Below, in pieces: positions 1 to 64,000 of a stretch of 64,000 bases of DNA. Location of the stretch: assembly GCA_037783545.1 (NCBI GenBank), contig JBBELK010000096.1:1116001-1180000 (forward strand), given 5' to 3'. Both the position numbers and the translations under genes were made by a program. The number at the start of each line of letters is the position of its first letter. Within the stretch, counting starts at the first letter, position 1. The notes below the pieces were generated by a model. That model saw only the letters and a list, made by a program, of their open reading frames with translations, did not search any database and had not been told where the DNA came from. The stretch is from Henricia sp. BOLD:AAB3569 (taxonomy: Eukaryota > Echinodermata > Asteroidea > Spinulosida > Echinasteridae).

Positions 1-190
1 TTAACTTTAAAATACGTTAAGTTGAAAGGACGTAACTGAATTAAGGCAACAGAATTGCCTTTATTTTTTTAAGTTTCCTCAACGAAATATTTTTTTGAGT
101 GTGTATCTAACAGACAGCGCACTTCGCTTCCCTGTAGTTCCACTGTTGCTTCTAGGCAAGTTCCAACGGCTTTTCTTAAGATTGAGCCTG
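1..190 (-). pseudogene. Possible retroviral-type protease remnant
   Basis: On the minus strand, just past the Gag stop, a short stretch reads VELQGSEVRCLLDTHS (about 143-96). This resembles the strand preceding a retroviral aspartic protease active site, but the expected DTG/DSG triad reads D-T-H. Frames close soon after. The position, directly downstream of Gag, is right for a protease or pol region. The match is short, so this is a suggestion only. I see nothing else in these bases. Confidence 0.25.
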
Positions 191-244
191 TGTCCACACT
201 GAAATTGTTCAAACCTGCAGTCTGGCTCGCGACTACAGGTCGTG

Positions 245-1203
245 CTAGTTTAAAGGCCCTTCATTCTTTGAGGATTGCTTCTTTACAAATTCGGGGCAAT
301 CTCGACGGAGATGCTTCACAGACCCGCAAGTCCAGCAACGTCTTTCACCCGTGTTGCTCTTGGTGTAACTGACAGCATCTTTCTTACGTTCCAAAGCTTG
401 TCCGGCGGCTGCAAGTAAGGCTTCTATTTGCTTCTGCTGCCTTGCAATGACATCTTCTTGCCGCTTGATGATGTCTACCTCAACAGGCGTTTCATGCGAG
501 ACGGCCATCTTTGGTGGTTTTGTGGTCACCTGCGGTGTCGACCCATACCATTTCATAGCTCTATCTCTAACTTCAAAGAATGTGAGATCAGGCATTTCGG
601 TATTTAGTCGCCTAATCTCTCGCTTCATTCCTGTGTCGTCCACTGCCTCTGAAAATCTGCCTTTTAGCGCTGATTCTCTTCCTGGTCTGAACGATTCATC
701 AAGTTCGATGATTCGATCATACAACTCCACCAACTTCAGGGAGCAAGACACGAGGTCGGCGTCACCTTGGAGTAAAACCTATGCTGAAGCGAGGGCAGAT
801 CATCTCCGTCTCCAAAAACTCTGAGGAGAACTCTGTATATCTCTGCCGGATTCTTCCTGACATCTTCACCTCTCCCCATGATTTCCTGGCGAGCTTTTCC
901 ACGAAGGTGCTCTAGGATACAGGCAGAAACCTCATCTCCTGAGATCGTACGGGACTGTATGTACGACTTCATGTCAGATACCCACTCGTTTATGCTGGAC
1001 TCGCCATCCTTTTGCGGTTTGTCGCGGAATTTGTCCATCTTGCTGCTGGGCAATACCACAACATGCTTCTGCTTGGCGGGGTTTCCTGCTTGGCAAGCAG
1101 CCTCAAACATCTCGTCTTGGTCTTTTACAACAGTCCTTAGCTTCTCTAGCTCAGCAGCCAACATAGCAATTTCATCGCTACTAGACTTATCACCTGTTGC
1201 CAT
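245..1203 (-). pseudogene. gag: Retrotransposon Gag with CCHC zinc knuckle, frameshifted
   Basis: Minus-strand Gag-like protein of an LTR retrotransposon. The likely start is the ATG at 1203-1201 (MATGDKSS), rather than an earlier Met that would add an unrelated hydrophobic stretch. The N-terminal part has a heptad-like helix (LAAELEKLRTVV) and a capsid-like region (INEWVSDMKSY, ACILEHLRGKARQEI, RVFGDGDDLPSLQHRFYS). Reading then jumps frame near 740-770 and continues in a second frame to 245. That part ends in a zinc knuckle, CWTCGSVKHLRRDC (CX2CX4HX4C), typical of retroelement nucleocapsids. The frame break makes this copy inactive unless it is an assembly error. The element runs toward the left edge of the window. 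Confidence 0.75.
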
Positions 1204-1454
1204 TATGCATACACAAGTACAATACAGCAAAGAAACTAATATGGTCACAGCATGCATTGAGTGAAAATTATATGTATTATTATTGCTACTTTTACTACAA
1301 CGATGCACGCTGGAAGCACAGTACTTTCATGTTTCCATTAGAGTTCCATACCAAGTCCGTTGATGGCTTGAGACGATGACAGGAATGTTCAACACCACAG
1401 TACAGAAACTTCAGCTCCCATCACTGAGGGACTCTCGATACGCGATCTCAGCAC

Positions 1455-1473
1455 AATCCCACTTCTGACACCC
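1455..1473 (-). promoter_or_regulatory. Primer binding site, tRNA-Leu type
   Basis: The + strand reads AATCCCACTTCTGACACC and then C. The first 18 bases equal the 3' end of eukaryotic tRNA-Leu(CAG) before its final A. Read on the minus strand this is a primer binding site with its first base changed (G for T). It lies about 250 bases 5' of the gag start, and the two bases immediately 5' of it are CA, as at the end of an LTR. Confidence 0.6.
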
Positions 1474-1860
1474 TGTGAGACTCGGGTGAGGTTGGACATC
1501 AAGTGAATAAAAGGAAATACGTCGACACCCATCGTGAAGTTCTTTAATTGTGCCCTTTTTTTTTTTATTGAGATCAGTGACTTGGCCCTCGCACAACCTG
1601 GCTACCGTAGCTGATTAGGGTCAACATCACAATTCAGTGTTGTAAATTGGCTGTAACACAGCAAAAACTGCAGAAAATTACGTCTAAAAATGACTCGGGC
1701 CGCGACGAACGTCTTTCGACAAAGTTGCAAAATGGCGGCATAATCGACTAGACAACACGTGACAAAACATTATGGGAGCACACTTCTACTGCAATTTTGG
1801 TCACAAAAGCCAGGCATCAACAGCCTACAGGGTATCTGGGCCAAAAACTATCACTTAATA
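1474..1860 (-). mobile_element. 5' LTR candidate of the gag element (outer end unresolved)
   Basis: The LTR should begin at 1474-1475 (CA on the minus strand), next to the primer binding site, and extend rightwards. An AATAAA-like site occurs on the minus strand near 1564-1570. The partner LTR lies outside the window, so the right boundary cannot be set; 1860 is a guess. There is no gene in 1600-2249. Confidence 0.3.
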
Positions 1861-2249
1861 CAAGTGAATAATTTCTATCAATATAACTACTAATTCTGCA
1901 AAGTTACAAGGGAAATTCCATCTACCATCGGTAACTATGGAAACCGCTTGACGCCTCAACAACATGCTTCAATATACGGAAGCCCATAACTGACAATTAG
2001 CTTAAACACTACGTACGCCCATTACAAAATTTTGCCGGCAATAGTTTTACAAACATTTCACCCGATTTCAGCCGCAATTTTTGCCACAACATTTCCTGGC
2101 ACTTTTGCGCAATTTTGCCGGGAAATTTTTCCGGGATATTTTCTAGGACCTTTGTTGAAACTTTCGCTGTGATATCTGTTTCGACTTTACTGACTTTTGG
2201 GAACGTTTTGCAGGACATATAAAAAGTTACCAAAATGATAACAAAAAAA

Positions 2250-2376
2250 GGGTACGAGTTGACTCGGGTACGAGTTGTCCCGGGTACGAGTTGTCCCGGG
2301 TACGAGTTGTCTCGGGTACGAGTTGTCTCGGGTACGAGTTGTCCCGGGTTCGAGTTGTCCCGGGTACGAGTTGTCT
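2250..2376. repeat. 16-bp minisatellite, GGGTACGAGTTGTCCC type
   Basis: Eight head-to-tail copies of a 16-bp unit (GGGTACGAGTTGTCYC) with few substitutions. The GAGTTG core and 16-bp period are shared with the arms of the foldback element at 30768-31548. The following 2377-2839 holds no gene I can support. Confidence 0.9.
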
Positions 2377-2839
2377 AGTATTCTTTATAATCTATTAAAC
2401 AAAATGTGAGGAAAAAATGTCATGATTTTACTAAGGAAAAACTTAGAATTTTTCAGAGTTGTCTCATATAGGTTTAGTCCGATCCGTGCACGGTAATCTT
2501 TCAGCTGGAGTGACAAATTATTTCCCCGGCACGGTTGCCGGTTGCATAGCCACATTAATCCTGCAATAAGCACGCACACAAATCAAGTTTACGCGGCCAC
2601 GGCTATTTATCACGCACGGAAACCTACAAAACAATTCCGAAAAAAATAAACACCTACGTAACTGTCAAAAACTGTGTACTAAATGGTCCAAATTGTATTT
2701 TGGCCTGAACATTGCGTATTCTTCTGAAATCGGTGTTTTCCTGGAAAGTCCCGACGTTTTTCCATACGGTCGTGCACATTTCAAAATCACTTCCGCCCAT
2801 GGTTTGGAGTTTAGTCTGGCGCCGTCTCACTTACGTTAC

Positions 2840-3830
2840 CCCAGACAGCAAACTTACGTTAGCCCAACGTTGGATCAACGTCAGTAATTGACGAAGAAAC
2901 GTTGGACCAACGTTAGCCTTGTGACGTTTTCCAACGTAAACTTGCACTTCCGAATAACGTTGGCACAACGTTGTTTATAAGTTGGCGTTAACGTTGGACA
3001 AACGTCTTATTGACGTCTTATCAACGTCTTTGTGGGGTCGTATGCAAAGCAAAAATACGTATTTTTCTGACGTCCCCTATACATTACTTATACATTACTT
3101 ATACATATTCATTGATACTTATACATTACTTATACATATTCATTGATACTCATACACTACTGATACACTACTGATACACTACTCATACACTACCACTATG
3201 CGCCACAAAAACCTGTACCCTGTAACCCATGGTTGGCACACACCTACTAACCGAATACCAAATTTAATTCTAATCACTCGCCACTTTGAGTTTGTTCATC
3301 CCCGACAATTGCCAATTTGCCTATTATCAAGCAACAAATCATTTACAAAAATCAAAACAACTGCCAAAACTGAAGCAAATTAGCTTTTTTACACGGTAAA
3401 TCTGGTTACGACCACTTTATGACGCACGACTCGAAAACGACTTAAAAAAGACGTCTTTAACACGTCGTCTTTAACACGTCGTGCCGTTAACGTCCGGTTG
3501 CCGTCAGAATAGCGACGCAAGCATGACGTAAATTGTTGTCCCTAAACCCACGTTAATTCGACGCAGTGTGTCGACGACGTACTGACGTAATGTGATAACC
3601 TTTAAATGACGTCTTACCGACGTTATATATGACACCTTATTGACGTCAAATATTGACGTTAAAGTAACATCATATTGACCAAATGTCTAACTTAATGCCG
3701 ACGTATAGCAAATACGGAAATCGCCGGCCCATATCTGACGTCGTACCGACGTCGTACCGACGTTGTACACCGACGGGCGACGTTCGCCGACCTTTGCCGA
3801 CGTCGGTGCAACGTATGCTTGCTGTCTGGG
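2840..3830. mobile_element. Non-autonomous DNA element with CCCAGACAGCAA inverted ends
   Basis: The left end CCCAGACAGCAAACTTACGT and the inverse of the right end, CCCAGACAGCAAGCATACGT, match at all but two positions over 21 bases. Both subterminal zones are packed with short palindromic words: AACGTTGG on the left, CGACGT on the right. The middle (about 3060-3200) holds AT-rich tandem units of the type ATACACTACTG. There is no transposase ORF. No convincing target-site duplication was found, so the superfamily is not assigned. Confidence 0.7.
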
Positions 3831-3884
3831 ACCCTGCCGATCTTTTCTACAGGCCTTGCTCGTCTATAGGTTCTTTATGTCTGT

Positions 3885-4146
3885 GGTAGCCATCGTGTTT
3901 GTGCGCGGAAGCATGGCGCCACCAACGTTGACAAGTGCCTCATTCGCTAACGCGCTCACGGCCAGTGAACGTTGCGCGCGAGATCGACCGCGGTGGGCAG
4001 CGTGTTTGTGCGCGGAAGCATGGCGCCACCAACGTTGACACGTGTCTCATTCATAAACGAGTTCTTGAACTGTCCACGTCGCGCGTATCGCTAGCCATCG
4101 TGTTTGCGCGCTATAACATAGCGCCACCAACGGTGACGCATGTCTG
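3885..4146. repeat. Three direct repeats of about 50-60 bp
   Basis: A unit with GTGTTTGTGCGCGGAAGC followed by ATGGCGCCACCAACGTTGAC occurs at about 3895, 3998 and, more diverged, 4098. Unique-looking spacers separate the copies. Short ORFs across the region change frame and are not believable genes. Nothing is recognised in 4147-4413. Confidence 0.6.
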
Positions 4147-4413
4147 ATGACGAGCGGTTGCTGGTGGGCCTATTGCGGCGCGGGCTAACGAGGCGCGTCC
4201 TGAAATACACGCAGGTCTTTAAATGAATCTTTGCACGTCAAAGTTGTTGGTGTGCGACGCCTGACGTGCTACGGCAGGCTACCGTGGAGTGTAGGATAAT
4301 TGCCCCGCGCAGCACGGCAAATAGCATGAGTGCACACACGTGTACGTTCGGGTGGTTACACAAGGTGGCTATACGGGGCGGGGACCTGTCTAAGTCCCCA
4401 AAGTTTGGGACGT

Positions 4414-5234
4414 TTAAAGGAACACGTTGCCTTCGGGTTGCGCTTTATTGGGCGTTTTTGGGCTATTACAAGCGTTTGAAGTATAATGAGCACGATCTGA
4501 AAGATGTTTAAAAAGTAGAATATAATGATCCACACAAACGTGCCTTAGAAATGCTTCAATTTTGCGTAATTTCTCGAAGCAGCACGCTCCGCCATTTATG
4601 GGAGTCAAAATCTTGACTCCCATAAATGGCGGGAAATTATATTAGTCTTATTTCCAGTCGCAGCTGTTGAAATACTTCTGAACAATTATTTCATTAAAAA
4701 ATTTCGTATTATCATCAGTTTTTTTAATTCGTGTCTACAATAACCATTGGGTATAAATCATCCAAGTCCTTTCTATCGATTTGTCCCATGACAATATTCT
4801 TACCCTGAATGGCGAGGTTTTCGTTTTTTCTTTTTTGACGCGTCTGCTGTGTTCTTATGACGATCCATTTTTTGACAGCCAGTCGGTGTGTGTGTTTACA
4901 TTTCACACATGTCTCGGGAGGCGGAAAATGGTATGGCACCTTGCGTTCATCTGATAGGTTTACCTGACCACTGGCTACGGCGCCAGCCTAACTCCTGTTC
5001 GTCGCTGCATTGTGCCCACGTACTACCCGGACGATCGTATTGACGGCTTGAAATACGTATACATTTCGCGGGACATGTAGTGGGGGTCAGAGGTCAGTGT
5101 TTGTTTTTTTAAATTACCATTCACTAATTATAACACATTAAATGTGTTTTATTGCAAGAACAACTCTTAATAAGTATAAGGAACACCCTCAAACGTGAGA
5201 TTTCGTGAAATCTGAAGGCAACGTGTTCCTTTAA
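4414..5234. mobile_element. TTAA-flanked DNA element, AGGAACACGTTGCCTTC ends
   Basis: TTAA at 4414-4417 and again at 5231-5234 brackets an element with perfect inverted ends AGGAACACGTTGCCTTC. Inside, at about 4588-4632, lies a near-perfect palindrome around GGGAGTCAAAATCTTGACTCCC, the kind of centre seen in fold-back MITEs. A TTAA duplication is known for the piggyBac and Kolobok superfamilies. No transposase is present. A partial second copy lies at 15571-16081. Confidence 0.7.
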
Positions 5235-5283
5235 CAATAGGAACAATATCGTCCGCGATTGCCAAAGACGTCCGCGATGTCGA

Positions 5284-5366
5284 ATCGTGTTCATTTTCGG
5301 AAATAATACCCCGCCCGCCCGCCCGCCCCTCCCCCACACCCCCGCCCCACACCCCCGCCCGCCTGA
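5284..5366. repeat. C-rich low-complexity tract (CCCGCCC/CACACCCC)
   Basis: Runs of CCCGCCCGCCCG and CCCCCACACCCC lie immediately at the left breakpoint of the segmental duplication. A shorter tract of the same kind sits at the internal junction near 12470. Confidence 0.8.
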
Positions 5367-5980
5367 GTTGGAAAACGTCTACAAACGGCGTTGTCTCCAT
5401 GTGATTGAGAGCCCCGTTTTGATTGAGCCTAGTTTTGACTGAGAACCTCCATTTGAACTCTTACTTTGGTATAACCGAGTGCAAACACGTTGATATTCCA
5501 TTAGTGCCCCATCATGAGCGTGCTTTCGTTATGACTAATGGTCTGCCAAAACTTAGAAAATTGTAATCAATCACACATAATTCATCTCATGAAATCTAAA
5601 AATCAAATTAACCGCAGCAAAACAACTTTTGAGCGATAGACCGACACTCTCAGTACCAAATCAAAACGAGAAAAGATTGGAATATATTTTATATAATCAA
5701 TCTTTCTGCATTTGTGTCGTTGCAAATTACCGGGAAACAAGTCACATTCAGTGCATCATTGTTCACTCGTGTGGTGGCCGTTCACTTCAAAACACTTTCC
5801 GCGCAGACTCGGACGTTTTTCTGGAGTAATTATGGATTTTACTTTCCGTCCTTAGCCTAAACATACTTTCGCATGCGGCTAGAACCATCTGTACTGTACA
5901 TTATGAAATTACATGAGTGTACTAGGGGATAACTTAGTACACTGCGGAGTTCTGTCGATTTTATAAACCAGAACAGTCTC

Positions 5981-5989
5981 TATATATAA
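5981..5989 (+). promoter_or_regulatory. TATA box, first-exon copy 1
   Basis: TATATATAA lies 63 bases upstream of the signal-peptide ATG at 6044. A start site about 30 bases downstream would leave a short 5' leader. The same spacing is kept in the duplicate (13099-13107). Confidence 0.5.
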
Positions 5990-6043
5990 TTCGTGCTTCG
6001 TAAAAACTCCGGGGAGGAACGTATCACCAGCGACCGTGGCAAA

Positions 6044-6134
6044 ATGTACCGGGACGGCACGGGTGACCGATGGGTGTCTCTCCTGCTTGTGTGCCTCAAA
6101 GTTTTTATAGTTTTTGCGTTGTCAACTCCAACGG
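6044..6134 (+). CDS. Signal-peptide first exon, copy 1
   Basis: The ATG opens 30 codons plus one base and ends at a consensus donor, G|GTAAGC. The peptide starts MYRDGTGDRW, has a hydrophobic core (VSLLLVCLKVFIVFALS), then STPT. This is a textbook signal peptide with an interrupting lysine. The exon ends in phase 1, the entry phase of all nine SRCR exons. The ATG at 6044 is preferred over an upstream in-frame GTG because of the TATA box and the signal-peptide shape. The reading frame runs on past the donor, but those codons are intronic. It is identical to the exon at 13162-13252, so it may be an alternative or redundant first exon. Linkage to the SRCR exons is inferred. Confidence 0.6.
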
Positions 6135-6686
6135 GTAAGCTAAAACACCCTGTATTTTTTTTTTTCAAATTATTTACTTGTTTTTGTAGTTTTTATAGTC
6201 AGAAGTAGAGGTTGGTGGTCACAACCTGGCAGGCTGAATCGATTTTTTTTTCGATTTTCTTTCTAACGTAACATTTACAATATACAATGAGATTCACATG
6301 GTGCTACCGTAAACCCATACACACGTTAACATTTACAAATAAGGAAAAGCGCGAAAAATCAACTGAATACACAATCCGAACGCAGAGCACAATTCAAAGA
6401 TATGCAGATAAACATTTGCACTGTCAGTGTGAATTGTTTAGTGTGTGCATCAATGTGAACGGTTTACCAATATCATATCGGCATTTGAACGGTTTACCGT
6501 TATTATATCCGTATTTGTAACCCATATTCGTACATTTTCGAAACTTGTGTACACATGTATTTTCTGATTTGCAGGCTCATAACTACGGAAATTGAAAAAT
6601 CCTTTTTCGTTTTATTTACACTCTAAAAACAGATTGGTTAAAAAAACTACCAATCTAATTGGTTGACCCCATATTGGTTGTTTCCA

Positions 6687-7690
6687 ACCAATATATTGGT
6701 TAACTAGTGACCAATACGTTGGTTGTTTAGCAACCAATGACATTGGTTGAGTAATAAACCAATCCTTTAACCAATACATTGGTCAATTCTGACCAATATG
6801 TTGGTTGTCCAGCAACCAGTCACATTGGTTGATCAATAAACCAATCCTTTAACCAATACATTGGTCAATTCTGACCAATATGTTGGTTGTCAAGCAACCA
6901 ATGGCATTGGTTGAGTAATAAACCAATCCTTTAACCAATACATTGGTCAATTCTGACCAATATGTTGGTTGTCCAACAACCAATCACATTGGTTGAGTAA
7001 TAAACCAATCCTTTAACCAATACATTGGTCAATTGTGACCAATATGTTGGTTGTCCAACAACCAATCACATTGGTTGAGTAATAAACCAATCCTTTAACC
7101 AATACATTGGTCAATAACGACCAATATGTTGGTTGTCCAGCAACCAGTCACATTGGTTGAGTAATAAACCAATCCTTTAACCAATACATTGGTCAATAGT
7201 GACCAATATGTTGGTTGTCCAGCAACCAATCACATTGGTTGATCAATAAACCAATCCTTTAACCAATACATTGGTCAATTCTGACCAATATGTTGGCTGT
7301 CCAGCAACCAATGGCATTGGTTGAGTAATAAACCAATCCTTTAACCAATACATTGGTCAATTGTGACCAATATGTTGGTTGTCCAACAACCAATCACATA
7401 TTGGTTGAGTAATAAACCAATCCTTTAACCAATACATTGGTCAATAACGACCAATATGTTGGTTGTCCAGCAACCAGTCACATTGGTTGAGTAATAAACC
7501 AATCCTTTAACCAATACATTGGTCAATAGTGACCAATATGTTGGTTGTCCAGCAACCAATCACATTGGTTGGGCAATAAACCAATCCTTTAACCAATACA
7601 TTGGTCAATACGACCAATATGTTGGCTGTCCAGCAACCAATCAAATTGGTTGAGCGATAAATCAATCCTTTAACCAATATATTAGTGACC
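6687..7690. repeat. 82-bp tandem array (left arm of the AACCAAT element)
   Basis: About twelve copies with a strict 82-bp period. For example, AACCAATACATTGG starts at 6769, 6851, 6933, 7015 and so on. Each unit holds several inverted pairs of CCAAT and ATTGG. The array decays to the right, and isolated words continue to about 8140. Short ORFs across it are by-products. Confidence 0.9.
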
Positions 7691-8149
7691 AATATATTGG
7701 TTGTCCAGCAAACAATCATATTGGTTGAGCAATGATGAGCAATTTGTTTAATACATAGGCGAAATGACGGTGACCAATTAATGTTGGTTATCCGGCAGTC
7801 AATCATTGTTTTAGTCATTAACCATTGATTTAAACTTTTGTGATTGGTTGTAAAACAACCAGTCACATTATTCACAATTTGTGACCAACTAGGCTAGATT
7901 CATTATCAGATATCAAGCAGCCTTTCAGCAATTAACCAATCTCCAATGGTTGACATTAGAATTGTGGCACAATCACATTGGTTCAGATATTAACCATCGT
8001 TATATTGGTAATTGGTTCACACATGAGCCAATCTTCAATTGGTTTCAACCAATACCTAATTGGTGCAGAGCTCTGTTAGGCTGATTGTCCGGTAACCAAT
8101 CACATATTGGTTCAACTATCAACCAATCCTTGTTGGTTGCCTACAGTAT

Positions 8150-10660
8150 AGGACCGATTCCACTATTTTGGGGGAGGTCACTGGTGCAAGATGATCCATT
8201 CCAAAGAGAAGTAGAACATAATTGTATATTCAAACTTTGTCATGCAATATCAAGGAATTGAAATTATTGAAATTTCAGTCCTATTATTTTGTCAAAGATT
8301 TTAAGCATTATAGCCTTTATTTACTCATTTCTTAATGCATTTGGAATGACCCTGTATGAAAGTGGAATTACCATGAGCCACGAGGAGCGCTTCATGCTGT
8401 GGTCAGCATTTTTACTGCATGCAGTAGTTTCAAACGGTCAAACACTAGTCAAACTGTTACCTTCGATCCTCTACAATCCGCTGCTTTCTTGCATCCGTTG
8501 TCAGTTTCCTCTGCTTTTCACCCGCTTTTCAGGTAGGATATATGTTTACATTTTATTTTGTATCAACTTGGACAAAAGTAGTTATTGTATAAATTATCTG
8601 TGTATCTTCCGAATAGTGTGGTCTAAAATTCACCGTTTTGTAGAGGTTTTGAAATGAGAGCACGAAACCGATAGAATAATGGGAGAAGCTTTTGGTATAT
8701 TCATCCCACATAAATGGATATTTGAGAAAGATAAGCGATGTTAAGTTGTAATTTAGTGAGTTTTTACTTTGAGGACAGTTCTGACTTTTTCAAAGTTGCA
8801 TGGCATTTACAAAGTACATGTAAATACATTATAATATGGGACGTCCATACAGTACGCACTTTGTATATTCATCCATGGTATATGCATGGGTATGTACAGT
8901 GGTCAGTGCAATCCCCCTCCAAGGACGGCCACCGTGTGCATGCTGTGTGGAGGCTCATGACCAGTTCTTGGCATGGGGTCCTGGTTAGCCTTGAATTTTA
9001 TAGCAGTGCAAACTGCAGTATTTGTGTATCAACTTCCACAGTAATGTCATGAGACAGTTTACACTATATGCCTGTGAAGCAATCTTCCCTGCATATTTTA
9101 ACGTGTTTTTGTTGTTGTTGTTCATTTCATAATTATTGCGTATCTCAGATTGACGTGGACTTCGATCTCTTTTCGGGGAACAGGCTGACACTCGAGGTAC
9201 ATGTAGCAGATAATGGACTTCCATGAGCTAGACTGCTGTAATGACACAGCTGTGCGTCTTGTAGCAGATTTGAATAAACAACATGGAACAGAATGATGAT
9301 GCAGAAGAGGATATGGATGCCGACTATACTCCCTATTCCCAGGTTAGTTTTGCTCTACTTTTTTTGCACAGTATTTTTTAAAACATGACAGAGGTGGTTC
9401 GATTTTTAAAAATAATGTTGACATTCACCGTGCACCTTCGGTAGGTGACCATCCTAGCGCCAGTGGATTCATAAGAATTGGTCAGAGTTGACATTACACA
9501 GAAAAGACTGATAGAAGCCCAGGTTGTATGTTTTATATTAGACTGGAACTTCTCAGAAGAGGGGTCTCTCGAGAGGTACTACAGCAGTGCACTTGCCAGA
9601 CATTGCTTTAAGGAAATTCGCCATTTATTTTGGTGTGACCAATATCTAGTGATATGTTATTAATGCACTCCTATTTATTATTCCTTGATTGCTTCTTTGC
9701 AGAGGACATTATACTACATGTGTAACACAAAGAACAGAGTCTACCTCGAAGGAAAAAAGGTGGAAGCTAGCCAAGCATAGTGGAAAAACGGAGAGCCTTC
9801 ATTGCACTGAAGGTAATTGGTACCATTGAAGATACTTTGGTTTTTGAGGTTTTGGAAACAAAATGTATGCGACATGTTAAATGCCGCCAGTTAGCATAGA
9901 CAGGGTTGGCAGTCACACACATCAATCTGCATGGAAAACTTGCGGTAGGATACTGTATCTGATAGTCCAGATGTAAGGAAAAGAGGACCCAATTATAGCA
10001 GTTAATATGCTTTGCAAGTTTGTGATATTTTACATTGTGTGAGCCTGCTGACTGAAAACTTACACCTATGTCAACAGTTTAACAATTCCGAGTTTCAAAT
10101 TTGCTAACATATATGAACCTTGCTTTTCAGCGTGGAGCCGACTTTGCTGGCTATATCCAGGTGAGGGACGAGGAATGCAGAAATCGGGAAGTGACTAGGC
10201 AGCTACAGGTCCTCATTCTTAGGAAACACAATGCTGGATGCCAAGGAATTGTTTGTTTGTATTAAACAGTCAGGTTATCTATAAAGTGAATTATCTTGTG
10301 AAGGCAAGAAAAGCCATCATCATGTTTGCCTATTACTATTTCTTAAGGAACAATAACGTAATCAGGATACAACAAATTAATATAAAAAAACAGAGTGACG
10401 CAATAACGTTTGTTTACAAACACAGCTAGCGCCAATCAAATATGCATGTAACAGCAGTGACGCTCCAGACGCTTGCGTCTTTTTAAAAATTGTAATATTA
10501 AATTAAATGTCCACTCCATGCATGCAGTACAGAGATAAATAATAATCATCTTTTCAACTCTGCAGCTGTACTGTATAGTATGTGAATCCATGCTCGGTGT
10601 CCATTTTAAATGTATATGCAGCGACATTCTTTAAGATAAAACATGTACAGGATGAACCCC
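8150..10660. other. Unique middle of the AACCAAT element, exon-like fragments
   Basis: This 2.5-kb AT-rich stretch is not made of the AACCAAT words. It contains short open pieces next to splice-like signals. An ATG at about 9282 opens MEQNDDAEEDMDADYTPYSQ and meets CAG|GTTAGT. Possible acceptors occur near 9702 (TTTGCAG) and 10130 (TTTTCAG), the latter before RGADFAGYIQVRDEE. I could not chain them into one open frame without stops. They may be remains of a captured host gene or an old transposase gene, or chance. The 122-codon ORF at 8289-8657 has no recognisable motif. Confidence 0.25.
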
Positions 10661-10734
10661 AGCAATTATGTTGGTCTATATTAAATCATGTTGTTCTGTA
10701 AACAAATTAAACCAAACCACTTGCCTAGCAACTT

Positions 10735-11560
10735 TAACCAATAATATTGGTCATTTCAGCCATTACAATTGGTTAATGTTGACAATTTTTTGGTCTTTTG
10801 AAGCAATATATTTGGTTATCTTTAACAAATATATTGGTTGTCTTGACCAATATGAAATGGTTAGTATTCTAACCAATATGTATTGGCTGGGAATTTAACC
10901 AATCAAGATTGGTTATGGATTGGTTAAAACGTTAACCGATCTAGATTGGTTAAATAAACAACCAAGACATGTTGGTCAATATTCCAACCAATATGGATTG
11001 GTCAACTAAACAACCAAGACATGTTGGTTAGTATTCTAACCAATATGGATTGGTCAACTAAACAACCAAGACATGTTGGTTAGTATTCTAACCAATATGG
11101 ATTGGTTAAATAAACAACCAAGACATGTTGGTTAATATTCCAACCAATATGGATTGGTTAAATAAACAACTAAACAACCAAGACATGTTGGTTAGTATTC
11201 TAACCAATATGGATTGGTTAAATAAACAACCAAGACATGTTGGTTAATATTCTAACCAATATGGATTGGTTAAATAAACAACCAAGACATGTTGGTTAAT
11301 ATTTCAACCAATATGGATTGGTCAACTAAACAACCAAGACTTGTTGGTTAGTATTCTAACCAATATGGATTGGTTAAATATACAACCAAGGGATGTTGGT
11401 TAATATCGTAACCAATATGGATTGGTCAACTAAACAACCAAGACATGTTGGTTAGTATTCTAACCGATATGGATTGGTCAAATAAACAACCAAGAGATGT
11501 TGGTTAGTATTCTAACCAATATGGATTGGTTGAAAAAGTAAACCATATCAGATTGGTTAT
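10735..11560. repeat. 52-bp tandem array (right arm of the AACCAAT element)
   Basis: About a dozen 52-bp units (AACCAATATGGATTGGTTAA, then ATAAACAACCAAGACATG) run from about 10935 to 11530, preceded by degenerate copies. Unit length and sequence differ from the left arm, although both are built from the same inverted CCAAT words. Confidence 0.9.
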
Positions 11561-12427
11561 TTTAACCAATAGATTGGTTGGACACATATCTACCAACCAC
11601 ATTGGTTGAATTTGACCAATATATTGGTTAATTCAACCAATCTGTTTTTAGAGTGTACATTTATTTTCCAAGGGCGATCTGCTTTTCAAGGGCGATCGAC
11701 CCTGAAAACCGATAAATAGTATATTATCTGCATCACTCCATTCACGTCTCGGGCTCCAGTCCCTATGATTGAGGACTGGGTAAGAAAAGCTTTGCGAGTA
11801 GAGACTGGAGCTCGAGTACGCAATGAGTGCAAATGAAGGGGCGGGCGGGCGGGGAGAAAAAAAAAGGGAGTCCAACTTACCTCCTTTATTTTTTTTACAC
11901 GTATACCTGCCCCATACTTACGCTCCTTACACCTTCTTCTCAGTTAAAATCTCTGACTGATAGTTGCCGTCGCCCTCTAACGTTTAGGAGTGGTGCAAAT
12001 AGCCTACATGTATACGCAAACAGCAAAACTGGGCGCAATAGGGTGATGCGGAAAGGGGGTGTGTGACAAATAAAACATGTTCTATGAATGGTCCTTCGAG
12101 GGATTTGCCGCTAAACGAACGGATTAACCGTGATTGACTGGGAATGATGAGAGGATACGCATTATGCCGTATGCCTGCCGTTCTGCTTTCAAATACGCTA
12201 CGTTATACATGTACAAAAGTACATGTTATTTTCGACCCTGCTTTACTGAGATGACACTTGGAACTTATTGAAAGTTCAATACAAAACATTTTCATGAATG
12301 GTTTATTTCGAGCTACAAACACCACTACTTAATTGTGTAATCAAAGAACTCGAATCTTCCACAGACATTGAATATAAACATTTGAGGTGGATTAGAACGC
12401 ACAAGATGCTCTCAGTTGACCTGATAT

Positions 12428-12442
12428 AGGTCAGGTTGACCT
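12428..12442. promoter_or_regulatory. Palindromic AGGTCA-n3-TGACCT (nuclear-receptor type), copy 1
   Basis: A perfect inverted repeat, AGGTCA GGT TGACCT, the classical spacing for estrogen-receptor-type sites. A further everted half site (TGACCT) lies just 5'. It sits about 660 bases upstream of the second TATA/first exon. A 12-base palindrome can occur by chance, so function is only a possibility. Confidence 0.3.
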
Positions 12443-13098
12443 GCATCTGCAACGCCAGTACTACCCCAACCCCCGCCCGCCTGAGTTGGAAAACGTCTAC
12501 AAACGGCGTTGTCTCCATGTGATTGAGAGCCCCGTTTTGATTGAGCCTAGTTTTGACTGAGAACCTCCATTTGAACCCTTACTTTGGTATAACCGGGTGC
12601 AAACACGTTGATATTCCATTAGTGCCCCATCATGAGCGTGCTTTCGTTATGACTAATGGTCTGCCAAAACTTATAAAATTGTAATCAATCACACATAATT
12701 CATCTCATGAAATCTAAAAATCAAATTAACCGCAGCAAAACAACTTTTGAGCGATAGACCGACACTCTCAGTACCAAATCAAAACGAGAAAAGATTGGAA
12801 TATATTTTATATAATCAATCTTTCTGCATTTGTGTCGCTGCAAATTACCGGGAAACAAGTCACATTCAGTGCATCATTGTTCACTCGTGTGGTGGCCGTT
12901 CACTTCAAAACACTTTCCGCGCAGACTCGGACGTTTTTCTGGAGTAATTATGGATTTTACTTTCCGTCCTTAGCCTAAACATACTTTCGCATGCGGCTAG
13001 AACCATCTGTACTGTACATTATGAAATTACATGAGTGTACTAGGGGATAACTTAGTACACTGCGGAGTTCTGTCGATTTTATAAACCAGAACAGTCTC

Positions 13099-13107
13099 TA
13101 TATATAA
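13099..13107 (+). promoter_or_regulatory. TATA box, first-exon copy 2
   Basis: TATATATAA, 63 bases upstream of the ATG at 13162, in the same arrangement as copy 1. Confidence 0.5.
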
Positions 13108-13161
13108 TTCGTGCTTCGTAAAAACTCCGGGGAGGAACGTATCACCAGCGACCGTGGCAAA

Positions 13162-13252
13162 ATGTACCGGGACGGCACGGGTGACCGATGGGTGTCTCTC
13201 CTGCTTGTGTGCCTCAAAGTTTTTATAGTTTTTGCGTTGTCAACTCCAACGG
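13162..13252 (+). CDS. Signal-peptide first exon, copy 2
   Basis: Same 91-base exon as at 6044-6134: 30 codons plus one base, hydrophobic core, consensus donor G|GTAAGC, phase 1. This copy is nearer to the SRCR exons (8.8 kb intron) and has no large insertion between it and them, so it is the more likely functional first exon. Spliced to the exon at 22031, the split codon would be GGC (Gly), giving ...STPT-G-SILVRL. That is a normal signal-peptide to SRCR transition. No transcript evidence is available. Confidence 0.6.
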
Positions 13253-14506
13253 GTAAGCTAAAACACCCTGTATTTTTTTTTCTTCAAATTATTTACTTGT
13301 TTTTGTAGTTTTTATAGTCAGAAGTAGAGGTTGGTGGTCACAACCTGGCAGGCTGAATCGATTTTTTTTTCGATTTTCTTTCTAACGTAACATTTACAAT
13401 ATACAATGAGATTCACATGGTGCTACCGTAAACCCATACACACGTTAACATTTACAAATAAGGAAAAGCGCGAAAAATCAACTGAATACACAATCCGAAC
13501 GCAGAGCACAATTCAAAGATATGCAGATAAACATTTGCACTGTCAGTGTGAATTGTTTAGTGTGTGCATCAATGTGAACGGTTTACCAATATCATATCGG
13601 CATTTGAACGGTTTACCGTTATTATATCCGTATTTGTAACCCATATTCGTACATTTTCGAAACTTGTGTACACATGTATTTTCTGATTTGCAGGCTCATA
13701 ACTACGGAAATTGAAAAATCCTTTTTCGTTTTATTTACATTTATTTTCCAAGGGCGATCTGCTTTTCAAGGGCGATCGACCCTGAAAACCGATAAATAGT
13801 ATATTATCTGCATCACTCCATTCACGTCTCGGGCTCCAGTCCCTATGATTGAGGACTGGGTAAGAAAAGCTTTGCGAGTAGAGACTGGAGCTCGAGTACG
13901 CAATGAGTGCAAATGAAGGGGCGGGCGGGCGGGGAGAAAAAAAAGGGAGTCCAACTTACCTCCTTTATTTTTTTTACACGTATACCTGCCCCATACTTAC
14001 GCTCCTTACACCTTCTTCTCAGTTAAAATCTCTGACTGATAGTTGCCGTCGCCCTCTAACGTTTAGGAGTGGTGCAAATAGCCTACATGTATACGCAAAC
14101 AGCAAAACTGGGCGCAATAGGGTGATGCGGAAAGGGGGTGTGTGACAAATAAAACATGTTCTATGAATGGTCCTTCGAGGGATTTGCCGCTAAACGAACG
14201 GATTAACCGTGATTGACTGGGAATGATGAGAGGATACGCATTATGCCGTATGCCTGCCGTTCTGCTTTCAAATACGCTACGTTATACATGTACAAAAGCA
14301 CATGTTATTTTCGACCCTGCTTTACTGAGATGACACTTGGAACTTATTGAAATTTCAATACAAAACATTTTCATGAATGGTTTATTTCGAGCTACAAACA
14401 CCACTACTTAATTGTGTAATCAAAGAACTCGAATCTTCCACAGACATTGAATATAAACATTTGAGGTGGATTAGAACGCACAAGATGCTCTCAGTTGACC
14501 TGATAT

Positions 14507-14521
14507 AGGTCAGGTTGACCT
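14507..14521. promoter_or_regulatory. Palindromic AGGTCA-n3-TGACCT, copy 2
   Basis: Duplicate of the 12428-12442 site, here about 1.3 kb downstream of the second signal exon, inside the presumed first intron. Confidence 0.25.
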
Positions 14522-14553
14522 GCATCTGCAACGCCAGTACTACCCCAACCCCC

Positions 14554-15570
14554 CGGGACATTAAAATTGCTATGCGAACCGCGAGTTGTCGAGGGTCGTT
14601 ACAAGATGGTGCAGAATTATAGTCTGGACAACAAAGACAGGAGCGACTATTCACTACGATAGTTTTATATACCCCTGAGAGAACCGTAACCGAAGGCTTA
14701 TGCCTCGTGAATCCACCTTTTTCTTGGATCAAGGTTTTGTTAAAGGAAACTAAAACCCCCTTGGTTCTAAATATGAACTAAAAGATTAAGTTGTCGCAAA
14801 GGGCAGGCTCCATATTTTCTTAAGAAAGAAATTGACTCTTCTGCTTGAACATTCTGCTGACAGAAGAGGGCGCTGTTCAGGCGTAGAAGGAACCTATAGT
14901 TTAAAACAAAAAGAGAACATTACATGTTAAACAGTGACGCTAGCCATTGACTCAAACAAAATTTGCTACAAATGCCGCAAATGACATGCAAAGCAACTCC
15001 GTTATGTTCTTGCTAGTGAATGGTTTTTTTTTTTTTTTTTTCCTTCAAAAATCATACTTTACCCATCTTTTACCATTATATCCCCAATTGCCACGAACAT
15101 AATGAGCGACGCGAGAGGGAACGAGGCTCGATTCTGCTTAACTGCGGTGCTTGTACTTGCAAGCCCCAACCCAACTAATGTTACCACTCGATAACTGCAT
15201 GGTCAAGCCACTCAAACATGTTGCAGGGTTTTCCCTTTCATGCCGAGCCAATTCTCTGAACCCTTAATTCAGTGATCTACTTCCACATCGAACCCTCGCG
15301 GCTACTTGGTATTTCGCCTGGGCACTGCTTAGTGGCAGCGCCTTTTCTCTTACGCCTTCCCCCTATATTGGGGTTCCCGCTTTGTATGCAATATGAGGGT
15401 ATTTGTATATTTAATTCCAATGCGGAGCCCGTCATTGCCGACATCAACGCCACCGATCGGTTTCGCCTGCGAGACCGTTAGTCAAAACCCCCAGGGTAAT
15501 TGCACGCGTTGCGCTGGGATTCTACAAAACGCAGGTTATTCGCAATGCAAATTTGGCTCACACTTTTATA
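14554..15570. other. Intron/intergenic, no gene seen
   Basis: Apart from a poly(T) tract at about 15005-15032, nothing is recognised. Short ORFs here lack motifs. Confidence 0.6.
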
Positions 15571-16081
15571 TTAAAGGAACACGTTGCCTACGGGTTGCGC
15601 TTTATTGGGCGTTTTTGGGCTATTACAAGCGTTTGAAGTATAATGAGCACGATCTGAAAGATGTTTAAAAAGTAGAATATAATGATCCACACAAACGTGC
15701 CTTAGAAATGCTTCAATTTTGCGTAATTTCTCGAAGCAGCACGCTCCGCCATTTATGGGAGTCAAAATCTTGACTCCCATAAATGGCGGAGAAATTATAT
15801 TAGTCTTATTTCCAGCCTGGAGAAAGAAATTATTTTTCCTTCCTCCGTTGCGTGTGATGTGCCTGTTTTATAAATTCGTGTCTACAATAACCATTGGGTA
15901 TAAATCATCCAAGTCCTTTCTATCGGTTTGTCCCATGACAATATTCTTACCCTGATTGGCGAGGTTTTCGTTTTTTCTTTTTTGACGCGTCTGCTGTGTT
16001 CTCTTGGCGATCCATTTTTTGACAGCCAGTCGGTGTGTGTGGGGTGCGTGTGTTTACATTTCACACATGTCTCGGGAGGCG
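15571..16081. mobile_element. Partial second copy of the AGGAACACGTTGCC element
   Basis: This starts at TTAA 15571-15574 and follows the 4414 copy through the GGGAGTCAAAATCTTGACTCCC palindrome, then to the GTCTCGGGAGGCG motif, where similarity stops. The two copies differ by an internal indel. The right inverted end is missing. Confidence 0.65.
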
Positions 16082-16464
16082 ATCTGGTCACTGTCGCATC
16101 GTGTCCCTGGAAAATAATTCACCCCACCAAGGTGTAAAAAGTGCACCGGTGAATATTTGGGGCGACTGTAAGCACTGTTGAAGGAAAGACTTGGGATGGG
16201 CTGACCTGTACTCCAGTAAGGGCAGCAACTACTTGACCCTATATATGGACACTCGGGGATTAATTCCGGTCGTATGAACCGGTAAGCTTGTGAAATCGTC
16301 AGACTATTTGGGATTCAGAAATTTATTCCTGTGTACCCTTGGAGCTTTCTGTCGTAGTGGCAAACCTGGGGCTCTTCCCTCACATGTCCCATTCGGGGAT
16401 CTTCCTCTCGCGTCAAACACGAGTTAAACATGGAGTTCTTACTCTCACTGGCCAAAATGTGGTT

Positions 16465-16880
16465 TTTCCCCTCACACTGCCAAACATGGGGCTTTTTCCC
16501 TCACACGGCCAAAATTGGGGCTTTTTCCCCTTACACGGCCAACAGTGGGGCTTTTTCCCCTCACACGGCCAAACATGGGGCTTTTTTTCCCTCACACGGC
16601 CAACCATGGCCTTGGGCTTTTCCCTCACACGGCTAAACATGGGGCTTTTCCCCTCACACGGCCAAACATGGGGCTTTTTCACCTCACACGGCCAACAATG
16701 GGGCTTTTTTCCCTCACACGGCCAACCATAGCCTTGGGCTTTTTCCCCTCACACGGCCAAACATAGGGCTTTTTCTTCTCACACGGCCAACAATGGGGCT
16801 TTTTTCCCTTACACGGCCAAACATGGGGCTTTTTCCCCTCACACGGCCAACCATAGCCTAGGGATTTTTCTATCACGCGG
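16465..16880. repeat. 30-bp minisatellite
   Basis: About thirteen copies of a unit such as GGGGCTTTTTCCCCTCACAC followed by GGCCAAACAT. Degenerate copies continue at 17025-17125. Because 30 is divisible by three, several frames on both strands stay open and would encode 10-residue repeats (for example LFPSHGQTWG). No start context, signal peptide or flanking coding sequence supports a protein. Confidence 0.85.
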
Positions 16881-17537
16881 CTAATAAGCAATTTGAGTAA
16901 TTTTCCTTGATGATAGTGTGTATTACCAATACATAGTGTAATATTTCAAATCTGTGGTACAGGCCGACTGGATTTCCCTGGGTGGGAAAATAATGTTTAA
17001 TCAAACCATCCATCTGTCTATAAACCTGGGGCTTTTCCCCTCAGACACACGGCAAACCCTTGGGCTCTTCCCCTCACATGGCGAAAGCTGGGTCTCTATC
17101 CTCGACACGGCCAAACCTGCGGCTCGTACTCACTGGTGTACCGCGCAATGCTAAAAGGGACAAATTCTTAAGGCCTTTGACCTAGGCCATGAGATGCCAC
17201 CGTGGTGCGCGACGGTTGTGCCTAAAACATCAAATACATGTATACGACATGTGGAACCATCTGTTGCTTTTCAAATTTGGGGTTTACCATACATATTCCA
17301 GATAACCACTCGGGTGTCAGTCTCACCATTTGGGAATCTTAAGGTTTCTTCCCCTATTTGAAATCCGCGCTAAAACTATCAACGCAACAAAAGACTTTGA
17401 CGGTTCCCCAGCGCGCGCACACTCAAGCACGCCGCGGTTGCAAAAAGGGCCCCACGTTAGCACAAACTTTCTGCCACAGCAAGCACACGCCCCCAGCCAG
17501 CGCTCAAACAGCTCCATGAAACTGAGCCCTGGCTGAA

Positions 17538-17645
17538 GCGAAATGGTACCGGTGATCTGCTGATGGCAGCGACAACGCTAAAGGCAACAGCACCAGGAGC
17601 ATCCCAGTGCAGACATGTGCCATACAAGCGTCCGCCACTTGAATT
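17538..17645. repeat. Interspersed repeat, same family as 23695-23812
   Basis: The motif series GGCTGAAGCGAAATGG, GATGGCAGCG, CAGACATGTGCCATACAAG reappears in the same order and orientation in the second SRCR intron. This looks like the 3' body of a SINE-type repeat. A tRNA-like B box (GGTTCGAGAACC) lies on the minus strand near 17772 but cannot be tied to it securely. Confidence 0.45.
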
Positions 17646-17859
17646 CGCCAAATAATGCTCTGGGATCACCAAAGTGCGTTTCTTAACACACAAGACCAAC
17701 AGCTGCGCATCCCATCCGAAGGATGGAGCACACGCGTTAAAGCGCCCTGTTCTAAGGCACAGGCCCCCCGACGGTTCTCGAACCTGCAACCCCAAGTTTT
17801 CACCCGAGTATTGCGAGTCAGTGACTTTATATCACGTCGGTAACAAGACTGGTCGGTTC

Positions 17860-20800
17860 ACAAACCGTGACAGTCAGAGGCAGCCGGGAACGGACCGGAA
17901 ACAATTAGCCTCGCCGACGTCCTGTTGGTTACTTACATGTACATGTACACCACTGGCTACGGAGCCCGACACCAGAACCGGACGCGGATATCTGAGATAC
18001 GGGGCCTCACCAACCCTTGTCACATTTTCATGAAATTGCCCCTGCGAATAGATTGACTCAAGCAGTAATCCTACCAGTATAACTCAATTTCTAAATGGGA
18101 CACACATACAATAACACTAAACTCTCCGTTGGTCCGAAATTTATCAAAAGATTTATTTTAAATCGCAGCTGAAAACTCCCACAATTCCTATGGGAGAACA
18201 CTTATATACGCAGTACAAGTGTTCGCGACCACTACATTTCACTAAAATCAACCGCAGCTCATCCGACCAAGGATATTCAACATGAAAATGCTGCGACTGT
18301 TCTTCAAAATAGATCCCTGGTAAAACAAAATGTACACTACCACTAAACAAGCGCGGTGCGCCAATCACCGTGACCAGCTCTCGCCAAGGCAACAACGTTC
18401 CTAGCCATGATGCAAACGAATTATGAATATTGCCGAGCAAACATGTTACATGGCTACTAGACACCTTAGGATGTGAAAACACGCTCTGGCAATGCATGGC
18501 CATAGGGGCGGTTGACGAGCTGAAACGCTAACTTGTCGCCGTCCTCCACGATTGACGCGCGAATACGAACACCGCCTGATATTCAACCTTAAAACACCAC
18601 TACACTGTCAGGTACCGTAGCAGATCTCTCTCCCTGGCGGCTGACACCAACTGTCACGCGCCACTTTGCAAATTTCACCACCAAAAAGAAAACCGAGACC
18701 CCCGTCCTCGATAGTACTTATCTGAAACATGCTTCCTTGCGGGCTGAACATTTTGCGATGATATCAAAATGCATGTGTACCACACGGTAATTATCGTGTA
18801 AGTTTAAATGTTTTCTTTTTTTTCCCTTTTTTTTTTTTACAAATCCCACGATATTCTCCGTTTAAAATCAAAACACAATAATTCGATAACCAGGTAGGTC
18901 ACTTTAATTTGGCACTTAAAATCAATGGGGCTCAATATATTGTCTAAAACACATTTATATGAATTAACCGTATTTCGGGGCCTTTCCTTGGTACCAAATA
19001 CCCAAACTAAACCAAAAGGCATGACCACGGGGACTTGGGACATACCCTTGCTAAGGAACCTGCGCTAAGGTACGTTGCGCAAAAAACCACTGTGGAATAA
19101 CTCAACACACCCACACAAAACACTTTGTATTTTCTTTTCGACACTAAGGCCGAGTAAGCACCCAGTATGTTCTGGACCTGCCACACTTTGACGCCTAATT
19201 GTCACCCTGTGTCACCGCTCGAGAAAAAGCCCTCTATCTTGTCTCTTCATGCAGGGTGATGGACGTAGAATCCAGTGTCATGGGTAGGGCGAGACTCCGA
19301 ATGTGGGAATCTGCATCGGTAAAGTAGAAAACTTGCATGAAATCATACAACATCAACTTGCCTCAAATTACTGCTTCGGCTGAAACTACTTACATAATCG
19401 GCTCAAACTATTTTGGCCTATTTCGCCATAAATACGACACTAATCCTTCTATGTAAATAAATGGCCGAAAGTTGCCACGCTTCTGCCGCAATTAACGGTT
19501 GCGTGTAAATGCATTTACAGGAAATCCGCAAAATGTTTACATTATTCCAGCATTTACGGTCATTTCACGAACTGTCCCCCTCGTACTCACTAATTACCCC
19601 TTACGGTATGTTGTCGGGGTTACGTATGTACGGTCTACGGCTTGATACTATTTTAACTGAAATAGGGCTACTCATTTCATTTATGCTCTGTTTTAACCTA
19701 CATCGCATAGGACCTCTCACGATTGCACACGTCTACTAAAATTGAATTAACTATTGGCCACCCATTAGTCACCTCCTTAAACTCACTTGTACCCCAAGAA
19801 CGGGCCCAATACATCTGCGTTAACATAACCTTATATATCGCCATATATAGGCCTATTTTCAAAGGAAATCCTTCCAACTACATGTAATCTCACAACGCGA
19901 TGAAAATTGTTCTGACAGACTCTGCTGCAGAATATATATATTAACGGCACTTTCCGTGAAATGTCCATACCTAGTTAGGACAAATACGGTGATTTTTCAG
20001 TTTGAAACATTTAACGAGGCCTTTGGCCATTTCGCAATTCCCTTTTAAAACTGAATTTTGAGAAGAGGAACATTTGATGCGTAACGAATGACCGCCTCCA
20101 GTTAATATGGCGAAAACCAAACCTTTGAGAGGCAAGGGAAGTCTCTGTCAAATGTAAACATGCGACGAGCCGAGTATGGACGAGCATTTAATTGAGCAAA
20201 CTCACAGTAAGAGTTTGAGAAGTTGCTCAGACATTTCTTTAAAATGACTCATCAAGCATTTATTATTTTGAAAGTGAAGGATTGAAAGAAAGGTCACATT
20301 TGATTTTGGATAAAACACCTAGACATTTCAGCCTGTCCCAAATGTCTGTTCACAGGGCCTGAGGCCATGGTCAACTTCTCAATTCTTGCCCAATTACTTG
20401 TATCATTAATTGGTGTCTAGAAATCAAATCAGCGGATGAAACAGGGGAAATAATTTTACACGTGACCGCATGTTAAAACATTCCGCGGTCAAATGAAAAA
20501 TTCTTCCCGAGATACAAACAAACTAAACAAACAACTGCAAATATAACTGCAACATGGTAAGATTTTACTCCAATGCCAACACTAATTTTCCCATTAGGCA
20601 GAAAAGAGGAAACCCCATAACAAGGCAAAATTGGTGCGGAACAGGGGTTTCAGCACTGAAAGGGACACCTTTACAAAAATAGTCTTGACAGGGTAAACTC
20701 CTCATTTTTACCGTACTCACCACCATTGACGATTCTCTCACTTGCCGTGTAGTGCCGAGTTCGTCAAAGCCATGATCTGTAAGCGCTACGTACGTGCCAC

Positions 20801-21074
20801 GATTTCGAATGCACCGCAATTGTGCACCCCATTGGTATGCAATTGTTTTTTAGAGCGGAATGCAGGAAAACAACGCGAAGAACAAAGGGGGTGCATTCCC
20901 AACAGACCTGCACGAATTGCATGCAATTTTCAAACCAATAACGTGCATAATAATACCCAAAGCCGCATGAAAAACACCATGCAGTTACACCACATGATTT
21001 TCCACGTGTGAAATGGTATACCCGTTGTTGTTGATTTCTTCGGCAACTATGAGGCCCTTTATGCCATCAACTAT
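17860..21074. other. Long first-intron sequence, no gene seen
   Basis: AT-rich, with no coding region I can support. The 116-codon minus ORF at 18153-18503 has no recognisable motif or splice context. Confidence 0.5.
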
Positions 21075-21293
21075 ACGGTTTTAGCTTTAACTATACTTTA
21101 TTATCAACTTGAGATGACTAAGAAGGAGTTGCAGTTTTAGAAGTGGGAGGAAAACCCCCAGAGAAATCATTGGGGGAAACCCACGCGGTCAAGTAGGGAC
21201 TGCAAACCCAATCCACATACACGCCCCAGATTTGAACCCGGGACGCCAGAGGTGAAAGGCGAGGAAAGAACCACCACGCCAACCCGACCGCCC
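21075..21293 (-). mobile_element. tRNA-derived SINE
   Basis: On the minus strand there is an A box TGGCGTGGTGG (21281-21271) and a B box GGTTCAAATC (21238-21229) at polymerase III promoter spacing. They are followed by a body with GGTTTGCAGTCCC and a tail containing AATAAAGT. Typical layout of a tRNA-related SINE, inserted antisense in the first intron. Confidence 0.7.
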
Positions 21294-22030
21294 TAAAATG
21301 GCACCTTTGTACCTGGGCGAAATTGCCAACTGAATGCGCTTTTTTTTGTCATGGTAACACTTAATTTTAGTTACTGCTTTTCTTTCTTTGGTAAGGCCAT
21401 GATGAGACTTAGAATATTTGTTTTTTTTTCAAATGTAAAACTGGACAAGATCAGAGAGAGAATGTTCACAGAGCCACGCCGTGGATACCTTTATAAGTAA
21501 GTCGGCGAATCTTGCAAATTGATATTTGCTTTATTGGAAGCCAACGGAGCCGATGAACAACTAATGCATTGTGTTCATGTCGAGAGACACGAAGAACAAG
21601 TCGAACCGCAGTGTTTTTCACACGCTGCACTTTTAGCGGTGTCTTCCTCAGTTAAGTCGAAACGCAGAGAGTTGTTGGATTCCAATCTTTAGGTGACAAA
21701 GGCATCTATCAACCTAGAAGGTAGTATATTGTCTAATCTTTTTCCTCATTCTTAGTCTGTCAAGCATGAAATCTTACACGAGTTAAAGACATGATCAATC
21801 GTTGTTAGCTCGCGTAATAGCCAATCCAAATTGGTGAAGAACAGCTACAATACATGTTACATGTTCGAGATCACCAGTTGGCCTCATAGCTTATTGGTGG
21901 GGCGTCTGCACATTAGGCAGAAGGTCTGCTGTTCGAAGAGCCAGGTTGTTTTTCCCTGCTTCCAGATTCCCCTTCCAACTCATTTGTCTATATTTCTATC
22001 GAATGTGATCTTTCTCACTTTGTGTTTCAG

Positions 22031-22378
22031 GCAGTATCTTGGTCCGACTTTCTGACGGTCAGACTCCCTCGGAGGGTCGAGTCGAGGTACGAATGGAAGA
22101 CGGTTCCTGGGGGACCTTGTGTGATGATCACTGGGACCTAGCAGACGCCACTGTGGTCTGCCGTCAACTTGGCTACCGCTATGCCATATCAGCCCTGGCA
22201 ATGTTCGGTGGGGGCGAGGGGATTATCAACATGGATGGCGTAGACTGTATGGGGGACGAGTTGACCCTTACCGACTGCCCATACCCCGGGTGGGGCATAC
22301 ACAACTGCGTTCACGCAGAAGATGCAGGGGTAGTTTGCTCCGAATCGCTGCGTCAAGATGAGGACCGACCAATTCCTC
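22031..22378 (+). CDS. SRCR domain 1 exon
   Basis: Acceptor TGTTTCAG|GC, donor C|GTAAGC; 348 bases, phase 1-1. Encodes one full SRCR domain: SILVRLSDG, GRVEV, GSWGTLCDDHWD, ATVVCRQLGY, VDCMGDE, LTDCPYPGWG, HNC, AGVVC. Six cysteines match the group A set; the two extra group B cysteines (after the first strand, and in LGC, here LGY) are absent. SRCR domains act outside the cell in ligand or microbe binding. The last 10 residues form a linker (ESLRQDEDRP). It is the first of the array and joins the signal exon in phase. The 22379-23152 intron holds a small palindromic MITE. Confidence 0.9.
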
Positions 22379-22728
22379 GTAAGCAGCACGTATGCATTAA
22401 AACTACATATACCACCTCAAATATGGATCCTAACCCAATTCATGGAATGTATTACTGAATTCTTTCAATTATGGTCTTACAGTTCCACGAAAAATCCACA
22501 CGCACACTTGATGAGTTTTCATAATTATGAATGACATTGAAACATTAAAAATACCAATTCCCAATTGTTAATTCAAAAGGTTGAATACGGTGAACTTGTG
22601 GATAACTTGACACTGATCGAACAATTATTGTGGTATCGCTTTCAAGTTTCAAGACTGTTCCGCTTCAGTAATTTCATCCAGGTCCAAGCATACGTGACAT
22701 TTCCAGCTTATGGGAGAATCCTGTAGTC

Positions 22729-22824
22729 AGGGATGTGATTTGTTCCGGTTTTCCCGGAATAGTCTTTGCCACAAACCAATGAGACAAAAGAAAGTTCCGG
22801 AAAAACCGGAACAATCACATCCCT
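22729..22824. mobile_element. Small palindromic MITE in intron
   Basis: AGGGATGTGATTTGTTCCGG and its inverse (ending CAATCACATCCCT) enclose about 40 bases. The arms are near-perfect over roughly 30 bases. No target duplication is evident. Confidence 0.7.
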
Positions 22825-23152
22825 GTGTAGTTGAGGGATCTCAGAAACCCCATTTAGGGGGGTTTTCAACCTGATAAAACCTGTCTAAGATAAGCTGACC
22901 TCTGGAGCCACGCCTTTCAAAAACAGCTCTAGTGCAGGAGCTGAAGATATAATGCACTTTAGCCAGAGTGGGGCACCCTGTCCCAGCGGCTCTTACAGAG
23001 GCTGGTGCAGTCAGCCTTGCCACAAAAGGTGTTCCTTCACGTTCCTAACCAATAAAATGTTACATTTATCAGCCTTCTCGATCTTTCAGTCGGAGCATAA
23101 TTTGCGGTTCTTTTTTTTTAACCATGTACTAACTCATTTTGCTTTGTTTTAG

Positions 23153-23485
23153 TTAGCAGTGTTCGCTTGGTAGGAGGCAAATCTCCTTCTTCGGGCCGTC
23201 TGGAGCTCTACTTGCCAGACCAGTGGGGTACCGTATGTAGCCATAACTGGGGTATTGCCGAGGCGACCCTCGCCTGCCGACAACTCGGCTATACATCGGC
23301 CCTCTCTGCCCAAACCGGGTTCGGTCCTGGCTCCGGAACGATACTCCTGGTTGATGTGAGCTGTTCGGGAGAGGAAGCCCGTTTGTCGGACTGCCGGCAC
23401 CGGGGCTGGGGGAACCATGATTGCAGTCACGTTGACGATGTCGGTGTGGTGTGTTCTGGCCGTGTGGAACCCCCAGGCCGTATTG
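23153..23485 (+). CDS. SRCR domain 2 exon
   Basis: Acceptor TTGTTTTAG|TT, donor G|GTGAGT; 333 bases, phase 1-1. Key motifs are SSVRLVGG, GRLELYLPDQWGTVC, ATLACRQLGY, VSCSGEEARLSDCRHRGWG, HDC, VGVVC. Six cysteines in the group A pattern. The PDQWG turn is shared with domains 4 and 6, while domains 1, 3 and 5 have DGSWG or DGIW. This alternation suggests the array grew by duplication of a two-domain unit. An alternative acceptor at TTAGCAG would break the phase. Confidence 0.9.
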
Positions 23486-23574
23486 GTGAGTGTTTTTGTT
23501 TATAGGATAACTTCCGAAGTGATGTCTATTAGGTAAACATCCGTATCACTTTCCAGCGTATCACTTGTGCCAGC

Positions 23575-23812
23575 GTGTTTGTATCAGTGGGCAAAACACT
23601 TATCTCAATTGCATCGTCAACCCAAGCGATATTTTGGGAGCTGTTAAAGGGAATTACACAATCTAACTGCTGATAGGGTTGTGCGCCTTGGCCAGGTAGC
23701 CCCCAGTTGAAGCGAGATGGTTCTGGTGATTTCCTGATGGCAGCGGTAATAATGTCAACAACGTCAGGAGTACCCTGTAGGTAGACATGTGCGCTATACA
23801 AGAACCCAACTT
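23575..23812. repeat. SINE-like interspersed repeat in intron
   Basis: This contains CAGTGGGCAAAACACTTATC and a body that shares its 3' half with 17538-17645. The ORF at 23529-23801 on the minus strand is a by-product. Confidence 0.45.
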
Positions 23813-24011
23813 CTTAAAATATATCCTGAAGAGTACGGGGTTAACAAGTGCCTCTGGCCGTCAGCTGCCAATGTCACCACCCACCTATAACTACCTCGAT
23901 GTTTAGGTGAAAGAAACTTCAAGTTCTGAGCTATTTAAGAGCCAATTAATAGTTCATAAAAATCAGGTAGCGCTTGGAAACGCCCATACTATTAACGATT
24001 ATAATGTAATT

Positions 24012-24295
24012 CCTGGGGCCGATTTCACAAAGCACTAAGACGCGTCACGGGAAGGGTCACTTTTATCTTGGAATTGAAACGCACTGAACTCGTCTAAACT
24101 TTTGTGAAATCGATCCAGTTGATAATTTGTAATAACTGGCGAGTCCTGTTGCTTGATTTAAATACATGACCAGGGGTCCATTTCACAAAGCGCTAAGACG
24201 CGTTTTATGAAGGGTTACTCTTCTTATCTTGGGCGTTGGTATGGAAACTAGGACGCATTGAACTTGTCTTAACTTTTGCGAAATCAATATTTGGA
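24012..24295. mobile_element. Two copies of a TTTCACAAAG MITE
   Basis: Copies at about 24014-24120 and 24172-24293. Each begins GGGGYCSATTTCACAAAG, followed by CGCTAAGACGCG or a close variant, and ends with an inverse such as CTTTTGTGAAATCGATCC. They lie just upstream of the third SRCR exon, the second almost reaching its polypyrimidine region. Confidence 0.65.
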
Positions 24296-24366
24296 CTTGA
24301 TATTTGTGGTGTTGGTGCATTTAACATGTTCTTTACTTTATCCCTTCTTTTTTAAAATAAAACCAG

Positions 24367-24711
24367 GCGTGCGTCTATCAGGTGCTGATGGGCTTTCAGC
24401 ATCGGAAGGTCGCGTGGAGGTCAGTATGTTTGACGGAATCTGGACGACCGTCTGTGACTATCTATGGGACTTTCGATCTGCCACGGTGGTTTGCCGCTAC
24501 CTCGGCTACCGCTACGCTGTTTCCTTTGCCGCCAAATTCGGCGAGGGGAGTGGCGAGGTCCTGATGGGCGCCGTGGAGTGTAATGGGGACGAGGCTAACC
24601 TGGGAGAGTGTTCGTTCTCAGGTTGGGGCTACTCGCGATGTTCCCACAGCCTGGACGCCGGTGTGGTGTGCTCTTCGGTTCCTAGAGATCCTGACGAGGT
24701 TGTGTTACCTG
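24367..24711 (+). CDS. SRCR domain 3 exon
   Basis: Acceptor AAAACCAG|GC, donor G|GTAAGT; 345 bases, phase 1-1. Motifs: GVRLSGADG, GRVEVSMFDGIW, TTVCDYLWD, ATVVCRYLGYRYA, VECNGDEANLGEC, GWGYSRC, AGVVC. Six group A cysteines. Closest within the array to domains 1 and 5 (odd-numbered type). The 24712-25230 intron has no recognised content. Confidence 0.9.
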
Positions 24712-25230
24712 GTAAGTCACGGATATTATATGCTCCTGTTTCAACGACCAAAAAATGCTTTTGACGAACTCACTGGATTGAACCAATAATCAATGGTTGG
24801 CATCAAGTAACCAGTTTGGCATAACGTGATCAGAAATGTAGATTTAAATAATTTTATTTGTAGGGCAGTCATTTTAAAATGCATGCATGAGGCCTTCCTT
24901 CTGAATCCTATGCCTGTAGTAGCTGTTTTTGTTTGAATGCAAGTCGTCCTGTACAAGGTTTGCTTGCCTATCAAGGTAAGGGCTAACAAAGTACAAAGAA
25001 ATCACTCTTTCACACCGAAACAAGCCCGGACTTACCCGTCTCTTCGCAATACGAGTATAGAGCTGGGAGGATGAACTAGTCCGCATATCGAGACATCCAA
25101 ATTGCCTCTGCTCCTATTAGATGAGAAGTTATTTCGAGGATATATTTATGCCAATTATGAAGTATACTTATAGGTTTTCTGAAGGTGTCAGACCCAACAT
25201 CGTCTAAACCAACCTTCTATTTTCTTCAAG

Positions 25231-25575
25231 CTGGAAGTATTCGTCTAACGGGCGGTGACTCCCCATTCGAAGGGCGTATCGAAATATATCTCCCCGACCA
25301 GTGGGGCGTGGTATGCGACGATGAATGGACCATACAGGATGCGGCTACTGCGTGCCGACAGCTGGGCTTCAACTCCGGGGGGCCTGCCTCAGATTCCGGG
25401 AGGTTCGGAGGGGATTTGTTGCCGATACTACTGGGAGACTTCCATTGTCAAGGAGGCGAGCGTCGGTTGGTGGACTGCCTGAGGCAAGAACGAGAACATG
25501 CCAGCTGTGGCCGCAGGGACAGCCCCGCTGTTGTTTGCTCAAATTCAACGAGTGATGGCAGGCGAATGTCGTTTG
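25231..25575 (+). CDS. SRCR domain 4 exon
   Basis: Acceptor TTCTTCAAG|CT, donor G|GTAACC; 345 bases, phase 1-1. Motifs: SIRLTGGDSPFEGRIEIYLP, DQWGVVCDDEW, ATACRQLGF, HCQGGERRLVDC, ASC, AVVC. Six cysteines. The GWG turn before the fifth cysteine is replaced by a charged stretch (LRQEREHASC), so this domain has diverged in its ligand-facing loop. The donor was chosen because it keeps phase 1; reading on would meet a stop at 25617. Confidence 0.85.
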
Positions 25576-25794
25576 GTAACCTCAAACCTTTCATTAATTT
25601 CAAAAACAGTAGGCTTTAACCGGATCGGCTGGGTAGTAGTACATGTACTTGTAACTGGAGTTTCTCGTTGCCCGTATACCCAAAGACCCGGCTGTGGACC
25701 GTCTTGCCACATATGAGCTGAAAAACAGTCTCAAATGTGCACAATTCTCGAAGCAGCTATTCAAACCAGCCATTCGACATCGCGCAGTTCGCTG

Positions 25795-25945
25795 GTCCCA
25801 GTGGTTAAAACATTTGCCTAGTATGCAGGAGGTCGTGGGTTCGATTCCTACCCGAGCACGGTATGAATGTTTCTCGTAGTGTCTCGGGGAAGTGTGCTAA
25901 TCAAGGCACGCCGGGTAAGGGTAATAAAAACCTTAAATAACAAAG
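25795..25945 (+). mobile_element. tRNA-like SINE in intron
   Basis: A B box GGTTCGATTCC at about 25838 with an upstream A-box-like GGTCCCAGTGG, then a non-tRNA tail. The cloverleaf does not close into a clean acceptor and anticodon arm, so a functional tRNA gene is unlikely. Same strand as the receptor gene. Confidence 0.5.
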
Positions 25946-26039
25946 AAATTGTCTCTTTATAAAAATGCAACTGGGAGAATACTAGAGATTCGGCTTCATT
26001 ATATGATTTTATATTTGAAATATGTGTATCTGCTTACAG

Positions 26040-26372
26040 ATGTTCGTCTTACAAATCGTGTATCACCTTCTGCGGGACTTGTGGAAGTAAGGTTAGGTGA
26101 TGGGTCTTGGGGAAGCATCTGTGATGGTGGTTGGGACCTACGAGCCGCCACAGTCGTCTGCCGTCAACTCGGGTACCGTTATGCCATCTCGGCTTTTGTG
26201 ACGCTCAGCACACTGGATACCTTCCTAGACAACGTTCAGTGCAACGGGGGTGAGATGAACCTTGCCGAATGTTCTCACTCCGGGTGGGGTGTCCAAGACT
26301 GCGGTCTTAGAAAGCGTGCCAGCGTGGTGTGCTTCGATGCTCTTCGCAGTGTCGATGAATCGCTCTATACAG
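26040..26372 (+). CDS. SRCR domain 5 exon
   Basis: Acceptor GCTTACAG|AT, donor G|GTAGGG; 333 bases, phase 1-1. Motifs: VRLTNRVSPSAGLVEVRLGD, GSWGSICDGGWD, ATVVCRQLGYRYAISA, VQCNGGEMNLAECSHSGWG, QDC, SVVC. Six cysteines. Very similar to domain 1, including RQLGYRYAISA, which supports internal duplication. The intron to the next exon is only 120 bases. Confidence 0.9.
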
Positions 26373-26492
26373 GTAGGGACACATTTAACAGGTTACCTGG
26401 ACTTAATTATGACCTACTCGCATAATCGGCTGTGCTTGGCCAGGGACGAGATAATAGAAGCAGTAGTCTTGTTTTTACCACTTGTTCCCCAG

Positions 26493-26831
26493 TTGGCACT
26501 GTTCGGTTAGTGGATGGCAGTTCGCCCATGGAGGGGCGCGTGGAGGTGTATCTTCCCGATCAGTGGGGCACGATTTGCGATGACCACTGGGATCTTCAAG
26601 CCGCCACCGTAGTCTGCCGCCAACTCGGCTACAGCTACGTCGTCTCTGCGCACACAAAATTCAGTCGTGGCTCCAGGTCGATTCTCCTGGACGCTGTAGA
26701 TTGCTTTGGATACGAAAGAATGCTGACAAATTGCCGTCACAGGGGCTGGGGCAAGCATGACTGCACCCATGCCGAGGATGTTGGTGTTGTGTGTGCTAAT
26801 GCTCCGCCCGACACGGGTCCGGCTCCAAATG
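26493..26831 (+). CDS. SRCR domain 6 exon
   Basis: Acceptor TGTTCCCCAG|TT, donor G|GTAAGA; 339 bases, phase 1-1. Motifs: GTVRLVDGSSPMEGRVEVYL, PDQWGTICDDHWD, ATVVCRQLGYSYVVSA, VDCFGYERMLTNCRHRGWG, HDC, VGVVC. Six cysteines. Resembles domain 2. A Pro-rich linker (PPDTGPAP) follows, marking the end of the canonical half of the array. Confidence 0.9.
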
Positions 26832-26977
26832 GTAAGATGTTTGGACGTCATATTTTTTGAAGTGTTAGTTTGCGTACGAGCTCTCGTAGCGAAATGACGT
26901 GTGATTTTTGTTGTAAGGCCCGTTATTGTTTCGATGGTAATTACCGAAGATACACCTTACCACATTTCTATCAACAG

Positions 26978-27334
26978 AGGGAGAAATCACCTTCAGGTTG
27001 TTAGAAGGACCTCACACCGGAGAAGGCGTCCTGCAGTATCGCACCACGGCCAATGAATCCTGGAACACCCCCTGCCTTCGCCCTGTGGATCTTCATCATG
27101 TGATTGGCACCAGCGTCTGCAAAACCTTAGATTTCGACAATTTCTGCGGTGCATATGAAGCTGGACCCCTCGACTCTATTTTGCCGGGCGAGTTATTTGG
27201 TTCACCGCGAAAACGCGTCAGCATGTACTGCACGGGCTCTGTCGGCACTGATGCGGTTTGTGGAGTGACTGAGGATACGTCTAGCGGTCCACCTTGCGCA
27301 GATGATCGAGTACTGTGGATTGGGTGTGGTTCAG
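26978..27334 (+). CDS. Divergent SRCR-like domain 7 exon
   Basis: Acceptor CAACAG|AG, donor G|GTAAAG; 357 bases, phase 1-1. It keeps the SRCR opening (ITFRLLEG, GEGVLQYR, ESWNTPC) but loses the CRQLG helix; VCKTLDFDNFC stands in its place. There are seven cysteines, including the late SMYC, GPPC and WIGC. It is called SRCR-like by position, exon size and phase. Identity as SRCR is inferred and needs a profile search. Confidence 0.7.
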
Positions 27335-27501
27335 GTAAAGTGGGGAGATGGGCCTCTGCCATACAGAACCTTGCAACCGACAGTTGGTGTTTACGTTCTT
27401 GTGGCAGTACAGACACAATAACATTACTCTAAACTGTCTTCCATTTATTAGAAATGTTCCTCCGGTAAAAGTTGAGATAACACTTCTTTTTACCATTTCA
27501 G

Positions 27502-27837
27502 GTGTTCAGTTCCGCTTGCAAAATGGTATTTCTGAAAATACGGGACTTCTCCAGGCTCGTTGCCATAACAGCAGGCAGTGGAGGGGCGTCTGCGGTGACG
27601 ATTATTGGACTAGGTCTGCGCATGCGCACCAACTAGCATGCCGCCATCTTGGATTTCTGGAGGCAAACGCAACGTACTACGTAGTGCCCAATATCCTTGC
27701 ATATTCAACTTCGATAGATCGTTTCCCGTATTTCGGGTTCTGCGAGGGGAACGAGAACTCTTTGCTGGAGTGCCAAAAGGGAAGGTCATATTCCATACTG
27801 TGCGAAAGGTGGGCTGGTGTCAGATGCATGGACGCAG
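27502..27837 (+). CDS. Divergent SRCR-like domain 8 exon
   Basis: Acceptor CATTTCAG|GT, donor G|GTAAGA; 336 bases, phase 1-1. Motifs: VQFRLQNGISENTGLLQARC, WRGVCGDDYW, LACRHLGF, FCEGNENSLLEC, GVRC. The core CRxLG and final cysteine pair are kept, but the GWG motif is gone and an extra cysteine appears early. Similar in style to domain 9 (GLLQAR versus GVLQAR), which suggests domains 7-9 form a second subfamily. A 2.3-kb intron filled with repeats follows. Confidence 0.8.
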
Positions 27838-27953
27838 GTAAGAACTAAAAAATACATTACATCTATGTCAACCTTGTTTTCCTGAAGAATCCATCACCAG
27901 TGGTTGTGACCGTGTTGGAAACACACTCAGTAAAGAGCTCCCAAATATCATAA

Positions 27954-29613
27954 CCCTTACGAAAATGTCCTGTGGTATTCCTGTGGTATTCTTGTGGTAC
28001 ATGTAGATACCACAGGAATTACCACAAGAAAATCAATACCACACAATTTTATGTGGTACCCTTACGAACATGTCCTGTGGTATTCCTGTTGTACTGCTGT
28101 GGTACATGTAATTACCACAGGGTACCACACAGATTTGTGTTGTAATACCAATGCCAGATATCCTGATCCTGTGGTAATCTTGTGGTACAGATAGATACCA
28201 CAGAAATACCACAGGAAAAAAACATTATCACAAGAGTACCACACAGGTTTGTGTAGTAATGTCAATGCCAAATATCCTGGTCCTAAATACCACAGCAATT
28301 ACCACAAGAAAAAAATAGGGATGCGTACCACAGGAACCAGAGTACCACAGGAACCGATTACCACACGAACCGAGTACCACACGAACCGAGTACCACAGGG
28401 ACGCGTACCACAGGAACCAGAGTACCACATGAACCGATTACCACATGAACGAGTACCACAGGGACGCGTACCACAGGAACCAGAGTCCCACAGGAACCGA
28501 TTACCACACGGACGAGTACCACAGGGACGCGTACCACAGGAACCGCGATTACCACATGAACGAGTACCACAGGGACGCGTACCACAGGAACCAGAGTCCT
28601 ACAGGAACCGATTACCACACGAACGAGTACCACAGGGACGCGTACCACAGGAACCAGAGTACCATAGGAACCGATTACCACACGAACGAGTACCACAGGG
28701 ACGCGTACCACAGCAGAGTACCACAGGAACCGATTACCACACGAACGAGTACCACAGGGACGCGTACCACAGGAACCAGAGTACCACAGGGACGCGTACC
28801 ACAGGAACCAGAGTACCACAGGAACCGATTACCACACGAACGAGTACCACAGGGACGCGTACCACAGGAACCAGAGTACCACAGGGACACGTACCACAGG
28901 AACCAGAGTACCACAGGAACCGATTACCACACGAAATTTACCACAAAAAGAACCACAGGAACAAGTGGACATGAATATGCAAATCGGAAACACAATGTAC
29001 CAATTTACTGTAATGCACATTGTCGGATGCCATGTATACAGAATGTATCATGTTCTGAATTGAAATTGTACTCATTTATCAAATAGAAATATGCATCAAT
29101 ACATTTTGCATAATGCCATACTTAAAGCATAATGGCCTCTTTTTTGTTTTATGTTTGTTTTTACCCGTGACCAACCATGGATAGATAGCTGCATTTGGCC
29201 AATGGCCTGGTAAACATTTAAGTCTTGAGCACTAAACATTCCGACGCAAGTTAATGCTCTTTGCAGTGGTTCTTGTGGGCACAGAATGAACAACACTGGT
29301 TCAACCCCGAACCACTGCTGAACTGACCTTATAGTCTGGTTTGGCAGCTTTAAGTTGGACAAACCAAAAAAAAAATTGGTAAGATTTCGATTGACTTGAT
29401 TGTTATCACAGGAATATCACCACGGGAATGTTACTACAGGAAATTTACCACAGGAAATTTACCACAGGAATTTTACCACAGGAAATTTACCACAGGAACT
29501 TCCTGTGGTAATAATGTCCTGTGGTATATGTCCCAAAATACCACAGGAATATTCCTGTGGTAATGTCCTGTGGTATTTTTTTGTGGTAATACCACAGGAC
29601 TTTTTCGTAAGGG
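27954..29613. mobile_element. TACCACAG-array DNA element inside an intron
   Basis: Inverted ends CCCTTACGAAAA, one variable base, then GTCCTGTGGTATT match over 26 bases with one mismatch. The left end recurs internally at about 28067. The interior (28300-28940) is a tandem array of about 63-bp units made of TACCACAGGAACCG, ACGAACGAG and GGGACGCG words. The outer parts carry inverted CCTGTGGTA words. No transposase is present. Because the unit length is divisible by three, long ORFs of up to 241 codons arise on both strands and are not genes. No clear target duplication was seen. Confidence 0.8.
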
Positions 29614-29845
29614 AAAGCTCCCTATTATAAAGCTCTAAATGTGATCATCAAGAACATAATACATATGTTGTCGAAACAGTTATACAATCTCTGCGTACAT
29701 AAAAAGGCAATTACTATTGATTCGTGTTAACTATTCTAACCTTTAAGGTGCCAGTTGGGTATAAATTTACGAAAGCATTTACAGGTAGAAATCTGTGTCC
29801 AGTTTAGTTGTATTTTTGCATAGACTTCATGCGCCACATCAGTGT

Positions 29846-29956
29846 CAGTGGCGGATCCAGCCTCATTAAAATACTGACATACAAAGGATTTTAGGGGGCT
29901 GTAACCCTCACTTTTCTTTTGTATTCCTGTATTTTAATGAGGCTGGATCCGCCACT
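29846..29956. mobile_element. CAGTGGCGGATCCAG MITE (hAT-like ends)
   Basis: CAGTGGCGGATCCAGCCTCA and its inverse enclose about 50 bases; the arms extend roughly 29 bases. CAGTGGCGGATC-type ends are common among hAT elements (family knowledge). No 8-bp duplication was seen. Confidence 0.7.
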
Positions 29957-30172
29957 GAGTGCGGGGGTTTCTGTATTCAAATAGGGGACGTTAAACAATA
30001 GGAACAACAAGGACCGCGATTTGGATTCGTGTACAAAACAAATTTGAGCAGTCCAAACAAAAGAGGAACAATAGGACGATGGGCGGTGGGTACAAGACTG
30101 TTTAAACGTTGGAACTCGACATATTTTCCAGCACACAAGCTGTCACGATTTAGCTTTGTCTGTCATTCCCAG

Positions 30173-30508
30173 ATGATGGTGGTTTGGAGTTAAGATTGGC
30201 CGAATCCGAACACGTGGGGTCGGGCGTCTTGCAAGCTCGACTGCGGCCAACAGACCAGTGGGGCGCCGTATGCGGCAATACTTGGGAATACCGAGACATG
30301 TTGGTCGCCTGTCGGCATCTCGGATTTGCGGCAGATGTGAGACTTCAAACGGACACGGTTCCAGTAGAGAACGTGTCCAACGTACCGAACACGACGTTCA
30401 TCACAGCAGTGGGTTGCTTTGGACACGAAAGCTTCCTGTCCCAGTGTGCTTTGGCAGCTGACGGTGAAAGCACTTGCGTAGATTTCCCCTACGCCGAGTG
30501 CATGGCAG
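30173..30508 (+). CDS. Divergent SRCR-like domain 9 exon
   Basis: Acceptor CATTCCCAG|AT, donor G|GTATGC; 336 bases, phase 1-1. Motifs: GLELRLAESEHVGSGVLQAR, DQWGAVCGNTWE, LVACRHLGF, VGCFGHESFLSQC, STC, YAEC. Six cysteines, divergent C-terminal half without GWG. It leaves phase 1, which is exactly the entry phase of the SMB-7TM exon downstream; this is the main argument that the SRCR array and receptor belong together. The connecting intron (30509-31666) is mostly transposon DNA. Confidence 0.8.
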
Positions 30509-30587
30509 GTATGCTAATTATTGGCACATCTATGTATACACTTTTAGAACAGGAATATATACATATTTTGTCATGCATTCATTAGGT

Positions 30588-30757
30588 ATAGACTACTAAA
30601 GTGAAAACGTCACCCTAATTTGTGTTGCCATGGTTTTTGGGTCTACACTAAAACCAGTGAACTGTTTCCCTGCGCTATACCAATGGACGTTTTAGATTAC
30701 CAGCGAATGTTTAGACCCAATTACCATGGCAACCGACGTCACACTTTAGTAGTCTAT
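30588..30757. mobile_element. MITE with ATAGACTACTAAAGTG ends
   Basis: ATAGACTACTAAAGTG at 30588 and its inverse ending at 30757. The internal words AACGTCACCCTA, TTTCCCTGCGCT and AATTACCATGGCAA recur in the copies at 63.4-64 kb. Confidence 0.7.
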
Positions 30758-30767
30758 TGGGATACAG

Positions 30768-31548
30768 GTCAACTCGGTCCCAAGTCAACTCGGACCCAAG
30801 TCAACTCGGTCCCAAGTCAACTCGGACCCTATGGGAAATTGAACGTAAAATATTTTAAAATCAATGGCCAAAGAAAGTTGGGTTTTGGACATTGTTTTCC
30901 GAAACAGATACCGTTATAGTTTACTGATAAAAATATATCATCTCGGGCGGAAATACTCCACTTAGGTAAGGATTTTCAGGGAAAATGGTCGATTACATTT
31001 TTGTTTCGTTTACTTAAAGTACATTCTGGTTGTTTTCGCACCAACTGTCCTGCAGAAAACTGCCCTGCATTTCTGTAATTCTATTTTCAAAAAGTAAAGC
31101 TTGTACCAGTTGAAATAGTTCGTACATTACATAAACAAATGCAAACAACACACGAAGTCGATCAGTTATCACGAGCGAAAACAAACTATTAATGAATTAT
31201 ATTTTTATATGAAAATGTATAGATGAGAAGTCCTTACAGGATCTGAAGGACATCCAGAAAAAAAGGTATAATTTTACGTTCAATTTCCCACAGGGTCCGA
31301 GTTGACTTGGGACCGAGTTGACTGAATTAGGTCCGAGTTGACTTGGGTCCAAGTTGACTTAAAGGCACAGGCTCGTCAGCAATGTGCGCCCGCCAAACGT
31401 GTACCACGCAATACGCAGCTCCATAGCAAAGGCATGGAGCTGCGTGTTTCGAGCACGAATTTGGCGGGCGCGCATTGCTGACGAGCCTGTGCCTTTAATT
31501 AGGTCCGAGTTGACTTGGGTCCGAGTTGACTTGGGACCGAGTTGACTC
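30768..31548. mobile_element. Foldback-type element with 16-bp tandem arms
   Basis: The left arm has four 16-bp units (GTCAACTCGGWCCCAA). The right arm has inverted units (GGTCCGAGTTGACTTG) interrupted by a nested MITE. Inside each arm, AACTCGGACCCTRTGGGAAA and the following GAACGTAAAAT match as inverted repeats with one mismatch. The centre (30860-31270) is AT-rich without ORFs. This is the architecture of Foldback-like elements. The unit is related to the minisatellite at 2250-2376. Confidence 0.75.
31363..31494. mobile_element. TTAA-flanked MITE nested in the foldback arm
   Basis: AGGCACAGGCTCGTCAGCAA and its inverse are flanked by TTAA on both sides (31359-31362 and 31495-31498). A second palindrome (GCAGCTCCAT...ATGGAGCTGC) forms the centre. 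It interrupts the 16-bp array, so it inserted after the foldback element formed. Confidence 0.8.
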
Positions 31549-31666
31549 GAAACCGTCTATTGGCCCAGTTGCATAAAGTATATGTGGTTAAAATATTTCC
31601 AAGTAAATAAATATAATCCATATACCTTTAAAGTGATGGGATGTTCTTGTCGTTTTTACCATTTAG

Positions 31667-33936
31667 AGACGGAAAGGTTTGAAATTCCAGCCGTCTTGTG
31701 CGGAAAAATTAACTACTGTGGCTACGCCTGCAATCAAGGACCACACAATGAGCGGAGAGTATTTGTGCGTCAAACGTGCAAATGTGACGACGCTTGCTCC
31801 TACTTTAATGACTGCTGCTATGACTATCCAGACAACTGCGAGCCCGTCTCTGACTCGAACGAGATACAGATCAGAGGAGTCAACATTCGATACTACGCAT
31901 GCGTCTGGGTTCCAAACAACAAGTATGCAGACAGCTACGAGACGACTGGCTACGCCTTGGTTGGTCTATGCCCGGATGACATGCAGGATGCAGCCACTAG
32001 GAGCGGCTGCGAACGAACTGCTGATGTTGCTGACGTCATCGGTTCCGTGCCAGTCTGCGGGGATGGAGGCGTGGTTTTCAAAAACGTATTCTGCGCCATA
32101 TGCCACGGTGCCAAGATTGAAAATTTACTGAGGTGGATGGTGGAAATCGAGTACTCCGGAGACAAGGTGGAGACTGTCTTACAAGGACTGAATCAAACTG
32201 TGGAAGGGACGCCGACCGGGAGGTATTCGTATCTTCCCCCGGATTCCGTAGCCACTCCACGAAACTGTCCAGTTTACACGGTCCGTACATGCAACAAATC
32301 CCTGGATAGATCGCTTGAGGAAGCATGTGAGGACTACTTTGCGCCTTTATACATTGATGGAGTCCTTTACCACAATCCTCACTGTGGTTTGTGCAACGGG
32401 CTGGTGGTGCCTCCGACGGATGTTTGCATACACAAGGACAACATGTGCACAATGACATGCAGCGGTGACAACTGGGGAGGATGCCTGGGCATCTGTGGCC
32501 GCTCATCTTATCCTGGAATAGAAGCCCTCTTTGATTTTGGATGGGGTGGAGGTGGGGGTACCAAATGTCGACCAGGCGAGCTCTACGATCCTTTTCTGGA
32601 GAGATGCCGCCTTGTTTATTGCGTGTCTGGGAATGCTAACCAGGACAGGGAATGTCGTCAGCTTCCTGTTGTTGATTTCCCGTGGTTTTCGTTGCTGAGT
32701 GATGATTGTACATCAACCCTCAGCAACAGGCTTGATCAAGATGCCTTGTACTGGCAAGCACTCCCCACTAACTACACCACCGGAAGGTCTGTAGCGGACG
32801 AGGAGTTCACCCTTTCCATCATTTTCTCCAAGAACGATGAGGAAATCGTCCTTGGAATCCCGGAACAGCTACATGCCACCTTAGGGTCTTGCAATATCAC
32901 TAATATTGGGATTTACGCCCAAGAAGGGGCATCGCTGTTTTCAGAGTTAGAATCATGCTCAAATGCCACCGTGTTGGCAAAAGATGTATTTAAATCCCAG
33001 GGAGATGCAAATTCTACAAAATATTCGACCCTAGACTTTTTGATATTTAAGACCCTAGAGTGGGCGAATAGCTCATCGTATCACAAGCCTGATACCCTTC
33101 CTGACGCCTGTTTGAACGTTCTTGCACTGAACTGCACACCAGTTCTTTTGAAACCGGACGAGTACGTTAGGATGAGTATGCTTCCGTTCATCACGCACCT
33201 ATCGAGAGGGTATGAATTCGGACCTGACGAGTTTGTCATTTTACCTTACGGCACGGCGGTGGTATGCATTCCCACGAATTGGACGGACAGATCTTCACAA
33301 GCACTCGGTGTAATCACTCTCATCTGTAGCTGCCTGTCGTTAGTGGCGCTAGTGGCAACCTTTATCACATACTGCACGTTTGCCAAGCTCAGGAACACAG
33401 TCGGCATGCACATCTTGAACCTCGTGGTGGCGTTCTTTATCGCGATCCTTTTGTTCGTGTTGGCGCCACTTTTGGAGTTTACCGGATCTCTCTGTGTGGT
33501 ATCCGCATCCATCTCACATTTAGCCTGGATATCAGCTTTCGTTTGGATGACTGTTCTGTCATTAGGCGCATCCAAGACCTTCGCACGGAGAACCGTTCTG
33601 CCCAACCGAAAGCGGCCCGGTAACCGTCTGATGCTGGCCACCATAACACTTGTCTGGGGCGGCGCTTTAATATTCGCCACCACGTGCCTCGTGCTGACAC
33701 TTTGCAACTGCACGTCTGTACAACGCATCTACGACACTTCCACGCCATGTTGGATAACGCTGCCAGTAACGCGCTTAGTTGTCTTCGGCGTTCCAGTTGC
33801 AATGTCCGTGATAATCAACACGATTTCCTTCGTGTTTGTGGTTTGTAACGTCCGCAAGGCCAAGCAAGACAGCGGGTTATTGCATGAGAGAGGCAAATTT
33901 CAGCAAAGGCTAGACGAAATCAAGATATATTCCAAG
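31667..33936 (+). CDS. SMB-like module, Cys-rich ectodomain and TM1-TM5 of a 7TM receptor
   Basis: Acceptor ACCATTTAG|AG (phase 1), donor AAG|GTAATT (phase 0). It opens with a somatomedin-B-like module: CGYAC, CKCDDAC, then DCCYDYPDNC. A long ectodomain follows with HNPHCGLCNG, a Gly run (about 32538) and several N-glycosylation sites. Just before TM1 comes FGPDEFVILPYGTAVVC, a pattern seen in methuselah-like and related class B receptors; a canonical GPS cleavage motif is not evident. Hydrophobic segments: TM1 about 33301-33381, TM2 33398-33480, TM3 33490-33585, TM4 33624-33705, TM5 33750-33850. There is no initiator Met with signal peptide at its start, so it needs upstream exons. Retaining the next intron would stop the protein at 33999, before TM6. 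Confidence 0.9.
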
Positions 33937-34111
33937 GTAATTAACAAACTCCAACGGACATCTTCTTTGCAATTAAGTACACAACATCGCAAGTTGTAGG
34001 TCTAATCCTTAGATCTCATGGGGATGGAGTAAGATAAACACGGGGCTTCTCCGTACCTTTTCCTTTCTGGTGACATACCATAACTAGTTTCTTTCTTTTC
34101 TTGTCAGCTAG

Positions 34112-34387
34112 CTCTCAGCCTTATTCGGCTTGACGTGGATCCTTCCGTTTGTGGCCGAGGCTATTGATCACGTGATCCTGTTTTACATCAGCGGAATCGT
34201 CAACACGCTGCAGGGGGTCTTCATCTTCGTGGCATTCTGCCTGAACCAACGCGTGAGGGCGCTGTGGCGCAAGAAGACGGCGGCTTATCGTGCACCGCCC
34301 AAGTCCACTTCAATTGCTTCGTCTGGTACCCAGAGGCCGACGGTTTCCAGTCAGTTGGACTCAAAGGAGCTGGACACACATCTGTAG
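34112..34387 (+). CDS. Last exon: TM6, TM7 and cytoplasmic tail
   Basis: The acceptor is read as CAGCTAG|CTC, not the earlier TTGTCAG, because only the former keeps phase 0 and yields LSALFGLTWILPF, a recognisable class B/adhesion TM6 (GLTW). TM7 is DHVILFYISGIVNTLQGVFI. The tail has a basic stretch (RALWRKK) and Ser/Thr-rich residues, ending at TAG 34385-34387. No AATAAA lies before the antisense LINE that begins about 70 bases downstream, so the 3' UTR may be very short or use LINE sequence. Confidence 0.85.
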   Translation, partial: LSALFGLTWILPFVAEAIDHVILFYISGIVNTLQGVFIFVAFCLNQRVRALWRKKTAAYRAPPKSTSIASSGTQRPTVSSQLDSKELDTHL

Positions 34388-34880
34388 ATTCAAAGCCGAA
34401 TATAATGAACTGGTGAAATATACACCTTAGACCATGTCACACTTTGCTTGCATGTACGTTCTTATTTATTTATATTTATTTATTCCATTTATTTACCCAG
34501 GGTGTGCCCAAACAGTTTACAAAAACTGGTTTCCATTGGGGCCCTGCAAACACACATAGAACAAATATACTAAATTGAACAACTTCATAATTACTAACAA
34601 ACTGGAATAAGATACATTTGTACAACAACCACAACATCAAAAAACTAATGGTTACAGAAGAACAACATCACAAGTAATTATTATACATGCATGTGACACT
34701 AAAATTTACGCTAATTACGGGAAGGGCGAAAAACCCGCAAAAACTCTTTTTAAGAGAACAAAAAAATTTAAAAATGGGAAAATTCCCCTCCGGCTCCAAA
34801 ATTAAAGTTTGATTTTATGGCAACCAAGTCATACGACTCCGTAAATTAGCAATTCTCACTTGAAGTTGATCATTTGAATA

Positions 34881-36104
34881 TTATGTGTATGTTTGGCGAA
34901 GTGCCGATTTGAATGAGCTCAAAGAAGACATAGTTCTAAGGTGTGCACTAAGGCTGTTCCAAATTGCGGCGCCAGTTACAGCAAAACTCGAGGCGTAAGA
35001 CCCCTTTCGTGCAAAGGGAATTTTTAGTGTCTTTTCGGCAGATTGACGAGTTTCTCGAGTTTGTACGTAAGGTGTAAATAGACTTGCCATATACTGCGGG
35101 GCCAAGAAATTGATGCTTTTAAAGACAAATATAGCTTTCTTGTATTTAACTCTATCTGGATAGGCAAGCCAGTCGAGCTTTTTAAACATGTCAGCTGATG
35201 GCGTTAGGAAATCGCATTTCAGTATTATTCTGGCTGCACGTTTGAGGCATTTGTTCAAGACATTGTTATGAGATGCGTAACGGTCACCCCATACTGTGCA
35301 ACAATAATCTAGACTAGGCATGACTAAGCTTAACATAAGGGTGTTCATGTGCTGTTGAGTTACACAGTCGCGAATTCTTTTTAACATAGCTAATTTCGAG
35401 AAAACTGTCTTCTTTACATATTCGACATGTTGGTTCCAACTTAAGGTTTCGTCAATAATAACACCCAAGCATTTAAACGATTTAACGTTATGCACTTGAT
35501 CATTATTAATGTGTACTCTGAGCTCATGCGCGCTTATCTTTTTCTTTGAGCCAATTAGCATACATTTAGTTTTACTTGCATTAATTTTGATTTTATTTTT
35601 AACGGACCACAGATGAATCATGTCTAATGACTTAAGGCTAGTTTCAATTTCGACAATGCTTTCGGAACTGCAAGTTAGTGTAGAGTCATCGGCATACATA
35701 TATAGCTTATCGGATACATAAAGAGGCAGGTCATATGTATATACAAGAAACAATAATGGGCCCATAATTGATCCTTGTGGTACACCGACACTTATAGGCA
35801 AGGATTTTGATATATGTTTACTAATATTAACGGTTTGACTGCGATCACTGAGATAGGACTTAAACCAGTTTATTACCGAGATCGACATGTTCAGCTTTTC
35901 TAATTTTTCTAAAAGAATTTTATGGTCAACGCAGTCAAATGCCTTACTGAAATCTAGGAAAACTGTTCCGGTCATTCTCCTGTGATCCATAGCTTGAAGA
36001 CACTCGTTTGTTAAATCGTTTAGTGTACTTTCTGTCGAGTGCAAAGGCCGACATCCAGATTGACAAACAGGAATGAAATTATTTTCATCAAGGTACGAGT
36101 ACAT
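34881..36104 (-). pseudogene. LINE reverse transcriptase, C-terminal part
   Basis: Continues the RT in another frame: FLDFSKAFDCVDH (motif A), GVPQGSIMGPLLF (motif B), YMYADDSTL (catalytic YADD), INASKTKCMLIG, GVIIDETLSW, then a thumb and C-terminal region ending RQTYT. The first 30 or so residues overlap the previous ORF. The break is a simple shift, so this copy is inactive, though it looks young because the rest of the frame is intact. Confidence 0.9.
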
Positions 36105-37906
36105 CTTTCTAGGATTTTAGAGATAATCGGCAAGATTGATATAGGTCGGTAATTACATGCGTTGCACTTATCGCCTCCTTTATGAATAGGTGTAACTGAA
36201 GCATGTTTCCATGCCTTGGGATACTGTTCATTTATTATGGAGAGGTTAAATATATGCGTTAAAGACTTAGTAATAAAATGTGCAGCCATTTTAATCATAT
36301 TAACGCTAATACCATCTGGGCCTGTTGCTTTCCCAATCGACAAAGATGCAATTTGCTTTTTGACAAACTCTTCTGGGATACTAGGGAGAGAACAATGTTC
36401 GTAATCTGGTGAAGAAACAAGAGAATGGTCGTGAGAATCATCGGCCTCATTTGAACTTGTCTGATTCTCAGCGGCCATACGTACACCAATTGTTGAAAAA
36501 TATTCATTGAAATTATTTGCGATGTCGGTAGGGTCATCAACATATTCTCCGTTTGAGGAGATGATTGAACTCGGGACACATTTTTGTTTATTGGGAAGGA
36601 CTTCTTTAAGTTTCTTCCACAAGAGTGATGAGTTATCCTTATTTTCCTCAATTGCCGAAGTGAAATATTCGCTTTTCTTTTGTCTAACTTTGTTAGTAAA
36701 ATAATTTCTTAACTTTTTGTACATATCCCAATTTGTCGATGAGCGCGACTTCTTAGCTACACCACCATACTGGGAATTCAGATGTACGCCGTCTGTCACA
36801 AGATGGTTCGGCGTTATCCCCCCATTGTCGATGAACCCCCATTTGTTACACTCCGCGGTGCGTTTTAGCATGTTATTCGGATCGTCGACGGCCTTACGCC
36901 TAGATTCTGACGCGACTCCACGGTGGATGATTGATGAAATCGTCACTTTCTTTGGCTGAAGCGCTTCCCCGAGAGACGTAATTTTGGCAGTCATGGTGTT
37001 GGCGTCGTCTGTTGTGTTGTTGGAACCGACGTGGAGTATTACCTCCGATACGCCGTATTTAGACGATAACTGCTGAGCCTCATGAGTAACAGTTTCAATC
37101 TTTGCGCCTCGCATTGTTTGGCAAACTACCTTTGATGTCTTGCTTAGTTTCCTAGGTTGCAGGTGTTTGATCATGGAGTCACCGATGATAAGAATGTCCG
37201 CAGACGCAGTGGGGGTCGGTGGCTCTGTCTTTTTGCGATGCTGTTCCTTGTGTCTCTCGCGGTACTTCTTCAGCTGTTCTTCATGGGACACCTTACTTTT
37301 CGCTGCGCCCGATTTCTCCTTGGATGCCGATGTGTTCGTTGTTTGTTTCGGACTCGAGTATTTTCCGGGACTTTTAGCGTTCAGGATGTCGAAATACGTG
37401 TCGATCAATTCCTCTGCTTCAAAAATCGAATCACTTGCGTTTTTATTGTCTTCAACCACGTCCTTTGTATCCAGTGCCGAAAAGCGGTTGCTTGTGGCCA
37501 CTGGTGAAGAATTCGGGCCTTTGTGCGCGCGGGGCTTAGCAAGGTTCCGGCTCGGTGGGCACGAATACACCTCACTCCGGGCATCGTCTCCGGTAGAATG
37601 GCTCATTAGCATATCAATAGTGCAATGGAGGTCTTCGCGTTCCTTCTCCAACATGTCAATCTTCTCCTTCACAAATGAAAAAGAATTAGAAATATGATAA
37701 GACATTGCTAAAAATTGATCAGAAAATTCACCATCGAGCGCGTTGAGATCGTTGTGTAGCCTATTTACAGCCTCCAAAACGGCATCTGGGGTGGCCGGCT
37801 GTGCCGTCATGGGGTCCACGCGATCGGGAGTCCCAAACATTTGTAGGGCCACAGGAAAACACACAAGGAAACCGTGACCAGAAGAGAAATTTGAGAAATG
37901 ATACAT
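36020..37906 (-). pseudogene. LINE ORF1 (SGNH esterase) fused to RT N-part; endonuclease absent
   Basis: The protein has an N-terminal coiled coil (NRLHNDLNALDG, EKIDMLEKEREDL), a charged linker, then an SGNH/GDSL-type esterase: DILIIGDSMIKHL (nucleophile Ser), LHVGSNN, and DGVHLNSQYG (Asp/His). CR1-type ORF1 proteins are known to carry this domain. At about residue 380 (near 36755) it switches directly to the segment preceding RT (MYKKLRNYFTNKVRQKKSEYF), followed by RT motifs KATGPDGI and NYRPISILPIISKI. The expected end of ORF1 and the whole apurinic endonuclease are missing, so an internal deletion joined the two ORFs in frame. The frame breaks near 36100. Confidence 0.85.
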
Positions 37907-37990
37907 GATATCGAAATCTTAACACCCATGGGAAAAATGGGGGTTTAAAATGGGATCTGGACACAGTCCTTTAAATGAGAAAACCTTCCC

Positions 37991-39290
37991 CCTACATGGA
38001 ATAGCCTTCAGCTAAACACACCAACAACTCATGGTTGGACGTCAGCTATCAGTGACTATAGGGCGACCATACCCAAGGCAATGGTTCCAAATAGTTAACT
38101 ATAGACCCGACTACCCATCATAACAAAATACTGAGAGATATATGGGCAAATTGATCGAACCTCGAAAATAAGAGGTCCTTGTGACATTTCATATTACCTC
38201 GTATTATCAGGAATGTAAACAACGAATAACAGGGAATAGGGACCTCCTATTATACGCAGAATGTTACTGATGTATGGATACCTATTGTACATTATACCTC
38301 TCCAATACATATAATATTTATAACTTGTACAGACAATAAGAGGAGGCTAATACCTAATAATTATTAATATTTTTTAACCATATAATCTGTACGCAGTGAC
38401 TTATGCACAGGTTGGTCTTTATCCTACATATTCTCAATCACATTATGGAGATAACGGCGCTTGTGGCAGTTTTCCTATGACTTATGCACCTATCAATTGT
38501 TCCTATTAATTAAATGCAAACTACTCCTAGGTGAAACGTTTCCATTTCAGTTGTGCAAGATTTTCGTGATCTGTGTTTTGCAGCTTTTGTGTTTGCTGTT
38601 TCATAACCAAACATCTCCTTTTGTCATTTCTCATGATTTTCTCATCTCAAACACAAGCTACCCGGTATAACTCAATGGAATTGATACTGGTACCAAACCA
38701 TTTCTGGGCGAGTTTAGAGCCTTAATAATCAGTTTCTAGATGGCAGTTTGTGTATGTGTGAAGGATTGTATTTTTAAATAATGAATAATGAAAAAAAAAA
38801 TCACCAAAATTTGATAAATGGTTGACGAGAAACTACTAGCTAGCTAATATCGCTTGATTGTGACTAAAAGGCATTCTATTTATCACAATGATTGTTTGAC
38901 CTCATCCACGTTTGGGAAAGAATTGGGAAGTTGATTATATGGCTTCAGACATTGTGTGCAAAACATATATGAGACAGGCTGAAAAATTGCTTCCTCACAA
39001 AATCAAAATTTTCCCACTCATAATGTTGGGTTTTTCTATCAAATCTGCACATTCTAATGCTAGATGAGTAATTTTAAAGAAAACAATTCTGATCAACTTC
39101 CCAAACTCTTACCTTTCGATACATGTATGCCCGGGCAGTAACCATTGGTTTGGGGGAAACATTTACGGTTGCCGTGAATGTAGCCGCGGCGCGCGTGTTA
39201 ATTAATGGACAGTACGCTCGGGAAAATATTTACGCCTATGCCTAGCCTACTTCGAATGACATGGAGACCTGAATAAATTAAGAAGTTATG
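37991..39290. other. Intergenic, nothing recognised
   Basis: AT-rich sequence without supported genes or clear repeats. The short ORF at 38461-38670 has no motif. Confidence 0.6.
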
Positions 39291-39427
39291 TAGCGTGTCT
39301 TGGTCGCGTCTTGAAATGAGAAAAAACCATGATATTAGCCAATTCAAGCTATTTTACTCACCCAGCGCCCGAGTCGTAGTTCATCCATCCCGCGGTAGGC
39401 AGCCATTTTGTTGGGCAATTTTGACCC

Positions 39428-40219
39428 GTGGCGCCACCAAGAGTTTACAATTTGCTCAAAAATACCCACTGCCCGTACAAGGGCCTTTTTCCACTTAGGC
39501 TCAGCCTCCGGCTCTATGTAAACCACATGGAGCCTGAGCCCAAGTCGAGATTTGGAAAAAAGGCCATGGCGCCGCTGCTGGGAAGGGTAAATCGCTACGA
39601 GTTCTCACTGGCCAAATTCCAAACAAAATGTATAAACGATATTTTTTCAGCAGCAAATGCACACACTGCAAACTATTTTTGCGCCGACTATATCACCAAA
39701 TGTTTGGAAAGAACTGCGCCCATTTTTGACCTAGGGCGCCACCAAGAGTTCGTTCCAGCAGTGGAGAAGAAACTTCACGAATGTGCAAAGGCTCAACGTG
39801 ACGTCATGACGTCTGAGCGAGTCCACAGCTGCGTTTGCATCGTTCACCCACAACTAGTACCCGGCTTTCCACAGACGAGTGCACAAAAGTGCAAACCACG
39901 GCCATTCATAGTTAAGTTCGTTCGACGGGAGACGAAAGTGACGATCACGAGGAACAAAAAGAACCTGCGAGAGAAAGTCAACCGGCAGTCAGTCTTCGTC
40001 AATGAAGACTTGACACGCTTCCGCGGAAGAATCGTGGGGGAACTTAAAAAGGATGCGAAAGTTAAGAAATTGTGGACCATCGACGGCCGCATCAACTGTG
40101 TTGTTGAAGAAGGTGGCAGGGAGAGACGGCAGGTCATTGACTCGCCCGATGACTTGTTTCATCTTGGTTGGTCGGAGCTTAAGCTCAAGGAGTGTGGTCT
40201 TTTTAACCCAAGACACTAG
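39428..40219 (+). CDS. LINE ORF1-like protein
   Basis: An open frame of up to 263 codons. The region from about residue 47 (MAPLLGRVNRYEFSL) looks coding. It contains CAKAQRDVMTSERVHS and a C-terminal fold with RPFIVKFVRRETKVTITRNK, VFVNEDLTRFRGRIVGELKK and LWTIDGRIN. This resembles the nucleic-acid-binding ORF1 C-terminal domain of many LINEs (inference from motif style). It ends 84 bases before the endonuclease ORF. The true start is unclear; earlier codons lie in a repeat-like 5' region with GTGGCGCCACCAAGAG. Confidence 0.6.
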   Translation: MAPPRVYNLLKNTHCPYKGLFPLRLSLRLYVNHMEPEPKSRFGKKAMAPLLGRVNRYEFSLAKFQTKCINDIFSAANAHTANYFCADYITKCLERTAPIFDLGRHQEFVPAVEKKLHECAKAQRDVMTSERVHSCVCIVHPQLVPGFPQTSAQKCKPRPFIVKFVRRETKVTITRNKKNLREKVNRQSVFVNEDLTRFRGRIVGELKKDAKVKKLWTIDGRINCVVEEGGRERRQVIDSPDDLFHLGWSELKLKECGLFNPRH

Positions 40220-40303
40220 GACAGGCCCGACCCCATCCAAGTTGTAAATAAATCGAGCCAAGTAATTTACAATGATCATTGCTATTTTCTCAAACCCAAT
40301 GTC

Positions 40304-42514
40304 TTGTTTCGTTTATCAAGTCTTAATGTCTGTGGCTTACGCAGTAAACTTAAGTATGGTGTACTTGATAAATGTATTAACGATTTTGACTTAATTTGCC
40401 TTTCTGAGACTAAATTAGACTCTATTTACAACAGTTATTTTACTAATCACTCTCCAATTATTATGCATAGAAAAGGTGTTGGCCACAAATATCCAGGCGT
40501 ACATGGAATTTGTTGTCTTGTGAAAAATACTCTTTTCCCACATGTAACCGTTTTAAAGGAAACCCAGTCTGATAACATATTATGGCTTTTAATTAATAAA
40601 GATGGTTTTGGTTCTCAGTTTATTGTTGGTAATATATACATGCCTCATGAAGGGTCGGTACATTTTGATTCTACTATGTTTGATGTAATCTCTAATGACA
40701 TTGTTTGTCTCACTGCTAAGTATGATTGCCCGTTTCTAATTGCCGGTGATTTTAATGCAAGAACTGGAAATCTTGACGACTTTGTTTCAACAGATGACAT
40801 TCTTCTTGACGCACTTGACAATACGTTTGTAAATACCAAAGAATGTTTAGATGATGTAGGTATAACCACGAGTAGGTTTAATAAGGACACTACAGTAAAC
40901 AACAATGGGAAGAGGCTTATTGATTTATGTAAAGACTTCGACCTTAAGATTGTTAATGGCAGATTTGGCAATGACAAATTAGTTGGAGATTTTACATGTA
41001 ATAATGCTGCTGGTAGCAGCGTAGTTGATTACATCTTGGCTTCTCCTGCCTTGTTAACCTGTATTTATAACTTTGGAATCTGTGATTTTGACCCATGTCT
41101 GTCAGACGTTCATTGCCCTTTAGAATTAACCTTAAAGTTCACCATAAATCGTAATCTAATTAACACTTCCGATAATCATAATTCTAGTACTAATAATGAC
41201 GATAAGTATCTTAATCCTAACCATAGCCAGTTTAAACATCTGTGGAAACAGCAACTTTCCGGTGAATATAAGATAATGTTTAACGAGGATGATATTAATG
41301 ACCTTCATTCACAATTGAATAATTTAAACCTTGATCTAACGTCGCAGACTAATATTGATAACTTAACTAAACAGTTAGTTACATTATGCCTCGATCCTTC
41401 CAAATCTATCGGAATGTGTAAAAATACCGCATGTAACAATAAACCTAAACCAGTTAATAAGAAGCTAAACAAACCTTGGTTTGATCAAGAATGTAGATCC
41501 AAACGAGCCAATTATCTGCGTGTTAAAAACAGTCTAAAAAGGTTAGATGCACCCGAGGCACGTTCAGAAATTAAATCTAATGCTAAACAATTTAAGAAAT
41601 TTATTAAATTAAAACAGCAGCAATACTCGAAGCAGTTACACAAACAATTAATAAATCTTAGAAGCACTAATCCTAAAGAGTACTGGAACATCCTTAATGA
41701 AGCTACTAATACTAAAAATATTTCTGCTGACAACATATCTCTATCATCCTTCTACCAGCATTTCAAACAGTTAAGCTCCAGTAACAACACTTCTGACTCT
41801 AATAATTTCGATCCGAGAAATATTACTCATTCTACAAATGAGTTTATTAATGAATCCTTTACTACGGAAGAAGTTATTTCAGCTATTAACAAACTTAAGA
41901 ATAATAAAGCAGCAGGAATTGACGCTGTCTTAAATGAACACCTAAAAAACTGCCCTGAAAGTGTTGTGTCATTAATTGTTAAATTATTTAATATTGTTTT
42001 GCAAACCGGAATAGTCCCTAGCGACTGGTGTACTGGGATTATAAAACCTATCTACAAGAATAAAGGGTCTAGTGTTGACCCTGACAACTACAGGGGAATC
42101 ACTCTACTTAGCTGTTTAGGTAAATTATTCACCAGTATTATTAACACTAGGCTTACATTGTTTATTGAAGGCTGTGGCATCCTAGGGGATGAACAAGCTG
42201 GCTTCCGGGAAGGATTAAGTACTCTTGACCACATCTTTGTGTTGCATTCACTCATTGAAATCTATCTCAGCAGACATACCAATTTCCCCGACGCAAGTCT
42301 AAATCAAATTCATACCAGAGTTTATTGTGCATTTATTGATTATAAAAAGGCATTTGACCTGGTACATAGACCCTCACTGTGGTCTAAGCTTATCTCCACT
42401 GGTATCAATGGGAAGGTAATTACTGTGGTTTACAACATGTATGCTCATGCAAAATCCTGTGTGAAAGTTGGTAACAAAGTCTCAATAGGGTTCCCCTGTG
42501 AGCTATGGTGTTAG
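40304..42514 (+). pseudogene. LINE endonuclease and RT, first part
   Basis: The N-terminal apurinic-type endonuclease has LSSLNVCGLRSKL (Asn), LICLSETKLDS (Glu), AGDFNARTG (Asp/Asn), VVDYILASP and LSDVHCPLEL (a variant of the usual SDHxP). RT follows from about residue 520: INKLKNNKAAGIDAVLNEHL, IKPIYKNKGSSVDPDNYRGI, DEQAGFREGLSTLDHIF and AFIDYKKAFDLVHRPSL. Shortly before motif B the frame shifts, ending in PCELWC. Otherwise it is intact for 736 codons. Confidence 0.9.
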
Positions 42515-43376
42515 ACAAGGTGAAAACCTTTCGCCATTATTATTTAGTATTATATATTTAAATGACTTTGAAAAGTTTATTAGCAAATGTTATAATGGTC
42601 TTTCCACTGTAGCTAGTGACATTAGTAATCTTCTGAGTGATGATGATGTAGAAGTATTTTTGAAATTGTACACCTTACTCTATGCAGATGATACTGTTGT
42701 ACTTTCAGAATCTCCCCATGAATTACAGTGTGCTTTAAATGCTGTTTACGATTATTGTAAACTTTGGCATGTAAGTGTTAACCCAAGTAAAACAAAGATT
42801 GTAATTTTTTCTAAAGGTAAAGTTCAATCTTTCCCAGATTTTGTATTTGGAGAGGATAAGCTAGAAGTAGTTCATGATTATATTTACTTGGGTATACAGT
42901 TGAACTATAACGGCTTGTTTAATAAAGCCATCAACAAGCAGGTCGATCAAGCCAGAAAAGCTTTGTTTAGCCTAAAGACTAAAGCTACCAAACTAGATTT
43001 ACCTATCGATATCCAGTGTCAACTATTTGACCAAATTGTTTCTCCTGTCCTTTTGTATGGATGTGAGATTTGGGGATTTTCTAATATTGCCCAAATGGAG
43101 AGTTTTCATAAAAAGTTTTTGAAAAGCTTATTACGGGTCAACTACCGGACTGCTAATTGTATTGCTTATGGTGAATTGGGTAGAATAGAACTTAAATATA
43201 CTGTGTATTTACGTATGTTTAATTTGTGGCTTAATTTAACTACCCGTCCTAATAGTCTTTCTAACACTGTGTATCATCTTATGAGAGCACTTTTTGACCA
43301 AAATATTGTACATTCTAAATGGATCGGGTGTGTTAAATCATTGTTAGATGATACTGGATTTTCTGTATCAAACTGA
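42498..43376 (+). pseudogene. LINE RT, second part
   Basis: Begins with GVRQGENLSPLLFSIIYLND (motif B), then LLYADDTVVLSES (catalytic YADD), VSVNPSKTKIVIFSKGK, YIYLGIQL, SPVLLYGCEIWGF and a C-terminal region. It stops at a TGA just before a run of seven T at 43385-43391, beyond which coding resumes in another frame. Confidence 0.9.
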
Positions 43377-43381
43377 AATAA

Positions 43382-43861
43382 GTGTTTTTTTCTAAAAATA
43401 GACTCTCTAAAGATTTTGATCGTAGACTGCAGGATATTGCTAAACAGCACTTGGAATGTGACATTTCAAATAACAGACTATGTACCTTTTATAAACTTAT
43501 TAAAACTAACTTAGATTCTGAGAAGTACCTTGTCAAATTAAATAATTCTAGTAGATCAGCATTAGCTCGCTTTCGTTGTGGAAACCACCACCTTCCATCA
43601 TCTGAAGTCCGCTATTTACCCACCCAATCACCTGTTAATATCACAGTATGCCCGTTATGTAATATTGAAGCCAATTGTGATGAATTCCACTATACTCTTG
43701 TTTGTAATGCTCTTCACGAAGACAGACGCACTTATATAAAGACTTTTTACTGGACTAACCCTAACACTGTTAAATTGGAATTATTGTTTAATGTAAAAGG
43801 TTCCCTTCAATTGTTTAATCTAGCTAAATTTAATAAGATCATACTGTCTAAATTTCCGTAA
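43382..43861 (+). pseudogene. LINE C-terminal Cys/His domain
   Basis: Third frame of the same ORF. RSALARFRCGNHHLPSSEVRY is followed by VCPLCNIE, DEFHYTLVC and a final helix. A CX2C...HX4C zinc motif at the C terminus is common in several LINE clades and may bind RNA. The break at its start coincides with the T run, so a slippage or sequencing artefact is possible. Confidence 0.8.
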
Positions 43862-44040
43862 GTCATTTGGTTATACTAATTCTTGCATATTGATAATGTA
43901 TTATATAAAGCTAACTTGTACTTTATTTTCTTAACCTTCATAACCTTTATATTAATTACTTTGTAACCTGTACTGGCTCTCATACTCCACTTGGGGTCGT
44001 AGAGATCAATAAACCATTCAACCATTCAACCATTCATTCA

Positions 44041-44265
44041 ACCAACTTATGTCTTACACGTGGCGGCAAATCCGTACATAGCTAGTTCGTGCCAGCATGT
44101 CACGTTTCGCACGGGGTGGCAAATCCGTACGTCGCTACTTTTGTGCCACCAACCTATGTCTCGCATGGGGCGGCAAGCGTGTATGTAGCTAGTTCTCTGC
44201 CACCAAGTCACGCCTTGCATGAAGCGGCGAGTGCGCATGCAGTCAGTTCTGTGCCACTGGCCTTA
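44041..44265. repeat. Minisatellite, four units of about 54 bp
   Basis: The unit has ACCAACCTATGTCTCGCATG, a GGCGGCAA word, a GTATGTAGCTAGTT word and TGCC. The four copies are 70-90 percent alike by eye. It lies between the LINE tail and the BEL/Pao gag and might be what remains of that element's leader. Confidence 0.65.
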
Positions 44266-44414
44266 AACCCAAACCTGTCTCCATTCATTCTTAATACTAG
44301 TTCAGTCTTCTCCCACAGCTCGTTTATTAAGTAGTGTACCAGTTTCCCAGCCCATAGCAGACGGCGGTACATCAGCAACACGAGGATTGTATAGCCAGCA
44401 CTCGTCAGGAAGTC

Positions 44415-45049
44415 ATGCACCCCTCGAGACAGCACCCCAGGGGAAATGATGCAAGTTCACAGCCACCAACCAGTGAAGCAGACGCTACCAGCGGTGAAGA
44501 ACAAAGCGAGTCAAGCTCTACCGATGACAAACCACCAGAAAATGACAGTGGTAACAAACGTTCATGCTGTCATAAGGGATCCACCAAAACGGAAGACAGG
44601 TCCCTAGCTTCAGTTGTTGATAACAATAACGTTCCCGTGACAGCTTTTACAGGCCCATTGGGCTATGGCTTTGGTAGCTGGGACAGTCTTCCTAAGTTAG
44701 ACATCCCTAAGTTTGACAGTGGGCATGACGTAAAGCAGTATATGTTACCTTTATGTCACTGTGGGATAGCATCGTGAAGGGCCCTATGAGCCAACTGCCA
44801 GAAGCCACCAAGTTTGTGTACTTACGCAGTCACCTTGGGGGTCGCCCACTCGCTATCGCTGACGGCAATCGCATCTTAGGAGATGGAGCCTACAAAGCTA
44901 CAATGCAGCATTTTGATAAGCAGTTTGGCGATCCAGGGAGGATACTCCAAAGCCTGCTTGACCAGCTTGAGTCACGACCAGTCCTGGCTCATAATGATTG
45001 GTCTGGTATTCGTGACTTCTCTGAAGAGCTAACTGCATGCTGCAGTTGA
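44415..45049 (+). pseudogene. BEL/Pao Gag, frameshifted
   Basis: The first frame (44415-44777) has a Ser/Glu-rich N-terminus and KLDIPKFDSGHDVKQYMLP. The second (44753-45049) has WDSIVKGPMSQLPEATKFVY, LGGRPLAIADG and FDKQFGDPGRILQSLLDQLE. Together these match the Gag of Pao-type elements (DUF1759-like). Several further frame changes precede the zinc-finger part. Confidence 0.75.
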
Positions 45050-45234
45050 AACTGCTGAGAAGTTAAGCTTTCAGGATGAGCTCAAGCATCACCGTTATGC
45101 TGCCGAGTTAGTGAAGAAGCTACCAGAAAGGCTGCATACTGAATTTCTCGCCAAGATGTGGGAGCAGGGCCGTGGATTGGAGTACACCATATACCACCAA
45201 GAGCCATTAGGCAACAAAGGCTCCAAGTGACGTC

Positions 45235-45875
45235 ATCTCCACAGCAGCTCCACCTGCAGGAGTCACGTGTCTGTACTGTCGAGTGAAAGAGTCCGGCCAC
45301 TACCTTGAAACATGTCAGAAGTTTCAAGGACTAACACGAGACCAGAAACTTAGTTGGTTAAAAACATATCAAAGGTGCACAAAATGTGCAAAGAAACACG
45401 AACGAGAGTACCTCTACCCTAAAAAGTGCAAACAATGTCAAGGTGACCACCGAACCAGCCTACACGATTTGGCAGAAGCTGTAGTTAAAGATGCCGTGTT
45501 GTGCTAAAGTTGGGTCTTGTCCTCGAGTGGATTATAATCGTGACGTGCTGATCAAGGTTGTACCGCTGACTGTACATGGACCTGCAGGTTCTGTCGACAC
45601 ATGATGGTGTGTTGGATGAATGTGCAGAGCGAACCATGGTTCTCCAGTCAGTTGTAGGTGACTTGAACGTTAAGGGTCAGGATGAAAATCTCTGCATTAC
45701 GACGGTGATGGGTGATACCAGCTGGAAAGGAAAATGTGTGAACTTCGAAGTCTCAGCACGTGGAGATGAAGAGATTACCAATCCGGTGTGCCTTCACAGC
45801 TCTAGAGGTGCAGCTGATCGACTACTGTGTCGGCAGCGCAAGTGGCCACACCTAAGGGGACTTCCATTTTGTTAA
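45235..45875 (+). pseudogene. BEL/Pao Gag zinc fingers and protease remnant
   Basis: The frame around 45262-45507 has TCLYCRVKESGHYLETC, RCTKCAKKHEREYLYPKKC and CKQCQGDHRTSLHD, the paired Cys/His motifs of BEL/Pao Gag. After a stop, 45576-45875 encodes ERTMVLQSVVGDLNVKGQ and ITTVMGDTSWKG, in the usual position of the protease linker. No intact DTG site is visible. Confidence 0.65.
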
Positions 45876-45959
45876 GCTCGTAGGGTCCAACCGTCAGTTC
45901 TGATTGGTACAGACCACGTTGAGCCTACACTCTCAACTGAAGCACGCACAGGCCCCAAG

Positions 45960-46730
45960 TCAAGCTCTCCCGTAGCAGTCAACACATTGTTTGGCTGGAC
46001 TGTACTTGGTCACCAAGGCTTGCAAATCCCGGGCAAAATGTTGGCACACAAGGGAGTTTAAATTGTTCACTGCATGCACCGTGCAGCAACCGGACCAGCA
46101 GTTGCACCAAATGATGGAGCAGTTCATGACGATTGACAAGCTACCGCATGTCAATGAGAAACTGGCGACTCGTTCCAGAACCGACAAGTTTGCAATCAAT
46201 AGTTCGGAAGAAGACACCAAACTTGTTGAGGTGGATGGTGTCCAACGAATACAGACCCCACTCTTAAACCAAATTACAGAAGGACTTCCAATCTTCCACT
46301 GGCTGTGCTAGCATTAATTGGTTTGCTCAAACCAACGGAAAATAGAGCAAAACGTCAACAAAGAGTTACTTGCAGGTCCTATCTTTGGTCCGTCACTCTT
46401 GGATGTTCTCTTGCGTTTACGACAGGGTCGAGACGCAGTGTCTGGCGACATCACTGCTATGTTCCACCAGGTAAGACTACCCCCGGAGGAGAGGCGCGTG
46501 TTCAGGTTCCTGTGGAATGATAACCAGTTCGGTAAATAGGTTGTCATCGAATATTGGTTGGTGCTACCATTTGGGGCGGCATGCGCAGTCCTTGTTGTGC
46601 GACGTTTGCCCTCCAGAAAGCTGCGAGGGATCGGGCAGAACAGTACCCCATGTTCGGGAGACCGTAGAGCAAGAGACATATGCGGATAACCAGTTGGCTA
46701 GCAGAGACACAGATGGCCAAGCCCGCTAAC
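45960..46730 (+). pseudogene. BEL/Pao reverse transcriptase remnant
   Basis: Fragments in several frames. EQFMTIDKLPHVNEKL (46110-46165) precedes RT. LLAGPIFGPSLLDVLLRLRQ and AVSGDITAMFHQVRLPPEE (46360-46490) are a clear Pao RT match (motif A with Asp). RFLWNDNQ follows, then DNQLASRDTDG-like sequence at 46680-46725. The catalytic xxDD box is not recoverable in one frame. Confidence 0.75.
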
Positions 46731-46774
46731 CTGTCTTAAGCACATACCAGTGCTTACAAGAGGCAGTATTTCAG

Positions 46775-47660
46775 ATGGTGAAGTATGCTGCCCTTCAAAA
46801 CCTTCTCAAGGAGGAATGCTCATCACGTCGGGTACAGACACTGGCACTTGGTCTACATGAGGGTGACCCGGAGCAAGCACTTCGTCTCTGTTGGGAGTGG
46901 AAGAGGGATGAGTTGTATCACCCAGCTAAGGTTCCAGACAGCAAAGTGCTGACTAAGCGTACGGCCCTCAGAGTCTTGGCCAGCCAGTTCGAACCGTTAG
47001 ACGACATCGCACCGTTCATAATTCACCGCCCGGGCCAAGCTGCTGGTTCGCGACTTGTGGATGCAAAAATTAGACTGGGACGAGAGAGTACTCGACCCCG
47101 GACTGTTGCAGAGATGGGAAGAATGGTGCACCGAGTTGGAGCATGTACCCCGGGTTAAGCCACCGCGGTGTTATGTTCCAACACAGGCTGACACCATAAC
47201 AGCTAAGAGGTCTTTGCATGTCTTTTCTGATGCCTAAGAAAAGCTGTATGCCTATCTTCGTACAGTTGATGACAGTTGAAGGGCAGGTCTTCCTGAAATA
47301 AATTTATTGCAGCCAAATGCCGTGTCGCGCCAAAGCGTCTTCTATCTATGCCGCGTCTTGAGCTGATGGCAACTCTCTTGGATGTCAGCTCAGCCAAGTT
47401 GTCCTCATAGTGCCCTAAAACTGTCGATTGATTACACCATGATGTGGAGTAACTCTACCACGGTGCTCAGCTGGATTCAGTCCGAGTCCGTCGTCCCGCT
47501 TTCGAGTGTTATTGGGAACTCCCATAGCTGAAATACAAACGTTGACGGACGGAATGGAGTGGCGCTATGTGTCTACTTCAGACAACCCAGCAGATGATAT
47601 AACTAGAGTCTGTCAGCAAATTAGGAGAGGGTTCAAGATGGACCGAGGGCCCCCGATGGC
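46775..47660 (+). pseudogene. BEL/Pao RNase H-region remnant
   Basis: Frames give EALRLCWEWKRDELYHPAKV and KRTALRVLASQFEPLDDIAP, then LDWDERVLDPGLLQRWEEWC, VPRCYVP-like sequence and LHVFSDA. Further on comes NPADDITR (47585-47608). This is the order seen between RT and integrase in Pao elements. At least five frame changes. Confidence 0.7.
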
Positions 47661-47979
47661 TTCTTGATCCGCCAGAAAACTGGCAAGAAAAGAGTGCTAG
47701 TATCTTGGCAGCGACACGCGCTGATTCCTCCGAGGAACAAAGTGAGTTGAGAAGTGTCTTCTGTGGCCTCATTGCATTTCCGCCTGGGATTAAGATAGAA
47801 CTAAGCTTCGACCGTTGAAACCTGGGCACAGTTACTGAGTGCCGTTGGCAAGCAGTATTATCCACCAGAGGAAATGCAAGATGATGCACTAATCCCGGAG
47901 CAATCTCGTAAGGTTGAGATCTTACTTCTGCAAAAAGCCTAAGATGACACTTTCAAGGGTGACGTTGCAGCACTGTCAT

Positions 47980-49244
47980 CAAAGATGGAGGTACCCAGAG
48001 GTAGTCGCCTTTTAGAGCTGGCGCCTGAACTTGACCTGCACAAACTAATCCGAGTGGGAGGGCGTTTGCGAAAGATTGCCAAGTCTGATGCAGTCTTGCT
48101 TGAGCCCAATCACCAAACTCCTAATCCGGGATGCAGACGCTCACTTCAGCCACCAGGCTGGTACGGAGCAGGTGTTTGCTCATTTGCGCCGCAGATTTTG
48201 GATTCTGATAGGACGAAGTGCAGTCAAAGGAGTCCTTCGTGCATGTCATGAATGCCGTCGCTGGAGAGCGAAGCCCAAAATTCCCCGCATGGGTGATCTC
48301 CCCGAGTGTCGTCTGCGTTTGGGAAAGCCGCAATTGTACTCTTCCGGTATGGATTGTTTTGGACATTTGTGTGTCAGGACTGGGCGAAGACAGTAGAAGC
48401 GCTGGGGACTAGTATTTAAGTGCATGACTACCCACGCAGTACATTTGGAACTCCTGGAAAGCATGGATGCTTACCACTTCTTGATAGCCTACAGACGTTT
48501 CGCCTCTAAACGAGGAGTCCCATTTGACCTGCTTAGTGACTGTGGAACCAATTTTAAGAGGGGCCAATTATACAGAGATTGAGACAGCCTTGAAGTCCAT
48601 GGAACCCGAGTTAGTTCAACGACTCGCTCAATATCGTGCATGTCAAGTTCAAATTCAACCCACCGAATGCACCCCACTTCGGAGGCATTTGGGAACGTGA
48701 GGTGAGGTCTGCTAAAGGTGCTCTCCGTGCTGTTCTCCAGGACAGAACAGTAACGAAGGCTGTTTTGCGCACTGTTCTGGCAGAGGTTGAGGTCATTTTG
48801 AATTCAAAGCCCCTCGGCTATGCCTCATCTGAAGTAGCCGACATTGACCCTGTAACCCCGAATTTTCTCGTAATAGGACGACGGGATCCCGCACTGCCGA
48901 TGGTGATCTACGATGAGGCCGAACTGAAGGGTCGCAGGAGTTGGAGACACAGCCAGGTGCTTGCTGACCAGTTCTGGCGTCACTTCATCAGGTCTTATCT
49001 TCCTATGCTTCAGACCCGCCAGAAGTGGCAACGGGAGCAAGAGAACCTAAAGAAGGGCGATATCGTTATGATAGCAGACCATGTCGGCGTTGTTTCACAG
49101 GTCTTTCCCAGTGAAGACAAGCGAGTTAGGGTTGTCAATGTCCAGGTAAAAGACAAGGAATACAAACGCCCAGTAGCTCGACTGGTGATGCTGGCTAAGT
49201 ACGAGGAGGACGACGCTCCTGGTCTGACTAAGCATCCCTTCTGA
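47980..49244 (+). pseudogene. BEL/Pao integrase
   Basis: LDLHKLIRVGGRLRK (48015-48080) and ADAHFSHQAGTEQVFAHLRR to RFWILIGRSAV, CHECRRWRAKP form the H2C2 zinc-binding N-terminus. GMDCFGHLCV carries the first catalytic Asp. Near 48510-48560 a frame reads VPFDLLSDCGTNF-type sequence (second Asp). 48636-49244 is one intact frame: PPNAPHFGGIWEREVRSAK (third acidic residue), VEVILNSKPLGY, LTPNFL-like sequence, and the C-terminal basic and SH3-like part (KGDIVMIAD). The last ORF is well preserved although the rest is decayed. Confidence 0.8.
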
Positions 49245-49314
49245 GCCTTGTGCAAGAACTGACTGCATCGTTTTGCTACTGCGCAGCATGCTTCTCGTAG
49301 ATACCGCATAAGTT

Positions 49315-49640
49315 AATGTTTCAAGTTTGTGCTTTATATTATATCCATTTCGTTATATCGTTTCACAAATTTCTTGCCGAAATTTGGGGGCGGCCATGTT
49401 GCAGCTGTGCTGGCATCGTCGTTTGAGGGCGCACTTGTTTACGCTAATTTCTCCATCGAGAAGCTAGTGGAAAATCATTTTTCTGGGTTCAAAATTAAGG
49501 AACGTTTTCCCACTTTTGTAAGAATCAGAAATACTTGGTCGGCTCCTACAACCGATAGAAGGAAAAGGGAGGGACACGAACACGTACACAAATACATCAA
49601 TATCTCAGTTTCTAACTTTGTACACCGGTTCCAGTGATTG
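49315..49640 (+). mobile_element. Possible 3' LTR of the BEL/Pao element
   Basis: TGTTTCAAG at 49318 starts about 70 bases after the integrase stop. The region contains GGGGGCGGCCATGTTG and runs to about 49640. No matching 5' LTR is visible (that side has the LINE tail and a minisatellite), so the call rests on position only. Confidence 0.3.
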
Positions 49641-50555
49641 AATTGCTACTCACAATCAGCTGCTTGCTGCCTGTATTTGTGAACTTTGTATTTCGTCGGA
49701 TTTGCCCAGTGACTCTTTACCAATTACTGGTTGGAGCCTGAATTATCCAATAAACGCTGTCCAACTGTGAAAACTTGTGACGTCAGAATAAATCTATGGA
49801 GCATAACTTGGAATAATAGTCTACAGTGGGCCTAGACCTTACCGTAGTGCACATATGGGTTTACATTTTGTGCTTTTGTTGGTGAAAAATGTAAAAGCCA
49901 AGAATTACCTTTTAAGATGTCTGATACACATAAGATCTCTGTCGATTTTACTATAATTATAGGGTACGTGGTGGCTTAATTAAGGGTTCGTGGTGGTATT
50001 ACTTCAAATGTGCATGAAATCATCAGCCTTTATGGTCAGTTTTCAACATTTTCACGGTTATACAAAGCGTAGGAGAGGGGGAAGGTGGGGCGAGGGCTGC
50101 TTATAGGACTTTACATGCACTGTGAAATATTGACACTTCGTGGTACTGACAGAAAAATGTTGATAAGTAGTAGGCCTATTTCGAGGGGAGCGAGTTTTAA
50201 AAATGTCGACAACTTTGGCGACCCCTTATTCCACAAATCTCCGAACGGCAATCCCGCAGAATATCGGCATCGCTTATTTTATTTAGGAGTTTAATATCCC
50301 CACGCATGCAAGGTTTTGGCTTGATGCAGAACCACGTTTGGTTTCCCGGATGAGGATACTTGGGCCGCGTTAAAAAAATGCGAAAATGTGGACAATATAA
50401 TTTTGATGAAAAACGTGTTTTGACAAATATTCTATTTTGTTGAATGTTCCCGTCTCGGACTGAAGTTTTTGATAGATGGTTTATCTCAAAAATGTTGGCA
50501 TATTTTCGGGAGGAAAACAAACTTTACCTTTGTATTTTACTTTAATAATAGGACC
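49641..50555. other. Intergenic, nothing recognised
   Basis: No coding motifs. Short ORFs are unsupported. Confidence 0.6.
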
Positions 50556-51345
50556 AACTTTTCCTATTACTGCACATTTTATATTTGTATATGCTCATTT
50601 GGTTTCGTGGAGCATGTTGACCCCAATAAAATGTCCCCAAAACCACTTTTCAGCCAAGTTTCATGTCAAATGATACATGATGTGGGCATGTGTGGGCATA
50701 ATTGTCTCAAACAAACAAAAACTTTGACCTTTATTTTTGCTTTAGAATTATTGTTTTGAGAAAACGCAAATTTACACTAAACTTTCTTGTAGTTGCTAGT
50801 TGTACATTTAACAATTTTATATGCCCATTTTGGTTTTATGGAGCACCACATTGACCTAAAACTTGTTTTACTGGATGAAGCTTGTGTGTATGTTTAGAAT
50901 GTCAATACATGTACATGTATCTGGAAAATGTAATTTTTGACAAAAAGTGAGGCTTTTGACCTTTCTCCCAACTTTCAAGCCCCACATCATTGAGATATTA
51001 AGCTGTCTAATGATGCATGATGTGTGGGCATAATATTTGTCTTGGACAAACAAAAAATTGCCCTTTAAGTTTCCTATACTTACTGCACATGTTTAAATTT
51101 TGAAACGGTCATTTTGGTTTATTAGAGCATCACATCGACCTAAAATTTCCCGGAACTTACCGGAAGAGGCTTGTTGTGTTGATGTTCAAAATATCGGTAT
51201 CTGGAAAATCATATTTTTAACCAAATATAGCCCCAAAATCACCTTTCTCCCAACTTTTAAGCTCCACATCATGCCTAACTTTGAGGTTGAGATATTAAGC
51301 TACCCAATGATGTATGGTGTTGCTTTGTGTAGGGTGGGGACATTA
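50556..51345. repeat. Diverged tandem triplication, unit about 250 bp
   Basis: Three successive blocks share the order ACTGCACATTTT / GCCCATTTTGGTTTTATGGA / CACATTGACCTAAAA / ATCTGGAAAAT / CTCCCAACTTT / GAGATATTAAGCT / ATGATGCATGATGTG. Divergence is high, so the duplication is old. Confidence 0.55.
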
Positions 51346-51519
51346 AACACCTAAAATATGCGACTTTTTGCGGGTTTGCCGCTCACCTAAACAGCTAGCT
51401 AGGGGAAACAAATGCTGTGTAAAACATGTGTACAATCTGCGCGCATGTATTTGAACGCCTCCTGATTGGGCGACAATATTTCTGTCGCTGCTTCCACAGC
51501 GAAATGGGGCGGACGAGTA

Positions 51520-51620
51520 GAGGAGTGCGTTAAAGAGACTTTCTTTCTCCATTCTTCCGAAAGAAAAAGTAATTTTCTATATTTCCCTCATGGGAAGGTG
51601 GAGCATGCTCACCTCGCTTT
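51520..51620. repeat. Direct repeat of 52805-52940
   Basis: CTCCATTCTTCCGAAAGAAA, TTTCTATATTTCCCTCATG and GGGAAGGTGGAGCATGCTCA occur here and, with a short insertion, at 52820-52935. No function is suggested. Nothing is recognised in 51621-52272. Confidence 0.6.
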
Positions 51621-52272
51621 ATTTAACATCATAACACATATGCACACCAACAAGACACCTTCATCTCCTTGGTACAAAATTCATTGACATTTCATCAAAG
51701 TAACATCGGAATTACCCGGCTATAAATATGCCCAAAGCGGACAAGGTATTAGGTAACCTGTCATTTTCCATAATTTCCCCGAGTAAAAACAAGGCGAGTG
51801 GAAAAGGGCATCAGATGGGGCGGATGCACCGCCGGATTTCAAATTGTGCAAACCAAATTAATTTTGGTTATGGTTTCAAAGCCCGGAAGAGGATCTACGT
51901 GTTCTAGTGTAACTTAAAGCACGGTTAGAGGATACCAGACCCGATTTTGAACGAGCGACTCTGCGTATCAGTGGCATCGAAGATGTAGGTGGGTCCCCCA
52001 ATGCATTATAATACAGATATAGTGGAGGACGGGACAGACAAACTGTACGTCGTCTTATGATACTGTCTCGTGTTTCGCAACGTTGGTCAGCTTATAGTTC
52101 CAGATGAACAGGGGTAAAGCCAGTAGTTGGTCTTCAGCCACGCCTTTGAACATAAACTGGAAACGTTGCAGACCATTTCCGTCCATGTCTCTGAAATATT
52201 GTAACAAGAATGATCCCCTTGTTATTTGCCACTCGACACCGGGATGAAGACACAGGAATACTTGTTTTCAGG

Positions 52273-52658
52273 AATAATTCACTGCTTGTTTATTTCGGCA
52301 CTCGTGATTCAAGAACACACAAAACATGAATGACTAAGGAAATGTCTCCCGCGCGAAACGGGTGTCCCAACCTTCTAGCAGGGGCTCGCGCCAACCGGCT
52401 CCGTGTGAAGCCGTGTTAGCGCCCTTAGCTGGCCGATTGGGACCGGCGTTACACTATAAAAGAAAAATAATTCACTGCTTGTTTATTTCGGCACTCGTGA
52501 TTCAAGAACACACAAAACATGAATGACTAAGGAAATGTCTCCCGCGCGAAACGGGTGTCCCAACCTTCTAGCAGGGGCTCGCGCCAACCGGCTCCGTGTG
52601 AAGCCGTGTTAGCGCCCTTAGCTGGCCGATTGGGACCGGTGTTACACTATAAAAGAAA
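52273..52658. repeat. 193-bp unit in two tandem copies
   Basis: Starts at 52273 and 52466, almost identical. Each unit ends in CACTATAAAAGAAAAA, which contains a TATAAAAG box. The sequence could derive from a promoter or LTR, but no partner was found. Confidence 0.8.
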
Positions 52659-53281
52659 AAATACGAACCAGAAAGACTGGCAAACAATAGCAAAAATTAC
52701 TTCCAAAGCCAAAAAGGCTAGTAAAACAAATATTGTCAAAACGTGTTACGTAAGCGCGCAATTTAAATGGCGCGCTACACTGTCGTATACAATACCGAAA
52801 AGAAAACTCACTTTGTTTCTCCATTCTTCCGAAAGAAAACGTTTTCTTTTCTATATTTCCCTCATGTGTTAGGAAACAATAATTCAAACACAAAACCAAA
52901 ATGGAGCACATTGGGAAGGTGGAGCATGCTCACCTCGCAGAGAACGCAAACAGAGGGGCAAAGGGTAGAAATACATTAATTGCATCTCACACCTTAACAA
53001 CTGTCGTCACAAACAGACGACGAGGAAACACAATTAATGCCGGTGTCTTTGAGGCTAAAACCGTGTTTTAGAGTGAATCGGGGTTTCCTGCCCGCTTTAC
53101 AACGCCATGCCAAACAGGCAAAAGACGGTAGGGAGGCGTGAAGGAAAAATTCATCCAACACAAAACAACTACATGTACTTTCTCATGCAAATGAGTACCG
53201 TCTGGATGGACAAACAAAAGGCCAGATAAAGTAAGCCAATGCTCCTGGATCGCGATTCTGTGCTTATAATTATAATACATA

Positions 53282-54110
53282 CTGTGGCGGTCGCGCCGAC
53301 AGCGACCTCGAGTCCTCCTCGACCGACTTCAGCGAGCGGTCTATTCTGACGAGGCCAATGGAGCATGCCCGTTTTGGGGCAGTCTACCGCCAGGTGTAGT
53401 GAGTAACAACGCTTCCCTCAGGCCCGCCTAGCGCCTATGGCCGGCCTACCGGATAACGTTCAGGCAGATATGGGCCGAGAGAGACACACGAGACACACAT
53501 CAAGATACAGGGGGTTTGCCAATAAGACTGGTCAATGGTTTATTACTCTTACATATAGTCACAAACAGTTACAATCCTTCTGGAACCTATAGTACTCAGG
53601 CGCTCCCCGATCACAGCTACCCATGTCCTATACAGGTAGATGATCCCTTAATAGATGCTATACTCTACTAAGTCGTACTGTCTGCAAAGTCGTTCTCGCC
53701 TATACAGGTACGTGTTCCCTGTACAGGTGAACTATCGCTGTTTAACGTCCTCGCGGACGGAGTTCCCTCCCTCTTTCTATCAAAGCCCGCAGCTAAAATA
53801 AACCCACCCCAGTTATTCTACTGGAGGCTCTAAAATACACGTAAGGTTAACGTCAAGCACATATCGATTCTGCTATCTCACCTCTCACTGAATATAACTC
53901 GCTTCCCTGGTTGCACAGCATGAACTGGAACGAGAACTTAACTCGAACAGGAACTGGGATGGAATTGACCACGTGGGAGCTGCGCCGGGCTTATATATTA
54001 GTACATGAGAGTCGGGTGCTAACATGACTTCGCAAGAGTCAGCCCACGGCTGACGTGTAGGTACAAGTCTATATACAAACTACGGTGGCTCCCTGCCACC
54101 AAATCACAAA
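53282..54110 (-). mobile_element. Possible solo LTR, minus strand
   Basis: Read on the minus strand, TATATAAGC (53998-53990) precedes AATAAA (53544-53539) by about 450 bases. The left end begins TGTGGCGGTCGCGCCG on the + strand. This layout fits U3-R-U5, but I found no second copy or target duplication. Boundaries are approximate. No gene is seen up to 54392. Confidence 0.3.
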
Positions 54111-54392
54111 CTGCCATTTGCGTTACAAGCCGCGCCCTAAGTTTCGGTCAGTCCCTGCACCGACATAACTTACCAAATAAATAAAAAGCAAGGCAGTTTG
54201 CGCCTTACTAGGCGTACTCTACTTATCTTCTGTATAAAACAAACTTTAAGTAAAAAAGATAAAGGTTCTGAATAACCGAACAACTCTTAAAAGCTCTTGT
54301 ATAAAGATATAAAAGTTAAATGCTTTAGATAAAATGTTAACGCTTTTCTATAGTTTCAAAACGAGGGTATAATAAAGAATACAAGTTATAAC

Positions 54393-54677
54393 ATTATTAT
54401 GTTACACCGGGAATCACAACTCAAATAAAATTAAAGTCTTGGAAACTACAAAATACTCATTCATTTAACTCAAAAAAGGTGACTACAAAAACCAACGTAC
54501 GTACGACGTGTAGATGGCCAACGCCCACAACTAACTGTGCTGGACCGAAATGAACAGTTCACTTATATACACACAATATTACATAACACTTTGGTGGCTT
54601 CCAGAATAACTGGCATTCCGCAGCTTGGACGCCGCAAACAAACAAATAAATACCGTGCGTTCCTTTACGTCACAACA
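54393..54677 (-). mobile_element. 3' LTR of the Gypsy element
   Basis: Matches 61641-61936: shared ATTATTATGTTACACCGGGA at one end and TTTACGTCACAACA at the other, with TATATACACACAATATTAC inside. The adjacent + strand GCCACCCCTT (54681-54690) is the polypurine tract AAGGGGTGGC on the element strand. Confidence 0.85.
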
Positions 54678-54680
54678 TAC

Positions 54681-54690
54681 GCCACCCCTT
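54681..54690 (-). promoter_or_regulatory. Polypurine tract
   Basis: AAGGGGTGGC on the minus strand, next to the inner edge of the 3' LTR, as needed for plus-strand priming of a retroelement. Confidence 0.6.
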
Positions 54691-55042
54691 AAAAAATTGA
54701 CTCCTGGCAATTTAAATAAATATTAATTACATTTTTTTTTTTTACATTTAATTACATATAAACAGTGGATCCAAATAAAATTAGAAAACGCCAAATCGTT
54801 GGACTTGTACATCGGGAGGTTCCAAGATATTGTACATAAGATAGGGATGATGGCTCCGTCTCTTCTCCCCCTCCGTCTTGTGGCGAGTCTCCCTCCTTGG
54901 TTCGTCGAGGCTGGCCAGACCGCAAGTCCCCAGGTGAAGACGCCCGATTCCAGCGACTTGTGTTTTCTGCCGGCTGTTACATAAATGTTCAATTACATGT
55001 AATAATTTCAAGAATTCAAAATAAAATGGCGTCAAAGTAACT

Positions 55043-55474
55043 TCAATTTAATTTACCCGTGATTTTGACTGGATTAGATTTAAGGTAGTGCAGAGCAAAT
55101 ACGTTCAAGTTAATCTCTGGCTCCCAAGTATTACTTGAATGAGGAAAATTGTTCCACTTGATGAAATACTCAATACGGTTATTTTTAAATCGTCCTCGCA
55201 ATATGCGTTCAATCTTATACTCTCGAGGTTCGCCTTGTTGCTCAAAAGGTAAACCTAGAACAACAGGAACTTTAGTTTGACTAGACTCCTGTATGGCTGT
55301 CAATGGAGTAAATATATCCTCCGGGCAGTCTTCGTCAGTCAAATCTACAATCGAATTTTGTACATCACTTGGAACCAGTTTATTTTCTGGTCTCGCAAAT
55401 CTACTGTACGCAAATTTCATTCGATTTACGTGAACTGGCGATTTAGGCGACTTATTATTTTCGAGATTTCTCAC
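55043..55474 (-). pseudogene. Gypsy integrase C-terminus with chromodomain
   Basis: The C-terminal part ends in a chromodomain: YKIERILRGRFKNNRIEYFI, then KWNNFPHSSNTWEPEINL. The aromatic positions typical of methyl-lysine binding are at least partly present (Y, W, W). Chromodomains of retroelement integrases steer integration to particular chromatin. It is separated by a frame break near 55550-55640 from the integrase core. Confidence 0.85.
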
Positions 55475-55635
55475 ACGAAAATTAACACACGAGGTTTGTT
55501 CTACAAGAAGGTAAGGTCCTGCCCAATTCTTGGAAAGTTTTCGTCACAAACCTTTCTGACACGTAGGAATATATTGTAATATAGTATCACCTACTTGAAA
55601 TTTCACATCAGTGGCTTTCTCATCATAACCCTCTT

Positions 55636-56206
55636 TTATTTTCGTTTGATTAAGTTCTGCATGTTCTTTAGACACTTTACGTGACCTCGTAAACTCTTCT
55701 CCTGGTATTCAACCTCGGAGAGAAGTGTTACATCAAGAGGCAACCTAGCCTCCCTGCCATACATCAACAAGAAAGGACTATATCCAACCGAATTTCGAGC
55801 TGGTGTTGTACGGTAAGCAAATTGAATGGCAGTTAAATACTGATCCCAATCAGTTTGAAATTCATTAATATAATGTGATATTGTATCAAGAATTACCGAA
55901 TTAAATCTTTCTTGAATGGCATTACATTGAGGATGATAAGCACTGGTATTCAATTTGTGAGTTCGCATTATGCGGCAAACTTCAAGTACGACTTTGCTAA
56001 GGAAATTAGCTCCTCTATCACTCAGCAATGTCTCTGGGCATCCATGCTCACAGATGACATGATCAAAAAAGCTCGAGCAACAGTGGGCGCATCGACGCTT
56101 TTCAATGGAACAAGGTTAGGCCATCTAGTACAATGGTCAGAAAAACAAAGGACATATCGATTACCATTTGTTGTAATGGGCAAGGGCCCCAATATATCGA
56201 CACATA
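55636..56206 (-). pseudogene. Gypsy integrase catalytic core (downstream of insertion)
   Basis: From the insertion edge, one frame encodes the strand around the first catalytic Asp (ILGPLPI) and CFSDHCTRWP. LLSDRGANFLSK carries the second Asp. SAYHPQCNAIQERFNSVILD carries the third, acidic Glu. It ends with FAYRTTPARNSVGYSPF and MYGREARLPLD, all classical Gypsy integrase motifs. The core is cut from its zinc-binding N-terminus by the 1.7-kb element at 56207-57910. Confidence 0.85.
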
Positions 56207-57910
56207 GGCCCGTATTCTAAAACCCTCCTTTAAATAGGCCTGAAGTAGACCTTTATAGGGGCTTCCTTTATTGAGGAGTTCCTTTGCTAAAGGCTCCTTT
56301 AACAAATGGTATTCAAGAACCACACTTTAACTTCCCTCATGTTAAGGTCTTCCTTTACCACAAATTGTTTAAAGGCTCCCTTCAAAGAAGGGACACTTTC
56401 TCTAAGGCTCCCCTTATGCTCCTAAATGAGCTGTTGTAACAGGACGATGTCAGTTTTCTAGTCCCGTGTTAGCATTGATCAAGGCGTTGGGCTTGTCTTC
56501 TAGACGGCACGCTGAAGATAAAACTGAACAAAGCGCTTACAAGCTACGGAATCTGTTGCACGTATAGGCTCACAACGCGCCGCGCTACGACTATGCACAC
56601 ATGCACGTACATGTATCGGTACGGTCCTAAACCCAACGCCTTGATGGTTCTGCATGCAGCCAGCGAAACTCATTACAGTAATAATAAATAATAATGAAAA
56701 TTTATAATGCGCCGGTATCCATCAAAAAAGATGCTCATGGCGCAGCGAGACACATTAAAAATCTAATATCACAATCATGGAGTTCAGTCAGTTAATGAGA
56801 TTTCATTAAATGTGTTTTAAGTGATGTTTTAAAAGTTGCAAGTGATGGCGATAGCTTGATGTGTTCCGGTAACTTGTTCCACAAGGATGAAGCTGCTGAG
56901 GCAAAGGACCTTTCACCCCACGATCTCTTGGAATAAACTTTCGCTAGGAGGAGTTTGTTGTTGGGGAAACCACCCCAGCGTGAGCTGAAATTTCATTGGT
57001 CGACGCACGGGAGGTTCTGTTTGAAAAACGATATGATCTGCGATCCCCAGTTTGTTCATCTGAGGCAGTATTAAGAGCTCCCACAAATCATTCAGGAAAG
57101 CTGTCGTATTACGACCGTTGTCCCCCAGAAGTGTAATCAAATACGTAAACAGACAAGCACAATAAATGCTACGAACCCGAGAATATTTGTTGTTTTCGTC
57201 CATCGATCATGTCACGGTTCTCGTAACATGAGGACGCCATCACATGCATAATGCATGCATCGCGTCATTTCGTGCTACTCATGAAGCTCCTGATTGGCTC
57301 AAGACAAATGTTAAATATTCATACCTTGCATACCCGCATATCCAAAGCCCGCCCATTTTCGGCCAAAACTGGCCGAAAACATAAAGAAAACTATTAAACC
57401 CGGACGTGCAGACTCGCCAGGCCGTACGCAGCTAGTACGCAGTATGTACGCAGTCAGTGTGTTGCCGTACGGGTTGACTACGGTGGTTAAATCCATCCTT
57501 GGTGAACCGAAAGCGTTTAAAAAAAGGCGTCATCACTGAAATCATCCTCTTGAAACTGAGGAAGACGTGTCCTGATACGTGGCATACCCCTAATGACGTC
57601 ATAGAAACGCGCTAGTCGGTTGACGTAATCACCCATCGCTGAGGTATCAGAAGAGATCCTTGCACATTGGCTGCTAAAGGAAGACTAAAAGATACTCCAG
57701 ACCAACCTTGCGTTTAAAGGCCTCCTTAAGGCAAAATAAAGCATTTCCTGTAATGAAGGAAGGTTCTTGAAACGACCCAACCTTTGCTAAAGGAAGGTAC
57801 CTAAAGGCGTCCTTTGACCCGAGATAAAGGTTGGTTCTTGAAAAAAATGTTAGCTAAACGTTGACTTAAAGTCTCCCTTAACGCTAAAGGAACGTTCTAG
57901 AATACGGGCC
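56207..57910. mobile_element. DNA element with GGCCCGTATTCTA ends, inside Gypsy integrase
   Basis: Ends GGCCCGTATTCTAAAAC and the inverse GGCCCGTATTCTAGAAC match at 16 of 17. Subterminal zones are full of AAAGG/CCTTT words (for example CTCCTTTAACAAATGG). Flanking ATA/TTA might be a 3-bp duplication of the PIF/Harbinger type, with one change. The middle contains an embedded repeat with TAATAATAAATAATAATG and GCGCAGCGAGACAC. A 96-codon minus ORF (56913-57203) has no recognised domain. Confidence 0.75.
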
Positions 57911-57955
57911 TTACTCTTTGAAAAGGAGCTAGTACTTATATAGTCATCAAAGGAG

Positions 57956-59575
57956 CTAAAACCTTGTGTCTATGCGTCTTCCTCTGTGAACATGAAATAC
58001 AACTATACGTACCCAGTTATTAATATCCTTATACATTCCTTTCCAAAAATAACGTTGTCGAATACGGTCATATGTTCTTTGTAAACCAAAATGGGCAGCG
58101 AGAACATCATCATGACAACTAGTCAATACTACATCAATAAATGATCTAGGGATGTATAATTGGTGAACACTTCTTTCCGGAATATGGCGCTTAGCAGGTG
58201 TATACCAAATATGATACAACAAACCATCAATAACATAATAGTGATCAGCCTCAAGAATCACATTTCTTGCTAATTTGTCATTATCTGGAAGAACGTTACT
58301 CTCATGGTACAGTAGCATTGACTTTGCAAAGTCACCTTCCAACAATGCCCGTTTAAATTGTCCTTTATCAATTTGATCTGGAAAAGGGAGTACATGATTC
58401 TCAACATTTGTGTCAATTGTTTTCCTTTGGCTGGTCACTTTCTGAACTCTTATTTTAGGATCAACAGTTTGTGACGTAATTTCAGTGTTTACCCAAGTCG
58501 TGTTCAGGGGATTTAAATGGTCGTCAGCAACAGAGCAGTGATTACAATTAGCGTAGCTGTCAATCTTGGAGTAATCAATGCGACTCAATGCATCGACATG
58601 ACAGTCTTTTCCCTTGACATGTACAACGTCAAAATTGTATGATTGGAGCTTGAGAACCCAGCGTGCTAATCTGCCAGTTGAATGGTTTCCGTCAAACAAC
58701 CATTTCAATGCACAGTGGTCAGTAAAAACCGTAAACCCTGCGCTCGTTTTCAAGTATTGCTCAAACTTCTTAATGCCTTCAACAATCGCAAGTGCCTCAA
58801 TTTCAGTTGTGCTGTAATTTAATTCGCTTTTATGCAAAGATCTACCTCCATACGCAATAACTCTTTCATTGCCGTCTTGTTGCTGCGCCAGAATAAATCC
58901 CAGGCCCTTTTTACTAGCATCAGTCTGAAGGTAAAACTTCTTGTCAAATCTAGGAAAAGCCAAAATAGGCGAATTCATGAGATATTTCTTTAACGTTTCA
59001 AATGCACTTTGGCAACTTACATCCCAAAGAAATGCAACATTTTTTCGAGTCAAATTTGTCAGTGGTTTCGCAATTTTGCTAAAATTCTGTATGTATTTGT
59101 GGTAGTACCCCACGAAGCCGAGAAATGATTTTACTTCGGATATCTTACGAGGAACAGGGTACTCTTGTATTATTTTCACTTTGTCTGGATCAGTTTCGAT
59201 ACCTGCTTCACTCAAAATCATACCAAGATACTTGATTTTTCTTTGAGCAAATGAGCATTTCTTTGGTTGAAGTTTTAGTCCCAATCTGCGAAAACGATCA
59301 AACACCTCCTTCAAATGAACTAAATGTTCCTGAAAGGAGTTCGAAAATATGATTACGTCATCCAAATAACAAACAACAAATTTCCAGTTCAGTCCCCGCA
59401 ATACCTCTTGCATAGCTCTTTGAAATGTTGCTGGGGCGGAGTACAAACCGAATGGAAGAACCTGGAATTCATATAGCGAATCCCGAGTTATGAAACAAGC
59501 TTTTTCTTTAGAGGATTCTTCCAATTCAATTTGCCAATAACCGGCCGCCAAATCTATAGTGTTGAAAAATAGCAA
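57956..59575 (-). pseudogene. Gypsy RT, RNase H and integrase N-terminus
   Basis: RT: FNTIDLAAGYWQIELEESSK (motif A), FGLYSAPATFQRAMQ, CYLDDVIIFSN (catalytic YLDD), KIKYLGMILSEAGIETDP and FLGFVGYYHKYIQNFSKIAK. RNase H: LQTDASKKGLGFILAQQQDG, YSTTEIEALAIVEGIKKF, FTVFTDHCALKWL and DALSRIDY. Integrase: HDDVLAAHFGLQRTYDRIRQ, YFWKGMYKDI (H2C2 finger, first half). Intact over 539 codons. The frame then fails before the inserted DNA element. Confidence 0.92.
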
Positions 59576-60069
59576 GGCTTCATAATTCCTACAGTATCAA
59601 ATGTATCCGAAATAGTAGGAAGGGGGAAACTATCCATAGTGCTTATTTTGTTCAATTTTCTAAAATCAACACAAAATCGGTAGGCATTACTTTCCTTTTT
59701 TGGTACCATACAAACCGGAAAACACCATGGGCTCGTGGACTCCTTAATTATTCCTTCATCTAGCATTTTACTTACATGTTTTCTGATCTCATTTTGAACC
59801 AATGGTGGTTGCCGATATGGACGGCACCGGATAGGTGCATGATCACCTGTACGGATAATGTGCTTAACTCCACTATACCGCCCTCTTGGTCCCCCTTCAA
59901 CCTGAAATATGTCATTGTAAGTTGTTATCAATTCAGTTAACTCTGCCGATTCTGCAGGAGATAAGGAAGGATCTAGCTGAATTTCTGTAGTTAATTTAGT
60001 TTCACTGTCTTGGGCAACATTATCCGTACCTGGTGCATCAATTACAGACACTTGTGGTTCAGGTTCCAT
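59554..60069 (-). pseudogene. Gypsy RT N-terminal part
   Basis: Encodes LTELITTYNDIFQVEGGPRG, IIRTGDHAPIRCRPYRQPP, EIRKHVSKMLDEGIIKESTS, PWCFPVCMVPKKESNAYRFC and VDFRKLNKISTMDSFPLPTI, the standard start of a Gypsy RT. It overlaps the next ORF by 22 bases in another frame, showing a small indel just before motif A. Confidence 0.9.
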
Positions 60070-60105
60070 GTTAATGGTATAGCAAACGGCATAATATCAC
60101 ATGTA

Positions 60106-60879
60106 CTATGTGGAGTAAGTGCCAAGCTTTGTTCGAGGAAACAAACTAATGGGCTTATCCGTAACATTCATGATCAACACATTAGTACGCTTCTTAGGCA
60201 GGACACAACTAGCTGTGTGTGCTACCATAACGCCCAAAGCTGTAACACGTCTACCTCCTTGACAAAGACCAACAGAATTTATATCCAAATCATTGCATAT
60301 TTTAGCACAAATGATCGATTGGGAGCGTGCTGGTATTGTTACTTTGTTAAGCACACGTAACTGACTCTTAAGTTTCAATTTGTTTGACCTGTAATTAATG
60401 GTTGCTTCATACTCTCGTAAAAATTGTGAACCCAAAATTACTCTGGATGATATTTCACGCACAACATAGAAATCTACGAGATAGGAACAACCATTGATGG
60501 TTACCGGCAAAGCAACAAACCCAATTACATCAATGGCAGCATTATTAGCCGTCTTTACCGATACAAATCGAGGTTTTTCTATCAGGCTCAGTAATGCAGT
60601 TAAGTTTGTCTGAAACCAACCATATTCGATTAGAGAAATCGATGCACCAGTATCGATAAGGGCTTCAATCGAACAATGATAAATACTGGTTTGAATGGTA
60701 TTCGACAGGCTCAAGTCAATTTCGGAATTCTTTTTGTCATGGTCCGGAGTATTGCGTTCTTTACGTTCTTTGCCACCAGCCGATCTCCGGAATGTTTGGT
60801 TTGTGTTTTTATTAGCGGGTGGCTTACTTAGTTTAAAGAATTTCCTTTGATGTCTGTATTCGCACGACATTGTCGCCAT
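60106..60879 (-). CDS. Gypsy protease
   Basis: A retropepsin-type aspartic protease: IEALIDTGASISLIE (active site DTG), VDFYVVREISSRVILGSQFL (the ILG flap-side motif), then a linker to RT. The frame is intact. Its start overlaps the gag frame by about 50 bases, which would fit programmed frameshifting, or a mutation. Confidence 0.85.
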   Translation of the reverse strand: MATMSCEYRHQRKFFKLSKPPANKNTNQTFRRSAGGKERKERNTPDHDKKNSEIDLSLSNTIQTSIYHCSIEALIDTGASISLIEYGWFQTNLTALLSLIEKPRFVSVKTANNAAIDVIGFVALPVTINGCSYLVDFYVVREISSRVILGSQFLREYEATINYRSNKLKLKSQLRVLNKVTIPARSQSIICAKICNDLDINSVGLCQGGRRVTALGVMVAHTASCVLPKKRTNVLIMNVTDKPISLFPRTKLGTYST

Positions 60880-61451
60880 TTATGTCCTCTGCGGCCAATT
60901 TCAGATTCTTGTGCTGTTCTTTGCACAGAAACACCAAGTCTGGCAAAGTTCAATGCTTCATGGAATGATTTTGGTTGCTTTGAAAACACAAAGGCCCGCA
61001 GAGAAGGCAACAACCCACGTACAAATACGGACAAACACTCTTTATTTGATTTTTTGACTTGTTGGCACATACGCATAATGTCAGAGGTGTACTCGTCTAA
61101 ACTTTCAGTAAAAGATTGCTTTCGTTCTAATAATTTTGTTTCTACTTGCCATAACCAAGATTCGCCCTGAAAATGATTTTTCAAGACATGTCGAATACCT
61201 TCAATTGATGTCTTATCCTGTTCCGGTACAGACTGTAAGAAGATGTGAGCATGTCCCTCTATCCTTGACAATAAGGCCAACACTTTCTTAGGTTCATTGA
61301 AATCTCGCAAAGTAGCCAATATGATAAACCTTGAAATAAATTAATCCACATCTTTTTCAGGTTTACCGGAATAGGTCAAGTTGGTTGAACATAAATCATA
61401 TTTGCTATGCGCCATTTCCGATATATTAGGTTTACTTTCAGTTTCCGCCAT
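60828..61451 (-). pseudogene. gag: Gypsy Gag with one in-frame stop
   Basis: The start is ATG 61451-61449 (MAETESKPN), 197 bases from the LTR. A TAA at 61343-61341 interrupts after GKPEKDVD. The frame resumes with FISRF, LATLRDFNEPKKVLALLSRI, IEGIRHVLKNHFQGESW, FTESLDEYTSDIMRMCQQVK and PSLRAFVFSKQP, the retrotransposon gag fold. It ends with GRRGHKWRQCRAN, the tail of a zinc knuckle whose first cysteines are degenerate. Confidence 0.85.
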
Positions 61452-61640
61452 ACACAGGTAAATTTAAAACAAAGACGCCAAAAACGAAATCAAACTTACA
61501 AACGACAGCTAGTCGTTTCGACGCTGGCCATCCACACGATGTCCATTGTTGACGGAAACATGTGTTGCACAAAACACACGGCGAACCCGCGATGGTAGCA
61601 GCCAGATCGACAACAAAAACCGGCTGCGGATCTTCCACCA

Positions 61641-61936
61641 ATTATTATGTTACACCGGGAATCACAACTCAAATCAAATTAAAGTCTTGGAAACTAAATT
61701 CACTTTTCCGAAACTACAAAATACTCATTTTTTTTAACTCAAAAAAGGTGACTACAAAAACCAACGTACGTACGACGTGTAGATAGCCAACGCCCACAAC
61801 TAACTGTGCTGGACAGTTCACTTATATACACACAATATTACATAACACTTTGGTGGCTTCCAAAATAACTGGCATTCCGCAGCTTGGACGCCGCAAACAA
61901 ACAAATGAATACCGTGCGTTTCTTTACGTCACAACA
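61641..61936 (-). mobile_element. 5' LTR of the Gypsy element
   Basis: Pairs with 54393-54677. On the element strand it starts TGTTGTGACG and the shared sequence ends ...GTGTAACATAATAAT, directly followed by TGGTGGAAGATCCGCAGCC, a primer-binding-site candidate. The tRNA was not identified. Confidence 0.8.
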
Positions 61937-62054
61937 CTGTTGCTTGTCCTTCAGATTGGGAGAGAATAATAGAACCACGTGGTGAAACGTACGTGCTAGC
62001 AGAAAATCACGTGACTATGTTGTTCTCTCCCGATCTGGAGGACAAGCAACAGTG
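61935..62054. mobile_element. Palindromic MITE abutting the Gypsy LTR
   Basis: CACTGTTGCTTGTCCTTCAG and its inverse (CTGGAGGACAAGCAACAGTG) enclose about 60 bases. The arms also share GGGAGAGAA/TTCTCTCCC. It touches the outer LTR edge with no spacer. Confidence 0.7.
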
Positions 62055-62589
62055 ACCCGTGACCTTTTGACCCCTGACACCCTGTGGAGGCGGCTTATAA
62101 CATGCTTGCCGTACTTATCAAGATTACCCCGGGGCATTAGTTTGCACCATTCGGCAGTCAATATTCTGTACATTAGTGGTACATTAGTTAACACTAGTTT
62201 GCTTCAACCACGGCGAGCTTTATTGACTATCCACCCGATATCCTCCGCACATACCGTCCAAGGAGACATTGTCCGGGAGACAATAATATCCTAGATCATT
62301 TAGAGATTTTTTTTTCCGGGGGAAGGGATAGGGGACAGACTTTTTCTGGGGGACAGTATCTTCTCCCACACTGGCGCTCTGAATTCATTATTTTCAAAGG
62401 CATGTGCATTAGATAGCCACATGCCATGCATTGCCCTTGCCCTGGCGTGAAACACGCGAAGACAGGTGTGAACGCACAACACAACGGCGCAAATTGCATG
62501 TATCACGAGAGGAGGCTTTTACTATTACATGCATAAGCATGTTTTCATGGAACAATAAAGCTTTAGGTATACTACGGTTAAGCTGGGTG
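62055..62589. other. Intergenic, nothing recognised
   Basis: No coding motif. Contains a T8 run and purine-rich GGGGGAAGGGATAGGGG near 62318. Confidence 0.6.
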
Positions 62590-62925
62590 GAGCTTGCGGT
62601 GTTGACGATTTCATTGGCCACTGATGACCAGTCAGTCAACCCACGGTCCGACGTACGTTCAAAACCAATGAACGCTAATGCGACGGTTCTTAACTGTAAA
62701 TCTATTCAGTCACTATACAATTGCCTGAACCGTCGTGTTGTATTGATATGGAAATGCGAGCTTGCGGTGTTGACGATTTCATTGGCCACTGATGACCAGT
62801 CAGTCAACCCACGGTCCGACGTACGTTCAAAACCAATGAACGCTAATGCGACGGTTCTAACTGTAAATCTATTCAGTCACTATACAATTGCCTGAACCGT
62901 CGTGTTTTATTGATATGGAAATGCG
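62590..62925. repeat. 168-bp unit, two tandem copies
   Basis: Starts at 62590 and 62758 with GAGCTTGCGGTGTTGACGAT. Each ends in one 73-bp unit of the following array. The 154-codon ORF across it merely repeats the same peptide. Confidence 0.85.
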
Positions 62926-63440
62926 ACGGTTCTAACCGTCCGGCTATTCAGTCACTACAATTGCCTGAACCGTCGTGTTTTATTGATATGGAAATGCGAC
63001 GGTTCTAACCGTCCGGCTATTCAGTCATTACAATTGCCTGAACCGTTGTGTTTTATTGATATGGAAATGCACGGTTCTAACTGTCAGTCTATTCAGTCAC
63101 TACAATTGCCTGAACCGTCGTGTTTTATTGATATGGAAATGCGACGGTTCTAACGGTCCGGATATTCAGTCACTACAATTGCCTGAACCGTCGTGTTTTA
63201 TTGATATAGAAATGCGACGGTTCTACATGTGTAACTGTCAGTCTATTCAGTCACTACAATTGCCTGAACCGTCCTGTTTTATTATGGAAATGCGACGGTT
63301 CTAACCGGCTATTCAGTCATTACAATTGCCTGAACCGTCGTGTTTTATTATGAAAATGCGACGGTTCTAACGGTCCGGCTATTCAGTCATTACAATTGCC
63401 TGAACAGTCGTGTTTTATTGATATGTAAATGCGACGGTTC
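62680..63440. repeat. 73-bp tandem array with inverted GACGGTTC/GAACCGTC
   Basis: About ten units (GCGACGGTTCTAACCGTCCG, CTATTCAGTCACTACAATTG, CCTGAACCGTCGTGTTTTAT, TGATATGGAAAT). Every unit carries the 9-base word CGACGGTTC and its inverse, so each can fold on itself or with neighbours. Confidence 0.9.
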
Positions 63441-63477
63441 GTCCAGTCGGGTCCATTCACCTGTTCACAATAAACGG

Positions 63478-64000
63478 TCGAAGTGAAAACGTCACCCTAT
63501 TTTTATTTTTCTAGGCATTGGCTCCACTTTTTAAAAATCACTCAACAGTTTCCCTGCGCTTTTGAAATAGTGTTTTATCCGGCAGCCATGGTGTTTGGAG
63601 CCAATTACCATGGCAATGCGTCACTTTTTGGCGCACTATTGCCCCAAATGTTGTTTCGTTGATAAATGTGGGTCCTTCTGGTCGTTCATATTCCAATTGG
63701 CCGAAGTTTGTTTCAATCACATCGACGGTTTTTCTCGTGGCATGGCATATGGTAATTAGCGCGGTTTAGTTATTCTTAGTGTACAGCCAATTGCCTTGGT
63801 AACCAACAAAAGATGACGTATTACTTCGGCAGTCTATTGCAATAGACTGCCTAAGTGAGTACGTTATCTTTAAACTAAAAAAAAATCACTGAACCGTGTT
63901 CCTGTGCTTTTGCAATGGTACTTTTTTCGACGGCTTTGTTAGTTTACAGCCAATTGCCAAGGGTGCTTGTACATGGGATCAAAAGGTCACGGTTCGATAT
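63478..64000. mobile_element. Cluster of MITE copies related to 30588-30757
   Basis: Shares AAGTGAAAACGTCACCCTA, GTTTCCCTGCGCTTTTG, CCAATTACCATGGCAA and AGTCTATTG-type ends. One copy spans about 63478-63660. Further pieces at about 63720-63845 and 63848-64000 meet head to head at ATTGCAATAGACTGCC. The last runs off the window. Confidence 0.6.

Follow-up and report, generated by a model that had tools for sequence, protein, structure and literature searches.

Gene organisation

Twelve exons on the forward strand of the window (the whole 64,000-nucleotide stretch of DNA that was analysed) were found to join with matching phases, and their conceptual joining gives one open frame of 1,902 residues. 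This bears out the earlier sequence-only reading, in which nine consecutive phase 1-1 SRCR-type exons were followed in compatible phase by an SMB-like/7TM exon. All 11 acceptors end in AG and all 11 donors begin with GT; every SRCR exon is of phase 1-1, and the last two exons, T1 and T2, join in phase 0. The order is a predicted signal-peptide exon, nine SRCR or SRCR-like exons (S1-S9), an exon for the SMB-like module, Cys-rich ectodomain and TM1-TM5 (T1), and a TM6-TM7 exon (T2).

The predicted signal-peptide exon (MYRDGTGDRWVSLLLVCLKVFIVFALSTPT; coordinates 13162..13252, donor phase 1), called by hydropathy only, was also the positive control of the start-exon scan described below. A duplicate on the same strand with the same donor (6044..6134), identical at 90 of 90 compared bases, lies within a local duplication in which positions 5345-6620 and 12464-13739 are 99.5% identical. 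Position 6044, where the region of the earlier reading starts, belongs to this duplicate signal exon and lies outside the SRCR array; the exon is either an alternative first exon or inert.

The first six SRCR exons, S1 (22031..22378), S2 (23153..23485), S3 (24367..24711), S4 (25231..25575), S5 (26040..26372) and S6 (26493..26831), are followed by a membrane-proximal trio composed of the divergent SRCR-like S7 (26978..27334), the divergent S8 (27502..27837) and S9 (30173..30508), which directly adjoins the SMB-like module in the protein. Exon T1 (31667..33936) encodes the SMB-like module at about 31717-31842, the Cys-rich ectodomain with a hypervariable Cys loop (residues 1291-1340; 32374..32523), and TM1-TM5 from about 33301. 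Exon T2 (34112..34387) encodes TM6-TM7 and a tail ending in -DTHL, a class I PDZ-ligand pattern, before the stop. The ectodomain, ~1,600 residues long and including the nine SRCRs and the SMB-like module, constitutes the long modular N-terminus that is a trait of adhesion GPCRs.

Identity of the domains

Eight of the nine SRCR exons scored above the Pfam cut-off for SRCR (PF00530, 26.1 bits), which places the protein in the SRCR superfamily, for which at least one domain is needed. S1 to S6 scored 82-112 bits (105, 106, 97, 82, 88 and 112 bits, respectively), S8 32.4 bits and S9 46.8 bits. S8 forms a clade with four sea-star counterparts (support 96/94), and S9 with all six sea-star proteins described below (95/91). 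S7 had no Pfam match at E<=1. However, a profile built from S7 and its four sea-star counterparts matched canonical SRCRs with 96.8% probability (hhalign), and S7 groups with these counterparts in a 100/100 clade on a long branch. The possibility that S7 is non-coding or not an SRCR was ruled out by the profile match, the clade (for which the bootstrap is not fully settled) and a pN/pS of 0.26. All nine exons thus appear to be of SRCR type as first read, S7 by profile comparison, with six classed by sequence as canonical (S1-S6) and three as divergent (S7-S9).

T1 matched 7tm_2 (PF00002) at 48.9 bits against a cut-off of 20.6. Somatomedin_B reached 21.2 bits in the window protein, below its cut-off of 23.1, and was above it in the relatives P0003 (23.6 bits) and P0011 (37 bits). 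Pfam searches at E<=10, with filters that drop most matches above 0.1, found neither a GPS/GAIN before TM1 in T1 nor the hormone-receptor (HRM) domain of secretin-type class B1. The solved structures nearest to a profile of four T1 relatives were ADGRG6 (46.9 bits) and ADGRD1 (44.5 bits), with PAC1 at 23.3 bits. On these comparisons the protein is classed as an adhesion-like class B (B2) receptor with no detected GPS/GAIN.

Relatives in other sea stars

Six database proteins, LOC119724729, LOC119725128, LOC119724733 and LOC119724415 from Patiria miniata, LOC117301092 from Asterias rubens and LOC110986690 from Acanthaster planci, match the window protein in the order of their parts (SRCRs, SMB-like module, Cys-rich ectodomain, 7tm_2) and share 40-45% identity with it over 93-99% of the SMB-7TM part. 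S9 adjoins the SMB-like module in all of them, and the S9-SMB-Cys-rich-7TM order is collinear in 6 of 6. The S9-to-SMB junction is similar, reading ECMAETERFDIP in P0004 from Asterias and ECIAETERFDIP in P0002 from Patiria, with ECMAETERFEIP predicted in the window; it is less similar in the other four proteins.

The number of SRCRs is two to seven in these proteins compared with nine in the window, and that of canonical outer SRCRs zero to four compared with six. S7-S8 are present in four of the six and missing from P0003 and P0005, indicating that the full S7-S8-S9 trio does not define the family. The T-x-L/I tail is missing from two of the six. The protein names (uncharacterised, with LOC identifiers) give no function.

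The homologue searches were incomplete, as one missed P0002, P0004, P0005 and P0006, which another had found. The search for the same architecture that had been proposed for amphioxus, hemichordates and echinoderms succeeded in echinoderms, in the six sea-star proteins; no sea urchin, amphioxus or hemichordate member was found by searches limited by word and length, which is not evidence of absence.

Copies and relatives in the same genome

A second copy of the gene on the same contig (C96), ~98% identical to the first, has 12 exons, all of whose splice sites retain AG/GT; its 5,709 coding bases contain neither an indel nor an internal stop. In C468, the same nine SRCR exons were found in order with 92-99% identity (S1 seen in part), followed by an intact T1 and a T2.

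T1 has 67 matches in its own genome, among which are fragments and, perhaps, class B receptors of other types. From these, 38 loci were hand-picked as near full-length, one with a stop (C118:385936) and one partial (C9:847155); as they may include haplotype pairs, 38 is not a haploid count. A T2 lies within 5 kb downstream at 38 of the 38 loci. At 33, the 15 kb upstream contain an SRCR exon on the same strand, a count that used 37 SRCR matches hand-picked from 150, with general SRCR matches left out. With the S9-search list alone, an SRCR exon was found upstream at 28 of the 38 loci and downstream at 3. No upstream SRCR exon was present within 15 kb at the remaining 5. One of these, C715, was read for 5 kb upstream with none found, and has an SRCR match at 28.7 kb; as it alone of the five candidate loci was read upstream, family members free of SRCRs are not supported. 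Together, the matches point to a large expanded family in this genome.

Four proteins from ENA contigs (P0009-P0012) seem to consist of just the T1 exon, and are uninformative on upstream exons.

Selection and the variable Cys loop

Pooled SRCR exons compared with C468 gave a pN/pS of 0.31 (p=4.9e-7), indicating purifying selection. Values for single exons were 1.35 for S2, with few changes, 0.91 for S6 and 0.26 for S7. For T1, pN/pS was 0.52 against C468 and 0.42 against C80. Between the two C96 copies, T1 gave 0.98 and the whole coding sequence a dN of 0.009 and a dS of 0.014 (Fisher p=0.09), hence this pair alone gives no sign of constraint. That weak constraint, and the presence on one contig of ~98% identical copies and a duplicated signal exon, which suggest recent duplication or uncollapsed haplotypes, could be taken to indicate a pseudogene or assembly artefact, but this is very improbable given that neither copy has an indel or internal stop and that purifying selection is seen against the more diverged copies.

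The 50-residue Cys loop behaves differently, with pN/pS of 1.8-4.2 in the five paralogue pairs compared and an interaction test at p=3.6e-6. An excess of pN over pS in the loop alone was not significant (p=0.064; two disjoint pairs, from distances rather than a tree). The substitution patterns are thus consistent with purifying selection on the SRCRs and helices and fast change in one Cys loop. The loop of the second copy had 8 matches; it shares 89% identity with that of the first copy and 80-82% with the four that come next. As no donor was found among the 8, gene conversion was rejected as the cause of the variability.

Evidence for a single gene

SRCR arrays are commonly found on secreted proteins, and the locus could in principle hold two adjacent genes, one for a secreted SRCR protein and one for a separate 7TM receptor. 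A sea-star relative, P0008, is annotated as DMBT1-like and ends before TM1; however, its sequence includes the SMB and Cys-rich part and breaks off only after it. The S9-T1 intron of both copies was scanned for an ATG, a hydrophobic stretch and a phase-1 donor, and yielded 0 candidate start exons, whereas the 201-base positive control at the signal exon yielded 1; four other introns yielded 0. As far as a scan demanding a fairly strong donor can show, a separate start for the 7TM gene was therefore rejected, in line with the first reading that the 7TM exon has no start or signal peptide of its own. As the fused sea-star proteins with their similar junction, the second copy, the third array in C468 and the purifying selection on the SRCR exons all agree, a chance neighbourhood of two genes is disfavoured, and the two-gene arrangement is highly unlikely. 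It is almost certain that one gene joins the SRCR array, the SMB-like module and a class B 7TM domain, as originally proposed. The Pfam searches that had been suggested agree for SRCR (8 of 9 exons) and 7tm_2, with SMB below its cut-off.

Relation to known receptors

DMBT1 and the SRCR-array scavenger receptors are secreted or single-pass proteins. They share the tandem SRCR array with the window protein, which, unlike them, ends in a 7TM domain. A snail protein from Biomphalaria glabrata, P0013, which bears the name G-protein coupled receptor 64, also has 7tm_2, and its N-terminal Cys-rich part weakly matches the start of T1 (E=3e-4), but it has no SRCR or Somatomedin_B in Pfam at E<=1.

Among the adhesion GPCRs described for amphioxus are ones with Somatomedin B, Kringle or SRCR domains (Nordstrom 2008, PMC2246102); like the window protein, they have SMB or SRCR among the N-terminal domains of an adhesion-type 7TM receptor, and the account stresses an SMB/Kringle expansion of ten genes, naming SRCR as a further novel domain. 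The sponge adhesion GPCRs Aq712029 and Aq715659 likewise join several SRCR repeats to a 7TM of the adhesion type, but the text describing them names no SMB (PMC4302439). NvX from Nematostella, reported to have some homology to Methuselah, and PARF1 from a planarian are SMB-bearing adhesion-like receptors, comparable by description only, and SRCR is absent from that description (PMC3261222). For SRCR genes of Acanthaster planci, 7tm_2 is given in a table published in 2024 (PMC10855680).

The view that no standard family has this layout thus does not hold, as the unnamed sea-star proteins share it and SRCR-bearing adhesion GPCRs are in print for amphioxus and sponge. The family itself is unnamed, while SRCR-bearing adhesion GPCRs as a kind are already known. 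What is new is the conserved membrane-proximal SRCR set, the large family and the 50-residue Cys loop with its pN/pS of 1.8-4.2.

Proposed function

Taken as a whole, the locus is probably best explained as encoding a class B adhesion-like SRCR-array receptor, with no detected GPS/GAIN, that has a role in recognition. A mechanism leading from recognition to GPCR signalling is plausible, at slightly under an even chance. The outer SRCRs, whose number varies among relatives, would bind polyvalent ligands from surfaces or microbes; specificity would come from the S9-SMB-Cys-rich block and its variable loop, which would also relay the bound state to the helices; and the 7TM domain would signal via a G protein, with no self-cleaved tethered agonist involved. 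In some members, the T-x-L/I tail may engage a PDZ scaffold. Ligand, G-protein coupling, pattern recognition and any immune role are all putative.

The same receptor might instead serve adhesion or developmental patterning, with the SRCRs binding matrix or neighbouring cells, the 7TM domain reporting contact or force, and no immune role. The adhesion-type 7TM and the PDZ-ligand-like T-x-L/I tail fit adhesion receptors, and any microbial ligand is hypothetical, but the large family and the locally fast-changing Cys loop better suit a receptor that recognises changing targets. Neither of these two features is decisive, and the adhesion role is considered the less likely of the two.

Returning to the recognition role, we tentatively propose, as a rather speculative extension, a large sea-star-lineage family of recognition GPCRs in which the number of outer SRCRs varies over a conserved S9-SMB-Cys-rich base, one Cys loop of that base diversifies rapidly, and the scavenger-type ectodomain gates the class B 7TM domain directly, with no GAIN autoproteolysis. 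If true, this would be a genome-encoded, diversified set of immune or self/non-self receptors signalling through G proteins.

Scavenger-receptor domains are generally regarded as modules that bind but do not signal on their own. A conserved, expanded SRCR-7TM family with a fast-changing juxtamembrane loop would offer a testable example in which recognition of patterns or of self feeds directly into G-protein signalling, and likewise one of a class B receptor that carries a very large ectodomain and must switch without a GPS-derived tethered agonist.

Structure of the receptor gene

A twelve-exon gene was found on the forward strand of the window (C96:1116001-1180000), in which a predicted signal-peptide exon (13162-13252) is followed by nine SRCR or SRCR-like exons (S1-S9; 22031-30508), every one of phase 1-1, then by an exon encoding an SMB-like module, a Cys-rich ectodomain and TM1-5 (T1; 31667-33936) and a last exon encoding TM6-7 and the stop (T2; 34112-34387). 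The array and the two exons after it were present as claimed in the sequence-only reading, and the joined frame encodes 1,902 residues with the final stop as its sole stop. Pfam analysis of the conceptual protein bore out the domain assignment for eight of the nine S exons, which scored above the SRCR cut-off, and for T1, which matched 7tm_2, but S7 had no Pfam match and Somatomedin_B in T1 scored slightly below the cut-off. Profile-to-profile comparison of S7 with canonical SRCRs gave a match at 96.8% probability.

The signal-peptide exon is doubled by a local duplication (5345-6620/12464-13739 and 11656-12474/13736-14553; 99.5-99.6% identity), the second copy of the exon starting at 6044 on the forward strand, and the first copy of the duplication includes ~5 kb of additional, in part tandem-repeat, sequence (6620-11656). 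The S8-S9 intron includes a stretch (27954-29613) with a minisatellite (about 28317-28935), where several frames give long, repetitive ORFs. Five retroelement-type coding pieces, on the forward (40220-42511; 44729-45046) and reverse strands (34884-36116; 57959-59596; 60109-60879), matched reverse transcriptase, endonuclease, RNase H, DUF1759 or aspartyl protease.

Evidence for a single gene

The SMB-7TM part was used in a homologue search in which, owing to a length limit, only long proteins were considered. Six of the seven matches came from sea stars and combine regions of SRCR, SMB-like and 7tm_2 type, and the remaining one was a fish adgrg4. Alignment by exon found the S9-T1-T2 order in all six sea-star proteins and S7-S8 also in four, with zero to four canonical outer SRCRs per protein. 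S7, S8 and S9 clustered with their positional counterparts in a domain tree (support 100/100, 96/94 and 95/91), in which the bootstrap was not fully settled and the branch of the window S7 was long. At the predicted S9-T1 junction, the sequence is nearly that of the Asterias (P0004) and Patiria (P0002) proteins, and a scan upstream of T1 found no separate first exon, in agreement with the claim that the 7TM exon has no start of its own. The SRCR array and the 7TM are thus very probably one gene.

A Patiria miniata relative annotated as DMBT1-like (P0008) has six SRCR stretches followed by the SMB/Cys-rich part but stops before TM1; either its gene model is truncated or the protein is a soluble form.

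Copies in the same genome

In the 740.7 Mb assembly, a complete twelve-exon copy (copy 2) was found farther along contig C96, 89-97 kb downstream, with 59 base and 38 residue differences across 5,709 bases, no indels and intact splice dinucleotides; either tandem duplication or an uncollapsed haplotype could account for this copy. Copy 2 has only one signal exon, versus two in the window, and the intron stretch 27954-29613 is absent from the alignment of the two. A further contig, C468, carries the nine SRCR exons in the same order (92-99% identity; S1 seen in part), then T1 (93%) and T2 (96%).

The T1 search gave 67 matches, fragments counted, and because equal-scoring SRCR exons sit on contig pairs (C248/C317, C171/C266, C105/C216 and C353/C372), which suggests uncollapsed haplotypes or recent duplication, family counts are not haploid counts. 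A same-strand SRCR exon was located within 15 kb upstream in 33 of 38 near full-length T1 loci, and T2 within 5 kb downstream in all 38. The S9-search list alone placed an SRCR exon upstream on the same strand at 28/38 loci, against 3/38 downstream on the same strand and 1/38 upstream on the opposite strand. SRCR-like exons preceded T1 in nine of 11 more divergent loci read directly, eight of the nine having an S7-like exon paired with an S8- or S9-like one. At one 62% paralogue locus (L026; C9:614501-624500), a signal-like exon and an S9 come before part of a T1, after which S9 occurs again ahead of a T1.

Selection and a hypervariable Cys loop

The nine SRCR exons pooled against C468 gave a pN/pS of 0.31 (39/2,285 nonsynonymous and 39/717 synonymous sites; p=4.9e-7), with no low ratio for S2 (1.35) or S6 (0.91) singly, and T1 gave 0.52. 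Across the full coding sequence of the window gene and copy 2, constraint was not significant (p=0.09), and 14 of the 38 residue differences lie in 42 residues, a concentration matched by 0 of 20,000 random draws. In a 50-residue Cys loop (residues 1291-1340; 32374-32523), pN/pS was 1.8-4.2 in each of the five pairs compared (six being possible among four copies), versus 0.40-0.98 for T1 as a whole. In two disjoint pairs, the nonsynonymous excess in the loop relative to the remainder of T1 was strong (interaction p=3.6e-6), whereas pN>pS inside the loop by itself was only suggestive (p=0.064).

Receptor class and possible mode of action

Among solved structures, adhesion receptors were nearest in sequence to the helices. 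GPS, GAIN and HRM domains were not detected in T1. Given general knowledge of class B receptors, this makes a tethered agonist freed by GPS cleavage less likely and favours an ectodomain that would couple directly to the helices. A pattern check found an acidic pair and glutamate, presumably the SRCR cation site, in S1, S4 and S6. The C-terminal tail -DTHL (34373-34384) is shared by the window gene, copy 2, C468 and a further contig, C80, and T-x-L/I tails occur in four of the six sea-star proteins, two of the four being close paralogues, and in both snail proteins checked; these tails have the class I PDZ-ligand pattern. We infer both the ligands and the coupling of the window receptor.

Relation to described receptors

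The claim that no standard family has this layout was not supported. Unnamed sea-star proteins share it, SRCR domains on adhesion GPCRs are described for amphioxus (PMC2246102) and sponge (PMC4302439), and an SMB domain is described on the adhesion-like receptors NvX and PARF1 (PMC3261222). In a 2024 study, 7tm_2 appears among five partner domains of Acanthaster planci SRCR genes (PMC10855680; a flattened table, columns as interpreted); the main text does not contain the terms 'GPCR' or 'G protein'. SRCRs and GPCRs are covered in PMC6208332, PMC7308585 and PMC3308324, the accessible portions of which do not describe the present fusion, and no description of an echinoderm family with an SRCR array, SMB and a GPS-less 7TM was found in the portions of open-licence literature searched. 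The window holds a real gene, which belongs to a sea-star-type family without a name and adds a new variant to the SRCR-bearing adhesion-like GPCRs. The bare fusion is less surprising than the scale of the family and its pattern of a conserved base, a variable array and one fast loop.
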